Source: Bryopsis sp. KO-2023
Taxonomy: Eukaryota; Chlorophyta; Ulvophyceae; Bryopsidales; Bryopsidaceae
Direction of reading: 5' to 3'
Length of the DNA stretch: 64,000 nucleotides
Assembly (NCBI GenBank): GCA_030272585.1
Contig: BSYQ01000011.1
Span: 3,348,001-3,412,000, forward strand
Shown: positions 1-64,000 of the stretch, in pieces
Position numbering within the stretch: the stretch's first letter is position 1
Layout of the letters: each line of letters starts with the position of its first letter
Program-made: the position numbers and the translations under genes
Notes under the pieces: model-generated
The model's input: only the letters and a program-made list of their open reading frames with translations
The model's database searches: none
Told to the model about the DNA's origin: nothing

Positions 1-2882
1 TTTGGGCGAAGATCGAGTACCAGTGGCGAGGGGCGCCCCACATGCACGGGTTCTTGTGGCTACCGGATGCGCCCAACTTGATGCGGAGCGCCCACGAGGA
101 GATGAGCGCCGACACGAGAGCAGAGGTCATCGAGTACTTCACAGAGACAGTCGGCATCACCTTGGACATGGACGAGGACTTCCGCAGCGCTCCCTCCACG
201 CCTCACCCGTCCACGAGGACGTACACGTCGATCGGCACGAGCGACGAGGAGCGTGCAAGGGACTTGGAGGAGCTGTTGAGGGTTCAGGGACCCCACGTGT
301 GCACCAACAGCTGCTTCAAGTCCAAGAGGGACCGGGACTTGGGCAGGTGCAGGTTCAGGTTCCCGAGGGAGGTGCGGGCGCATGCGGAGATCGTGGAGGA
401 TCCGAGGCAAAAGTACAGGCTCGAGCTCGCGAGGAGGCCCGGAAAGCAGCAGCGCTTCAACCAGTACCAGGCGCGACCGATGCTGCAGGGCTTCAGGGCC
501 AACATCGACATACAACCTATCTTGTCGTTGACGGCCCTCTTGAGATACCTGTGCGGCTACACGTGCAAGGCCGAGGTGGAGAGCGGCGGCTTGATGGCGG
601 TGTTTTCGGAGATCCTCGACGACGCGTGTCGCACCGCTGAGGAGGCCAACTCCATCTCGGCCGTCGTCAAGATGCTCAACCGCACCATCAAGGAGCATGA
701 CGTATGCACGATGGAGGCCTTCCACAAGCTTGCCTCGGCCAAGCTCACGATGGCCTCTAGGACTTTCGGTGTCATAGTGCTTGACGATTCGAGAGAGATC
801 ACCACAGAAGAGGGTGGTTTCCTTCGACGTTCGTGGATGGACGAGTACAAAAACCGTCCGGACGACATCAAGGAGTGCTTGGAGGACTTCTTTCGATGGT
901 ACGACCTTCCGAGGAATGCGGCACCCAAGCGCAAGATGAAGCCCAAGATCATCAGGATCTTTCCGCCTTGCCGGCCAGTGCCGCGTGATGACGAGCGCTT
1001 TCCCGACTTTTGCCAGCAATACCTTATCCGCTACAAGGAGTGGAGAGACGTGGATCGGGATTTGCTTGGTGGCGGTGAGATGACTTGGGTCGAGGCATTC
1101 GATGCGTTCTTGGAGGAGCAGCCCATGCACAGGGCGATCGATTTGTTCAGAGAGGTTTCCATCGCTCCCGAGGTGGGGGATGATGATGAGGAGGAGGATG
1201 GCTCCGAGGGGAGCGACGACGACTATCGACAGTTCCCCGAGGACGAGCAGGATGATTGGATGCGGGCTTTGGCTGCCCATCCACAGTTTGCCCGACCCAT
1301 GATGGAGGCCTCCGATCATGATTGGCACGCGAGCGCGGCCCAGTACGACGTCCCGACCATGCGGACCTTCATCCAGGACGTGAGACGGGACGGCCCTTTG
1401 CCCAGAGATCGTGACCACCTCGATCGTGATCAGCTCGTTGACAGTCAACGCCTCGCGTATGACATCATCGTGGAGCATGCTCGTTCCGACGACCCTCCTC
1501 CCTTGCGCATGATCGTCGAGGGGACCGCCGGCACGGGCAAGAGTGCCCTGATTCATGCCGTCGTTGCCGCGATCGAGAGAGAGCATGGGGAGGGTTCGGT
1601 CGTGGTTGCCGCTCCGACAGGTTGTGCCGCCTTCAACGTCGGCGGTTGCACGCTCCATTCTCTATTGATGTTGCCCGTGGGCTCGAGGTGCAAGGACCTC
1701 AAGGGCAACGCCTTGAGCCTTCTTCAGGAGAGATTGAGGGGCGTGCGATATCTCATCATCGATGAGAAATCGATGATCGGGGCATCGACGTTTGCATCGA
1801 TCGACTCCCGGGGTAGACAGGCGTTTCCGGAGCACGCGGATCAGTTGTTTGGGGGCTTGTCGATTGTCATTGAGGGTGATTTCGGACAGCTCCCTCCCGT
1901 CAGCGATGCCGAGATGTTCGATCGCGGGCAGAGGCCCAAGGCGGATCGCTTGCGCGGCTTTGCTGCGTATCGTCAGTTCAGGGTGGTGGTTCGTCTCACT
2001 GCGATCATGCGACAGGCGGGCCAAGACCAGGTGGCCTTCCGGGACATTCTCATGAGGCTTCGACGAGGATGTCCCACGGATTCCGACATCGACGCCCTGA
2101 TGGCTCGCAACCTCCGTACCCTTTCAGTGGACGACAGACAGGCTTTCTCGGATGCCTTGTACCTATGCGCCACCAACGCCCAAGCCGAGAGCCATAACAA
2201 CGATCGGCTCGTGGCGTTGGATCAACCCACGGCGATGATTAGGGCGGAGGATTTGCGAGTGCCCAGGGGTCTTGACGTGGAGGACGCGACGAATCTCCCA
2301 TCTACCTTGCGCTTATGCAAGGGAGCGAGGGTGATGCTGCGAGCCAACCCGTGGACAGAGGCCGGCCTCATCAACGGCGCCATGGGTTTCGTTCATGACA
2401 TCGTGTACACGTCCACGACTCCCCCTGCATTGCCGGATGCTGTCTTGGTTCGGTTCGACGACTACAGGGGGCCGAGCTTCTTGGAGGGGGTCGAGGGGGT
2501 CGTTCCTATTGTCCCTATCACTCGCGACGTCCGGACATCTGCGACCAGGGCTTCTGGAGAGAGGAAGATGCTTCCTCTCATGCCGGCTTGGGCCATCTCC
2601 ATCCACAAGTCCCAAGGCAAGGGACTCGACAGGGTGTTGGTGGACCTTGGGACGAAGGAGTTTGCGGCAGGCATTACTTTCGTGGCCGTCAGCCGATCCT
2701 TCACCTACGAGGGTCTCGCCTTCGATCCGCCCATCACTCGCGGTCGGATCCGATCCCTTGCCAAGCTGAAGAAGCTTGGTCCGCGGTTGGCGGAGTTTGC
2801 GAGGTTGGAGGGTCTTGCGGAGCAGACGAGGACCTTGTATGACGCTGAGGGCATTGAGGGAGTGCTTCGATATATTCAGTAG
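1..2882 (+). CDS. OTU-Rep-helicase protein, copy A, C-terminal part
   Basis: The window opens in the second base of codon 847 of the 1,806-codon ORF described for copy B; the first full codon is at base 3. What remains starts just before the Rep HMH motif (H860-H862) and holds the YxxxY pair and the whole Pif1-like helicase domain through to the TAG at 2880-2882. The translation is identical to copies B-E over the shared part. The OTU domain, K/E-rich region and zinc-finger-like motif would lie left of the window, so whether this copy is intact cannot be judged. The long frames on the opposite strand (60-1658) are shadows of this gene. Confidence 0.9.
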   Translation, partial: WAKIEYQWRGAPHMHGFLWLPDAPNLMRSAHEEMSADTRAEVIEYFTETVGITLDMDEDFRSAPSTPHPSTRTYTSIGTSDEERARDLEELLRVQGPHVCTNSCFKSKRDRDLGRCRFRFPREVRAHAEIVEDPRQKYRLELARRPGKQQRFNQYQARPMLQGFRANIDIQPILSLTALLRYLCGYTCKAEVESGGLMAVFSEILDDACRTAEEANSISAVVKMLNRTIKEHDVCTMEAFHKLASAKLTMASRTFGVIVLDDSREITTEEGGFLRRSWMDEYKNRPDDIKECLEDFFRWYDLPRNAAPKRKMKPKIIRIFPPCRPVPRDDERFPDFCQQYLIRYKEWRDVDRDLLGGGEMTWVEAFDAFLEEQPMHRAIDLFREVSIAPEVGDDDEEEDGSEGSDDDYRQFPEDEQDDWMRALAAHPQFARPMMEASDHDWHASAAQYDVPTMRTFIQDVRRDGPLPRDRDHLDRDQLVDSQRLAYDIIVEHARSDDPPPLRMIVEGTAGTGKSALIHAVVAAIEREHGEGSVVVAAPTGCAAFNVGGCTLHSLLMLPVGSRCKDLKGNALSLLQERLRGVRYLIIDEKSMIGASTFASIDSRGRQAFPEHADQLFGGLSIVIEGDFGQLPPVSDAEMFDRGQRPKADRLRGFAAYRQFRVVVRLTAIMRQAGQDQVAFRDILMRLRRGCPTDSDIDALMARNLRTLSVDDRQAFSDALYLCATNAQAESHNNDRLVALDQPTAMIRAEDLRVPRGLDVEDATNLPSTLRLCKGARVMLRANPWTEAGLINGAMGFVHDIVYTSTTPPALPDAVLVRFDDYRGPSFLEGVEGVVPIVPITRDVRTSATRASGERKMLPLMPAWAISIHKSQGKGLDRVLVDLGTKEFAAGITFVAVSRSFTYEGLAFDPPITRGRIRSLAKLKKLGPRLAEFARLEGLAEQTRTLYDAEGIEGVLRYIQ

Positions 2883-4179
2883 TTTTTTTCATGTGTTTGT
2901 GGGGACCATATTGTTTTCCTTTGGTTCGAGTGTTCTTTTTTCTGTTTTTGATCATATTTTTCTTTTATATGTTCCTCTTTGATTGTGAGCATGTTTTATG
3001 ATGTTTTGTTTTAAATTTGTGTGTCTTCGATGTTGTTTCTGAGTTTTCCACGTAGGATTGATCCAATAGACAGTCACCCAACGAAGATTCTCCCTTGTGC
3101 CGTTTTTTTGTGCCGATTCTATGTATCACACGTTTTGTTTTCTTCCTTTTTTCTTCGTTATTTGCAGTATCCTCGATCCGATGGGTTTTCTTTTTGTAGA
3201 TTTCGATACCTCCGCATAGTTCGTTTGCTTTCATGTCGGTTCTACCCTCTCGGATGATGCTATTCTCTTTAAGTTTCTTGGGAGTTCTCTGAGCTATAAG
3301 CAATCAGCAACCCGTTTTTTGTTGCGTTCCCCCGCGCATTACGTGTGTCGCCCCCCACACGAGTCACGGTTTGCCCCGACCGTTTGGATTATTGGATGTT
3401 TCCCCGCATCCGTTGGGTACGGCTCCTCTCTATAGCCTTTGCTGATTGCTATGGTGATGTGCACTCTCTCGATTCTATTGAGATTAAGCTTCGCTCGAGT
3501 GGAAGTTTTGCTTTCATTGTTGAAAAAAAAGACGGAAAAATTGATGCAAGAGAGAAAGAGAGAACGGAGGATTTTTAGACGGTAAAAAAAAAAGTTGAAG
3601 TTTCTATGCGGATCTTACGAGGTATCTTTAGGAGGGAAACGGATATGCACTGTTATGAGGTCGAGGAAAAAAAAAAAAAAAAAAAAAAAAAATTACACCG
3701 GATTTAGGGATCATAAATAAAAAAATCATGAGGATAAAAGAAAAAAAATTTAGGGCTTAGATATTGGGATTAGAGAAAACAAAGAACATAATAATGTTCG
3801 GTTTGGGAGTAGGAATCGGAGAAAAACTTTAAAAACTTGAAAATAAAAATAAGGAAAGAATAACGTTCGGTTTGGATTTAGGAATTGAAAAAAAAGAAGG
3901 AAAAAAAAACAAAAACAACAACATAAGGAAAGAATAACGTTTGGTTCGGATATATGGATGGGAAATAAAAATAATGATAATTGTGATGTGAGTGGAAGTT
4001 CAGATTATGCATAGATGTTGCGAAGGCTGGTTATTTCGCTGTAATCCGTTTTAAGTTTGGTCCTTCCCGTGTTATTTTCACGTGCTCATTCGTGTCACAA
4101 CTTCGTGTGTCAGACGACGGTTTTCTTTACATTCGATTTCCCTCTCTTTGTCAAAGCAATGAGACAGACCGGTTAATTT
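2883..4179 (+). other. 3' tail of unit A, AT-rich, no convincing gene
   Basis: This is 1.3 kb of AT-rich sequence between the stop codon and the junction hairpin. It holds T-rich stretches just after the stop, an A26 tract at 3667-3692, and then A-rich DNA with repeated phrases of the type GTTCGGTTTGG. The same tail follows copies B-E and, in diverged form, copy F. I see no AATAAA. The only open frame is a basic antisense ORF (2965-3234 from its first ATG) that is described at copy E. Confidence 0.7.
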
Positions 4180-4195
4180 GGGAAATCGAATGTAA
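4127..4195 (+). repeat. Nested junction hairpin between units A and B
   Basis: The outer arms TTACATTCGATTTCCC (4127-4142) and GGGAAATCGAATGTAA (4180-4195) are perfect 16-bp inverted repeats. Inside them TTGTC (4148-4152) can pair with GACAG (4163-4167), one pair being G-U if transcribed. The same hairpin lies at the B, C, D and E junctions and throughout the satellite arrays, where the arms covary. The end of one unit and the start of the next meet in its right arm, so it may be a terminal or recombination structure; that role is inferred. Confidence 0.75.
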
Positions 4196-4795
4196 TGAAG
4201 ATTTTCCTTGGATCAACGATTTTGTCCCCGCAGGGTACTAGCCCTGAGGGCGATTTTCCCTGCGTAGCCGGTCACGCTCCGCGCTCGCATGTCTGATTTT
4301 CGAGGCGCCATGTCGGTCGACGCTGCTCGCATGGCGGACCGGCGCGCAGCTGCAGCGAAACTGCGCGGAGCGCAGGTCCGACTCGCGCGACTTGGGTGGT
4401 TTCCAGGGCGCTGCGCGAAGCGCAGCGAACTGGCGGAGAACGAGGGGGGGAGGCGCTGCGCGAAGCGCGGCGCGGCACCATCGAAAAGGAAAGGGCGAGG
4501 GAGCTGCGCGCTGCGCAGCTCGCTCTTTTTAAAAGGTGATGGGCGAGGTCGCTGGGGGCAGCGCAGCGACCTATCAAATTAAAAAAAGTGATGGGCGAGG
4601 GAGCTGCGCAGCGCGCAGCGACCTGTTGAATTAAAAGGTGTGATGGGCGAGGGTGCTGTGCGCTGCGCGCGGCGCCCTCGCCCAGGTCTGGCTCGCTCGG
4701 AGTTGGAAAAAAAGGAAAAAACAGGAAAAAACAGCGAAAAAGAGCGCCTTGGGAAAAGGCGCTGCGCGCAGTGCGACGCGCTTTCGGTGATCGTG
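4180..4795 (+). repeat. Leader cassette and GC-rich satellite of unit B
   Basis: The leader (4196-4290) contains a GCAGGG...CCCTGC inverted repeat. A recurrent segment around 4288-4345, which would read MSDFRGAMSVD, follows. Then come monomers of a GC-rich satellite built on the near-palindromic core GCTGCGCGCTGCGCAGC and its reverse complement. The same blocks occur without any Helitron unit in the arrays at 34.9-46.6 kb, so the 5' end of the unit is itself a member of the satellite family. Short ORFs here change frame between copies and are not called as genes. Confidence 0.65.
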
Positions 4796-4799
4796 ATCG

Positions 4800-5625
4800 A
4801 AAAAACAACTGAGCCTTGCTTCCCTTCCCTTACAGAAATAGAAAAAAACAACTGGGCCGTTCCCCTCCCCTTGAAGCAACCCAAAAAAAACCACTCTCTC
4901 CCTTCCCATCCCCCTTGAAAAAAACTGGCACTTCCTTTTTCCTTTTCTTCAAACAAGGAAAACAAGCCTCTCTTCTCCTCTCCCCTCCTTTTCCCTTCCC
5001 TTGAAAGAACACTGCAACAAATATAAAATAAAACTGGTCCTTCCCTTCTCCCTTATAAAAAAGAGACCCCCCCCCCTCCCTTTCCCCTTCAAAAAAATAA
5101 AAACTGGCCTATCCCTCCCCTTGAAACAGGGAAAAGGAAGCCTTTGCTCCCTTCCCTTGCTCTACTCTGCTCCCTTCCCTTACTTGAAAACATAGAAAAA
5201 AAACTGGGCGATTCCCTTCCCCTTGAAACAAGCAACAAAAAACCAGGCCCTTCCCTTTCCCATTGAAAAGAACACCTGGCCCTTCTCTTTCCCTTTGCTC
5301 CGTCTCAAAAAAAATACCCTTCCATTCCATTCAATCGAAAAAAAACAACTCTTCCCTTCCCCCTTTTCACTTCCCAGGAACCACAGCAAACGACCTATCC
5401 TTTCCAAAAAAAAAACAAAAAAAAAACAGGCCCTTCCCTTTCCCATTGAAAAGAACACCTGGCCCTTCTCTTTCCCTTTGCTTAGCAAAAAAAATACCCT
5501 TCCATTCCATTCAATCGAAAAAAAACAACTCTTCCCTTCCCCCTTTCCACTTCCCAGGAACCACAGCAAATGACCTATCCTTTCCAAAAAAAAAACAAAA
5601 AAAAAACAGGCCCTTCCCAACCGAT
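4800..5625 (+). repeat. Polypyrimidine block with 180-bp tandem repeat
   Basis: About 800 bp of strongly strand-asymmetric sequence: C/T-rich runs of the CCCTTCCCTT type alternate with A-runs. A 183-bp segment starting at 5245 is repeated at 5428, and a third truncated copy begins at 5608. All open frames are low-complexity F/K/G/P strings, so no gene is called. Equivalent blocks are 16318-17143 (unit C), 26155-26980 (unit D) and 54569-55394 (unit E, reverse orientation). Such tracts can form intramolecular triplexes, but nothing here shows a function. Confidence 0.65.
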
Positions 5626-5807
5626 CTGTTTGCTGACGGTGTTTTTACTTCGACTGAATTCAACGTAAAAAGCTGTCAATGATGGATACCAGGAAGTTTG
5701 ACAGAAGCCAGAGTTGTGGATGGGCTGCCCCTCACGCCTGCAAATGGTTCAGAGGAAGCTAGCACTACGTTTACTGCAAGAGTTCCTTCCCTCTTTACGT
5801 TTGTGGT

Positions 5808-5847
5808 CTCACTTGGGAGTCGAACCCAACCTGGAACCCGCTGTGAG
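5808..5847 (-). other. T-arm/B-box hairpin (tRNA minihelix-like)
   Basis: Read on the minus strand, this is a perfect T-arm (TTGGG, loop TTCGACT, CCCAA) enclosed by a 5-bp CTCAC/GTGAG helix with about 13 nt between the 5' helix strand and the T-arm. The T-loop with its neighbours matches the pol III B-box consensus. I found no D-arm, A box or anticodon arm, so it is not called a tRNA gene. Equivalents: 17326-17365, 27163-27202 and, on the plus strand, 54347-54386. Confidence 0.5.
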
Positions 5848-6257
5848 CATTATTTCACGTTCACTCACCTGCGTTTCTTTCGTCTCCTGGCGAATACCCT
5901 CCTCACACGAGTAAGCTCTGGTTTCTCGTGTTTCCGGTCGTCTCTGCCGCCGTCGGCCGTATCGTCAACACGCAGCGAGTCCATGTCGATATCTCGAGAA
6001 AGTGTTCTCGCGGATCCCCCCCACCATTCCACCCCACCAAAACCGTGAAGCGAAATCGAAGTCCTCAAGGATGACGTACCTGGAAGAGTGATGTGACTCT
6101 CATCCCGTCCCTGTCATTGACGACTTCCGATTCTCGCGTAACCATCGACGATCCACGAAGATCGAGCAAGGAAAGTCGAGGAAGGAAAAAAAGGCGACGA
6201 GCGACGACGTACGCGACGACGCAGGCGTGTTGAGAACGCGAACAAGGTGAGAGAAGA

Positions 6258-6292
6258 AGGAGGGTGAAGTGGGTTCGACTCCCACACCTCCT
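6258..6292 (+). other. Second T-arm/B-box hairpin, opposite strand
   Basis: AGGAGG (6258-6263) pairs with CCTCCT (6287-6292) around a perfect T-arm: GTGGG, loop TTCGACT, CCCAC (6269-6285). The loop is identical to the one in the minus-strand hairpin 0.4 kb upstream, although the stems differ. This is again a B-box match without other tRNA arms. Equivalents: 17776-17810, 27613-27647 and, on the minus strand, 53902-53936. Confidence 0.5.
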
Positions 6293-6651
6293 GAAGGCTT
6301 ATTTCCTGGAAATTCAAACATGTAGGGGTCGACAGAAAAGGTTTTAGGGAAACCTCTCCCTATTCTTCTTTGTTTTCCTTTTTCTGGCTTGGTTCCACCT
6401 TGTTCGCGTTCTTTTTTGGGAGAAACCAACTTCGTCGCCGAAAAGATCTCCCTCCTGTTGAGATTCTTTATGTTTTTCCTCATAACTTCTCTTATACCGT
6501 GTCGTTTCCGACGAAACAAAGCGCGTTGGAAACGTGGAGTCGAGGGGAAGCCACTACATACTATTTTGTCACGTTTTAAAGGAAAAACTTTAGGTCGATC
6601 GTCCTTTGACGACTTCCGGACGTCGGGAGGGATTCGGCCACCCAAATATTG

Positions 6652-6658
6652 TATAAAA
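6652..6658 (+). promoter_or_regulatory. TATA-like box upstream of copy B
   Basis: TATAAAA lies 169 bp upstream of the start codon. It is unchanged in copies C (18170-18176), D (28007-28013) and E (53536-53542, minus), and in the diverged copy F (63851-63857, minus). In F, bases only about 15 bp downstream have changed, so retention of this box is suggestive. No transcript start is visible from sequence. Confidence 0.35.
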
Positions 6659-6826
6659 CAAAAGAAAGCTATTGTATAAGCCTAATGGAGTGCAAATAAA
6701 TGATTTTTTGAGGCATTGACTATCGTGGGTGTTTCGCATGAAAAATCAGCCCAAGAAACCCCTTGAATCTTCTCTCTATTCACGGAATTTCAATGAATTC
6801 GTTTGTTTTTTCGAATATTTGTATAG

Positions 6827-9800
6827 ATGACGTCAGTGGGTGAGACGAGGAGCTTCACAAGGTCCGACGTGCAAGCTCGATGGATGTGGAGGAATCAAGT
6901 GTGCGTGGGGTTGGGTATCCCAAACAGGCGAGTGATCTCTCGTGATCCTTTCGTGATCACTCCAGTGACGAGTTCCCCGTACGGGAGACAAAATTTTTCG
7001 TTATACGAGCAAATGAACGTGGCCCTAGGGGCAGAATTTTTTGTCGATCACAGTTCAGCAAACGGGGCGTGTTTTTTTAACGCCATATCCAAAGAAATAA
7101 GCGGGGACGAAACGAGTGCGGGGACCCTACGAACCTTGGTATGCGACCTGGCGGCGACGCACCCCGTGACTTTTGCCGCTTTTGAGGGGTGCACCATCGA
7201 TGAGATAAAAATAAAGATAAATAACATGCGGTCCAACGATACGTGGGCGAGCACGTGGACTATTTTTGCGGCCGCGACCCTCCTCCAAACCCCTTTTGAA
7301 ATACAATTATACCAACGTGACTACCCTGTATTCAAATTTAATCCTTTGTTCCCCACTCACTTGATTACCACCAGCGCCATGGATAACGTGTTTGTTAGAT
7401 TATGTAACACGAAAGGTAACCACTACGACAGGGTGTACGAGCGAAACGAGCTCCAAGCGATCACCCCCGCCTCATTACTTGCGAATATTAACGTGCCGAT
7501 CGTGGGAAACAGAACTCCCCAACTCAAAAATGAAACCGGAACCGAAACGGAAACGAAAGAAGAAAGAAAAAAACGCCTTGCGAGGGAAAGAAAGAGGAAG
7601 CAACGAAGCGATGCGAAGAAAGCAAAAGAGATGAGGGATGCTGAGAAAGAAAACATTGCGAGCAAGCCCGAAACAGAGAAGGAAAAAAGGTTGGAGAAAC
7701 GTGCTTTGCTGAAGCGCGAGAGGGAAGCGAAATTGTCCGAAGAAAAGAAAAAAGCATTGCGTGAAACACACGCGAGCGAGGAACGAAAGAGAACGGACAC
7801 GAGCGAAAAGAAAGCGTCCGACGAGAACACGAGGAAAGAAAACGAGCGAAAGAGGAAAAAGCAACGAGAGGAATGGGCGACCAGAAAAAAGATCCACAAG
7901 CAAAATCTCAAACGCACGAGCGTCGACGAGCTGATTCGCGATTGGGAGCGTCACTTGGAGCAGACCGTTACCTGGCACGGCAACGTTTGCCAGAGTTGTG
8001 GAGAGACGGGGCCGGGTGCCGACTTCAGCGATTCCACGTGTGCGAGGTGCAAGAGGAATCCGCGCTATCGACGAGCGTACAGCGAAGAGAACGGGCTCTG
8101 GCCGGATCCCGTTCCTCCCGAGCTCACCGGCCTCACCCAGATGGAGGAGATGTTGATCGCCCGTATTCACCCTTGCATGTACATTGCGAGGATCCACAAG
8201 AGCGGGATGCATCGGTTGAGCGGTCACTTCATTGGTTTTATGGCGGACCACTCGGAGACGATCGAGGCCCTTCAGCGCCTGCCGGTGGACCCGAGAGACC
8301 TTCCTTGGGTGGTGGTCCGACAACACGGGGTTGATCGGACTCATCAGGATCACATCGTGCGACGAGGGGTTGTTCTCCGTGCCTTGCGTTGGTTGCAGAA
8401 GAACAACCCCTGGTATGCTGGGATTGAGATTGACGAGGACGTTATCGCTCGTCTTCCGGAGCACGGGAGCCCCGAGGGATTGCGAGAGTTCACCGAGCGG
8501 CAGGCCGCCCAGGCTGAGGAGGAGGGCGGGTTCCGCGCCCACGATTCGGACGACGAGGCGGACGGCGATGTGTCGATGCACTCTCATGCACCCACGACAA
8601 TCCGTGGAGTTCGAGAGGTCGACAAGATCCGAGCATCTGTCACAGAGGCGATCGATCGTGCCGAGGGGAACAACGTGGCTCCCTTTCCGGTGCGAGAGAG
8701 GGAGCCGATCAAGGAGTTCATGACCCGAGGACTCTTTTCGATGGCGTTCCCCACCCTTTTCCCTTGTGGCGCTGCCGACTACACGACGGCCGGCTTTCCC
8801 GACGTCAATGGCATGCGAGAGTACGCTCTTCATCTGATGCGATGGCCGGATCGTCGTTTCGCGCGGCATCCACGCTTCAAGTTCTTGGTCGTCAATCTCG
8901 CAGATCGCAAAGCCGCGTTTTGCACGGCACGGGTGTTCCTCAAGGGGAACCTAGACATCAACAAGATGACGGTGAAGGACTTGAAGGACCTCGTAGATGA
9001 GGGTGATTCGAGCCTTATGAGGAAGATTCTTGCCTTTGGTTCAAGGATACGAGGAACGAAGCAATTTTGGTCCGATAGACGTGGCGAGCTGGAGGAGATG
9101 TTTCGGCAGCTCACGCACCCGGTCGAGGGTAGCCAGGGCTACATGCCCTCGCTCTTCTTCACCTTGAGCTCCGCCGAGATGTTTTGGCCACAGATCGAGA
9201 CTCTCCTCCAACTCGACTACTCAGATTGTGCCACGGAGGCCCAGAGGAAGGCGAAGAAGAGGCGAGCGATGGTGGACAACGCCGATCTCATCGATGCCTA
9301 CTTCTTGGAGCGATCCGAGTCGTTCCTCAAGAAGGTGATGGTGCCTTACTTCGGCGCGGACGAGTTTTGGGCGAAGATCGAGTACCAGTGGCGAGGGGCG
9401 CCCCACATGCACGGGTTCTTGTGGCTACCGGATGCGCCCAACTTGATGCGGAGCGCCCACGAGGAGATGAGCGCCGACACGAGAGCAGAGGTCATCGAGT
9501 ACTTCACAGAGACAGTCGGCATCACCTTGGACATGGACGAGGACTTCCGCAGCGCTCCCTCCACGCCTCACCCGTCCACGAGGACGTACACGTCGATCGG
9601 CACGAGCGACGAGGAGCGTGCAAGGGACTTGGAGGAGCTGTTGAGGGTTCAGGGACCCCACGTGTGCACCAACAGCTGCTTCAAGTCCAAGAGGGACCGG
9701 GACTTGGGCAGGTGCAGGTTCAGGTTCCCGAGGGAGGTGCGGGCGCATGCGGAGATCGTGGAGGATCCGAGGCAAAAGTACAGGCTCGAGCTCGCGAGGA

Positions 9801-12247
9801 GGCCCGGAAAGCAGCAGCGCTTCAACCAGTACCAGGCGCGACCGATGCTGCAGGGCTTCAGGGCCAACATCGACATACAACCTATCTTGTCGTTGACGGC
9901 CCTCTTGAGATACCTGTGCGGCTACACGTGCAAGGCCGAGGTGGAGAGCGGCGGCTTGATGGCGGTGTTTTCGGAGATCCTCGACGACGCGTGTCGCACC
10001 GCTGAGGAGGCCAACTCCATCTCGGCCGTCGTCAAGATGCTCAACCGCACCATCAAGGAGCATGACGTATGCACGATGGAGGCCTTCCACAAGCTTGCCT
10101 CGGCCAAGCTCACGATGGCCTCTAGGACTTTCGGTGTCATAGTGCTTGACGATTCGAGAGAGATCACCACAGAAGAGGGTGGTTTCCTTCGACGTTCGTG
10201 GATGGACGAGTACAAAAACCGTCCGGACGACATCAAGGAGTGCTTGGAGGACTTCTTTCGATGGTACGACCTTCCGAGGAATGCGGCACCCAAGCGCAAG
10301 ATGAAGCCCAAGATCATCAGGATCTTTCCGCCTTGCCGGCCAGTGCCGCGTGATGACGAGCGCTTTCCCGACTTTTGCCAGCAATACCTTATCCGCTACA
10401 AGGAGTGGAGAGACGTGGATCGGGATTTGCTTGGTGGCGGTGAGATGACTTGGGTCGAGGCATTCGATGCGTTCTTGGAGGAGCAGCCCATGCACAGGGC
10501 GATCGATTTGTTCAGAGAGGTTTCCATCGCTCCCGAGGTGGGGGATGATGATGAGGAGGAGGATGGCTCCGAGGGGAGCGACGACGACTATCGACAGTTC
10601 CCCGAGGACGAGCAGGATGATTGGATGCGGGCTTTGGCTGCCCATCCACAGTTTGCCCGACCCATGATGGAGGCCTCCGATCATGATTGGCACGCGAGCG
10701 CGGCCCAGTACGACGTCCCGACCATGCGGACCTTCATCCAGGACGTGAGACGGGACGGCCCTTTGCCCAGAGATCGTGACCACCTCGATCGTGATCAGCT
10801 CGTTGACAGTCAACGCCTCGCGTATGACATCATCGTGGAGCATGCTCGTTCCGACGACCCTCCTCCCTTGCGCATGATCGTCGAGGGGACCGCCGGCACG
10901 GGCAAGAGTGCCCTGATTCATGCCGTCGTTGCCGCGATCGAGAGAGAGCATGGGGAGGGTTCGGTCGTGGTTGCCGCTCCGACAGGTTGTGCCGCCTTCA
11001 ACGTCGGCGGTTGCACGCTCCATTCTCTATTGATGTTGCCCGTGGGCTCGAGGTGCAAGGACCTCAAGGGCAACGCCTTGAGCCTTCTTCAGGAGAGATT
11101 GAGGGGCGTGCGATATCTCATCATCGATGAGAAATCGATGATCGGGGCATCGACGTTTGCATCGATCGACTCCCGGGGTAGACAGGCGTTTCCGGAGCAC
11201 GCGGATCAGTTGTTTGGGGGCTTGTCGATTGTCATTGAGGGTGATTTCGGACAGCTCCCTCCCGTCAGCGATGCCGAGATGTTCGATCGCGGGCAGAGGC
11301 CCAAGGCGGATCGCTTGCGCGGCTTTGCTGCGTATCGTCAGTTCAGGGTGGTGGTTCGTCTCACTGCGATCATGCGACAGGCGGGCCAAGACCAGGTGGC
11401 CTTCCGGGACATTCTCATGAGGCTTCGACGAGGATGTCCCACGGATTCCGACATCGACGCCCTGATGGCTCGCAACCTCCGTACCCTTTCAGTGGACGAC
11501 AGACAGGCTTTCTCGGATGCCTTGTACCTATGCGCCACCAACGCCCAAGCCGAGAGCCATAACAACGATCGGCTCGTGGCGTTGGATCAACCCACGGCGA
11601 TGATTAGGGCGGAGGATTTGCGAGTGCCCAGGGGTCTTGACGTGGAGGACGCGACGAATCTCCCATCTACCTTGCGCTTATGCAAGGGAGCGAGGGTGAT
11701 GCTGCGAGCCAACCCGTGGACAGAGGCCGGCCTCATCAACGGCGCCATGGGTTTCGTTCATGACATCGTGTACACGTCCACGACTCCCCCTGCATTGCCG
11801 GATGCTGTCTTGGTTCGGTTCGACGACTACAGGGGGCCGAGCTTCTTGGAGGGGGTCGAGGGGGTCGTTCCTATTGTCCCTATCACTCGCGACGTCCGGA
11901 CATCTGCGACCAGGGCTTCTGGAGAGAGGAAGATGCTTCCTCTCATGCCGGCTTGGGCCATCTCCATCCACAAGTCCCAAGGCAAGGGACTCGACAGGGT
12001 GTTGGTGGACCTTGGGACGAAGGAGTTTGCGGCAGGCATTACTTTCGTGGCCGTCAGCCGATCCTTCACCTACGAGGGTCTCGCCTTCGATCCGCCCATC
12101 ACTCGCGGTCGGATCCGATCCCTTGCCAAGCTGAAGAAGCTTGGTCCGCGGTTGGCGGAGTTTGCGAGGTTGGAGGGTCTTGCGGAGCAGACGAGGACCT
12201 TGTATGACGCTGAGGGCATTGAGGGAGTGCTTCGATATATTCAGTAG
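6827..12247 (+). CDS. OTU protease-Rep nuclease-Pif1-like helicase, copy B (1,806 aa)
   Basis: Single intronless ORF; a TAG codon sits directly before the ATG and fixes this start. Domains in order: OTU-type protease about 65-205, with nucleophile Cys82 in NGACFF and His199 in NHYDRV; K/E-rich, probably coiled-coil segment 239-355; C2-C2 zinc-finger-like motif (C388, C391, C405, C408); DUF6570-like region about 433-525; acidic linker 562-586; Helitron-type Rep about 625-1040, with GAPHMHGFLWL (H860, H862), a Cys cluster (C947, C951, C963) and the tyrosine pair Y1029/Y1033; Pif1-like SF1B helicase about 1325-1760. Helicase motifs are Walker A GTAGTGKS (1354-1361), DEKSM (1434-1438), GDFGQLPP (1472-1479), SIHKSQG (1713-1719) and VAVSRS (1741-1746). 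The expected role is nicking, strand transfer and unwinding in rolling-circle transposition. Position 79, usually Asp in OTU proteases, is Asn here and Asp in copy F. Confidence 0.95.
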   Translation: MTSVGETRSFTRSDVQARWMWRNQVCVGLGIPNRRVISRDPFVITPVTSSPYGRQNFSLYEQMNVALGAEFFVDHSSANGACFFNAISKEISGDETSAGTLRTLVCDLAATHPVTFAAFEGCTIDEIKIKINNMRSNDTWASTWTIFAAATLLQTPFEIQLYQRDYPVFKFNPLFPTHLITTSAMDNVFVRLCNTKGNHYDRVYERNELQAITPASLLANINVPIVGNRTPQLKNETGTETETKEERKKRLARERKRKQRSDAKKAKEMRDAEKENIASKPETEKEKRLEKRALLKREREAKLSEEKKKALRETHASEERKRTDTSEKKASDENTRKENERKRKKQREEWATRKKIHKQNLKRTSVDELIRDWERHLEQTVTWHGNVCQSCGETGPGADFSDSTCARCKRNPRYRRAYSEENGLWPDPVPPELTGLTQMEEMLIARIHPCMYIARIHKSGMHRLSGHFIGFMADHSETIEALQRLPVDPRDLPWVVVRQHGVDRTHQDHIVRRGVVLRALRWLQKNNPWYAGIEIDEDVIARLPEHGSPEGLREFTERQAAQAEEEGGFRAHDSDDEADGDVSMHSHAPTTIRGVREVDKIRASVTEAIDRAEGNNVAPFPVREREPIKEFMTRGLFSMAFPTLFPCGAADYTTAGFPDVNGMREYALHLMRWPDRRFARHPRFKFLVVNLADRKAAFCTARVFLKGNLDINKMTVKDLKDLVDEGDSSLMRKILAFGSRIRGTKQFWSDRRGELEEMFRQLTHPVEGSQGYMPSLFFTLSSAEMFWPQIETLLQLDYSDCATEAQRKAKKRRAMVDNADLIDAYFLERSESFLKKVMVPYFGADEFWAKIEYQWRGAPHMHGFLWLPDAPNLMRSAHEEMSADTRAEVIEYFTETVGITLDMDEDFRSAPSTPHPSTRTYTSIGTSDEERARDLEELLRVQGPHVCTNSCFKSKRDRDLGRCRFRFPREVRAHAEIVEDPRQKYRLELARRPGKQQRFNQYQARPMLQGFRANIDIQPILSLTALLRYLCGYTCKAEVESGGLMAVFSEILDDACRTAEEANSISAVVKMLNRTIKEHDVCTMEAFHKLASAKLTMASRTFGVIVLDDSREITTEEGGFLRRSWMDEYKNRPDDIKECLEDFFRWYDLPRNAAPKRKMKPKIIRIFPPCRPVPRDDERFPDFCQQYLIRYKEWRDVDRDLLGGGEMTWVEAFDAFLEEQPMHRAIDLFREVSIAPEVGDDDEEEDGSEGSDDDYRQFPEDEQDDWMRALAAHPQFARPMMEASDHDWHASAAQYDVPTMRTFIQDVRRDGPLPRDRDHLDRDQLVDSQRLAYDIIVEHARSDDPPPLRMIVEGTAGTGKSALIHAVVAAIEREHGEGSVVVAAPTGCAAFNVGGCTLHSLLMLPVGSRCKDLKGNALSLLQERLRGVRYLIIDEKSMIGASTFASIDSRGRQAFPEHADQLFGGLSIVIEGDFGQLPPVSDAEMFDRGQRPKADRLRGFAAYRQFRVVVRLTAIMRQAGQDQVAFRDILMRLRRGCPTDSDIDALMARNLRTLSVDDRQAFSDALYLCATNAQAESHNNDRLVALDQPTAMIRAEDLRVPRGLDVEDATNLPSTLRLCKGARVMLRANPWTEAGLINGAMGFVHDIVYTSTTPPALPDAVLVRFDDYRGPSFLEGVEGVVPIVPITRDVRTSATRASGERKMLPLMPAWAISIHKSQGKGLDRVLVDLGTKEFAAGITFVAVSRSFTYEGLAFDPPITRGRIRSLAKLKKLGPRLAEFARLEGLAEQTRTLYDAEGIEGVLRYIQ

Positions 12248-13543
12248 TTTTTTTCATGTGTTTGTGGGGACCATATTGTTTTCCTTTGGTTCGAGTGTTC
12301 TTTTTTCTGTTTTTGATCATATTTTTCTTTTATATGTTCCTCTTTGATTGTGAGCATGTTTTATGATGTTTTGTTTTAAATTTGTGTGTCTTCGATGTTG
12401 TTTCTGAGTTTTCCACGTAGGATTGATCCAATAGACAGTCACCCAACGAAGATTCTCCCTTGTGCCGTTTTTTTGTGCCGATTCTATGTATCACACGTTT
12501 TGTTTTCTTCCTTTTTTCTTCGTTATTTGCAGTATCCTCGATCCGATGGGTTTTCTTTTTGTAGATTTCGATACCTCCGCATAGTTCGTTTGCTTTCATG
12601 TCGGTTCTACCCTCTCGGATGATGCTATTCTCTTTAAGTTTCTTGGGAGTTCTCTGAGCTATAAGCAATCAGCAACCCGTTTTTTGTTGCGTTCCCCCGC
12701 GCATTACGTGTGTCGCCCCCCACACGAGTCACGGTTTGCCCCGACCGTTTGGATTATTGGATGTTTCCCCGCATCCGTTGGGTACGGCTCCTCTCTATAG
12801 CCTTTGCTGATTGCTATGGTGATGTGCACTCTCTCGATTCTATTGAGATTAAGCTTCGCTCGAGTGGAAGTTTTGCTTTCATTGTTGAAAAAAAAGACGG
12901 AAAAATTGATGCAAGAGAGAAAGAGAGAACGGAGGATTTTTAGACGGTAAAAAAAAAAGTTGAAGTTTCTATGCGGATCTTACGAGGTATCTTTAGGAGG
13001 GAAACGGATATGCACTGTTATGAGGTCGAGGAAAAAAAAAAAAAAAAAAAAAAAAAATTACACCGGATTTAGGGATCATAAATAAAAAAATCATGAGGAT
13101 AAAAGAAAAAAAATTTAGGGCTTAGATATTGGGATTAGAGAAAACAAAGAACATAATAATGTTCGGTTTGGGAGTAGGAATCGGAGAAAAACTTTAAAAA
13201 CTTGAAAATAAAAATAAGGAAAGAATAACGTTCGGTTTGGATTTAGGAATTGAAAAAAAAGAAGGAAAAAAAAACAAAAACAACAACATAAGGAAAGAAT
13301 AACGTTTGGTTCGGATATATGGATGGGAAATAAAAATAATGATAATTGTGATGTGAGTGGAAGTTCAGATTATGCATAGATGTTGCGAAGGCTGGTTATT
13401 TCGCTGTAATCCGTTTTAAGTTTGGTCCTTCCCGTGTTATTTTCACGTGCTCATTCGTGTCACAACTTCGTGTGTCAGACGACGGTTTTCTTTACATTCG
13501 ATTTCCCTCTCTTTGTCAAAGCAATGAGACAGACCGGTTAATT
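12248..13543 (+). other. 3' tail of unit B
   Basis: Collinear with the tail of unit A, including an A26 tract at 13032-13057. It ends in the junction hairpin, where the T-run reads TTAATTGGG instead of the TTAATTTGGG of the A/B junction. A GC-rich satellite spacer follows, not another unit. No gene is called. Confidence 0.7.
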
Positions 13544-15697
13544 GGGAAATCGAATGTAATGAAGATTTTCCTTGGATCAACGATTTTGTCCCCGCAGGGT
13601 ACTAGCCCTGAGGGCGATTTTCCCTGCGTAGCCGGTCACGCTCCGCGCTCGCATGTCTGATTTTCGAGGCGCCATGTCGGTCGACGCTGCTCGCATGGCG
13701 GACCGGCGCGCAGCTGCAGCGAAACTGCGCGGAGCGCAGGTCCGACTCGCGCGACTTGGGTGGTTTCCAGGGCGCTGCGCGAAGCGCAGCGAACTGGCGG
13801 AGAACGAGGGGGGGAGGCGCGAAGCGCAGCAAAGGCGAAGCAAAGTCGAAAAGGAAAGGGCGAGGGAGCTGCGCGCTGCGCAGCTCGCTCTTTTAAAAAG
13901 GTGATGGGCGAGGTCGCTGGGGGCAGCCCAGCGACCTATTAATTTTAAAAAAAGTGATGGTCAGGGAGCTGCGCGCAGCGCAGCGACCGCTTTCAAAGTG
14001 TGAGGGGCCAGGGAGCTGCGCGCTGCGCAGCGACCTGTCAAAGTGACAGGGGTGATGGGCGAGGGAGCTGCGCGCTGCGCAGCGACCTGTCAAATTGACA
14101 GGTGGGATGAGCGAGGGAGCTGCGCAGCGCGCAGCGACCTGTCAAAGTGACAGGGGTGATGGGCGAGGGAGCTGCGCAGCGCGCAGCGACCTGTCAACTG
14201 AACAGGTGTGAGGGGCGAGGGAGCTGCGCGCTGCGCAGCGACCTGTGAAATCGAATGTAACTTTGAAAGTGTGATGGGCCAGGGTGCTGTGCGCTGCGCG
14301 CAGCGACCTGTGGAGTTAGGAAGTGTGATGGGCGAGGGTGCTGCGCGCTGCGCGCGGCGCCCTCCCCAAGGTCTGGTTCGCTGGGAGTTCGAAAAAAAAA
14401 AAAAAAACGAAAAAGGGGTTACCTAATGTAAAAAGGGAAACCGAATGTAACTTACAGCTTGTGGTTCGCTGAGAGTTCGTTCGCTGGGAGTTCGAAAAAA
14501 AAAAAAAAAAAACGAAAAAGGGGTTACCTAATGTAAAAAGGGAAACCGAATGTAACTTACAGCTTGTGGTTCGCTGAGAGTTCGTTCGCTGGGAGTTCGA
14601 AAAAAAAAAAAAAAAAACGAAAAACTGTTACGTTCGATTTCCCTCTCTCTGTCAAAGCGATGGCGGACCGGCGCGATGCTGCAGCGAAACTGAATGGGTG
14701 AGGGAGCTGCGCGCAGCGCAGCGAACTGGCGAAGGACGAGGGGGGGAGGCGCGAAGCGCAGCAAAGGCGAAGCTAATTCGAAAAGGAAGGGCGAGGGAGG
14801 CGCAGCTCGCTCTTTTTTAAAGGTGATGGGCGAGGTCGCTGGGGGCAGCGCAGCGACCTATCAATTTAAAATTAAAAAAAGTGATGGGGAGGGAGCTGCG
14901 CGCAGCGCAGCGACCGCTTTGAAAGAGTGAGGGGCCAGGGAGCTGCGCGCTGCGCAGCGACCTGTCAAAGTGATAGGTGATGGGCGAGGGAGCTGCGCAG
15001 CGCGCAGCGACCTGTCAAAGTGACAGGGGTGATGGGCGAGGGAGCTGCGCGCTGCGCAGCGACCTGTCAACTGAACAGGTGTGATGGGCGAGGGAGCTGC
15101 GCAGCGCGCAGCGACCTATTCAATTAAAAAGTGTGATGGGCGAGGGTGCTGTGCGCTGCGCGCGACGCCCTCGCCCAGATCTGGTGCGCTCAGACTTCGA
15201 AAAAAAAAAACAAAAACCAACGAAAGAGCGCCTTGGGAAAGGGCGCTGCGCGACTGGCGCGACTTGGAAAAAACAAGGGCGCTGCGCGCGACGCCCTGGC
15301 CCAGATTTGGTTTCGAAAAAGAAAAAAAAAAAAAACACGTTTTTTTCCAAGTCGCGCCAGTCCGACTTCCGCGACTTGGAAAAAAACGAGTTCGCTGCGC
15401 GCAGCGCCCTAGCCCAGATCTGATTCGCTCGGAGTTAGAAAAAAAAACAAAAAAACCCACGTTTTTTCCCAAGTCGCGCCAGTCCGACTTCTGGTTCGCT
15501 GGGAGTTCGAAAAAAAAAAATAAAAACGAAAAAGGGGTTACCTAATGTAAAAAGGGAAATCGAATCTAACTTACAGCTTGTGGTTCGCTGGGAGTTCGTT
15601 CGCTGGGAGTTCGAAAAAAAAAAACAAAAAAAAACGAACAACTGTGACGTTCGATTTTCCTCTCTCCGTCGAAGCGATGAGACGGACCGGTTAATTT
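13544..15697 (+). repeat. Satellite spacer between units B and C
   Basis: A leader plus the MSDFRGAM-type segment (13544-13800) is followed by about eight monomers of a 53-bp satellite (13940-14340). Each monomer has the GC core GCTGCGCGCTGCGCAGC or its reverse complement, then a CCTGTC...GACAGG hairpin. A-tract blocks ending in GGGGTTACCTAATG follow, twice, then a second satellite run (14690-15150) and a long inverted repeat (15255-15276 against 15341-15363). The spacer closes with a junction hairpin of the CCGTC/GACGG type. It accounts for the 2,153 bp by which the B-to-C distance exceeds the 9,365-bp unit period. No gene is seen. Confidence 0.7.
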
Positions 15698-18344
15698 GGG
15701 AAATCGAATGTAATGAAGATTTTCCTTGGATCAACGATTTTGTCCCCGCAGGGTACTAGCCCTGAGGGCGATTTTCCCTGCGTAGCCGGTCACGCTCCGC
15801 GCTCGCATGTCTGATTTTCGAGGCGCCATGTCGGTCGACGCTGCTCGCATGGCGGACCGGCGCGCAGCTGCAGCGAAACTGCGCGGAGCGCAGGTCCGAC
15901 TCGCGCGACTTGGGTGGTTTCCAGGGCGCTGCGCGAAGCGCAGCGAACTGGCGGAGAACGAGGGGGGGAGGCGCTGCGCGAAGCGCGGCGCGGCACCATC
16001 GAAAAGGAAAGGGCGAGGGAGCTGCGCGCTGCGCAGCTCGCTCTTTTTAAAAGGTGATGGGCGAGGTCGCTGGGGGCAGCGCAGCGACCTATCAAATTAA
16101 AAAAAGTGATGGGCGAGGGAGCTGCGCAGCGCGCAGCGACCTGTTGAATTAAAAGGTGTGATGGGCGAGGGTGCTGTGCGCTGCGCGCGGCGCCCTCGCC
16201 CAGGTCTGGCTCGCTCGGAGTTGGAAAAAAAGGAAAAAACAGGAAAAAACAGCGAAAAAGAGCGCCTTGGGAAAAGGCGCTGCGCGCAGTGCGACGCGCT
16301 TTCGGTGATCGTGATCGAAAAAACAACTGAGCCTTGCTTCCCTTCCCTTACAGAAATAGAAAAAAACAACTGGGCCGTTCCCCTCCCCTTGAAGCAACCC
16401 AAAAAAAACCACTCTCTCCCTTCCCATCCCCCTTGAAAAAAACTGGCACTTCCTTTTTCCTTTTCTTCAAACAAGGAAAACAAGCCTCTCTTCTCCTCTC
16501 CCCTCCTTTTCCCTTCCCTTGAAAGAACACTGCAACAAATATAAAATAAAACTGGTCCTTCCCTTCTCCCTTATAAAAAAGAGACCCCCCCCCCTCCCTT
16601 TCCCCTTCAAAAAAATAAAAACTGGCCTATCCCTCCCCTTGAAACAGGGAAAAGGAAGCCTTTGCTCCCTTCCCTTGCTCTACTCTGCTCCCTTCCCTTA
16701 CTTGAAAACATAGAAAAAAAACTGGGCGATTCCCTTCCCCTTGAAACAAGCAACAAAAAACCAGGCCCTTCCCTTTCCCATTGAAAAGAACACCTGGCCC
16801 TTCTCTTTCCCTTTGCTCCGTCTCAAAAAAAATACCCTTCCATTCCATTCAATCGAAAAAAAACAACTCTTCCCTTCCCCCTTTTCACTTCCCAGGAACC
16901 ACAGCAAACGACCTATCCTTTCCAAAAAAAAAACAAAAAAAAAACAGGCCCTTCCCTTTCCCATTGAAAAGAACACCTGGCCCTTCTCTTTCCCTTTGCT
17001 TAGCAAAAAAAATACCCTTCCATTCCATTCAATCGAAAAAAAACAACTCTTCCCTTCCCCCTTTCCACTTCCCAGGAACCACAGCAAATGACCTATCCTT
17101 TCCAAAAAAAAAACAAAAAAAAAACAGGCCCTTCCCAACCGATCTGTTTGCTGACGGTGTTTTTACTTCGACTGAATTCAACGTAAAAAGCTGTCAATGA
17201 TGGATACCAGGAAGTTTGACAGAAGCCAGAGTTGTGGATGGGCTGCCCCTCACGCCTGCAAATGGTTCAGAGGAAGCTAGCACTACGTTTACTGCAAGAG
17301 TTCCTTCCCTCTTTACGTTTGTGGTCTCACTTGGGAGTCGAACCCAACCTGGAACCCGCTGTGAGCATTATTTCACGTTCACTCACCTGCGTTTCTTTCG
17401 TCTCCTGGCGAATACCCTCCTCACACGAGTAAGCTCTGGTTTCTCGTGTTTCCGGTCGTCTCTGCCGCCGTCGGCCGTATCGTCAACACGCAGCGAGTCC
17501 ATGTCGATATCTCGAGAAAGTGTTCTCGCGGATCCCCCCCACCATTCCACCCCACCAAAACCGTGAAGCGAAATCGAAGTCCTCAAGGATGACGTACCTG
17601 GAAGAGTGATGTGACTCTCATCCCGTCCCTGTCATTGACGACTTCCGATTCTCGCGTAACCATCGACGATCCACGAAGATCGAGCAAGGAAAGTCGAGGA
17701 AGGAAAAAAAGGCGACGAGCGACGACGTACGCGACGACGCAGGCGTGTTGAGAACGCGAACAAGGTGAGAGAAGAAGGAGGGTGAAGTGGGTTCGACTCC
17801 CACACCTCCTGAAGGCTTATTTCCTGGAAATTCAAACATGTAGGGGTCGACAGAAAAGGTTTTAGGGAAACCTCTCCCTATTCTTCTTTGTTTTCCTTTT
17901 TCTGGCTTGGTTCCACCTTGTTCGCGTTCTTTTTTGGGAGAAACCAACTTCGTCGCCGAAAAGATCTCCCTCCTGTTGAGATTCTTTATGTTTTTCCTCA
18001 TAACTTCTCTTATACCGTGTCGTTTCCGACGAAACAAAGCGCGTTGGAAACGTGGAGTCGAGGGGAAGCCACTACATACTATTTTGTCACGTTTTAAAGG
18101 AAAAACTTTAGGTCGATCGTCCTTTGACGACTTCCGGACGTCGGGAGGGATTCGGCCACCCAAATATTGTATAAAACAAAAGAAAGCTATTGTATAAGCC
18201 TAATGGAGTGCAAATAAATGATTTTTTGAGGCATTGACTATCGTGGGTGTTTCGCATGAAAAATCAGCCCAAGAAACCCCTTGAATCTTCTCTCTATTCA
18301 CGGAATTTCAATGAATTCGTTTGTTTTTTCGAATATTTGTATAG
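15698..18344 (+). other. 5' region of unit C (leader, satellite, polypyrimidine block, promoter side)
   Basis: Collinear with unit B 4180-6826 at an offset of 11,518. It holds the leader and GC satellite (to 16313), the polypyrimidine block (16318-17143), the two T-arm hairpins (17326-17365 minus, 17776-17810 plus) and the TATA-like box (18170-18176). No gene was found. The 181-codon minus-strand frame over the promoter side has no recognisable domain. Confidence 0.65.
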
Positions 18345-21300
18345 ATGACGTCAGTGGGTGAGACGAGGAGCTTCACAAGGTCCGACGTGCAAGCTCGATG
18401 GATGTGGAGGAATCAAGTGTGCGTGGGGTTGGGTATCCCAAACAGGCGAGTGATCTCTCGTGATCCTTTCGTGATCACTCCAGTGACGAGTTCCCCGTAC
18501 GGGAGACAAAATTTTTCGTTATACGAGCAAATGAACGTGGCCCTAGGGGCAGAATTTTTTGTCGATCACAGTTCAGCAAACGGGGCGTGTTTTTTTAACG
18601 CCATATCCAAAGAAATAAGCGGGGACGAAACGAGTGCGGGGACCCTACGAACCTTGGTATGCGACCTGGCGGCGACGCACCCCGTGACTTTTGCCGCTTT
18701 TGAGGGGTGCACCATCGATGAGATAAAAATAAAGATAAATAACATGCGGTCCAACGATACGTGGGCGAGCACGTGGACTATTTTTGCGGCCGCGACCCTC
18801 CTCCAAACCCCTTTTGAAATACAATTATACCAACGTGACTACCCTGTATTCAAATTTAATCCTTTGTTCCCCACTCACTTGATTACCACCAGCGCCATGG
18901 ATAACGTGTTTGTTAGATTATGTAACACGAAAGGTAACCACTACGACAGGGTGTACGAGCGAAACGAGCTCCAAGCGATCACCCCCGCCTCATTACTTGC
19001 GAATATTAACGTGCCGATCGTGGGAAACAGAACTCCCCAACTCAAAAATGAAACCGGAACCGAAACGGAAACGAAAGAAGAAAGAAAAAAACGCCTTGCG
19101 AGGGAAAGAAAGAGGAAGCAACGAAGCGATGCGAAGAAAGCAAAAGAGATGAGGGATGCTGAGAAAGAAAACATTGCGAGCAAGCCCGAAACAGAGAAGG
19201 AAAAAAGGTTGGAGAAACGTGCTTTGCTGAAGCGCGAGAGGGAAGCGAAATTGTCCGAAGAAAAGAAAAAAGCATTGCGTGAAACACACGCGAGCGAGGA
19301 ACGAAAGAGAACGGACACGAGCGAAAAGAAAGCGTCCGACGAGAACACGAGGAAAGAAAACGAGCGAAAGAGGAAAAAGCAACGAGAGGAATGGGCGACC
19401 AGAAAAAAGATCCACAAGCAAAATCTCAAACGCACGAGCGTCGACGAGCTGATTCGCGATTGGGAGCGTCACTTGGAGCAGACCGTTACCTGGCACGGCA
19501 ACGTTTGCCAGAGTTGTGGAGAGACGGGGCCGGGTGCCGACTTCAGCGATTCCACGTGTGCGAGGTGCAAGAGGAATCCGCGCTATCGACGAGCGTACAG
19601 CGAAGAGAACGGGCTCTGGCCGGATCCCGTTCCTCCCGAGCTCACCGGCCTCACCCAGATGGAGGAGATGTTGATCGCCCGTATTCACCCTTGCATGTAC
19701 ATTGCGAGGATCCACAAGAGCGGGATGCATCGGTTGAGCGGTCACTTCATTGGTTTTATGGCGGACCACTCGGAGACGATCGAGGCCCTTCAGCGCCTGC
19801 CGGTGGACCCGAGAGACCTTCCTTGGGTGGTGGTCCGACAACACGGGGTTGATCGGACTCATCAGGATCACATCGTGCGACGAGGGGTTGTTCTCCGTGC
19901 CTTGCGTTGGTTGCAGAAGAACAACCCCTGGTATGCTGGGATTGAGATTGACGAGGACGTTATCGCTCGTCTTCCGGAGCACGGGAGCCCCGAGGGATTG
20001 CGAGAGTTCACCGAGCGGCAGGCCGCCCAGGCTGAGGAGGAGGGCGGGTTCCGCGCCCACGATTCGGACGACGAGGCGGACGGCGATGTGTCGATGCACT
20101 CTCATGCACCCACGACAATCCGTGGAGTTCGAGAGGTCGACAAGATCCGAGCATCTGTCACAGAGGCGATCGATCGTGCCGAGGGGAACAACGTGGCTCC
20201 CTTTCCGGTGCGAGAGAGGGAGCCGATCAAGGAGTTCATGACCCGAGGACTCTTTTCGATGGCGTTCCCCACCCTTTTCCCTTGTGGCGCTGCCGACTAC
20301 ACGACGGCCGGCTTTCCCGACGTCAATGGCATGCGAGAGTACGCTCTTCATCTGATGCGATGGCCGGATCGTCGTTTCGCGCGGCATCCACGCTTCAAGT
20401 TCTTGGTCGTCAATCTCGCAGATCGCAAAGCCGCGTTTTGCACGGCACGGGTGTTCCTCAAGGGGAACCTAGACATCAACAAGATGACGGTGAAGGACTT
20501 GAAGGACCTCGTAGATGAGGGTGATTCGAGCCTTATGAGGAAGATTCTTGCCTTTGGTTCAAGGATACGAGGAACGAAGCAATTTTGGTCCGATAGACGT
20601 GGCGAGCTGGAGGAGATGTTTCGGCAGCTCACGCACCCGGTCGAGGGTAGCCAGGGCTACATGCCCTCGCTCTTCTTCACCTTGAGCTCCGCCGAGATGT
20701 TTTGGCCACAGATCGAGACTCTCCTCCAACTCGACTACTCAGATTGTGCCACGGAGGCCCAGAGGAAGGCGAAGAAGAGGCGAGCGATGGTGGACAACGC
20801 CGATCTCATCGATGCCTACTTCTTGGAGCGATCCGAGTCGTTCCTCAAGAAGGTGATGGTGCCTTACTTCGGCGCGGACGAGTTTTGGGCGAAGATCGAG
20901 TACCAGTGGCGAGGGGCGCCCCACATGCACGGGTTCTTGTGGCTACCGGATGCGCCCAACTTGATGCGGAGCGCCCACGAGGAGATGAGCGCCGACACGA
21001 GAGCAGAGGTCATCGAGTACTTCACAGAGACAGTCGGCATCACCTTGGACATGGACGAGGACTTCCGCAGCGCTCCCTCCACGCCTCACCCGTCCACGAG
21101 GACGTACACGTCGATCGGCACGAGCGACGAGGAGCGTGCAAGGGACTTGGAGGAGCTGTTGAGGGTTCAGGGACCCCACGTGTGCACCAACAGCTGCTTC
21201 AAGTCCAAGAGGGACCGGGACTTGGGCAGGTGCAGGTTCAGGTTCCCGAGGGAGGTGCGGGCGCATGCGGAGATCGTGGAGGATCCGAGGCAAAAGTACA

Positions 21301-23765
21301 GGCTCGAGCTCGCGAGGAGGCCCGGAAAGCAGCAGCGCTTCAACCAGTACCAGGCGCGACCGATGCTGCAGGGCTTCAGGGCCAACATCGACATACAACC
21401 TATCTTGTCGTTGACGGCCCTCTTGAGATACCTGTGCGGCTACACGTGCAAGGCCGAGGTGGAGAGCGGCGGCTTGATGGCGGTGTTTTCGGAGATCCTC
21501 GACGACGCGTGTCGCACCGCTGAGGAGGCCAACTCCATCTCGGCCGTCGTCAAGATGCTCAACCGCACCATCAAGGAGCATGACGTATGCACGATGGAGG
21601 CCTTCCACAAGCTTGCCTCGGCCAAGCTCACGATGGCCTCTAGGACTTTCGGTGTCATAGTGCTTGACGATTCGAGAGAGATCACCACAGAAGAGGGTGG
21701 TTTCCTTCGACGTTCGTGGATGGACGAGTACAAAAACCGTCCGGACGACATCAAGGAGTGCTTGGAGGACTTCTTTCGATGGTACGACCTTCCGAGGAAT
21801 GCGGCACCCAAGCGCAAGATGAAGCCCAAGATCATCAGGATCTTTCCGCCTTGCCGGCCAGTGCCGCGTGATGACGAGCGCTTTCCCGACTTTTGCCAGC
21901 AATACCTTATCCGCTACAAGGAGTGGAGAGACGTGGATCGGGATTTGCTTGGTGGCGGTGAGATGACTTGGGTCGAGGCATTCGATGCGTTCTTGGAGGA
22001 GCAGCCCATGCACAGGGCGATCGATTTGTTCAGAGAGGTTTCCATCGCTCCCGAGGTGGGGGATGATGATGAGGAGGAGGATGGCTCCGAGGGGAGCGAC
22101 GACGACTATCGACAGTTCCCCGAGGACGAGCAGGATGATTGGATGCGGGCTTTGGCTGCCCATCCACAGTTTGCCCGACCCATGATGGAGGCCTCCGATC
22201 ATGATTGGCACGCGAGCGCGGCCCAGTACGACGTCCCGACCATGCGGACCTTCATCCAGGACGTGAGACGGGACGGCCCTTTGCCCAGAGATCGTGACCA
22301 CCTCGATCGTGATCAGCTCGTTGACAGTCAACGCCTCGCGTATGACATCATCGTGGAGCATGCTCGTTCCGACGACCCTCCTCCCTTGCGCATGATCGTC
22401 GAGGGGACCGCCGGCACGGGCAAGAGTGCCCTGATTCATGCCGTCGTTGCCGCGATCGAGAGAGAGCATGGGGAGGGTTCGGTCGTGGTTGCCGCTCCGA
22501 CAGGTTGTGCCGCCTTCAACGTCGGCGGTTGCACGCTCCATTCTCTATTGATGTTGCCCGTGGGCTCGAGGTGCAAGGACCTCAAGGGCAACGCCTTGAG
22601 CCTTCTTCAGGAGAGATTGAGGGGCGTGCGATATCTCATCATCGATGAGAAATCGATGATCGGGGCATCGACGTTTGCATCGATCGACTCCCGGGGTAGA
22701 CAGGCGTTTCCGGAGCACGCGGATCAGTTGTTTGGGGGCTTGTCGATTGTCATTGAGGGTGATTTCGGACAGCTCCCTCCCGTCAGCGATGCCGAGATGT
22801 TCGATCGCGGGCAGAGGCCCAAGGCGGATCGCTTGCGCGGCTTTGCTGCGTATCGTCAGTTCAGGGTGGTGGTTCGTCTCACTGCGATCATGCGACAGGC
22901 GGGCCAAGACCAGGTGGCCTTCCGGGACATTCTCATGAGGCTTCGACGAGGATGTCCCACGGATTCCGACATCGACGCCCTGATGGCTCGCAACCTCCGT
23001 ACCCTTTCAGTGGACGACAGACAGGCTTTCTCGGATGCCTTGTACCTATGCGCCACCAACGCCCAAGCCGAGAGCCATAACAACGATCGGCTCGTGGCGT
23101 TGGATCAACCCACGGCGATGATTAGGGCGGAGGATTTGCGAGTGCCCAGGGGTCTTGACGTGGAGGACGCGACGAATCTCCCATCTACCTTGCGCTTATG
23201 CAAGGGAGCGAGGGTGATGCTGCGAGCCAACCCGTGGACAGAGGCCGGCCTCATCAACGGCGCCATGGGTTTCGTTCATGACATCGTGTACACGTCCACG
23301 ACTCCCCCTGCATTGCCGGATGCTGTCTTGGTTCGGTTCGACGACTACAGGGGGCCGAGCTTCTTGGAGGGGGTCGAGGGGGTCGTTCCTATTGTCCCTA
23401 TCACTCGCGACGTCCGGACATCTGCGACCAGGGCTTCTGGAGAGAGGAAGATGCTTCCTCTCATGCCGGCTTGGGCCATCTCCATCCACAAGTCCCAAGG
23501 CAAGGGACTCGACAGGGTGTTGGTGGACCTTGGGACGAAGGAGTTTGCGGCAGGCATTACTTTCGTGGCCGTCAGCCGATCCTTCACCTACGAGGGTCTC
23601 GCCTTCGATCCGCCCATCACTCGCGGTCGGATCCGATCCCTTGCCAAGCTGAAGAAGCTTGGTCCGCGGTTGGCGGAGTTTGCGAGGTTGGAGGGTCTTG
23701 CGGAGCAGACGAGGACCTTGTATGACGCTGAGGGCATTGAGGGAGTGCTTCGATATATTCAGTAG
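18345..23765 (+). CDS. OTU-Rep-helicase protein, copy C (1,806 aa)
   Basis: Full-length and uninterrupted, with a translation identical to copy B, including Asn79 in the OTU motif, HMH at 860-862, Y1029/Y1033 and the complete helicase motif set. The in-frame TAG directly before the ATG is also kept. The six-frame translations of the two copies are indistinguishable, so the DNA must be essentially identical. Either amplification is very recent or the array is being homogenised. The MITE insertion downstream lies outside the ORF and does not affect the coding capacity. Confidence 0.95.
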   Translation: MTSVGETRSFTRSDVQARWMWRNQVCVGLGIPNRRVISRDPFVITPVTSSPYGRQNFSLYEQMNVALGAEFFVDHSSANGACFFNAISKEISGDETSAGTLRTLVCDLAATHPVTFAAFEGCTIDEIKIKINNMRSNDTWASTWTIFAAATLLQTPFEIQLYQRDYPVFKFNPLFPTHLITTSAMDNVFVRLCNTKGNHYDRVYERNELQAITPASLLANINVPIVGNRTPQLKNETGTETETKEERKKRLARERKRKQRSDAKKAKEMRDAEKENIASKPETEKEKRLEKRALLKREREAKLSEEKKKALRETHASEERKRTDTSEKKASDENTRKENERKRKKQREEWATRKKIHKQNLKRTSVDELIRDWERHLEQTVTWHGNVCQSCGETGPGADFSDSTCARCKRNPRYRRAYSEENGLWPDPVPPELTGLTQMEEMLIARIHPCMYIARIHKSGMHRLSGHFIGFMADHSETIEALQRLPVDPRDLPWVVVRQHGVDRTHQDHIVRRGVVLRALRWLQKNNPWYAGIEIDEDVIARLPEHGSPEGLREFTERQAAQAEEEGGFRAHDSDDEADGDVSMHSHAPTTIRGVREVDKIRASVTEAIDRAEGNNVAPFPVREREPIKEFMTRGLFSMAFPTLFPCGAADYTTAGFPDVNGMREYALHLMRWPDRRFARHPRFKFLVVNLADRKAAFCTARVFLKGNLDINKMTVKDLKDLVDEGDSSLMRKILAFGSRIRGTKQFWSDRRGELEEMFRQLTHPVEGSQGYMPSLFFTLSSAEMFWPQIETLLQLDYSDCATEAQRKAKKRRAMVDNADLIDAYFLERSESFLKKVMVPYFGADEFWAKIEYQWRGAPHMHGFLWLPDAPNLMRSAHEEMSADTRAEVIEYFTETVGITLDMDEDFRSAPSTPHPSTRTYTSIGTSDEERARDLEELLRVQGPHVCTNSCFKSKRDRDLGRCRFRFPREVRAHAEIVEDPRQKYRLELARRPGKQQRFNQYQARPMLQGFRANIDIQPILSLTALLRYLCGYTCKAEVESGGLMAVFSEILDDACRTAEEANSISAVVKMLNRTIKEHDVCTMEAFHKLASAKLTMASRTFGVIVLDDSREITTEEGGFLRRSWMDEYKNRPDDIKECLEDFFRWYDLPRNAAPKRKMKPKIIRIFPPCRPVPRDDERFPDFCQQYLIRYKEWRDVDRDLLGGGEMTWVEAFDAFLEEQPMHRAIDLFREVSIAPEVGDDDEEEDGSEGSDDDYRQFPEDEQDDWMRALAAHPQFARPMMEASDHDWHASAAQYDVPTMRTFIQDVRRDGPLPRDRDHLDRDQLVDSQRLAYDIIVEHARSDDPPPLRMIVEGTAGTGKSALIHAVVAAIEREHGEGSVVVAAPTGCAAFNVGGCTLHSLLMLPVGSRCKDLKGNALSLLQERLRGVRYLIIDEKSMIGASTFASIDSRGRQAFPEHADQLFGGLSIVIEGDFGQLPPVSDAEMFDRGQRPKADRLRGFAAYRQFRVVVRLTAIMRQAGQDQVAFRDILMRLRRGCPTDSDIDALMARNLRTLSVDDRQAFSDALYLCATNAQAESHNNDRLVALDQPTAMIRAEDLRVPRGLDVEDATNLPSTLRLCKGARVMLRANPWTEAGLINGAMGFVHDIVYTSTTPPALPDAVLVRFDDYRGPSFLEGVEGVVPIVPITRDVRTSATRASGERKMLPLMPAWAISIHKSQGKGLDRVLVDLGTKEFAAGITFVAVSRSFTYEGLAFDPPITRGRIRSLAKLKKLGPRLAEFARLEGLAEQTRTLYDAEGIEGVLRYIQ

Positions 23766-24937
23766 TTTTTTTCATGTGTTTGTGGGGACCATATTGTTTT
23801 CCTTTGGTTCGAGTGTTCTTTTTTCTGTTTTTGATCATATTTTTCTTTTATATGTTCCTCTTTGATTGTGAGCATGTTTTATGATGTTTTGTTTTAAATT
23901 TGTGTGTCTTCGATGTTGTTTCTGAGTTTTCCACGTAGGATTGATCCAATAGACAGTCACCCAACGAAGATTCTCCCTTGTGCCGTTTTTTTGTGCCGAT
24001 TCTATGTATCACACGTTTTGTTTTCTTCCTTTTTTCTTCGTTATTTGCAGTATCCTCGATCCGATGGGTTTTCTTTTTGTAGATTTCGATACCTCCGCAT
24101 AGTTCGTTTGCTTTCATGTCGGTTCTACCCTCTCGGATGATGCTATTCTCTTTAAGTTTCTTGGGAGTTCTCTGAGCTATAAGCAATCAGCAACCCGTTT
24201 TTTGTTGCGTTCCCCCGCGCATTACGTGTGTCGCCCCCCACACGAGTCACGGTTTGCCCCGACCGTTTGGATTATTGGATGTTTCCCCGCATCCGTTGGG
24301 TACGGCTCCTCTCTATAGCCTTTGCTGATTGCTATGGTGATGTGCACTCTCTCGATTCTATTGAGATTAAGCTTCGCTCGAGTGGAAGTTTTGCTTTCAT
24401 TGTTGAAAAAAAAGACGGAAAAATTGATGCAAGAGAGAAAGAGAGAACGGAGGATTTTTAGACGGTAAAAAAAAAAGTTGAAGTTTCTATGCGGATCTTA
24501 CGAGGTATCTTTAGGAGGGAAACGGATATGCACTGTTATGAGGTCGAGGAAAAAAAAAAAAAAAAAAAAAAAAAATTACACCGGATTTAGGGATCATAAA
24601 TAAAAAAATCATGAGGATAAAAGAAAAAAAATTTAGGGCTTAGATATTGGGATTAGAGAAAACAAAGAACATAATAATGTTCGGTTTGGGAGTAGGAATC
24701 GGAGAAAAACTTTAAAAACTTGAAAATAAAAATAAGGAAAGAATAACGTTCGGTTTGGATTTAGGAATTGAAAAAAAAGAAGGAAAAAAAAACAAAAACA
24801 ACAACATAAGGAAAGAATAACGTTTGGTTCGGATATATGGATGGGAAATAAAAATAATGATAATTGTGATGTGAGTGGAAGTTCAGATTATGCATAGATG
24901 TTGCGAAGGCTGGTTATTTCGCTGTAATCCGTTTTAA

Positions 24938-25417
24938 GTTTGGTCCAGTGATAGGACTTTACGGTTACGGTCACCGTAACCGTACCGTAACGCCGTAACC
25001 GGACCGTAACCGGAGTACAATTTTCGTCGGAAAATCGTACTTTTACGGCCGTAACCGTAGCTCCGTACCGCTCCGTACCGCTCCGTACCGGACCGTAATG
25101 ACCGTAACGGCCGTACCAACCGTAAACCGTAGAAAGTGACCCCCGCGGGGTCCCGCGATTCCAAAGGAACCCAGGGGGATTCGAACCTGCGACCCTACAG
25201 ACTGCAACCTAACGCTTTAGCACTGAACCACACTACTTCACGATGATTTAGAGCCTGCCGTAGCTATACCGTACCTGTTCCGTACCGTAAAAACAGCATA
25301 TTACTCCGGTTACGGTACGGAATTACGGCCGTAGTACGGTGACCGTAACCCGACCGTAACCGGACCGGACCGGAGCCGGACCAAAAAATCGGCCCAAGTC
25401 CTATCTCTGGTTTGGTC
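24938..25417. mobile_element. hAT-like MITE 1 with target duplications
   Basis: The element is 24946-25409 (464 bp). Its ends are inverted: CAGTGATAGGACTT at the left and, read on the other strand, CAGAGATAGGACTT at the right. It is flanked by the 8-bp duplication GTTTGGTC (24938-24945 and 25410-25417). CAG-initial ends with 8-bp duplications are typical of hAT elements. Both arms are dense in CCGTAAC/GTTACGG motifs, which may serve as subterminal binding repeats. There is no transposase ORF, so it is non-autonomous. It is the most diverged of the three copies in the window. Confidence 0.85.
25170..25240 (-). pseudogene. tRNA-like core of MITE 1
   Basis: On the minus strand, an A-box-like TGGTTCAGTGCTAAAGCG (25213-25230) precedes a TTGCAGT anticodon-loop-like segment and the B box GGTTCGAATCC. 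Spacing matches a tRNA-Cys(GCA) scaffold, but the acceptor ends do not pair, the anticodon stem is poor, and the T-stem here keeps only three of five pairs. It is best read as a tRNA-derived sequence, possibly still able to bind TFIIIC; it is not a working tRNA. Confidence 0.55.
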
Positions 25418-25533
25418 CTTCCCGTGTTATTTTCACGTGCTCATTCGTGTCACAACTTCGTGTGTCAGACGACGGTTTTCTTTACATTCGATTTCCCTCT
25501 CTTTGTCAAAGCAATGAGACAGACCGGTTAATT

Positions 25534-28181
25534 GGGAAATCGTAATGTAATGAAGATTTTCCTTGGATCAACGATTTTGTCCCCGCAGGGTACTAGCCCT
25601 GAGGGCGATTTTCCCTGCGTAGCCGGTCACGCTCCGCGCTCGCATGTCTGATTTTCGAGGCGCCATGTCGGTCGACGCTGCTCGCATGGCGGACCGGCGC
25701 GCAGCTGCAGCGAAACTGCGCGGAGCGCAGGTCCGACTCGCGCGACTTGGGTGGTTTCCAGGGCGCTGCGCGAAGCGCAGCGAACTGGCGGAGAACGAGG
25801 GGGGGAGGCGCTGCGCGAAGCGCGGCGCGGCACCATCGAAAAGGAAAGGGCGAGGGAGCTGCGCGCTGCGCAGCTCGCTCTTTTTAAAAGGTGATGGGCG
25901 AGGTCGCTGGGGGCAGCGCAGCGACCTATCAAATTAAAAAAAGTGATGGGCGAGGGAGCTGCGCAGCGCGCAGCGACCTGTTGAATTAAAAGGTGTGATG
26001 GGCGAGGGTGCTGTGCGCTGCGCGCGGCGCCCTCGCCCAGGTCTGGCTCGCTCGGAGTTGGAAAAAAAGGAAAAAACAGGAAAAAACAGCGAAAAAGAGC
26101 GCCTTGGGAAAAGGCGCTGCGCGCAGTGCGACGCGCTTTCGGTGATCGTGATCGAAAAAACAACTGAGCCTTGCTTCCCTTCCCTTACAGAAATAGAAAA
26201 AAACAACTGGGCCGTTCCCCTCCCCTTGAAGCAACCCAAAAAAAACCACTCTCTCCCTTCCCATCCCCCTTGAAAAAAACTGGCACTTCCTTTTTCCTTT
26301 TCTTCAAACAAGGAAAACAAGCCTCTCTTCTCCTCTCCCCTCCTTTTCCCTTCCCTTGAAAGAACACTGCAACAAATATAAAATAAAACTGGTCCTTCCC
26401 TTCTCCCTTATAAAAAAGAGACCCCCCCCCCTCCCTTTCCCCTTCAAAAAAATAAAAACTGGCCTATCCCTCCCCTTGAAACAGGGAAAAGGAAGCCTTT
26501 GCTCCCTTCCCTTGCTCTACTCTGCTCCCTTCCCTTACTTGAAAACATAGAAAAAAAACTGGGCGATTCCCTTCCCCTTGAAACAAGCAACAAAAAACCA
26601 GGCCCTTCCCTTTCCCATTGAAAAGAACACCTGGCCCTTCTCTTTCCCTTTGCTCCGTCTCAAAAAAAATACCCTTCCATTCCATTCAATCGAAAAAAAA
26701 CAACTCTTCCCTTCCCCCTTTTCACTTCCCAGGAACCACAGCAAACGACCTATCCTTTCCAAAAAAAAAACAAAAAAAAAACAGGCCCTTCCCTTTCCCA
26801 TTGAAAAGAACACCTGGCCCTTCTCTTTCCCTTTGCTTAGCAAAAAAAATACCCTTCCATTCCATTCAATCGAAAAAAAACAACTCTTCCCTTCCCCCTT
26901 TCCACTTCCCAGGAACCACAGCAAATGACCTATCCTTTCCAAAAAAAAAACAAAAAAAAAACAGGCCCTTCCCAACCGATCTGTTTGCTGACGGTGTTTT
27001 TACTTCGACTGAATTCAACGTAAAAAGCTGTCAATGATGGATACCAGGAAGTTTGACAGAAGCCAGAGTTGTGGATGGGCTGCCCCTCACGCCTGCAAAT
27101 GGTTCAGAGGAAGCTAGCACTACGTTTACTGCAAGAGTTCCTTCCCTCTTTACGTTTGTGGTCTCACTTGGGAGTCGAACCCAACCTGGAACCCGCTGTG
27201 AGCATTATTTCACGTTCACTCACCTGCGTTTCTTTCGTCTCCTGGCGAATACCCTCCTCACACGAGTAAGCTCTGGTTTCTCGTGTTTCCGGTCGTCTCT
27301 GCCGCCGTCGGCCGTATCGTCAACACGCAGCGAGTCCATGTCGATATCTCGAGAAAGTGTTCTCGCGGATCCCCCCCACCATTCCACCCCACCAAAACCG
27401 TGAAGCGAAATCGAAGTCCTCAAGGATGACGTACCTGGAAGAGTGATGTGACTCTCATCCCGTCCCTGTCATTGACGACTTCCGATTCTCGCGTAACCAT
27501 CGACGATCCACGAAGATCGAGCAAGGAAAGTCGAGGAAGGAAAAAAAGGCGACGAGCGACGACGTACGCGACGACGCAGGCGTGTTGAGAACGCGAACAA
27601 GGTGAGAGAAGAAGGAGGGTGAAGTGGGTTCGACTCCCACACCTCCTGAAGGCTTATTTCCTGGAAATTCAAACATGTAGGGGTCGACAGAAAAGGTTTT
27701 AGGGAAACCTCTCCCTATTCTTCTTTGTTTTCCTTTTTCTGGCTTGGTTCCACCTTGTTCGCGTTCTTTTTTGGGAGAAACCAACTTCGTCGCCGAAAAG
27801 ATCTCCCTCCTGTTGAGATTCTTTATGTTTTTCCTCATAACTTCTCTTATACCGTGTCGTTTCCGACGAAACAAAGCGCGTTGGAAACGTGGAGTCGAGG
27901 GGAAGCCACTACATACTATTTTGTCACGTTTTAAAGGAAAAACTTTAGGTCGATCGTCCTTTGACGACTTCCGGACGTCGGGAGGGATTCGGCCACCCAA
28001 ATATTGTATAAAACAAAAGAAAGCTATTGTATAAGCCTAATGGAGTGCAAATAAATGATTTTTTGAGGCATTGACTATCGTGGGTGTTTCGCATGAAAAA
28101 TCAGCCCAAGAAACCCCTTGAATCTTCTCTCTATTCACGGAATTTCAATGAATTCGTTTGTTTTTTCGAATATTTGTATAG
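25534..28181 (+). other. 5' region of unit D
   Basis: Collinear with unit B 4180-6826 at an offset of 21,355. It has leader and GC satellite, polypyrimidine block (26155-26980), T-arm hairpins (27163-27202 minus, 27613-27647 plus) and the TATA-like box (28007-28013). The leader begins with the ATCGTAATG variant created at the C/D junction. No gene was found. Confidence 0.65.
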
Positions 28182-31100
28182 ATGACGTCAGTGGGTGAGA
28201 CGAGGAGCTTCACAAGGTCCGACGTGCAAGCTCGATGGATGTGGAGGAATCAAGTGTGCGTGGGGTTGGGTATCCCAAACAGGCGAGTGATCTCTCGTGA
28301 TCCTTTCGTGATCACTCCAGTGACGAGTTCCCCGTACGGGAGACAAAATTTTTCGTTATACGAGCAAATGAACGTGGCCCTAGGGGCAGAATTTTTTGTC
28401 GATCACAGTTCAGCAAACGGGGCGTGTTTTTTTAACGCCATATCCAAAGAAATAAGCGGGGACGAAACGAGTGCGGGGACCCTACGAACCTTGGTATGCG
28501 ACCTGGCGGCGACGCACCCCGTGACTTTTGCCGCTTTTGAGGGGTGCACCATCGATGAGATAAAAATAAAGATAAATAACATGCGGTCCAACGATACGTG
28601 GGCGAGCACGTGGACTATTTTTGCGGCCGCGACCCTCCTCCAAACCCCTTTTGAAATACAATTATACCAACGTGACTACCCTGTATTCAAATTTAATCCT
28701 TTGTTCCCCACTCACTTGATTACCACCAGCGCCATGGATAACGTGTTTGTTAGATTATGTAACACGAAAGGTAACCACTACGACAGGGTGTACGAGCGAA
28801 ACGAGCTCCAAGCGATCACCCCCGCCTCATTACTTGCGAATATTAACGTGCCGATCGTGGGAAACAGAACTCCCCAACTCAAAAATGAAACCGGAACCGA
28901 AACGGAAACGAAAGAAGAAAGAAAAAAACGCCTTGCGAGGGAAAGAAAGAGGAAGCAACGAAGCGATGCGAAGAAAGCAAAAGAGATGAGGGATGCTGAG
29001 AAAGAAAACATTGCGAGCAAGCCCGAAACAGAGAAGGAAAAAAGGTTGGAGAAACGTGCTTTGCTGAAGCGCGAGAGGGAAGCGAAATTGTCCGAAGAAA
29101 AGAAAAAAGCATTGCGTGAAACACACGCGAGCGAGGAACGAAAGAGAACGGACACGAGCGAAAAGAAAGCGTCCGACGAGAACACGAGGAAAGAAAACGA
29201 GCGAAAGAGGAAAAAGCAACGAGAGGAATGGGCGACCAGAAAAAAGATCCACAAGCAAAATCTCAAACGCACGAGCGTCGACGAGCTGATTCGCGATTGG
29301 GAGCGTCACTTGGAGCAGACCGTTACCTGGCACGGCAACGTTTGCCAGAGTTGTGGAGAGACGGGGCCGGGTGCCGACTTCAGCGATTCCACGTGTGCGA
29401 GGTGCAAGAGGAATCCGCGCTATCGACGAGCGTACAGCGAAGAGAACGGGCTCTGGCCGGATCCCGTTCCTCCCGAGCTCACCGGCCTCACCCAGATGGA
29501 GGAGATGTTGATCGCCCGTATTCACCCTTGCATGTACATTGCGAGGATCCACAAGAGCGGGATGCATCGGTTGAGCGGTCACTTCATTGGTTTTATGGCG
29601 GACCACTCGGAGACGATCGAGGCCCTTCAGCGCCTGCCGGTGGACCCGAGAGACCTTCCTTGGGTGGTGGTCCGACAACACGGGGTTGATCGGACTCATC
29701 AGGATCACATCGTGCGACGAGGGGTTGTTCTCCGTGCCTTGCGTTGGTTGCAGAAGAACAACCCCTGGTATGCTGGGATTGAGATTGACGAGGACGTTAT
29801 CGCTCGTCTTCCGGAGCACGGGAGCCCCGAGGGATTGCGAGAGTTCACCGAGCGGCAGGCCGCCCAGGCTGAGGAGGAGGGCGGGTTCCGCGCCCACGAT
29901 TCGGACGACGAGGCGGACGGCGATGTGTCGATGCACTCTCATGCACCCACGACAATCCGTGGAGTTCGAGAGGTCGACAAGATCCGAGCATCTGTCACAG
30001 AGGCGATCGATCGTGCCGAGGGGAACAACGTGGCTCCCTTTCCGGTGCGAGAGAGGGAGCCGATCAAGGAGTTCATGACCCGAGGACTCTTTTCGATGGC
30101 GTTCCCCACCCTTTTCCCTTGTGGCGCTGCCGACTACACGACGGCCGGCTTTCCCGACGTCAATGGCATGCGAGAGTACGCTCTTCATCTGATGCGATGG
30201 CCGGATCGTCGTTTCGCGCGGCATCCACGCTTCAAGTTCTTGGTCGTCAATCTCGCAGATCGCAAAGCCGCGTTTTGCACGGCACGGGTGTTCCTCAAGG
30301 GGAACCTAGACATCAACAAGATGACGGTGAAGGACTTGAAGGACCTCGTAGATGAGGGTGATTCGAGCCTTATGAGGAAGATTCTTGCCTTTGGTTCAAG
30401 GATACGAGGAACGAAGCAATTTTGGTCCGATAGACGTGGCGAGCTGGAGGAGATGTTTCGGCAGCTCACGCACCCGGTCGAGGGTAGCCAGGGCTACATG
30501 CCCTCGCTCTTCTTCACCTTGAGCTCCGCCGAGATGTTTTGGCCACAGATCGAGACTCTCCTCCAACTCGACTACTCAGATTGTGCCACGGAGGCCCAGA
30601 GGAAGGCGAAGAAGAGGCGAGCGATGGTGGACAACGCCGATCTCATCGATGCCTACTTCTTGGAGCGATCCGAGTCGTTCCTCAAGAAGGTGATGGTGCC
30701 TTACTTCGGCGCGGACGAGTTTTGGGCGAAGATCGAGTACCAGTGGCGAGGGGCGCCCCACATGCACGGGTTCTTGTGGCTACCGGATGCGCCCAACTTG
30801 ATGCGGAGCGCCCACGAGGAGATGAGCGCCGACACGAGAGCAGAGGTCATCGAGTACTTCACAGAGACAGTCGGCATCACCTTGGACATGGACGAGGACT
30901 TCCGCAGCGCTCCCTCCACGCCTCACCCGTCCACGAGGACGTACACGTCGATCGGCACGAGCGACGAGGAGCGTGCAAGGGACTTGGAGGAGCTGTTGAG
31001 GGTTCAGGGACCCCACGTGTGCACCAACAGCTGCTTCAAGTCCAAGAGGGACCGGGACTTGGGCAGGTGCAGGTTCAGGTTCCCGAGGGAGGTGCGGGCG

Positions 31101-33602
31101 CATGCGGAGATCGTGGAGGATCCGAGGCAAAAGTACAGGCTCGAGCTCGCGAGGAGGCCCGGAAAGCAGCAGCGCTTCAACCAGTACCAGGCGCGACCGA
31201 TGCTGCAGGGCTTCAGGGCCAACATCGACATACAACCTATCTTGTCGTTGACGGCCCTCTTGAGATACCTGTGCGGCTACACGTGCAAGGCCGAGGTGGA
31301 GAGCGGCGGCTTGATGGCGGTGTTTTCGGAGATCCTCGACGACGCGTGTCGCACCGCTGAGGAGGCCAACTCCATCTCGGCCGTCGTCAAGATGCTCAAC
31401 CGCACCATCAAGGAGCATGACGTATGCACGATGGAGGCCTTCCACAAGCTTGCCTCGGCCAAGCTCACGATGGCCTCTAGGACTTTCGGTGTCATAGTGC
31501 TTGACGATTCGAGAGAGATCACCACAGAAGAGGGTGGTTTCCTTCGACGTTCGTGGATGGACGAGTACAAAAACCGTCCGGACGACATCAAGGAGTGCTT
31601 GGAGGACTTCTTTCGATGGTACGACCTTCCGAGGAATGCGGCACCCAAGCGCAAGATGAAGCCCAAGATCATCAGGATCTTTCCGCCTTGCCGGCCAGTG
31701 CCGCGTGATGACGAGCGCTTTCCCGACTTTTGCCAGCAATACCTTATCCGCTACAAGGAGTGGAGAGACGTGGATCGGGATTTGCTTGGTGGCGGTGAGA
31801 TGACTTGGGTCGAGGCATTCGATGCGTTCTTGGAGGAGCAGCCCATGCACAGGGCGATCGATTTGTTCAGAGAGGTTTCCATCGCTCCCGAGGTGGGGGA
31901 TGATGATGAGGAGGAGGATGGCTCCGAGGGGAGCGACGACGACTATCGACAGTTCCCCGAGGACGAGCAGGATGATTGGATGCGGGCTTTGGCTGCCCAT
32001 CCACAGTTTGCCCGACCCATGATGGAGGCCTCCGATCATGATTGGCACGCGAGCGCGGCCCAGTACGACGTCCCGACCATGCGGACCTTCATCCAGGACG
32101 TGAGACGGGACGGCCCTTTGCCCAGAGATCGTGACCACCTCGATCGTGATCAGCTCGTTGACAGTCAACGCCTCGCGTATGACATCATCGTGGAGCATGC
32201 TCGTTCCGACGACCCTCCTCCCTTGCGCATGATCGTCGAGGGGACCGCCGGCACGGGCAAGAGTGCCCTGATTCATGCCGTCGTTGCCGCGATCGAGAGA
32301 GAGCATGGGGAGGGTTCGGTCGTGGTTGCCGCTCCGACAGGTTGTGCCGCCTTCAACGTCGGCGGTTGCACGCTCCATTCTCTATTGATGTTGCCCGTGG
32401 GCTCGAGGTGCAAGGACCTCAAGGGCAACGCCTTGAGCCTTCTTCAGGAGAGATTGAGGGGCGTGCGATATCTCATCATCGATGAGAAATCGATGATCGG
32501 GGCATCGACGTTTGCATCGATCGACTCCCGGGGTAGACAGGCGTTTCCGGAGCACGCGGATCAGTTGTTTGGGGGCTTGTCGATTGTCATTGAGGGTGAT
32601 TTCGGACAGCTCCCTCCCGTCAGCGATGCCGAGATGTTCGATCGCGGGCAGAGGCCCAAGGCGGATCGCTTGCGCGGCTTTGCTGCGTATCGTCAGTTCA
32701 GGGTGGTGGTTCGTCTCACTGCGATCATGCGACAGGCGGGCCAAGACCAGGTGGCCTTCCGGGACATTCTCATGAGGCTTCGACGAGGATGTCCCACGGA
32801 TTCCGACATCGACGCCCTGATGGCTCGCAACCTCCGTACCCTTTCAGTGGACGACAGACAGGCTTTCTCGGATGCCTTGTACCTATGCGCCACCAACGCC
32901 CAAGCCGAGAGCCATAACAACGATCGGCTCGTGGCGTTGGATCAACCCACGGCGATGATTAGGGCGGAGGATTTGCGAGTGCCCAGGGGTCTTGACGTGG
33001 AGGACGCGACGAATCTCCCATCTACCTTGCGCTTATGCAAGGGAGCGAGGGTGATGCTGCGAGCCAACCCGTGGACAGAGGCCGGCCTCATCAACGGCGC
33101 CATGGGTTTCGTTCATGACATCGTGTACACGTCCACGACTCCCCCTGCATTGCCGGATGCTGTCTTGGTTCGGTTCGACGACTACAGGGGGCCGAGCTTC
33201 TTGGAGGGGGTCGAGGGGGTCGTTCCTATTGTCCCTATCACTCGCGACGTCCGGACATCTGCGACCAGGGCTTCTGGAGAGAGGAAGATGCTTCCTCTCA
33301 TGCCGGCTTGGGCCATCTCCATCCACAAGTCCCAAGGCAAGGGACTCGACAGGGTGTTGGTGGACCTTGGGACGAAGGAGTTTGCGGCAGGCATTACTTT
33401 CGTGGCCGTCAGCCGATCCTTCACCTACGAGGGTCTCGCCTTCGATCCGCCCATCACTCGCGGTCGGATCCGATCCCTTGCCAAGCTGAAGAAGCTTGGT
33501 CCGCGGTTGGCGGAGTTTGCGAGGTTGGAGGGTCTTGCGGAGCAGACGAGGACCTTGTATGACGCTGAGGGCATTGAGGGAGTGCTTCGATATATTCAGT
33601 AG
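28182..33602 (+). CDS. OTU-Rep-helicase protein, copy D (1,806 aa)
   Basis: Full-length, intronless and identical in translation to copies B, C and E. All catalytic residues named for copy B are present, so this copy is potentially functional. It is the last + strand copy. Transcription would run into the satellite block at 34.9 kb and toward the convergent copy E, which faces it from the other side of that block. Confidence 0.95.
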   Translation: MTSVGETRSFTRSDVQARWMWRNQVCVGLGIPNRRVISRDPFVITPVTSSPYGRQNFSLYEQMNVALGAEFFVDHSSANGACFFNAISKEISGDETSAGTLRTLVCDLAATHPVTFAAFEGCTIDEIKIKINNMRSNDTWASTWTIFAAATLLQTPFEIQLYQRDYPVFKFNPLFPTHLITTSAMDNVFVRLCNTKGNHYDRVYERNELQAITPASLLANINVPIVGNRTPQLKNETGTETETKEERKKRLARERKRKQRSDAKKAKEMRDAEKENIASKPETEKEKRLEKRALLKREREAKLSEEKKKALRETHASEERKRTDTSEKKASDENTRKENERKRKKQREEWATRKKIHKQNLKRTSVDELIRDWERHLEQTVTWHGNVCQSCGETGPGADFSDSTCARCKRNPRYRRAYSEENGLWPDPVPPELTGLTQMEEMLIARIHPCMYIARIHKSGMHRLSGHFIGFMADHSETIEALQRLPVDPRDLPWVVVRQHGVDRTHQDHIVRRGVVLRALRWLQKNNPWYAGIEIDEDVIARLPEHGSPEGLREFTERQAAQAEEEGGFRAHDSDDEADGDVSMHSHAPTTIRGVREVDKIRASVTEAIDRAEGNNVAPFPVREREPIKEFMTRGLFSMAFPTLFPCGAADYTTAGFPDVNGMREYALHLMRWPDRRFARHPRFKFLVVNLADRKAAFCTARVFLKGNLDINKMTVKDLKDLVDEGDSSLMRKILAFGSRIRGTKQFWSDRRGELEEMFRQLTHPVEGSQGYMPSLFFTLSSAEMFWPQIETLLQLDYSDCATEAQRKAKKRRAMVDNADLIDAYFLERSESFLKKVMVPYFGADEFWAKIEYQWRGAPHMHGFLWLPDAPNLMRSAHEEMSADTRAEVIEYFTETVGITLDMDEDFRSAPSTPHPSTRTYTSIGTSDEERARDLEELLRVQGPHVCTNSCFKSKRDRDLGRCRFRFPREVRAHAEIVEDPRQKYRLELARRPGKQQRFNQYQARPMLQGFRANIDIQPILSLTALLRYLCGYTCKAEVESGGLMAVFSEILDDACRTAEEANSISAVVKMLNRTIKEHDVCTMEAFHKLASAKLTMASRTFGVIVLDDSREITTEEGGFLRRSWMDEYKNRPDDIKECLEDFFRWYDLPRNAAPKRKMKPKIIRIFPPCRPVPRDDERFPDFCQQYLIRYKEWRDVDRDLLGGGEMTWVEAFDAFLEEQPMHRAIDLFREVSIAPEVGDDDEEEDGSEGSDDDYRQFPEDEQDDWMRALAAHPQFARPMMEASDHDWHASAAQYDVPTMRTFIQDVRRDGPLPRDRDHLDRDQLVDSQRLAYDIIVEHARSDDPPPLRMIVEGTAGTGKSALIHAVVAAIEREHGEGSVVVAAPTGCAAFNVGGCTLHSLLMLPVGSRCKDLKGNALSLLQERLRGVRYLIIDEKSMIGASTFASIDSRGRQAFPEHADQLFGGLSIVIEGDFGQLPPVSDAEMFDRGQRPKADRLRGFAAYRQFRVVVRLTAIMRQAGQDQVAFRDILMRLRRGCPTDSDIDALMARNLRTLSVDDRQAFSDALYLCATNAQAESHNNDRLVALDQPTAMIRAEDLRVPRGLDVEDATNLPSTLRLCKGARVMLRANPWTEAGLINGAMGFVHDIVYTSTTPPALPDAVLVRFDDYRGPSFLEGVEGVVPIVPITRDVRTSATRASGERKMLPLMPAWAISIHKSQGKGLDRVLVDLGTKEFAAGITFVAVSRSFTYEGLAFDPPITRGRIRSLAKLKKLGPRLAEFARLEGLAEQTRTLYDAEGIEGVLRYIQ

Positions 33603-34901
33603 TTTTTTTCATGTGTTTGTGGGGACCATATTGTTTTCCTTTGGTTCGAGTGTTCTTTTTTCTGTTTTTGATCATATTTTTCTTTTATATGTTCCTCTTT
33701 GATTGTGAGCATGTTTTATGATGTTTTGTTTTAAATTTGTGTGTCTTCGATGTTGTTTCTGAGTTTTCCACGTAGGATTGATCCAATAGACAGTCACCCA
33801 ACGAAGATTCTCCCTTGTGCCGTTTTTTTGTGCCGATTCTATGTATCACACGTTTTGTTTTCTTCCTTTTTTCTTCGTTATTTGCAGTATCCTCGATCCG
33901 ATGGGTTTTCTTTTTGTAGATTTCGATACCTCCGCATAGTTCGTTTGCTTTCATGTCGGTTCTACCCTCTCGGATGATGCTATTCTCTTTAAGTTTCTTG
34001 GGAGTTCTCTGAGCTATAAGCAATCAGCAACCCGTTTTTTGTTGCGTTCCCCCGCGCATTACGTGTGTCGCCCCCCACACGAGTCACGGTTTGCCCCGAC
34101 CGTTTGGATTATTGGATGTTTCCCCGCATCCGTTGGGTACGGCTCCTCTCTATAGCCTTTGCTGATTGCTATGGTGATGTGCACTCTCTCGATTCTATTG
34201 AGATTAAGCTTCGCTCGAGTGGAAGTTTTGCTTTCATTGTTGAAAAAAAAGACGGAAAAATTGATGCAAGAGAGAAAGAGAGAACGGAGGATTTTTAGAC
34301 GGTAAAAAAAAAAGTTGAAGTTTCTATGCGGATCTTACGAGGTATCTTTAGGAGGGAAACGGATATGCACTGTTATGAGGTCGAGGAAAAAAAAAAAAAA
34401 AAAAAAAAAAAAATTACACCGGATTTAGGGATCATAAATAAAAAAATCATGAGGATAAAAGAAAAAAAATTTAGGGCTTAGATATTGGGATTAGAGAAAA
34501 CAAAGAACATAATAATGTTCGGTTTGGGAGTAGGAATCGGAGAAAAACTTTAAAAACTTGAAAATAAAAATAAGGAAAGAATAACGTTCGGTTTGGATTT
34601 AGGAATTGAAAAAAAAGAAGGAAAAAAAAACAAAAACAACAACATAAGGAAAGAATAACGTTTGGTTCGGATATATGGATGGGAAATAAAAATAATGATA
34701 ATTGTGATGTGAGTGGAAGTTCAGATTATGCATAGATGTTGCGAAGGCTGGTTATTTCGCTGTAATCCGTTTTAAGTTTGGTCCTTCCCGTGTTATTTTC
34801 ACGTGCTCATTCGTGTCACAACTTCGTGTGTCAGACGACGGTTTTCTTTACATTCGATTTCCCTCTCTTTGTCAAAGCAATGAGACAGACCGGTTAATTT
34901 T
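33603..34901 (+). other. 3' tail of unit D
   Basis: Same AT-rich tail as in A-C but with an A27 tract (34387-34413), shared only with copy E. It ends in a junction hairpin at about 34845-34917. Beyond it, leader and satellite sequence begins that is only similar to that beyond unit E, not identical. No gene is called. Confidence 0.7.
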
Positions 34902-36120
34902 GGGAAATCGAATGTAATGAGATTTTCCGAGGATCAACGATTTTGTCCCCACGGGGTACTAGCCCTGAGGGCGATTTTCCCTGCGTAGCCGGTCACGCTC
35001 CGCGCGCGCATGTCGGATTTTCGAGGCGCCATGTCGGTCGACGCCGCTCGCATGGCGGACCGGAGCGAAGCCGAATCGAAACTGAATGGGGGAGGGAGCT
35101 GCGCGAAGCGCAGCGAACTGGGGGACGACGAGGAAGGGGGGGCGCGAAGCGCAGCAAAGGCGAAGCAAATTCGGAAAGGAAAGGGCGAGGGAGCTGCGCG
35201 CCGCGCAGCTCGCTCTTTTTTAAAGGTGATGGGCGAGGTCGCTGGGGGCAGCGCACCCACATTTCAAATTAAAAATTGTGATGGGTGAGGGAGCTGCGCG
35301 CAGCGCAGCGACCCCTTTAAAAGTGTGAGGGGCTGCGCAGCTCGCTCCTTTGAAAACGTGTTGGGCGAGGTCGCTGCGCGCAGCGACCTGTTAATTTAAA
35401 AAGTGTGATGGGTGAGGGTGGTGCGCGCAGCGCCAGGGAGCTGCGCGCAGCGCAGCGATCACTTTAGTAAACTGATGGGACAGGGAGCTTCGAAACGGAA
35501 AGGGCGAGGGAGCTGCGCGCTGCGCAGCTCGCTCCTTTAAAAAGGTGATGGGACAGGGAGCTGCGAAATTACAGACGACCACTTGAAAGAAGTGATGGGC
35601 GAGGTCGCTGGGCGCAGCGCAGCGACCTGTTGGAGTAAAAAAAGATATGGGCGAGGTCGCTGGGCGCAGCGCAGCGACCTGTTGGAATAAAAAAAGGGAT
35701 CTTAAAGGGATGGGTTAGGTCGCTGGGCGCAGATCTGGTTCGCTGAGAGTTAGAAAAAAAAAAAAACAACGAACGAGCTCCTTGGGAAAGGGCGCTGCGC
35801 GACTGGCGCGACTTGGAAAAAACGAGGGCGTTGCGCGCGACGCCCTGGCCCAGACTTGGTTTCGAAAAAAAAAAAAAAAAAACCACGTTTTTTCCCAAGT
35901 CGCGCCAGTCCGACTTCCGCGACTTGGAAAAAACCAAGGGTGCTGCGCGCAGCTCCCTAGCCCGGATCTGATTCGCTCGGAGTTAGAAAAAAAAAAAAAA
36001 AACGAAAAAGGGGTTACCTAATGTAAAAAGGGAAATCGAATCTAACTTACAGCTTGTGGTTCGCTGGGAGTTCGTTCGCTGGGAGTTCGAAAAAAAAAAA
36101 CAAAAAAAAACGAACAACTG
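34902..36120 (+). repeat. Composite satellite repeat, inner arm next to unit D
   Basis: Leader, MSDFRGAM-type segment (35010 on), GC-core satellite monomers, and A-tract blocks with the inverted pair GCGCGACTTGGAAAAAA (from about 35807) and TTTTTTCCCAAGTCGCGC (35889-35906). It ends before the hairpin at 36128. Its mirror-image counterpart is 45541-46649 (coordinates sum to about 81,540), which is clearly related but diverged. No gene is seen; the short frames are repeats of SSLRCAQRP-like low-complexity strings. Confidence 0.65.
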
Positions 36121-36450
36121 TGACGTTCGATTTTCCTCTCTCCGTCGAAGCGATGAGACGGACCGGTTAATTGGAAAATCGGAGTGTAACGAAGATTTTT
36201 CTCTATTGGATCCCGATCGCGAGGAGTTTGTCGAGGCTCTGGCCCCCGATCGAAATGTCCCTGCGTCGCCGGTCACGCTCCGAGGCCGCATGTCTGATTT
36301 TCGAGGCGCCATGTCGGTCGACGCCGCTCGCATGGCGGACATGCGCGGAGCGCAGGTCCGACTCCCACGACTTTGCGAGTTTTCCAGGGCGAAAGGAAAG
36401 AAAAAAAAAAAAAAACTGGCGGAGAACGTGGGGGGAAGGCGCTGCGTGCA
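36121..36450 (+). repeat. Composite satellite repeat with type-II leader
   Basis: Opens with a hairpin of the CGATTTTCC (36128-36136)/GGAAAATCG (36173-36181) type and an inner CCGTC (36142-36146)/GACGG (36157-36161) stem. Both stems differ from the commoner version by compensating changes. The leader (36190-36275) is a different cassette, recognisable by GATCCCGATCGCGAGGAG. It recurs in reverse at about 42730-42800, 45400-45470 and 56780-56850. The MSDFRGAM-type segment follows. No gene. Confidence 0.6.
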
Positions 36451-36912
36451 CTTCACCACGTCGAAGAAGAGGCTGAACCGAGCACTCAGCACTTTGTCGC
36501 GCTGAAAACGAGTGAGAAACGAGGGAGAAAACCCAGTTTCTCTATTTTCACAGAAACTGGCGTAACTCCCTCGTTTCTCACCCGTTTTGAGCGCGACAAA
36601 GTGCTGAGTGCTCGAAAAAATGTCGCCCATACTTCTGTCCACCTGTTTTTTCGATCGAAGTATCCGGAGAGTGATTCCGAGGACTCACCTGATGCATGCA
36701 TTTTAAATGCACGTCGGAACCACTCCCAAGATATTTCGACTTAAAAAACGACCGGACAGAAGTATGGAGGACATTTTTTCGAGCACTTAGCACTTTGTCG
36801 CGCTCAAAACGGGTGAGAAACGAGGGAGTTACGCCAGTTTCTGTGAAAAAAGAAAAACTGGGTTTTCTCGCTCGTTTCTCACTCGTTTCGCACGCGACAA
36901 AGTGCGACGCGC
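36451..36912. mobile_element. Foldback element with nested palindromes
   Basis: The whole segment is one imperfect inverted repeat centred near 36,700. Each half also contains its own palindrome: 36479-36613 folds from GAGCACTCAGCACTTTGTCG to its complement, with a second stem-loop CCAGTTTCT/AGAAACTGG inside; 36780-36912 is the mirrored counterpart. At 39,455 the same flanking context (GCTGCGTGCA then GTGCGACGCG) is contiguous, consistent with an insertion. No clear target duplication or transposase was found, so the exact ends and class are open. Confidence 0.6.
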
Positions 36913-37114
36913 TTTCGGTGATCGCCAGGCATGTCGAAAAGGAAAGAGGGGCTGAGAGTTCGGAAAAAAAAAAAAAAAAAAACGAAAAAGGGGTTACCTA
37001 ATCTAAAAAGGGAAATCGAATGTAACTTACAGCTTGTGGTTCGTTGGGAGTTCGTTCGCTGGGAGTTCGTTCGCTGGGAGTTCGAAAAAAAAAAAAAAAA
37101 AAAAACGAAAAACT
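36913..37114 (+). repeat. A-tract/GTTCGCTGGGA block
   Basis: Resumed satellite context after the foldback element. It holds an A-tract block, GGGAAATCGAATGTAA (37010-37025), three tandem copies of a 16-bp GTTCGTTCGCTGGGAG-type repeat, and a second A-tract leading into the next hairpin. No gene. Confidence 0.55.
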
Positions 37115-38297
37115 GTGACGTTCGATTTTCCTCTCTCCGTCGAAGCGATGAGACGGACCGGTTAATTGGGAAATCGAATGTAATGAGATTTTCCTAGGAT
37201 CAACGATTTTGTCCCCGCAGGGTACTAGCCCTGAGGGCGATTTTCCCTGCGTAGCCGGTCACGCTCCGAGCGCGCATGTCTGATTTTCGAGGCGCCATGT
37301 CGGTCGACGCTGCTCGCATGGCGGACCGGCGCGATGCTGCAGCGAAACTGAATGGGTGAGGGAGCTGCGCGCAGCGCAGCGAACTGGCGAAGGACGAGGG
37401 GGGGAGGCGCGAAGCGCAGCAAAGGCGAAGCTAATTCGAAAAGGAAGGGCGAGGGAGGCGCAGCTCGCTCTTTTTTAAAGGTGATGGGCGAGGTCGCTGG
37501 GGGCAGCGCAGCGACCTATCAATTTAAAATTAAAAAAAGTGATGGGGAGGGAGCTGCGCGCAGCGCAGCGACCGCTTTGAAAGAGTGAGGGGCCAGGGAG
37601 CTGCGCGCTGCGCAGCGACCTGTCAAAGTGATAGGTGATGGGCGAGGGAGCTGCGCAGCGCGCAGCGACCTGTCAAAGTGACAGGGGTGATGGGCGAGGG
37701 AGCTGCGCGCTGCGCAGCGACCTGTCAACTGAACAGGTGTGATGGGCGAGGGAGCTGCGCAGCGCGCAGCGACCTATTCAATTAAAAAGTGTGATGGGCG
37801 AGGGTGCTGTGCGCTGCGCGCGACGCCCTCGCCCAGATCTGGTGCGCTCAGACTTCGAAAAAAAAAAACAAAAACCAACGAAAGAGCGCCTTGGGAAAGG
37901 GCGCTGCGCGACTGGCGCGACTTGGAAAAAACAAGGGCGCTGCGCGCGACGCCCTGGCCCAGATTTGGTTTCGAAAAAGAAAAAAAAAAAAAACACGTTT
38001 TTTTCCAAGTCGCGCCAGTCCGACTTCCGCGACTTGGAAAAAAACGAGTTCGCTGCGCGCAGCGCCCTAGCCCAGATCTGATTCGCTCGGAGTTAGAAAA
38101 AAAAACAAAAAAACCCACGTTTTTTCCCAAGTCGCGCCAGTCCGACTTCTGGTTCGCTGGGAGTTCGAAAAAAAAAAAAAAAACGAAAAAGGGGTTACCT
38201 AATGTAAAAAGGGAAATCGAATCTAACTTACAGCTTGTGGTTCGCTGGGAGTTCGTTCGCTGGGAGTTCGAAAAAAAAACAAAAAAAAAACGAACTG
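37115..38297 (+). repeat. Composite satellite repeat, near-identical to 14.65-15.6 kb
   Basis: Junction hairpin, type-I leader, MSDFRGAM-type segment and GC-core monomers. From about 37313 to at least 38158 it matches 14655-15500 of the B-C spacer at a constant offset of 22,658 with no difference noticed, including the long inverted repeat with A-tracts. This is a segmental copy of spacer DNA and contains no gene. Confidence 0.65.
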
Positions 38298-39499
38298 TTA
38301 CATTCGATTTCCCTCTCTCTGTCGAAGCGATGAGACAGACCGGTTAATTGGGAAATCGAATGTTAATGAGATTTTCCACGGATCATCAGTTTGTCCCCGC
38401 AGGGTACTAGCCCACAGGCGAAATGTCCCTGCGTAGCCGGTCACGCTCCGCGCTCGCATGTCTGATTTTCGAGGCGCCATGTCGGGCGACTCTGCCCGCA
38501 TGGCGGACGTGCGCGGAGCGCAGGTCCGACTCCAGCGACTTTGCGATTCAAGGGCGCTGCGCGAAGCGCAGCGAACTGGCGGAGAACGAGGCGGGGAGGC
38601 GCAAGCGCAGCGAAGTCGAAACCTAAAGGGCGGAGGAGCTACAGAGAACACTTGTGGAGGAGTCGAACCTCCAGTTTCGCCACTCAAGTGCGAGGTTTTT
38701 CTCTTTCTTTCACGCTGGTCGTCTTTTTTCAAAATCTGTGGGGACAGCATCTCGTTTTCGAAAGGGTCGCACTGTGGACTTTGCTGTGCGAAGCGCAGCG
38801 CAGCAAAGTCGGAACTGAAAGGGCGAGGGAGCTGCGCGCTGCGCAGCTCGCTCTTTTGAAATGGTGATGGGCGAGGTCGCTGGGGGCAGCGCAGCGACCT
38901 ATCAAAGTAAAAAAAGTGAGGGTGAGGGAGCTGCGCGCAGCGGAGCGACCGCTTGGAAAGTGTGAGGGGCCAGGGAGCTGCGCGCTGCGCAGCGATCTGT
39001 CAAAGTGACAGGGGTGAAGGGCGAGGGAGCTGCGCGCTGCGCAGCGACCTCTGAAATTAAAAAGTGTGATGGTGGGGAAGGTGCGCGCTGCGCCTTGGGT
39101 GAGGGAGCTGCGCGCAGCGCAGGCCGACTGATGCGACTTGGAGAAAACGAGGGCGTTGCGCGCTGCGCCGTCGCCCAGGTCTGGTTCGTTGGAAGTTCGA
39201 AAAAAAAAAAGATCGACGAATTAAAAAGTGTGATGTGCCAGGGAGCTGCGCGCTGCGCCTTGGGGAAGGGCGCTGTGCGCAGCGCAGGCCGACTGATGCG
39301 ACTTGGAGAAAACGAGGGCGCTGCGCGCGGCGCCCTCGCCCAGGTCTGGTTCGCTGGGAGTTCGAAAAAAAAGTTTGAACAGTGTGATGAGCCAGGAGCT
39401 GCGCGCTGCTCCCATGTCCGACTGCCGCGACTTGGGAAAAAACGAGGGTGCTGCGTGCAGTGCGACGCGCTTTCGGCGATCGCGACCCACAGGTTCGTT
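38298..39499 (+). repeat. Composite satellite repeat with inserted T-arm hairpin
   Basis: The opening hairpin has TTACATTCGATTTCCC at 38298-38313 and its complement from 38350, with a further near-copy of that complement upstream at 38211-38226. The leader is a third variant. A short unmatched stretch at about 38636-38800 carries a T-arm hairpin. GC-core monomers and A-tracts follow to about 39,490. No gene is called. Confidence 0.55.
38649..38690 (-). other. Third T-arm/B-box hairpin
   Basis: On the minus strand, CACTTG pairs with CAAGTG around a perfect T-arm: GGAGG, loop TTCGACT, CCTCC. About 12 nt separate the outer 5' strand from the T-arm. The T-loop is identical to that of the two hairpins in each Helitron unit, while all the stems differ. 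No D or anticodon arm was found. Confidence 0.45.
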
Positions 39500-40059
39500 T
39501 TGGAATCAGAGAAAAACTTAAAAAAATAAAAATAAAAACTTTAAAATAAAAATAAGGAAAGAATATCGTTCGGTTTGGATATAGGAATTGAGGAAAAAAA
39601 AGGAAAAAGAAAAAGAAAAAATAGAAAACAACATGTAAGAAAACTGGGTAAAACGAAAACAAACTTACAAAACCAAGTTTCTTTTCCCTTTCGTTTTTTC
39701 GTATTTATTGCCTTTCCTTCCCTCTGCACTACAGCATTACTTCTTGTACCTGATCATATTCTGCCCTTCTTCTCACTCCTCTTACACACCCCTCTTCTAC
39801 TTCGTTAAATGTGCGTCCTTTAACTCACTACGTTCCAGAAATTCTAACACAACATAAGGGAAGAATAACGTTTGGTTCGGATATATGGATGGGAAATAAA
39901 AAAAATAATAATTGTGATGTGAGTGGAAGTTCAGATTATGCATAGATGTTGCTAAGGCTGGTTATTTCGCTCTAATCCGTTGTAAGTTTGGTCCTTCCCG
40001 TGTTATTTTCACGTGCTCGTTCGTGTCACAACTTTTTGTGTCGGATATCGCCATTCTCA
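39500..40059 (+). mobile_element. Relic 3' tail of a Helitron-like unit
   Basis: Without any ORF, this stretch repeats the distal tail of the units in diverged form: GGTTCGGATATATGGATG, the GTGATGTGAGTGGAAGTTCAG phrase, then GTTTGGTCCTTCCCGTG and the hairpin entry. It is truncated on its 5' side near the GAATCGGAGAAAAAC part of the tail. It is interrupted by a 214-bp insertion at 39635-39848. It shows that old unit ends persist inside the satellite block. Confidence 0.65.
39628..39855. other. 214-bp insertion with 7-bp direct repeats in the relic tail
   Basis: The insert (39635-39848) lies between two copies of ACAACAT (39628-39634 and 39849-39855), where intact tails have one. It begins GTAAGAAAACTGG and its other end, read in reverse, is GTTAGAATTTCTGG, so the ends are weakly inverted. 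GTAAGA at the start, TTCTAAC near the end and an AAG shortly after also resemble spliceosomal intron signals. It has no counterpart elsewhere in the window and no gene in it. Confidence 0.4.
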
Positions 40060-40971
40060 TTACATTCGATTTCCCTCTCTCTGTCAAAGCGATGAGACAG
40101 ACCGGTTAATTGGGAAATCGAATGTTAATGAGATTTTCCACGGATCAACGAAATGTCCCTCCACCCGCTTGGTGGGTTGCAGGGTACTAGCCGACAGGCA
40201 AAATGTCCCTGCGTCGCCGGTCACGCTCCGCGCTCGCATGTCTGATTTTCGAAGCGCCATGTCGGTCGACGCCGCTCGCATGGCGGACATGCGCGGAGCG
40301 CAGGTCCGACTCCAACCACTTTGCGATTCTTTCCAGGGCGCTGCGCGAAGCGCAGCGAACTGGTGGAGAACGATGGAAAAAAAAATAAAAAATTAAAGGG
40401 CGAGGGAGCTGCGCAGCGCGCAGCGACCTGTCGAGTTAACAAGTGTGATGGGCGATGGAGCTGCGCGCAGCGCAGCGACTTTTCGAATTAGAAGGTGTGA
40501 GGGGCGAGGGAGCTGCGCAGCGCGCAGCGACCTGTCAAATCGACAGGTGTGAGGGGTGAGCGAGCTGCGCGCAGCGCAGCGACCTGTTTACTTGAAAGGT
40601 GTGAGGGGCGAGGGAGCTGCGCAGCGCGCAGCGACCTTTCGAATTCAAAAGTGTGATGGCCCAGGGAGCTGCGCGCTGCGCAGCGACCTGTTATATTAAC
40701 AAGTGTGATGGGCGAGGGAGCTGCGCGCTGCGCGCGGCTCCCTCGCCGAGGTCTGGTTCGCTGGGAGTTCGAAAAAAAAAAAAAACGAAAAAGGGGTTAC
40801 CTAATGGGAAAAGGGAAATCGAATGTAACTTACAGATTGTGGTTCTCCGGGAGTTCGTTCGCTGGGAGTTCGTTCGCTGGGAGTTCGAAAAAAAAAAAAA
40901 CAAAAACGAAAAACTGTTACATTCGATTTCCCTCTCTCTGTCAAAGCGATGAGACAGACCGGTTAATTGGG
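40060..40971 (+). repeat. Satellite repeat up to the inversion junction
   Basis: Hairpin TTACATTCGATTTCCC (40060-40075) with inner CTGTC (40081-40085)/GACAG (40096-40100), a leader variant, the MSDFRSAM-type segment, then six GC-core monomers (40395-40740) whose core alternates between the two mirror orientations. A-tract blocks follow, and a last hairpin is cut off after GGTTAATTGGG at about 40971. No gene. Confidence 0.6.
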
Positions 40972-41301
40972 TCCGCGGTGCGTGACCGGCCAGGGGGACA
41001 TTTTGCCTTTGGGCTAGTACCCTACCAACCAAACCAGGTCCGGTGTGGGACATTTTGTTGATCCGTGGAAAATCTTCATTACATTACGATTTCCCAATTA
41101 ACCGGTCTGTCTCATCGCTTTGACAGAGAGAGGAAAATCGAATGTAACAGTTTTTCGTTTTTTTTTTTTTTTTTTTCGAACTCCCAGCGAACGAACTCCC
41201 AGCGAACCACAAGCGAACCACAAGCTGTAAGTTACATTCGATTTCCCTTTTTACATTAGGTAACCCCTTTTTCGTTTTTTTTTTTTTTTCGAACTCCCAG
41301 C
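40972..41301 (-). repeat. First inverted satellite repeat after the orientation switch
   Basis: From here to 46,649 all leaders, hairpins and satellite monomers run on the minus strand. The piece starts inside a leader (reverse complement of GGGTACTAGCCC near 41013-41024) and passes a hairpin at about 41078-41148. It reaches the GTTCGCTGGGAG repeats and an A-tract (T-tract on this strand), where MITE 2 is inserted. No gene. Confidence 0.6.
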
Positions 41302-41774
41302 CAGAGATAGGACTTTACGGTTACGGTCACCGTAACCGGACCGTAACCACCGTAACCGGACCGTAACCGGAGTACAATTTTCGTCAGAAAATCGTACTTT
41401 TACGGCCGTAACCGTAGCACCGTACCACTCCGTACCGCTCCGTACCGGACCGTACCGACCGTAACGGCCGTAACAACCGTAAACCGTAGAAAGTGACCCC
41501 CGCAGGGTCCCACGATTCCAAAGGAACCCAGGGGGATTCGAACCCGCGACCCTACTGACTGCAGCCTAACGCTTTAGCACTGAACCACGCTACTTCACGG
41601 TGATTTAGGGCCTACCGTAGTTATACCGTACCTGTTCCGTACCGTAAAAACAACATATTACTCCGGTTACGGTACGGAGTTACGGCCGTAGTACGGTGAC
41701 CGTAACCCGACCGTAACCGGACCGGACCGGAGTCGGACCAAAAATTTGGCCCAAGTCCTATCTCTGCTCCCAGC
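41294..41774. mobile_element. hAT-like MITE 2 with target duplications
   Basis: The element is 41302-41766 (465 bp), with perfect CAGAGATAGGACTT inverted ends and the 8-bp duplication CTCCCAGC at 41294-41301 and 41767-41774. A paralogous repeat at 43010-43040 has the uninterrupted context with a single CTCCCAGC (43023-43030), which is an empty site. The arms are built of CCGTAACCGG-like motifs. Sequence is nearly the same as MITE 3. Confidence 0.88.
41526..41597 (-). pseudogene. tRNA-like core of MITE 2
   Basis: Minus-strand tRNA-Cys-like scaffold with the A-box-like region, a CTGCAGT loop that would give anticodon GCA, and B box GGTTCGAATCC. The T-stem has four of five pairs, better than in MITE 1. 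The acceptor strands still do not pair. It is regarded as captured tRNA sequence, not a gene. Confidence 0.55.
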
Positions 41775-42070
41775 GAACCAGAAGTCGGACTGGCGCGACT
41801 TGGGGAAAAACGTGGGTTTTTTTTTTTTTTTCTAACTCCGAGCGAATCAGATCTGGGCTAGGGCGCTGCGCGCAGCGAACTTGTTTTTTTCCAAGTCGCG
41901 GAAGTCGGACTGACGCGACTTGGAAAAAAACGTGTTTTTTTTTTTTTTTTTTTTCGAAACCAAATCTGGGCCAGGGCGTCGCGCGCAGCGCCCTTGTTTT
42001 TTCCAAGTCGCGCCAGTCGCGCAGCGCCCTTTCCCAAGGCGCAGCGCGCAGCTCCCTGGCCCATCACACT
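41767..42070 (-). repeat. Inverted A-tract and satellite block
   Basis: Minus-strand version of the block seen at 15.25-15.5 kb, with CCAAGTCGCG inverted repeats bracketing T-tracts, followed by one GC-rich monomer ending near 42,065. It matches other copies until the unmatched island begins. No gene. Confidence 0.55.
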
Positions 42071-42530
42071 TTTTAAGTGGTTTTTTTTTACGACTAAAGC
42101 CCAGAGAAAACGAAAAAGAACGAGAAAAGCTAAAACAGGATCCCCCAGAACCTGTAAATCTAAATCTAAAACACCGACTCTGGAGAAAGGGTCGGAAAAC
42201 GAACGAACCGAACAGAAAGGTTCGAAACTACTGCCTGGAAAGACCTTCAGGCGCAACTGGACTAAAAAAGGAAAAAAAAAACCCTTCTGGACCCCCCCTG
42301 GGGTAAATCCCTGCAGAATTTGTGCGAAAAATTACTTGGACTTCGAAAAACGTTCGAAAAAAGAGAGACCCCCTGCTTAAGGGTCGAGAGAAAAAGAACA
42401 GTGGTCGCCTGTCTACCAGGGAGACGGTCGCAGGTCGACATGTTCGAAAATAGAAGCTCCAAAAAACGAAATTACCACTTGCAGTCGACCTCCAATGGTC
42501 AATGGTCAAGGGCCGGCTGTGAGAGGAAGA
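42071..42530. other. Unmatched single-copy island in the satellite block
   Basis: About 460 bp without similarity to any other part of the window, lying between satellite monomers. An open + strand frame passes through it (41994-42380). Its basic, K/R-rich product carries a CRIC motif and shows no domain I can identify. A fragment of an unrelated mobile element or captured host sequence are both possible. I see no terminal repeats or target duplication. Confidence 0.4.
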
Positions 42531-44215
42531 CGTTTCGACGCAGGGGCAAGACGAAACACTTCGCGCGGCGCCTCCCCCCTCGTTCTCCGCCAGTTCGCTG
42601 CGCGAAGCGAAGAAAATCGCAAAGTCGTGGGAGTCCGACCCGCGCTCCGCGCAGGTCCGCCATGCGAGCGGCGTCGACCGACATGGCGCCTCGAAAATCA
42701 GACATGCGGCCTCGGAGCGTGACCGGCCAGGGGGACATTTCGATCGGGGGCCAGAGCCTCGACAAACTCCTCGCGATCGGGATCCAATAGAGAAAAATCT
42801 TCGTTACACTACGATTTTCCAATTAACCGGTCTGTCTCATCGCTTCGACAGAGAGAGGGAAATCGAACGTAACAGTTGTTCGTTTTTTTTTTGTTTTTTT
42901 TTCGAACTCCCAGCGAACGAACTCCCAGCGAACGAACTCCCAGAGAACCACAATCTGTAAGTTACATTCGATTTCCCTTTTTCGATTAGGTAACCCCTTT
43001 TTCGTTTTTTTTTTGTTTCGAACTCCCAGCGAACCAGAAGTCGGACTGGCGCGACTAGGGAAAAAACGTGGTTTTTTTTTGTTTTTTTTCGAAACCAAGT
43101 CTGGGCCAGGGCGTCGCGCGCAGCGCCCTCGTTTTTTCCAAGTCGCGCCAGTCGCGCAGCGCCCTTTCCCAAGGCGCTCGTTCGTTGTTTTTTTTTTTCT
43201 AACTCCCAGCGAACCAGATCTGCGCCCAGCGACCTAACCCATCCCTTTAAGATCCCTTTATTTATTCCAACAGGTCGCTGCGCTGCGCCCAGCGACCTCA
43301 CCCATCCCTTTTTTTATTCCAACAGGTCGCTGCGCTGCGCCCAGCGAACTCGACCATATCTTTTTTTAAACCAACAGGTCGCTGCGCTGCGCCCAGCGAC
43401 CTCGCCCATCACTTGTTTTAAGTGGTCGTCTGTAATTTCGCAGCTCCCTGTCCCATCACCTTTTTAAAGGAGCGAGCTGCGCAGCGCGCAGCTCCCTCGC
43501 CCTTTCACTTTCGAAGCTCCCTGTCCCATCAATTTACTGAAGTGATCGCTGCGCTGCGCGCAGCTCCCTGGCGCTGCGCGCACCTCCCTCACCCATCACA
43601 CTTTTTAAATTTACAGGTCGCTGCGCAGCGCGCAGCTCCCTCGCTCTTTCACTTTCGAAGCCCCCTGTCCCATCAGTTTATTGAAGAGGTCGCTACGCTA
43701 CGCGCAGCTCCCTGGCGCTGCGCGCACCTCACTCACCATCATTTTTTTTTAATATGATAGGTCGCTGCGCTGCCCCCAGCGACCTCGCCCATCACCTTTT
43801 CAAAGGAGCGAGCTGCGCAGCGCGCAGCTCCCTCGCCCTTTCCTTTTCGATGGTGCCGCGCTGCGCTTCGCGCAGCACCTCCCCCCCTCGTTCTCCGCCA
43901 GTTCGCTGCGCTTCGCGCAGCACCCTGGAAACCACCCAAGTCAAGGGAGTCGGACATGCGCTCCGCGCAGTTTCGCTGCAGCAGCGCGCCGGTCCGCCAT
44001 GCGAGCGGCGTCGACCGACATGGCGCCTCGAAAATCAGACATGCGGCCTCGGAGCGTGACCGGCTACGGGGACATTTTGCCTTTGGGCTAGTACCCTGCA
44101 AGCCAGCGAGTGGAGGGACATTTTGTTGATATAAGGAAAATCTTCATTACATTACGATTTCCCAATTAACCGGTCCGTCTCATCGCTTCGACAGAGAGAG
44201 GAAAATCGAACGTCA
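42531..44215 (-). repeat. Inverted composite satellite repeats
   Basis: Two composite repeats on the minus strand. The first has the MSDFRGAM-type segment and a type-II leader (42730-42800), closing with a hairpin at about 42819-42865. The second has A-tract blocks, GC-core monomers (43210-43740), another MSDFRGAM-type segment (43980-44045) and a leader like that at 40.2 kb. Its hairpin at about 44155-44205 is the one instance where the inner stem is mismatched. No gene is seen. Confidence 0.6.
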
Positions 44216-44698
44216 CAGTTTTTCGTTTTTTTTCGTTTTTTTTTTCGAACTCCCAGCGAACGAACTCCCAGCGAACGAACTCCCAGCGAATCAGAAAATG
44301 CAAGTTCCATTCGATTTCCCTTTTTCCATTATGTAACCCCTTTTTCGTTTTCTTTTTTTTTTTTCGAACTTGTAGCGAACCAGACCTGGGCGAGGGCGCA
44401 GCGCGCAGCACCCTCGCCCCTCACACTTTCTAATTCGACAGGTCGCTGCGCAGCGCGCAGCTCCCTGAGCGATCACACTTTCTAATTCGAAAGGTCGCTG
44501 CGCGCTGCGCAGCTCCCTCGCCCCTCACACCTTTCAATTGAACAAGTCGCTGCGCAGCGCGCAGCTCCCTCGCCCCTCACACCTGTCGATTCGACAGGTC
44601 GCTGCGCAGCGCGCAGCTCCCTCGCCCATCACACCTGCGCCCATCAAACCTGTGAATTTGACAGGTCGCTGCGCGCTGCGCAGCTCCCTCGCCCATCA

Positions 44699-45179
44699 CC
44701 CCTGTCCAGAGATAGGACTTGGGCCAAATTTTTGGTCCGACTCCGGTCCGGTCCGGTTACGGTCGGGTTACGGTCACCGTACTACGGCCGTAACTCCGTA
44801 CCGTAACCGGAGTAATATGTTGTTTTTACGGTACGGAACAGGTACGGTATAACTACGGTAGGCCCTAAATCACCGTGAAGTAGCGTGGTTCAGTGCTAAA
44901 GCGTTAGGCTGCAGTCAGTAGGGTCGCGGGTTCGAATCCCCTTGGGTTCTTTTGGAATCGCGGGACCCTGCGGGGGTCACTTTCTACGGTTTACGGTTGT
45001 TACGGCCGTTACGGTCGTTACGGTCCGGTACGGAGCGGTACGGAGTGGTACGGTGCTACGGTTACGGCCGTAAAAGTACGATTTTCTGACGAAAATTGTA
45101 CTCCGGTTACGGTCCGGTTACGGTGGTTACGGTCCGGTTACGGTGACCGTAACCGTAAAGTCCTATCTCTGCCCCTGTC
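44699..45179. mobile_element. hAT-like MITE 3 with target duplications
   Basis: The element is 44707-45171 (465 bp), in the opposite orientation to MITEs 1 and 2. It has CAGAGATAGGACTT ends and the 8-bp duplication CCCCTGTC (44699-44706, 45172-45179). The near-identical repeat at 56,540-56,580 carries a single CCCCTGTC (56552-56559) in the same context, so the empty site is directly visible. No transposase is encoded. Confidence 0.88.
44879..44950 (+). pseudogene. tRNA-like core of MITE 3
   Basis: Plus-strand copy of the tRNA-Cys-like core: A-box-like TGGTTCAGTGCTAAAGCG (44886-44903), a CTGCAGT loop and the B box within GGGTTCGAATCCC (44928-44940). A T4 run shortly after it could end pol III transcription; MITEs 1 and 2 lack this run. 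The acceptor stem is absent. Confidence 0.55.
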
Positions 45180-45540
45180 GATCTGACAGGTCGCTGCGCA
45201 GCGCGCAGCTCCCTCGCCCTTTCGTTTTCGACTTTACTTCACTTTCCCTTTTCTTTTCGCTTCGCGCAGCGCCCTGGAAAACTCGCAAAGTCGTGGGAGT
45301 CGGACCTGCGCTCCGCGCATGTCCGCCATGCGAGCGGCGTCGACCGACATGGCGCTTCGAAAATCAGACATGCGGCCTCGGAGCGTGACCGGCTACGAGG
45401 ACATTTCGATCGGGGGCCAGAGCCTCGACAAACTCCTCGCGATCGGGATCCAATAGAGAAAAATCTCATTTCATTTCGATTTTCCAATTAACCGGTCTGT
45501 CTCATTGCTTCGACAGAGAGAGGGAAATCGAATGTAATGA

Positions 45541-46649
45541 GAACGGCCGATCTGAACTCTTTTTTTTTTTTTCCCTGGCGATCGCGAAAGCGCGTCGCAC
45601 TGCGCGCAGCACCCTCGTTTTTTTCCAAGTCGCGGAAGTCGGACTGGCGCGACTTGGAAAAAAACGTGGTTTCTTTTTTTTTTTTTTGGAAACCAAATCT
45701 GGGCGAGGGCGTCGCGCGCAGCGCCCTCGTTTTTTCCAAGTCGCGCCAGTCGCGCAGCGCCCTTTCCCAAGGCGCTCGTTCGTCGGTTTTTTTTTTTTTA
45801 ACTCTCAGCGAACCAGATCTGCGCCCAGCGACCTAACCCATCCCCTTAAGATCCCTTTATTTATTCCAACAGGTCGCTGCGCTGCGCCCAGCGACCTCGC
45901 CCATATCTTTTTTTAGTCCAACAGGTCGCTGCGCTGCGCCCAGCGACCTCGCCCATCACTTGCTTCAAGTGGTCGTCTGTAATTTCGCAGCTCCCTGTCC
46001 CATCACCTTTTTAAAGGAGCGAGCTGCGCAGCGCGCAGCGCCCTCACCCTTATCGTTTCGAAGCTGCCTGTCCCATCAGTTTACTGAAGTGATCGCTGCG
46101 CTGCGCGCAGCTCCCTGGCGCTGCGCGCACCACACTCACCCATCACACTTTTTAAATTAACAGGTCGCTGAGCGCAGCGACCTCGCCCAGCACGTTTTCA
46201 AAGTAGCGAGCTGCGCAGCCCCTCACACTTTTTAAGGGGTCGCTGCGCAGCGCGCAGCTCCCTCGCCCATCACATTTTTAAAATTCAAAGGTCGGTGCGC
46301 TGCCCCCAGCGACCTCGCCCATCACCTTTTTAAAAGAGGGAGCTGCGCAGCGCGCAGCTCTCTCGCCCTTTCCTTTTCGGCTTTGCTTCGCGCAGCGCCC
46401 CCCCTTCCTCGTCGTTCCCCAGTTCGCTGCGCTTCGCGCAGCTCCCTCGCCCATTCAGTTGCGATTCAGCTTCGCGCCGGTCCGCCATGCGAGCAACGTC
46501 GACCGACATGGCGCTTCGAAAATCAGACATGCGAGCGCGGAGCGTGACCGGCGACGCAGGGACATTTGGCCTTCGGGCTAGTACCCCGCAAGCGGAGAGA
46601 GGGACATTTCGTCCTCTTAAGGAAAATCTTCATTACATTACGATTTCCC
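45541..46649 (-). repeat. Composite satellite repeat, inner arm next to unit E
   Basis: Mirror counterpart of 34902-36120 next to unit D, with the same order of A-tract blocks, GC-core monomers and leader segment. The two copies differ at many positions and in the leader variant. It ends in the hairpin at about 46641-46701 that joins unit E. No gene. Confidence 0.6.
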
Positions 46650-47946
46650 AATTAACCGGTCTGTCTCATTGCTTTGACAAAGAGAGGGAAATCGAATGTA
46701 AAGAAAACCGTCGTCTGACACACGAAGTTGTGACACGAATGAGCACGTGAAAATAACACGGGAAGGACCAAACTTAAAACGGATTACAGCGAAATAACCA
46801 GCCTTCGCAACATCTATGCATAATCTGAACTTCCACTCACATCACAATTATCATTATTTTTATTTCCCATCCATATATCCGAACCAAACGTTATTCTTTC
46901 CTTATGTTGTTGTTTTTGTTTTTTTTTCCTTCTTTTTTTTCAATTCCTAAATCCAAACCGAACGTTATTCTTTCCTTATTTTTATTTTCAAGTTTTTAAA
47001 GTTTTTCTCCGATTCCTACTCCCAAACCGAACATTATTATGTTCTTTGTTTTCTCTAATCCCAATATCTAAGCCCTAAATTTTTTTTCTTTTATCCTCAT
47101 GATTTTTTTATTTATGATCCCTAAATCCGGTGTAATTTTTTTTTTTTTTTTTTTTTTTTTTTCCTCGACCTCATAACAGTGCATATCCGTTTCCCTCCTA
47201 AAGATACCTCGTAAGATCCGCATAGAAACTTCAACTTTTTTTTTTACCGTCTAAAAATCCTCCGTTCTCTCTTTCTCTCTTGCATCAATTTTTCCGTCTT
47301 TTTTTTCAACAATGAAAGCAAAACTTCCACTCGAGCGAAGCTTAATCTCAATAGAATCGAGAGAGTGCACATCACCATAGCAATCAGCAAAGGCTATAGA
47401 GAGGAGCCGTACCCAACGGATGCGGGGAAACATCCAATAATCCAAACGGTCGGGGCAAACCGTGACTCGTGTGGGGGGCGACACACGTAATGCGCGGGGG
47501 AACGCAACAAAAAACGGGTTGCTGATTGCTTATAGCTCAGAGAACTCCCAAGAAACTTAAAGAGAATAGCATCATCCGAGAGGGTAGAACCGACATGAAA
47601 GCAAACGAACTATGCGGAGGTATCGAAATCTACAAAAAGAAAACCCATCGGATCGAGGATACTGCAAATAACGAAGAAAAAAGGAAGAAAACAAAACGTG
47701 TGATACATAGAATCGGCACAAAAAAACGGCACAAGGGAGAATCTTCGTTGGGTGACTGTCTATTGGATCAATCCTACGTGGAAAACTCAGAAACAACATC
47801 GAAGACACACAAATTTAAAACAAAACATCATAAAACATGCTCACAATCAAAGAGGAACATATAAAAGAAAAATATGATCAAAAACAGAAAAAAGAACACT
47901 CGAACCAAAGGAAAACAATATGGTCCCCACAAACACATGAAAAAAA
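46650..47946 (-). other. 3' tail of unit E
   Basis: AT-rich tail identical in content to that of unit D. It includes an antisense open frame at 47595-47864, listed separately. No polyadenylation hexamer is recognised, and no other gene. Confidence 0.65.
47595..47864 (+). other. Small basic ORF in the tail, antisense to the main gene (doubtful)
   Basis: An 89-codon frame from the first ATG; it extends 23 codons upstream only if a TTG start is used. The product is rich in K, R, H and E with no known domain. The frame is kept in diverged unit F (57910-58179). Eight substitutions separate the two versions: four silent, and four replacements (T to I, C to R, K to R, H to R). That is too few for a selection test. 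Copies in A-D are 2965-3234, 12330-12599, 23848-24117 and 33685-33954 on the minus strand. It may well be chance. Confidence 0.18.
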
Positions 47947-50900
47947 CTACTGAATATATCGAAGCACTCCCTCAATGCCCTCAGCGTCATACAAGGTCCT
48001 CGTCTGCTCCGCAAGACCCTCCAACCTCGCAAACTCCGCCAACCGCGGACCAAGCTTCTTCAGCTTGGCAAGGGATCGGATCCGACCGCGAGTGATGGGC
48101 GGATCGAAGGCGAGACCCTCGTAGGTGAAGGATCGGCTGACGGCCACGAAAGTAATGCCTGCCGCAAACTCCTTCGTCCCAAGGTCCACCAACACCCTGT
48201 CGAGTCCCTTGCCTTGGGACTTGTGGATGGAGATGGCCCAAGCCGGCATGAGAGGAAGCATCTTCCTCTCTCCAGAAGCCCTGGTCGCAGATGTCCGGAC
48301 GTCGCGAGTGATAGGGACAATAGGAACGACCCCCTCGACCCCCTCCAAGAAGCTCGGCCCCCTGTAGTCGTCGAACCGAACCAAGACAGCATCCGGCAAT
48401 GCAGGGGGAGTCGTGGACGTGTACACGATGTCATGAACGAAACCCATGGCGCCGTTGATGAGGCCGGCCTCTGTCCACGGGTTGGCTCGCAGCATCACCC
48501 TCGCTCCCTTGCATAAGCGCAAGGTAGATGGGAGATTCGTCGCGTCCTCCACGTCAAGACCCCTGGGCACTCGCAAATCCTCCGCCCTAATCATCGCCGT
48601 GGGTTGATCCAACGCCACGAGCCGATCGTTGTTATGGCTCTCGGCTTGGGCGTTGGTGGCGCATAGGTACAAGGCATCCGAGAAAGCCTGTCTGTCGTCC
48701 ACTGAAAGGGTACGGAGGTTGCGAGCCATCAGGGCGTCGATGTCGGAATCCGTGGGACATCCTCGTCGAAGCCTCATGAGAATGTCCCGGAAGGCCACCT
48801 GGTCTTGGCCCGCCTGTCGCATGATCGCAGTGAGACGAACCACCACCCTGAACTGACGATACGCAGCAAAGCCGCGCAAGCGATCCGCCTTGGGCCTCTG
48901 CCCGCGATCGAACATCTCGGCATCGCTGACGGGAGGGAGCTGTCCGAAATCACCCTCAATGACAATCGACAAGCCCCCAAACAACTGATCCGCGTGCTCC
49001 GGAAACGCCTGTCTACCCCGGGAGTCGATCGATGCAAACGTCGATGCCCCGATCATCGATTTCTCATCGATGATGAGATATCGCACGCCCCTCAATCTCT
49101 CCTGAAGAAGGCTCAAGGCGTTGCCCTTGAGGTCCTTGCACCTCGAGCCCACGGGCAACATCAATAGAGAATGGAGCGTGCAACCGCCGACGTTGAAGGC
49201 GGCACAACCTGTCGGAGCGGCAACCACGACCGAACCCTCCCCATGCTCTCTCTCGATCGCGGCAACGACGGCATGAATCAGGGCACTCTTGCCCGTGCCG
49301 GCGGTCCCCTCGACGATCATGCGCAAGGGAGGAGGGTCGTCGGAACGAGCATGCTCCACGATGATGTCATACGCGAGGCGTTGACTGTCAACGAGCTGAT
49401 CACGATCGAGGTGGTCACGATCTCTGGGCAAAGGGCCGTCCCGTCTCACGTCCTGGATGAAGGTCCGCATGGTCGGGACGTCGTACTGGGCCGCGCTCGC
49501 GTGCCAATCATGATCGGAGGCCTCCATCATGGGTCGGGCAAACTGTGGATGGGCAGCCAAAGCCCGCATCCAATCATCCTGCTCGTCCTCGGGGAACTGT
49601 CGATAGTCGTCGTCGCTCCCCTCGGAGCCATCCTCCTCCTCATCATCATCCCCCACCTCGGGAGCGATGGAAACCTCTCTGAACAAATCGATCGCCCTGT
49701 GCATGGGCTGCTCCTCCAAGAACGCATCGAATGCCTCGACCCAAGTCATCTCACCGCCACCAAGCAAATCCCGATCCACGTCTCTCCACTCCTTGTAGCG
49801 GATAAGGTATTGCTGGCAAAAGTCGGGAAAGCGCTCGTCATCACGCGGCACTGGCCGGCAAGGCGGAAAGATCCTGATGATCTTGGGCTTCATCTTGCGC
49901 TTGGGTGCCGCATTCCTCGGAAGGTCGTACCATCGAAAGAAGTCCTCCAAGCACTCCTTGATGTCGTCCGGACGGTTTTTGTACTCGTCCATCCACGAAC
50001 GTCGAAGGAAACCACCCTCTTCTGTGGTGATCTCTCTCGAATCGTCAAGCACTATGACACCGAAAGTCCTAGAGGCCATCGTGAGCTTGGCCGAGGCAAG
50101 CTTGTGGAAGGCCTCCATCGTGCATACGTCATGCTCCTTGATGGTGCGGTTGAGCATCTTGACGACGGCCGAGATGGAGTTGGCCTCCTCAGCGGTGCGA
50201 CACGCGTCGTCGAGGATCTCCGAAAACACCGCCATCAAGCCGCCGCTCTCCACCTCGGCCTTGCACGTGTAGCCGCACAGGTATCTCAAGAGGGCCGTCA
50301 ACGACAAGATAGGTTGTATGTCGATGTTGGCCCTGAAGCCCTGCAGCATCGGTCGCGCCTGGTACTGGTTGAAGCGCTGCTGCTTTCCGGGCCTCCTCGC
50401 GAGCTCGAGCCTGTACTTTTGCCTCGGATCCTCCACGATCTCCGCATGCGCCCGCACCTCCCTCGGGAACCTGAACCTGCACCTGCCCAAGTCCCGGTCC
50501 CTCTTGGACTTGAAGCAGCTGTTGGTGCACACGTGGGGTCCCTGAACCCTCAACAGCTCCTCCAAGTCCCTTGCACGCTCCTCGTCGCTCGTGCCGATCG
50601 ACGTGTACGTCCTCGTGGACGGGTGAGGCGTGGAGGGAGCGCTGCGGAAGTCCTCGTCCATGTCCAAGGTGATGCCGACTGTCTCTGTGAAGTACTCGAT
50701 GACCTCTGCTCTCGTGTCGGCGCTCATCTCCTCGTGGGCGCTCCGCATCAAGTTGGGCGCATCCGGTAGCCACAAGAACCCGTGCATGTGGGGCGCCCCT
50801 CGCCACTGGTACTCGATCTTCGCCCAAAACTCGTCCGCGCCGAAGTAAGGCACCATCACCTTCTTGAGGAACGACTCGGATCGCTCCAAGAAGTAGGCAT

Positions 50901-53367
50901 CGATGAGATCGGCGTTGTCCACCATCGCTCGCCTCTTCTTCGCCTTCCTCTGGGCCTCCGTGGCACAATCTGAGTAGTCGAGTTGGAGGAGAGTCTCGAT
51001 CTGTGGCCAAAACATCTCGGCGGAGCTCAAGGTGAAGAAGAGCGAGGGCATGTAGCCCTGGCTACCCTCGACCGGGTGCGTGAGCTGCCGAAACATCTCC
51101 TCCAGCTCGCCACGTCTATCGGACCAAAATTGCTTCGTTCCTCGTATCCTTGAACCAAAGGCAAGAATCTTCCTCATAAGGCTCGAATCACCCTCATCTA
51201 CGAGGTCCTTCAAGTCCTTCACCGTCATCTTGTTGATGTCTAGGTTCCCCTTGAGGAACACCCGTGCCGTGCAAAACGCGGCTTTGCGATCTGCGAGATT
51301 GACGACCAAGAACTTGAAGCGTGGATGCCGCGCGAAACGACGATCCGGCCATCGCATCAGATGAAGAGCGTACTCTCGCATGCCATTGACGTCGGGAAAG
51401 CCGGCCGTCGTGTAGTCGGCAGCGCCACAAGGGAAAAGGGTGGGGAACGCCATCGAAAAGAGTCCTCGGGTCATGAACTCCTTGATCGGCTCCCTCTCTC
51501 GCACCGGAAAGGGAGCCACGTTGTTCCCCTCGGCACGATCGATCGCCTCTGTGACAGATGCTCGGATCTTGTCGACCTCTCGAACTCCACGGATTGTCGT
51601 GGGTGCATGAGAGTGCATCGACACATCGCCGTCCGCCTCGTCGTCCGAATCGTGGGCGCGGAACCCGCCCTCCTCCTCAGCCTGGGCGGCCTGCCGCTCG
51701 GTGAACTCTCGCAATCCCTCGGGGCTCCCGTGCTCCGGAAGACGAGCGATAACGTCCTCGTCAATCTCAATCCCAGCATACCAGGGGTTGTTCTTCTGCA
51801 ACCAACGCAAGGCACGGAGAACAACCCCTCGTCGCACGATGTGATCCTGATGAGTCCGATCAACCCCGTGTTGTCGGACCACCACCCAAGGAAGGTCTCT
51901 CGGGTCCACCGGCAGGCGCTGAAGGGCCTCGATCGTCTCCGAGTGGTCCGCCATAAAACCAATGAAGTGACCGCTCAACCGATGCATCCCGCTCTTGTGG
52001 ATCCTCGCAATGTACATGCAAGGGTGAATACGGGCGATCAACATCTCCTCCATCTGGGTGAGGCCGGTGAGCTCGGGAGGAACGGGATCCGGCCAGAGCC
52101 CGTTCTCTTCGCTGTACGCTCGTCGATAGCGCGGATTCCTCTTGCACCTCGCACACGTGGAATCGCTGAAGTCGGCACCCGGCCCCGTCTCTCCACAACT
52201 CTGGCAAACGTTGCCGTGCCAGGTAACGGTCTGCTCCAAGTGACGCTCCCAATCGCGAATCAGCTCGTCGACGCTCGTGCGTTTGAGATTTTGCTTGTGG
52301 ATCTTTTTTCTGGTCGCCCATTCCTCTCGTTGCTTTTTCCTCTTTCGCTCGTTTTCTTTCCTCGTGTTCTCGTCGGACGCTTTCTTTTCGCTCGTGTCCG
52401 TTCTCTTTCGTTCCTCGCTCGCGTGTGTTTCACGCAATGCTTTTTTCTTTTCTTCGGACAATTTCGCTTCCCTCTCGCGCTTCAGCAAAGCACGTTTCTC
52501 CAACCTTTTTTCCTTCTCTGTTTCGGGCTTGCTCGCAATGTTTTCTTTCTCAGCATCCCTCATCTCTTTTGCTTTCTTCGCATCGCTTCGTTGCTTCCTC
52601 TTTCTTTCCCTCGCAAGGCGTTTTTTTCTTTCTTCTTTCGTTTCCGTTTCGGTTCCGGTTTCATTTTTGAGTTGGGGAGTTCTGTTTCCCACGATCGGCA
52701 CGTTAATATTCGCAAGTAATGAGGCGGGGGTGATCGCTTGGAGCTCGTTTCGCTCGTACACCCTGTCGTAGTGGTTACCTTTCGTGTTACATAATCTAAC
52801 AAACACGTTATCCATGGCGCTGGTGGTAATCAAGTGAGTGGGGAACAAAGGATTAAATTTGAATACAGGGTAGTCACGTTGGTATAATTGTATTTCAAAA
52901 GGGGTTTGGAGGAGGGTCGCGGCCGCAAAAATAGTCCACGTGCTCGCCCACGTATCGTTGGACCGCATGTTATTTATCTTTATTTTTATCTCATCGATGG
53001 TGCACCCCTCAAAAGCGGCAAAAGTCACGGGGTGCGTCGCCGCCAGGTCGCATACCAAGGTTCGTAGGGTCCCCGCACTCGTTTCGTCCCCGCTTATTTC
53101 TTTGGATATGGCGTTAAAAAAACACGCCCCGTTTGCTGAACTGTGATCGACAAAAAATTCTGCCCCTAGGGCCACGTTCATTTGCTCGTATAACGAAAAA
53201 TTTTGTCTCCCGTACGGGGAACTCGTCACTGGAGTGATCACGAAAGGATCACGAGAGATCACTCGCCTGTTTGGGATACCCAACCCCACGCACACTTGAT
53301 TCCTCCACATCCATCGAGCTTGCACGTCGGACCTTGTGAAGCTCCTCGTCTCACCCACTGACGTCAT
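47947..53367 (-). CDS. OTU-Rep-helicase protein, copy E (1,806 aa)
   Basis: Full-length minus-strand copy, with a translation identical to B, C and D and all motifs present. It points toward copy D, so the two genes converge on the satellite block between 34.9 and 46.6 kb. Identity of this copy with the + strand copies, despite opposite orientation and diverged inner flanks, argues for recent duplication or ongoing homogenisation of the unit alone. The 532-codon and 464-codon frames on the + strand here are antisense shadows. Confidence 0.95.
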   Translation of the reverse strand: MTSVGETRSFTRSDVQARWMWRNQVCVGLGIPNRRVISRDPFVITPVTSSPYGRQNFSLYEQMNVALGAEFFVDHSSANGACFFNAISKEISGDETSAGTLRTLVCDLAATHPVTFAAFEGCTIDEIKIKINNMRSNDTWASTWTIFAAATLLQTPFEIQLYQRDYPVFKFNPLFPTHLITTSAMDNVFVRLCNTKGNHYDRVYERNELQAITPASLLANINVPIVGNRTPQLKNETGTETETKEERKKRLARERKRKQRSDAKKAKEMRDAEKENIASKPETEKEKRLEKRALLKREREAKLSEEKKKALRETHASEERKRTDTSEKKASDENTRKENERKRKKQREEWATRKKIHKQNLKRTSVDELIRDWERHLEQTVTWHGNVCQSCGETGPGADFSDSTCARCKRNPRYRRAYSEENGLWPDPVPPELTGLTQMEEMLIARIHPCMYIARIHKSGMHRLSGHFIGFMADHSETIEALQRLPVDPRDLPWVVVRQHGVDRTHQDHIVRRGVVLRALRWLQKNNPWYAGIEIDEDVIARLPEHGSPEGLREFTERQAAQAEEEGGFRAHDSDDEADGDVSMHSHAPTTIRGVREVDKIRASVTEAIDRAEGNNVAPFPVREREPIKEFMTRGLFSMAFPTLFPCGAADYTTAGFPDVNGMREYALHLMRWPDRRFARHPRFKFLVVNLADRKAAFCTARVFLKGNLDINKMTVKDLKDLVDEGDSSLMRKILAFGSRIRGTKQFWSDRRGELEEMFRQLTHPVEGSQGYMPSLFFTLSSAEMFWPQIETLLQLDYSDCATEAQRKAKKRRAMVDNADLIDAYFLERSESFLKKVMVPYFGADEFWAKIEYQWRGAPHMHGFLWLPDAPNLMRSAHEEMSADTRAEVIEYFTETVGITLDMDEDFRSAPSTPHPSTRTYTSIGTSDEERARDLEELLRVQGPHVCTNSCFKSKRDRDLGRCRFRFPREVRAHAEIVEDPRQKYRLELARRPGKQQRFNQYQARPMLQGFRANIDIQPILSLTALLRYLCGYTCKAEVESGGLMAVFSEILDDACRTAEEANSISAVVKMLNRTIKEHDVCTMEAFHKLASAKLTMASRTFGVIVLDDSREITTEEGGFLRRSWMDEYKNRPDDIKECLEDFFRWYDLPRNAAPKRKMKPKIIRIFPPCRPVPRDDERFPDFCQQYLIRYKEWRDVDRDLLGGGEMTWVEAFDAFLEEQPMHRAIDLFREVSIAPEVGDDDEEEDGSEGSDDDYRQFPEDEQDDWMRALAAHPQFARPMMEASDHDWHASAAQYDVPTMRTFIQDVRRDGPLPRDRDHLDRDQLVDSQRLAYDIIVEHARSDDPPPLRMIVEGTAGTGKSALIHAVVAAIEREHGEGSVVVAAPTGCAAFNVGGCTLHSLLMLPVGSRCKDLKGNALSLLQERLRGVRYLIIDEKSMIGASTFASIDSRGRQAFPEHADQLFGGLSIVIEGDFGQLPPVSDAEMFDRGQRPKADRLRGFAAYRQFRVVVRLTAIMRQAGQDQVAFRDILMRLRRGCPTDSDIDALMARNLRTLSVDDRQAFSDALYLCATNAQAESHNNDRLVALDQPTAMIRAEDLRVPRGLDVEDATNLPSTLRLCKGARVMLRANPWTEAGLINGAMGFVHDIVYTSTTPPALPDAVLVRFDDYRGPSFLEGVEGVVPIVPITRDVRTSATRASGERKMLPLMPAWAISIHKSQGKGLDRVLVDLGTKEFAAGITFVAVSRSFTYEGLAFDPPITRGRIRSLAKLKKLGPRLAEFARLEGLAEQTRTLYDAEGIEGVLRYIQ

Positions 53368-56014
53368 CTATACAAATATTCGAAAAAACAAACGAATTCA
53401 TTGAAATTCCGTGAATAGAGAGAAGATTCAAGGGGTTTCTTGGGCTGATTTTTCATGCGAAACACCCACGATAGTCAATGCCTCAAAAAATCATTTATTT
53501 GCACTCCATTAGGCTTATACAATAGCTTTCTTTTGTTTTATACAATATTTGGGTGGCCGAATCCCTCCCGACGTCCGGAAGTCGTCAAAGGACGATCGAC
53601 CTAAAGTTTTTCCTTTAAAACGTGACAAAATAGTATGTAGTGGCTTCCCCTCGACTCCACGTTTCCAACGCGCTTTGTTTCGTCGGAAACGACACGGTAT
53701 AAGAGAAGTTATGAGGAAAAACATAAAGAATCTCAACAGGAGGGAGATCTTTTCGGCGACGAAGTTGGTTTCTCCCAAAAAAGAACGCGAACAAGGTGGA
53801 ACCAAGCCAGAAAAAGGAAAACAAAGAAGAATAGGGAGAGGTTTCCCTAAAACCTTTTCTGTCGACCCCTACATGTTTGAATTTCCAGGAAATAAGCCTT
53901 CAGGAGGTGTGGGAGTCGAACCCACTTCACCCTCCTTCTTCTCTCACCTTGTTCGCGTTCTCAACACGCCTGCGTCGTCGCGTACGTCGTCGCTCGTCGC
54001 CTTTTTTTCCTTCCTCGACTTTCCTTGCTCGATCTTCGTGGATCGTCGATGGTTACGCGAGAATCGGAAGTCGTCAATGACAGGGACGGGATGAGAGTCA
54101 CATCACTCTTCCAGGTACGTCATCCTTGAGGACTTCGATTTCGCTTCACGGTTTTGGTGGGGTGGAATGGTGGGGGGGATCCGCGAGAACACTTTCTCGA
54201 GATATCGACATGGACTCGCTGCGTGTTGACGATACGGCCGACGGCGGCAGAGACGACCGGAAACACGAGAAACCAGAGCTTACTCGTGTGAGGAGGGTAT
54301 TCGCCAGGAGACGAAAGAAACGCAGGTGAGTGAACGTGAAATAATGCTCACAGCGGGTTCCAGGTTGGGTTCGACTCCCAAGTGAGACCACAAACGTAAA
54401 GAGGGAAGGAACTCTTGCAGTAAACGTAGTGCTAGCTTCCTCTGAACCATTTGCAGGCGTGAGGGGCAGCCCATCCACAACTCTGGCTTCTGTCAAACTT
54501 CCTGGTATCCATCATTGACAGCTTTTTACGTTGAATTCAGTCGAAGTAAAAACACCGTCAGCAAACAGATCGGTTGGGAAGGGCCTGTTTTTTTTTTGTT
54601 TTTTTTTTGGAAAGGATAGGTCATTTGCTGTGGTTCCTGGGAAGTGGAAAGGGGGAAGGGAAGAGTTGTTTTTTTTCGATTGAATGGAATGGAAGGGTAT
54701 TTTTTTTGCTAAGCAAAGGGAAAGAGAAGGGCCAGGTGTTCTTTTCAATGGGAAAGGGAAGGGCCTGTTTTTTTTTTGTTTTTTTTTTGGAAAGGATAGG
54801 TCGTTTGCTGTGGTTCCTGGGAAGTGAAAAGGGGGAAGGGAAGAGTTGTTTTTTTTCGATTGAATGGAATGGAAGGGTATTTTTTTTGAGACGGAGCAAA
54901 GGGAAAGAGAAGGGCCAGGTGTTCTTTTCAATGGGAAAGGGAAGGGCCTGGTTTTTTGTTGCTTGTTTCAAGGGGAAGGGAATCGCCCAGTTTTTTTTCT
55001 ATGTTTTCAAGTAAGGGAAGGGAGCAGAGTAGAGCAAGGGAAGGGAGCAAAGGCTTCCTTTTCCCTGTTTCAAGGGGAGGGATAGGCCAGTTTTTATTTT
55101 TTTGAAGGGGAAAGGGAGGGGGGGGGGTCTCTTTTTTATAAGGGAGAAGGGAAGGACCAGTTTTATTTTATATTTGTTGCAGTGTTCTTTCAAGGGAAGG
55201 GAAAAGGAGGGGAGAGGAGAAGAGAGGCTTGTTTTCCTTGTTTGAAGAAAAGGAAAAAGGAAGTGCCAGTTTTTTTCAAGGGGGATGGGAAGGGAGAGAG
55301 TGGTTTTTTTTGGGTTGCTTCAAGGGGAGGGGAACGGCCCAGTTGTTTTTTTCTATTTCTGTAAGGGAAGGGAAGCAAGGCTCAGTTGTTTTTTCGATCA
55401 CGATCACCGAAAGCGCGTCGCACTGCGCGCAGCGCCTTTTCCCAAGGCGCTCTTTTTCGCTGTTTTTTCCTGTTTTTTCCTTTTTTTCCAACTCCGAGCG
55501 AGCCAGACCTGGGCGAGGGCGCCGCGCGCAGCGCACAGCACCCTCGCCCATCACACCTTTTAATTCAACAGGTCGCTGCGCGCTGCGCAGCTCCCTCGCC
55601 CATCACTTTTTTTAATTTGATAGGTCGCTGCGCTGCCCCCAGCGACCTCGCCCATCACCTTTTAAAAAGAGCGAGCTGCGCAGCGCGCAGCTCCCTCGCC
55701 CTTTCCTTTTCGATGGTGCCGCGCCGCGCTTCGCGCAGCGCCTCCCCCCCTCGTTCTCCGCCAGTTCGCTGCGCTTCGCGCAGCGCCCTGGAAACCACCC
55801 AAGTCGCGCGAGTCGGACCTGCGCTCCGCGCAGTTTCGCTGCAGCTGCGCGCCGGTCCGCCATGCGAGCAGCGTCGACCGACATGGCGCCTCGAAAATCA
55901 GACATGCGAGCGCGGAGCGTGACCGGCTACGCAGGGAAAATCGCCCTCAGGGCTAGTACCCTGCGGGGACAAAATCGTTGATCCAAGGAAAATCTTCATT
56001 ACATTCGATTTCCC
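53368..56014 (-). other. 5' region of unit E
   Basis: Reverse complement of the unit D 5' region. TATA-like box 53536-53542, T-arm hairpins 53902-53936 (minus) and 54347-54386 (plus), purine-rich strand of the polypyrimidine block 54569-55394, then GC satellite and leader to 56014. No gene was found. Confidence 0.65.
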
Positions 56015-57008
56015 AATTAACCGGTCCGTCTTTTTAGCGGCGACGGAGAGAGGAAAATCGAACGTCACAGTTTTTCGTTTTTTTTTGGTTTTTTTTTTCG
56101 AACTCCAAGCGAACGAACTCCCAGCGAACGAACTCCCAGCGAATCAGAAAATGCAAGTTCCATTCGATTTCCCTTTTTCCATTATGTAACCCCTTTTTCG
56201 TTTTCTTTTTTTTTTTTCGAACTTCTAGCGAACCAGACCTGGGCGAGGGCGCAGCGCGCAGCACCCTCGCCCCTCACACTTTCTAATTCGACAGGTCGCT
56301 GCGCAGCGCGCAGCTCCCTGAGCGATCACACTTTCTAATTCGAAAGGTCGCTGCGCGCTGCGCAGCTCCCTCGCCCCTCACACCTTTCAATTGAACAAGT
56401 CGCTGCGCAGCGCGCAGCTCCCTCGCCCATCACACCTGTCGATTCGACAGGTCGCTGCGCAGCGCGCAGCTCCCTCGCCCATCACACCTGCGCCCATCAA
56501 ACCTGTAAATTTGACAGGTCGCTGCGCGCTGCGCAGCTCCCTCGCCCATCACCCCTGTCGATCTGACAGGTCGCTGCGCAGCGCGCAGCTCCCTCGCCCT
56601 TTCGTTTTCGACTTTACTTCACTTTCCCTTTTCTTTTCGCTTCGCGCAGCGCCCTGGAAAACTCGCAAAGTCGTGGGAGTCGGACCTGCGCTCCGCGCAT
56701 GTCCGCCATGCGAGCGGCGTCGACCGACATGGCGCCTCGAAAATCAGACATGCGAGCTCGGAGCGTGACCGGCGACGCAGGGACATTTCGATCGGGGGCC
56801 AGAGCCTCGACAAACTCCTCGCGATCGGGATTCAATAGAGAAAAATCTTCATTACATTACGATTTTCCAATTAACCGGTCTGTCTCATCGCTTTGACAGA
56901 GAGAGGAAAATCGAACGTCACAGTTTTCGTTTTTTTTTTTTTTTTTTTTTTCGAACTCCCAGCGAACGAACTCCTTGCGAACCACAAGCTGTGAGTTACA
57001 TTCATTTC
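56015..57008 (-). repeat. Satellite spacer between units E and F
   Basis: Minus-strand composite repeat: hairpin with altered loop, GTTCGCTGGGA repeats, A-tract blocks, GC-core monomers (56250-56600), the MSDFRGAM-type segment, a type-II leader and a second hairpin (CGATTTTCC 56860-56868, GGAAAATCG 56905-56913, inner CTGTC/GACAG). It is the empty-site paralogue of 44.2-45.5 kb. Unit F's tail begins at about 57009, joined to an A-tract block, not to a hairpin. No gene. Confidence 0.6.
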
Positions 57009-58261
57009 CGACACACGAACCTGTGACACGAATGAGCACGTGAAAATAACATGGGAAGGACCATTCTTACAACGGATTACAGCGAAATAACCAGCCTTCG
57101 CAACATCTGTGCATAATCTGAACTTCACTGAACTCACATCACAATTATTATTATGTTTTTTCCCATCCATATATTCGAACCAAACGTTATTCTTTTCTTG
57201 TGTTGTTTTGTATTTTTTCTTTCTCATTTTCCTTTTTTTTTTTTTTTTTTTCAAACCGAACGTTATTCTTTTGTTATTTTTATTTTTATTTTTATTTTCA
57301 AGTTTTTCAAGTTTTTCTCCGATTTTTATTCCCAAACCGAACATTATTATGTTCTTTGTTTTCTCTAATCCCAATATCTAAACCCTAAAATTATTTTCTT
57401 TTATCCTCATGATTTTTTTTTATGATCCCTAAATCCGGTGTTAAACAATTTTTTTTTTCTTTTTTTCTTTTTTTTTTCTGGACCTTACAACAGTCCATAT
57501 TTAGTTCCCTCCTAAAGATACCTTGTACGATCCGCATAGAAACTTTAACTCTTTTTTTTACCGGGTAACAATCCCTCCGTTCTCTGTCTCTCTTGCATTA
57601 ATCTTTTCCGTCTTTTTTTTTCAACAATGAAAGCAAAACTTCCACTCGAGCGAAGCGTAATCTCAATAGAATCGAGAGAGTGCACATCACCATAGCAATC
57701 AGCAAAGGCCATAGAGAGGAGCCGTACCCAACGGATGCGGGGAAACATCCAATAATCCAAACGGTCGGGGCAAACCGTGACTCGTGTGGGGGGCGACACA
57801 CGTAATGCGCGGGGGAACGCAAAAAAAAACGGGTTGCTGATTGCTTATAGCTCAGAGAACTCCCAAGAAACTTAAAGAGAATAGCATCATCCGAGAGGGT
57901 AGAACCGACATGAAAGCAAACGAACTATGCGGAGGTATCGAAATCTACAAAAAGAAAATCCATCGGATCGAGGATACTGCAAATAACGAAGAAAAAAGGA
58001 AAAAAACAAAACGTGTGATACATAGAATCGGCACAAAAAAACGGCACAAGGGAGAATCTTCGTTAGGTGATCGTCTATTGGATCAATCCTACGTAGAAAA
58101 CTCAGAAACAACATCGAAGACACACAAATTTAAAACAAGACGTCATAAAACATGCTCACAATCAAAGAGGAACATATAAAAGAAAAATACGAACAAAAAC
58201 AGAAAAAAGAATACTCGAACCAAAGGACAACAATATGGTCCTCACAAATGAATGAAAAAAA
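57009..58261 (-). other. 3' tail of unit F
   Basis: Distal part (57009-57600) altered by many small insertions and deletions; its A-tract is broken into several runs near 57450-57480. The proximal part (57640-58261) is nearly identical to E, with the small antisense frame 57910-58179 retained. No other gene. Confidence 0.65.
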
Positions 58262-61200
58262 CTACTGAATATATCGAAGCACTCCCTCAATACCCTCAGC
58301 GTCATACAAGGTCCTCGTCTGCTCCGCAAGACCCTCCAACCTCGCAAACTCCGCCAACCGCGGACCAAGCTTCTTCAGCTTGGCAAGGGATCGGATCCGA
58401 CCGCGAGTGATGGGCGGATCGAAGGCGAGACCCTCATAGGTGAAGGATCGGCTAATGGCAACGAAAGTGATGCCCGTCGCAAACTCCTTGGTCCCGAGGT
58501 CCACCAACACCCTATCAAGTCCCTTGCCTTGGGACTTGTGGATGGAGATGGCCCAAGCCGGGATCAGAGGAAGCATCTTCCTCTGACCGGTCCCACCCGT
58601 CCCTGATCCTTGAACATCCCGAGTGATGGGGGTGATAGGAACCACCCCCTCGACCCCCTCCAGGAAGCTCGGTCCTCGGTAGTCGTCGAACTGAACCAAG
58701 ATGGCATCCGGCAACTCGGGAGGGGTCGTCGACGTGTAGACGATGTCATGAACCGTACCCATGGCGCCATTGATGAGGCCTGCCTCGGTCCACGGGTTGG
58801 TTCGCAACATCACCCTCGCTCCCTTGCACAAGCGTAAGGTGGATGGGAGACTCGTCGACTCCTCCACGTCGATGCCCCTAGGCACTCGCAAATCCTCCGC
58901 CCTGATCACCGCTGTGGGCTGATCCAACGCGACAAGCCGATCGTTGTTGTGGCTCTCGGCTTGGGCGTTCAGCGCACACAGATACAAGGCATCTGAGAAG
59001 GAGTCCCTGTCCTCCTCGGAAAGAGTGCAAAGATTGCGAGCCATCAAGGCGTCGATGTCCGAATCCGTGGGGCATCCTTGTCGAAGCCTCATCAGAATGT
59101 CTCGGAAGGCTACCTGATCCTCCCCTGCCTGTCGCATGACGGCGGTGAGACGAACCACCACTCTGAACTGGCGGTAGGCGGCAAAGCCGCGCAAGCGATC
59201 CGCCTTGGGCCTCTGCCCACGATCAAACAACTCGGCATCCATGACGGGAGGGAGCTGTCCAAAATCCCCCTCGATGATGATCGACAATCCCCCGAACAAC
59301 TGATCGGCGCGCTCCGGGAATGCCTGCCTACACCGGGAGTCGATCGCCGCAAACAACGACGCTCCGATCATTGATTTCTCATCGATGATGAGATATCGAA
59401 CGCCTCTCAACCTGTCCTGCAGAAGGCTCAAGGTGTTGCCCTTGAGGTCCTTGCACCTCGAGCCTACGGGCAACATCAACAGAGAATGAAGGGTGCAACC
59501 GCCGACGTTGAAGGCGGCACAACCTGTCGGAGCGGCAACCACGACCGAACCCTCCCCATGCTCTCTCTCGATCGCGGCAACGACGGCATGAATCAGGGCA
59601 CTCTTGCCCGTGCCGGCGGTCCCCTCGACGATCATGCGCAAGGGAGGAGGGTCGTCGGAACGAGCATGCTCCATGATGATGTCGTATGCGAGCTGTTGGC
59701 TCTCCACGAGCTGATCACGATCGAGGTGGTCACGATCCCTGGGCAAAGGGCCGTCCCGTCTCGAGTCCTGGACGAACCCACGCATGGCCGGGACGTCGTA
59801 CTGAGCCGAGCTCGCGTGCCAGTCGTGCTCGGAAGTCTCCATCGCGGGTCGGACGAACTGCGGATGGGCGGCCAAAGCTCGCATCCAATCATCCCGCTCA
59901 TCCTCGGGGAACTGTCGGTAGTCGTCGTCGCTCCCCTCAGAGCCATCCTCCTCAACCTCCTCATCCCCCACCTCGGGAGCGATGGAAACCTCTCTGAACA
60001 AATCGATTGCCCTGTGCATGGGCTCCTGCTCGAGGAACGCATCGAACGCCTCAACCCAAGTCAAGTGGCCTCCACCAAGCAAATCCCGATCCACGTCTCT
60101 CCACACCTTGTAGCGGATCAAGTATTGCTGACAAAAGTCGGGGAAGTGCTCGTCGTCCCGCGTCACCGGTCGGCATGCTGGAAAGATCCTCATGATCTTC
60201 GCCTTCCTTCTGCGCCTCGGAGGGGCGTTCCTCGGAAGGTCGTACCATCGAAAAAAGTCCTCTAAGCACTCGTCGATGCCGTCTGGACGGTTCCTGTACT
60301 CGTCCATCCACGAACGTCGGAGCAAACCGCCCTCCTCGGCGGTGATCTCTCTCGAGTTGTCAATCCCCACGGAACCAAAAGTCCTGGAGGCCATCGTCAG
60401 CTTGGCCGAAGCAAGCTTGTGGAAGGCCTCCATCGTGCATACGTCGTGCTCCTTGATGGTCCGGTTCAGCATCTTAATGACGGCCGAAATGCAGTCGGCT
60501 TCCTCCGCGGTGCGGCACGCGTCGTCGAGCACTTCGGCGAACATCGCTGTCAAGCCACCGCTCTCGGCCTCGGCCTTGCACGTGTATCCGCACAGGTATC
60601 TTAAGAGGGCCGTCAACGACAAAATTGGTTGGATGTCGACGTTTGCCCTGAAGCCCTGCAACATCGGCCGCGCCTGGTACTGGTTGAATCGTTGCTGCTT
60701 GCCAGGCCGCCTTGCGAGCTCGAGTTTGTACTTTTGCTTCGGGTCCTCCACGATCTCCGCTTGCTCGCGCACGTCTCTCGGGAACTTGAACCGACACCTG
60801 CTCAAGTCCCTGTCCCTCTTGGACTTGAAGCAGCTGTTGGTGCAGGTATGGGGTCCCTGGACCCTCAGCAGCTCCTCCAAGTCCCTCGCGCGGTCCTCAT
60901 CGCTCGTGCCGATCGACGCGTACGTCCTCGTCGATGGGTGGGGCGTGGACGGATCGCTCCTGAAATCCTCGTCCATCTCCACCGTGATGCCCACCGTGTC
61001 GGTGAAGTACTGCAGCACCTCGGCCCTCACGTCGGCGTCCATCTCCTCTTTCCCGCTCTGCATAAGGTTCGGTGCGTCCGGCAACCACAAGAACCCATGC
61101 ATGTGGGGAGCCCCTCGCCACTGGTACTCGATCTTGGCCCAATATTCGTCGGCGCCGAAGTAAGGCACCATCACCATCTTCAGGAACGACTCGGCTCGCT

Positions 61201-63682
61201 CCAAGAAGTAGGCATCGATCAGATCGGCATTCTCCACCATAGCTCGCCTCTTTTTCGCCTTCCTCTGGGACTCCGTGGTACAATCCGAGTAGTCCAGTTG
61301 AATGAGAGTCTCGATCTGCGGCCAAAACATCTCCGCTGAGCTCAACGTGAAGAAGAGTGAGGGCATGTAGCCCTTGCTGCCCTCCACAGGGTGGGTGAGT
61401 TGTCGAAACATCTCCTCCAACTCCGATCGTCTCGCGGACCAGTATTGCTTGGTTCCTCGGATGCCTGCACCGAAGGCCATGATTTTTTGGATCAAGCTCG
61501 CATCCCCCTCGGCCACGAGGTCCCTCAGTTCCTTCACCGTCATCTTGTTGACATCTCTGTTGTCCTTCAGAAACGTTCGTGCCGAGCCGAACGCACTCTT
61601 GCGGTCGGCGAGATTGACGATGAGGAACTTGAAGCGAGGATGTCGCGCGAAGCGACGGTCCGGCCACCGCATCAAGTGAGCGGCGTAGTCTCGGAGCCCG
61701 CGAACGTCGGGAAAACTGCCCGTCGTGTAGTCCGCGCTTCCGCGAGGGAACAGAGTCGGAAAGGCCATCGAGAACAGCCCACGGGCCATGAAGTCCTTGA
61801 CCGGTTCTGTTTTTCGCACTGGGAAGGGAGCAACGTTGCTACCCTCGACGCGGTCTATCGTGTCCCTCACGGAGGCTCGGATCTTGTCCGCCTCTCGGGG
61901 CCCTCTCATCGTTGTGGGTGCATGGGAGTGCATCGACACGTCAGCCCCATCGTCATCATCGGACTCATCGACTCGGAACCCACCCTCCGCGTCCGCCTCG
62001 GCGGTCTGTCGCTCGGTGAACTCTTGCAACCCCTCGGGGCTGCCGTTCTCCGGGAGACGAGCGATCACCTCCTCGTCGATCTCGATGCTGGAATACCAAG
62101 GGTTGTTCTTCTGCAACCATCGCAAGGCACGAAGAACCACCCCTCGTCGCACGATGTGATCTTGGTGGCTCCTGTCCACGCCGTGCTGTCGCACCACAAC
62201 CCAAGGCAAGTCTCTCGGGTCCACGGGCAAGCGTTGGAAGGCCTCGATCGTCTCGCCGTGCTCCGCCATGAACCCGATGAAATGGCCGCTCAACCGATGC
62301 ATCCCACTCCTCTGGATCCTCGCGATGTACATGCAAGGGTGAATGCGAGCGATCAACATCTCCTCTATCTGGGTGAGGCCGTGCAACTCGGGAGGAACGG
62401 GGTCCGGCCACAAGCCGTTCTCCTCGCAATACGCTCGACGATGGAGTGCGCTCCTCCTGCACCTCACGCACGTGGCCTGAGCGAAGTCGGGACCGGGACC
62501 CGTTTCCCCGCAGTTTGTGCAAATGTTGCGGTGCCACGTGACCGCCTCATCCTGATGTCGCTCCCAATCAGCGATGAGGTCGTCCACATTGGTGCGTTGA
62601 AGAGTTTGCCTGTGAACCTTTTTTCTGGCACTCCATTCCTCTCGTTGCTTTTTTCTCTTTCGCTCTTTTTCTTTCCTCGTGTTCTCGTCGGCCGCTTTCT
62701 TTTCGCTCGTGTCCGTTCTCTTTCGTTCCTCGCTCGCGTGTGTTTCACGCAATGCTTTTTTCTTTTCTTCCGTCGACTTTGAAAGTCGCTCGCGTTTTTG
62801 CGATGCGAGCTTGTTAAGTCTTTCCTGTTTTTCTTTTTCGCTTCTCTCCGCAATTTTTTTCTTTTCCGCTTCCCTCAATTCCTTTGCTTTCTTTGCATCG
62901 CTTCGTTGCTTCCTCTTTCTTTCTCTCGCAAGGCGCCTTTTTCTTTCTTCTTTCGTTTCCGTTTCGGTTCCGGTTTCATTTTTGAGTTGGGGAGTTCTGT
63001 TTCCCACGATCGGCACGTTAATATTCGCAAGTAATGAGGCCGGGGTGATCGCTTGGAGCTCGTTTCGCTCGTACACCCTGTCGTAGTGGTTGCCTTTCGT
63101 GTTACATAATCTAACAAACACGTTATCCATGACGCTGGTGGTAATCAAGGGAGTGGTGAACAAAGGATTGAATCTGAATACAGGGTAGCCACGTTGGTAT
63201 AATTGTATTTCAAAAGGGGTTTGGAGGAGGGTCGCGGCCGCAAAAATAGTCCACGTGCTCGCCCACGTATCGTTGGACCGCATGTTATTTATCTTTATTT
63301 TTATTTCATCGACGGTGCACCCCTCGAAAGCGGCGAAAGCCACGGGGTGCGTCGCCGCCAGGTCGCATACCAAGGTTCGTAGGGTCCCCGCACTCGTTTC
63401 GTCCCCGCTTACTTCTTTGGATATGGCGTTAAAAAAACACGCCCCGTCCGCTGAACTGTGATCGACAAAAAATTGTGCCCCTAGGGCCACGTTCATTTGC
63501 TCGTATAACGAAAAATTTTGTCTCCCGTACGGGGAACTCGTCACCGGAGTGATCACGAAAGGATCACGAGAGATCACTCGCCTGTTTGGGATACCCAACC
63601 CCACGCACACTTGATTCCTCCACATCCATCGAGCTTGCACGTCGGACCTTGTGAAGCTCCCCGTCTCCCCCACTGACGTCAT
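58262..63682 (-). CDS. OTU-Rep-helicase protein, diverged copy F (1,806 aa)
   Basis: The conserved start (MTSVGET) is at 63682. The frame opens eight codons further upstream to an ATG at 63706, because the TAG that precedes the start in A-E has become AAG; homology favours 63682. Length equals the other copies, and about 85-90% of residues agree by eye. All key residues are kept: HMH, the YxxxY pair, the zinc-finger-like cysteines (CTNC...CVRC), Walker A and the other helicase motifs. The OTU motif reads DGACFF, the usual form, where A-E have NGACFF. Changes concentrate in residues about 265-640. An intact frame after this much divergence shows the protein has been under purifying selection. 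Confidence 0.93.
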   Translation of the reverse strand: MTSVGETGSFTRSDVQARWMWRNQVCVGLGIPNRRVISRDPFVITPVTSSPYGRQNFSLYEQMNVALGAQFFVDHSSADGACFFNAISKEVSGDETSAGTLRTLVCDLAATHPVAFAAFEGCTVDEIKIKINNMRSNDTWASTWTIFAAATLLQTPFEIQLYQRGYPVFRFNPLFTTPLITTSVMDNVFVRLCNTKGNHYDRVYERNELQAITPASLLANINVPIVGNRTPQLKNETGTETETKEERKRRLARERKRKQRSDAKKAKELREAEKKKIAERSEKEKQERLNKLASQKRERLSKSTEEKKKALRETHASEERKRTDTSEKKAADENTRKEKERKRKKQREEWSARKKVHRQTLQRTNVDDLIADWERHQDEAVTWHRNICTNCGETGPGPDFAQATCVRCRRSALHRRAYCEENGLWPDPVPPELHGLTQIEEMLIARIHPCMYIARIQRSGMHRLSGHFIGFMAEHGETIEAFQRLPVDPRDLPWVVVRQHGVDRSHQDHIVRRGVVLRALRWLQKNNPWYSSIEIDEEVIARLPENGSPEGLQEFTERQTAEADAEGGFRVDESDDDDGADVSMHSHAPTTMRGPREADKIRASVRDTIDRVEGSNVAPFPVRKTEPVKDFMARGLFSMAFPTLFPRGSADYTTGSFPDVRGLRDYAAHLMRWPDRRFARHPRFKFLIVNLADRKSAFGSARTFLKDNRDVNKMTVKELRDLVAEGDASLIQKIMAFGAGIRGTKQYWSARRSELEEMFRQLTHPVEGSKGYMPSLFFTLSSAEMFWPQIETLIQLDYSDCTTESQRKAKKRRAMVENADLIDAYFLERAESFLKMVMVPYFGADEYWAKIEYQWRGAPHMHGFLWLPDAPNLMQSGKEEMDADVRAEVLQYFTDTVGITVEMDEDFRSDPSTPHPSTRTYASIGTSDEDRARDLEELLRVQGPHTCTNSCFKSKRDRDLSRCRFKFPRDVREQAEIVEDPKQKYKLELARRPGKQQRFNQYQARPMLQGFRANVDIQPILSLTALLRYLCGYTCKAEAESGGLTAMFAEVLDDACRTAEEADCISAVIKMLNRTIKEHDVCTMEAFHKLASAKLTMASRTFGSVGIDNSREITAEEGGLLRRSWMDEYRNRPDGIDECLEDFFRWYDLPRNAPPRRRRKAKIMRIFPACRPVTRDDEHFPDFCQQYLIRYKVWRDVDRDLLGGGHLTWVEAFDAFLEQEPMHRAIDLFREVSIAPEVGDEEVEEDGSEGSDDDYRQFPEDERDDWMRALAAHPQFVRPAMETSEHDWHASSAQYDVPAMRGFVQDSRRDGPLPRDRDHLDRDQLVESQQLAYDIIMEHARSDDPPPLRMIVEGTAGTGKSALIHAVVAAIEREHGEGSVVVAAPTGCAAFNVGGCTLHSLLMLPVGSRCKDLKGNTLSLLQDRLRGVRYLIIDEKSMIGASLFAAIDSRCRQAFPERADQLFGGLSIIIEGDFGQLPPVMDAELFDRGQRPKADRLRGFAAYRQFRVVVRLTAVMRQAGEDQVAFRDILMRLRQGCPTDSDIDALMARNLCTLSEEDRDSFSDALYLCALNAQAESHNNDRLVALDQPTAVIRAEDLRVPRGIDVEESTSLPSTLRLCKGARVMLRTNPWTEAGLINGAMGTVHDIVYTSTTPPELPDAILVQFDDYRGPSFLEGVEGVVPITPITRDVQGSGTGGTGQRKMLPLIPAWAISIHKSQGKGLDRVLVDLGTKEFATGITFVAISRSFTYEGLAFDPPITRGRIRSLAKLKKLGPRLAEFARLEGLAEQTRTLYDAEGIEGVLRYIQ

Positions 63683-64000
63683 CTTTGCAAATATTCGAAA
63701 AAACAAACGAATTCATTGAAATTCCGTGAATAGAGAGAAGATTCAAGGGGTTTCTTGGGCTGATTTCTCATGCGAAACACCCACGATAGTCAATGCCTCA
63801 GAAAATTATTTATTTGCACTCCATTAGGCTCAGACGGTAGCTTTCTTTTGTTTTATACAATATTTGGGTGGCCGAATCCCTCCCGACGTCCAGAAGTCGT
63901 CAAAGGACGATCGACCTAAAGTTTTTCCTTTAAAACGCGACGAAATAGTATGTAGTGGCTTCCCCTCGACTCCACGTTTCCAACGCGCTTTGTTTCGTCG
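63683..64000 (-). promoter_or_regulatory. Promoter-side region of unit F
   Basis: Collinear with the 318 bp upstream of the ORF in units B-E and nearly identical to it. The TATA-like box is at 63851-63857, and the CCTAATGGAGTGCAAATAAA phrase between TATA and ATG is retained. The T-arm hairpins would lie beyond the window. Confidence 0.45.

What the first reader, a model, noticed from the sequence alone, without database searches (positions are those of the whole stretch)
24938..45179. Family of hAT-like MITEs with a tRNA-like core and visible empty sites
Three 464-465 bp elements (24946, 41302, 44707) each have CAG-initial 14-bp inverted ends, a perfect 8-bp target duplication and an empty paralogous site in the window. 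All carry a tRNA-Cys-like segment with a consensus B box between arms made of CCGTAAC-type motifs. A hAT MITE that has captured a tRNA-derived, potentially pol III-transcribed core is unusual. MITEs 2 and 3 are almost identical, MITE 1 older.
Basis: partly seen in the sequence, partly recalled or inferred. Interest (0 to 1): 0.75.

Follow-up and report, generated by a model that had tools for sequence, protein, structure and literature searches.

The report
hAT MITEs with a tRNA-like core
These are three recent copies of a small "hitch-hiking" DNA transposon, apparently of a green alga, that shares its ends with a larger hAT transposon of the same genome and carries in its middle a decayed tRNA-like stretch of unknown use.

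Summary
In detail: three 464-465 bp elements, each with a perfect 8-bp duplication and exact empty sites elsewhere in the window. The 91-Mb genome has 359 places with both ends at this spacing; a pattern that also demands the B-box 9-mer between the ends finds 350. Perfect 8-bp duplications flank 77 of 80 copies examined. Thirty-two such 3' ends each lie near a hAT transposase hit. The CCGTAA arms are this hAT's subterminal repeats. The core is not in the hAT. It has A- and B-box-like sequences but is no tRNA gene: at best 18.5 bits against a cut-off of 29, and the 'Cys' triplet differs between subfamilies. A 330-bp sister with the same ends and no core has 6 close copies. Pol III use is untested. 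A well-supported hAT MITE family with unusual, unexplained cargo.

The parts
24938..24945 (+). target duplication GTTTGGTC, left copy, element 1
24946..25409 (+). MITE 1, 464 bp, a-type 5' end (CAGTG...)
25130..25255 (-). core of MITE 1 (approximate limits); tRNA-like part reads on the - strand, B box GGTTCGAATCC
25410..25417 (+). target duplication GTTTGGTC, right copy, element 1
41294..41301 (+). target duplication CTCCCAGC, left copy, element 2
41302..41766 (+). MITE 2, 465 bp
41490..41615 (-). core of MITE 2 (approximate limits), tRNA-like on - strand
41767..41774 (+). target duplication CTCCCAGC, right copy, element 2
44699..44706 (+). target duplication CCCCTGTC, left copy, element 3
44707..45171 (-). 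MITE 3, 465 bp, inverted relative to 1 and 2
44858..44983 (+). core of MITE 3 (approximate limits), tRNA-like on + strand; T4 10 bases behind the B box
45172..45179 (+). target duplication CCCCTGTC, right copy, element 3
4043..4074 (+). empty site of element 1 (exact; further exact ones at 13408, 34764 and 46754-)
15486..15517 (-). empty site of element 2 (exact; another at 38144-)
56540..56571 (+). empty site of element 3 (exact)

Best explanation
The elements are non-autonomous hAT transposons (MITEs). Shown: they share the 14-bp ends, the outer ends and the CCGTAA/TTACGG subterminal repeats with a ~5.1-kb hAT in the same genome that encodes a Hermes-type dimerisation domain, and they insert with 8-bp duplications. 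Inferred: the transposase of that hAT binds the ends and subterminal repeats and moves the MITEs by cut and paste. Shown: the ~125-bp core has no counterpart in the hAT, is common to the subfamilies examined, and holds A-box- and B-box-like sequences at tRNA-like spacing. Inferred: the core descends from a tRNA gene or tRNA-derived repeat picked up once between two hAT ends; it is now passive cargo or at most a weak pol III/TFIIIC site. Subfamilies then diverged and exchanged outer ends by recombination (one recombinant copy seen, L107).
For: Partner: L101, 5,142 bp, TSD CCCCAAAT, same TIRs; MITE 3' 105 bp 97-99% and 5' 46-47 bp 94% identical to it. The b-type MITE L104 shares 124 bp at 99.2% with the 5' ends of two further hAT copies, L113 and L114, themselves 98.9-100% identical to L101's 5' end. 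PF05699 E 5.9e-19; Hermes 1.4e-8. 32 hAT 3' ends, each within about 2.3 kb of a PF05699 hit. TSDs: 70 of 72, 6 of 7, 1 of 1 (L111). TSD preference: pyrimidine at position 2 in 87%, purine at 7 in 87%, both strands pooled. Subterminal repeats: 42 CCGTAA/TTACGG per kb in both hAT ends, 0 in the window outside the MITEs. Core in 9 of 9 aligned elements; 350 places with both ends and the exact B-box 9-mer between them; no consensus B box in the hAT.
Against: No transposition was observed. L101's gene is split over several frames; introns are presumed, not shown. In 2 of 3 hAT loci fetched long (L099, L100) the 5' end was not found and the homology to L101 stops inside. The hAT also has an internal CCGTAA block at 2150-2400, so the motif is not confined to its ends. 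The a-type elements share only the first 46-47 bases of the hAT's 5' end. The tRNA match is below Rfam's cut-off wherever scanned; the predicted folds of the two cores folded are not cloverleaves.
Confidence: 0.85

Rival explanations
1. The tRNA-like core is an active pol III promoter or TFIIIC-binding site that helps the MITE spread, by opening chromatin or by making a regulatory RNA, and this explains why core-bearing copies far outnumber core-less ones.
For: B box exact in 10 of 11 elements compared (one mismatch in L106); box columns vary less (4 of 22) than the other tRNA-like columns (21 of 50), Fisher p 0.06. The same-ended core-less 330-bp sister has 6 full-length copies among the 40 scored against 350 places with the B box.
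Against: In 7 of 10 elements no T4 run stands within 100 bases behind the B box (an eleventh row, L106, was mis-parsed and is left out). Copy number can differ by chance, age or length. The 3' arm is as conserved as the boxes. The sequences compared are related and partly redundant. No expression data.
Confidence: 0.12
2. The tRNA resemblance is a coincidence: an unrelated filler sequence with a chance B box.
For: No tRNA call by ARAGORN or at Rfam's gathering score; for element 3 even a relaxed scan of 106 bases gives no tRNA match, only a 6-bit tmRNA piece at the B box; folds not cloverleaf.
Against: B box with A box in 21 of 20,000 shuffles; one diverged copy, L105, matches the tRNA model from D arm to T arm, 18.5 bits, E 0.079 for 106 bases against all 4,227 families.
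Confidence: 0.2
3. The core is a SINE that jumped into a MITE and now spreads in it.
For: tRNA-like head on one strand.
Against: By eye, no poly-A or simple tail and no inner target duplication in the alignment (no dedicated search made). 384 core places genome-wide against 359 whole elements. Of the 30 exact core places that the listing covers (C1 to C4:19,526), 29 lie inside listed whole MITEs; the other (C3:518587) has the family's 5' end at the usual distance.
Confidence: 0.08

Closest known systems
hAT superfamily (Ac, hobo, Hermes)
   Same: 8-bp TSDs, short CAG- ends, Hermes-like C-terminal domain, subterminal repeats (that Ac has AAACGG-type ones is recalled)
   Different: A family of its own, with CCGTAA repeats; catalytic residues not examined
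hAT MITEs such as mar of Drosophila (PMC3517528; search listing and start of abstract only)
   Same: short, without coding capacity, inverted ends, hAT superfamily
   Different: here a foreign tRNA-like core sits between the hAT ends (whether mar has anything like it was not checked)
tRNA-derived SINEs (PMC7805219, passages)
   Same: A- and B-box-like sequences
   Different: inverted ends and constant 8-bp TSDs; no tail seen; no LINE end sought

Membership tests
hAT superfamily | 8-bp target duplication | tested here: met
   77 of 80 core-bearing copies perfect; also hAT L101 and core-less L110
hAT superfamily | short inverted ends beginning CAG | tested here: met
   410 places of CAGWGATAGGACTTT, reversed control 0
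hAT superfamily | hAT transposase between the same ends | tested here: met
   L101
hAT superfamily | target preference nTnnnnAn (recalled) | tested here: met
   positions 2 and 7 skewed to Y and R, 87% each; T at 2 and A at 7 alone are 46% pooled, so the fit is weak
hAT superfamily | DDE catalytic residues and RNase H fold | not tested
MITE | short, many near-identical copies, ends shared with a larger coding element | tested here: met
tRNA gene | cloverleaf scoring above Rfam RF00005 gathering score | tested here: not met
   (elements 1 and 2 scanned at gathering level only)
pol III transcription unit | A and B boxes and a near T-run terminator | tested here: inconclusive
   boxes present, T4 run absent within 100 bases in 7 of 10
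pol III transcription unit | transcript or polymerase occupancy | not testable with these tools
   no expression data
SINE | free-standing copies with tail and variable TSDs | tested here: not met
   TSDs constant at 8 bp; no free copy among 30 checkable exact core places

The most novel reading that the evidence does not exclude
A hAT MITE captured a pol III-type promoter that raises its mobility, so that the core-bearing form overran its core-less sister (350 places with both ends and the B box against 6 close core-less copies); the genome thus holds a natural with/without comparison.
Probability: 0.1. Interest if true: 0.75.

Novelty: new variant of a known kind. Interest (0 to 1): 0.4.

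Why it matters
hAT MITEs are common. One whose copies nearly all keep a tRNA-like internal stretch, beside a same-ended sister without it and a partner hAT, would let one ask whether a pol III-type module affects MITE success. If the core is inert it is still a clear case of cargo between hAT ends in an alga. I saw no report of it in the listings of searches, which cover only openly licensed PMC papers; of the listed papers I looked only at passages of two.

Tried and rejected
Rejected: tRNA-Cys identity (triplet differs between subfamilies). Rejected: the miRNA-family matches; nearly all lie in the repetitive arms and all are far below gathering scores. Two tmRNA matches at the B box (L104, 11.1 bits; element 3, 6 bits) are also far below cut-off. 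Rejected: SINE origin with free copies. Led nowhere: the tRNA ancestor; one search scored only 63 of 8,630 candidates, many of them one repeated tRNA on C5, and no genomic tRNA was compared with the core. Organism: the rbcL fragment from contig C28 has chains such as 1gk8 among its nearest (that this is Chlamydomonas, hence a green alga here, is recalled); contig sizes 91,672 and 356,152 remind me of a Bryopsis genome, from memory only.

One row dropped before counting TSDs: a second, overlapping parse of the copy in L014 (dropped). In one search the L106 row was mis-parsed because its B box has one mismatch, and in five rows (element 1, L102, L103, L107, L109) the script printed another equal-scoring A-box place than the one meant; the A-box place is taken from the sequences printed.

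Full report
What was checked. The window is made largely of repeats: five frames of 1,806-1,816 aa, of which the two scanned are Helitron-type, and direct repeats spaced about 9.4-11.5 kb apart. That is why empty paralogous sites are visible: element 1 sits in one repeat unit and other units lack it.

Genome-wide family. The window lies on contig C11 of a 91.1-Mb, 28-contig genome. A search with element 1 scored 40 of 523 candidates, all 98-100% identical over the full length or all but a base of it; with element 2, 40 of 555, all 100% after rounding. A structural pattern (both inner ends 420-450 bases apart) finds 359 places, 0 when read backwards. A pattern with the B-box 9-mer placed between the ends finds 350, backwards 0 (its length range is a little wider than that). 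One search lists 50 elements (C1 and C2 to 3.8 Mb); 47 of them are also: 36 of 36 on C1 and 11 of 14 on C2. Core 36-mer with up to 3 mismatches: 384 places. Of its 30 exact places up to C4:19,526, where the listing ends, 29 lie inside whole MITEs and the last (C3:518587) has the family's 5' end at the usual distance.

Target duplications. Of 72 distinct copies pooled have perfect 8-bp duplications; the adjoining 8-mers match in 0 of 72. Seven more copies, chosen for divergent ends, give 6 of 7, and L111 1 of 1.

The partner. Of 150 scored hits (185 candidates) to the hAT dimerisation domain, the 28 that share a score of 71.1 bits were searched for the MITE end: 25 of 28 have it within the 1.5 kb fetched (24 exact, one variant). 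The other three have a matching 3' end farther out. Two loci of other hAT groups (L039, L068) have none. Three loci were fetched longer. L101 holds a complete element of 5,142 bp with TSD CCCCAAAT. L099 and L100 show no 5' end in the stretch fetched. On C1, C2 and C3 up to 5.35 Mb, where the listing allows a check, 4 of 7 loci of this group have a 5' end about 3.6-3.7 kb upstream of the domain. The 350-aa frame matches PF05699 and the Hermes structures; the other three frames tested hit no Pfam family. The MITE 3' end is 97-99% identical to the hAT over 105 bp. One search lists 32 hAT 3' ends, each within about 2.3 kb of a PF05699 hit.

Arms. CCGTAA/TTACGG occurs 17 times in each ~400-bp end of L101, 14 times in one inner block, nowhere else in it, and not in the window outside the MITEs. 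That the transposase binds them is inferred from other hAT elements (recalled).

Subfamilies. Nine elements aligned fall into two 5' types. The b-type (L102-L106) carries the hAT's own 5' end (124 bp at 99.2% for L104). The a-type (window elements, L107, L109) has a different stretch from about base 47 to 115. L107 joins an element-1-like 5' part to a b-type 3' end, so subfamilies recombine. Among the 36 listed on C1, by their first 80 letters, I count 12 b-type, 5 element-1 type (L107 included) and 19 element-2 type (the divergent copy L109 included).

The core-less sister. C1 has 40 listed 5' ends, 36 of them of the MITEs. Of the other four, three were fetched: L110 is a complete 330-bp element with perfect TSD GTTGGGTG, 97.5% identical to element 2 over the first 80 bases and 91% over the last 103, with CCGTAAA-type repeats in place of the core; L111 is a 436-bp core-bearing element; L112 matches element 2 for 194 bases only. 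A search with L110 finds 6 copies at 97-100% over the full length (40 of 465 candidates scored). The ends alone therefore suffice for insertion. Whether the core helps is open: 350 against 6 is suggestive, not a test.

The core. On one strand it reads as a tRNA-like stretch with B box GGTTCGAATCC and, 43 bases before it in L102, an A box with one mismatch. ARAGORN (bacterial code): none in the window, the hAT or the 7 MITE loci tested; it does find the tRNA of L108. Rfam: nothing in the window at gathering level; with relaxed limits 18.5 bits in L105 and no tRNA match for the other six loci of that call or for element 3, where only short tmRNA pieces appear (L104, element 3). Elements 1 and 2 were not scanned with relaxed limits. 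Box columns vary less than the rest, 4 of 22 against 21 of 50, p 0.06, in 11 related and partly redundant sequences. A T4 run within 100 bases behind the B box is found in 3 of 10: element 3, L105 and L109. Conclusion: probably tRNA-derived, not a tRNA gene, identity undecidable here, activity unknown.

Verdict. In mechanism an ordinary hAT MITE family, well supported, with an unusual cargo that deserves an expression test.

Noticed in passing
window 6827-12247, 18345-23765, 28182-33602, 47947-53367, 58262-63712: Five long frames (1,806-1,816 aa); the two scanned have Helitron N-terminal, PIF1 helicase, DUF6570 and OTU-like domains; repeat units are spaced about 9.4-11.5 kb.
   Followed up: partly
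window 13892-15228, 37527-37886, 40337-40800: Repeats at 52-bp spacing inside the Helitron-rich region.
   Followed up: no
G000:C5 about 2.78-3.77 Mb: Dozens of equal-scoring tRNA matches, many at about 3-3.7 kb spacing: perhaps one tRNA gene in long tandem arrays.
   Followed up: no
G000: Several other hAT transposase groups with open frames of 774-839 aa in many equal-scoring copies: hAT elements seem to have been recently active here.
   Followed up: no
L107 (G000:C1:6855163-6855615): MITE that looks recombinant between two subfamilies.
   Followed up: partly
L101, bases 3884-4602 of the element: 122-bp tandem array in the 3' part of the hAT; its copy number may explain the variable distance between transposase domain and 3' end.
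   Followed up: partly
window about 25138-25152 and the same place in other copies: GC-rich near-palindrome (GACCCC...GGGGTC) behind the tRNA-like part of the core, seen by eye.
   Followed up: no
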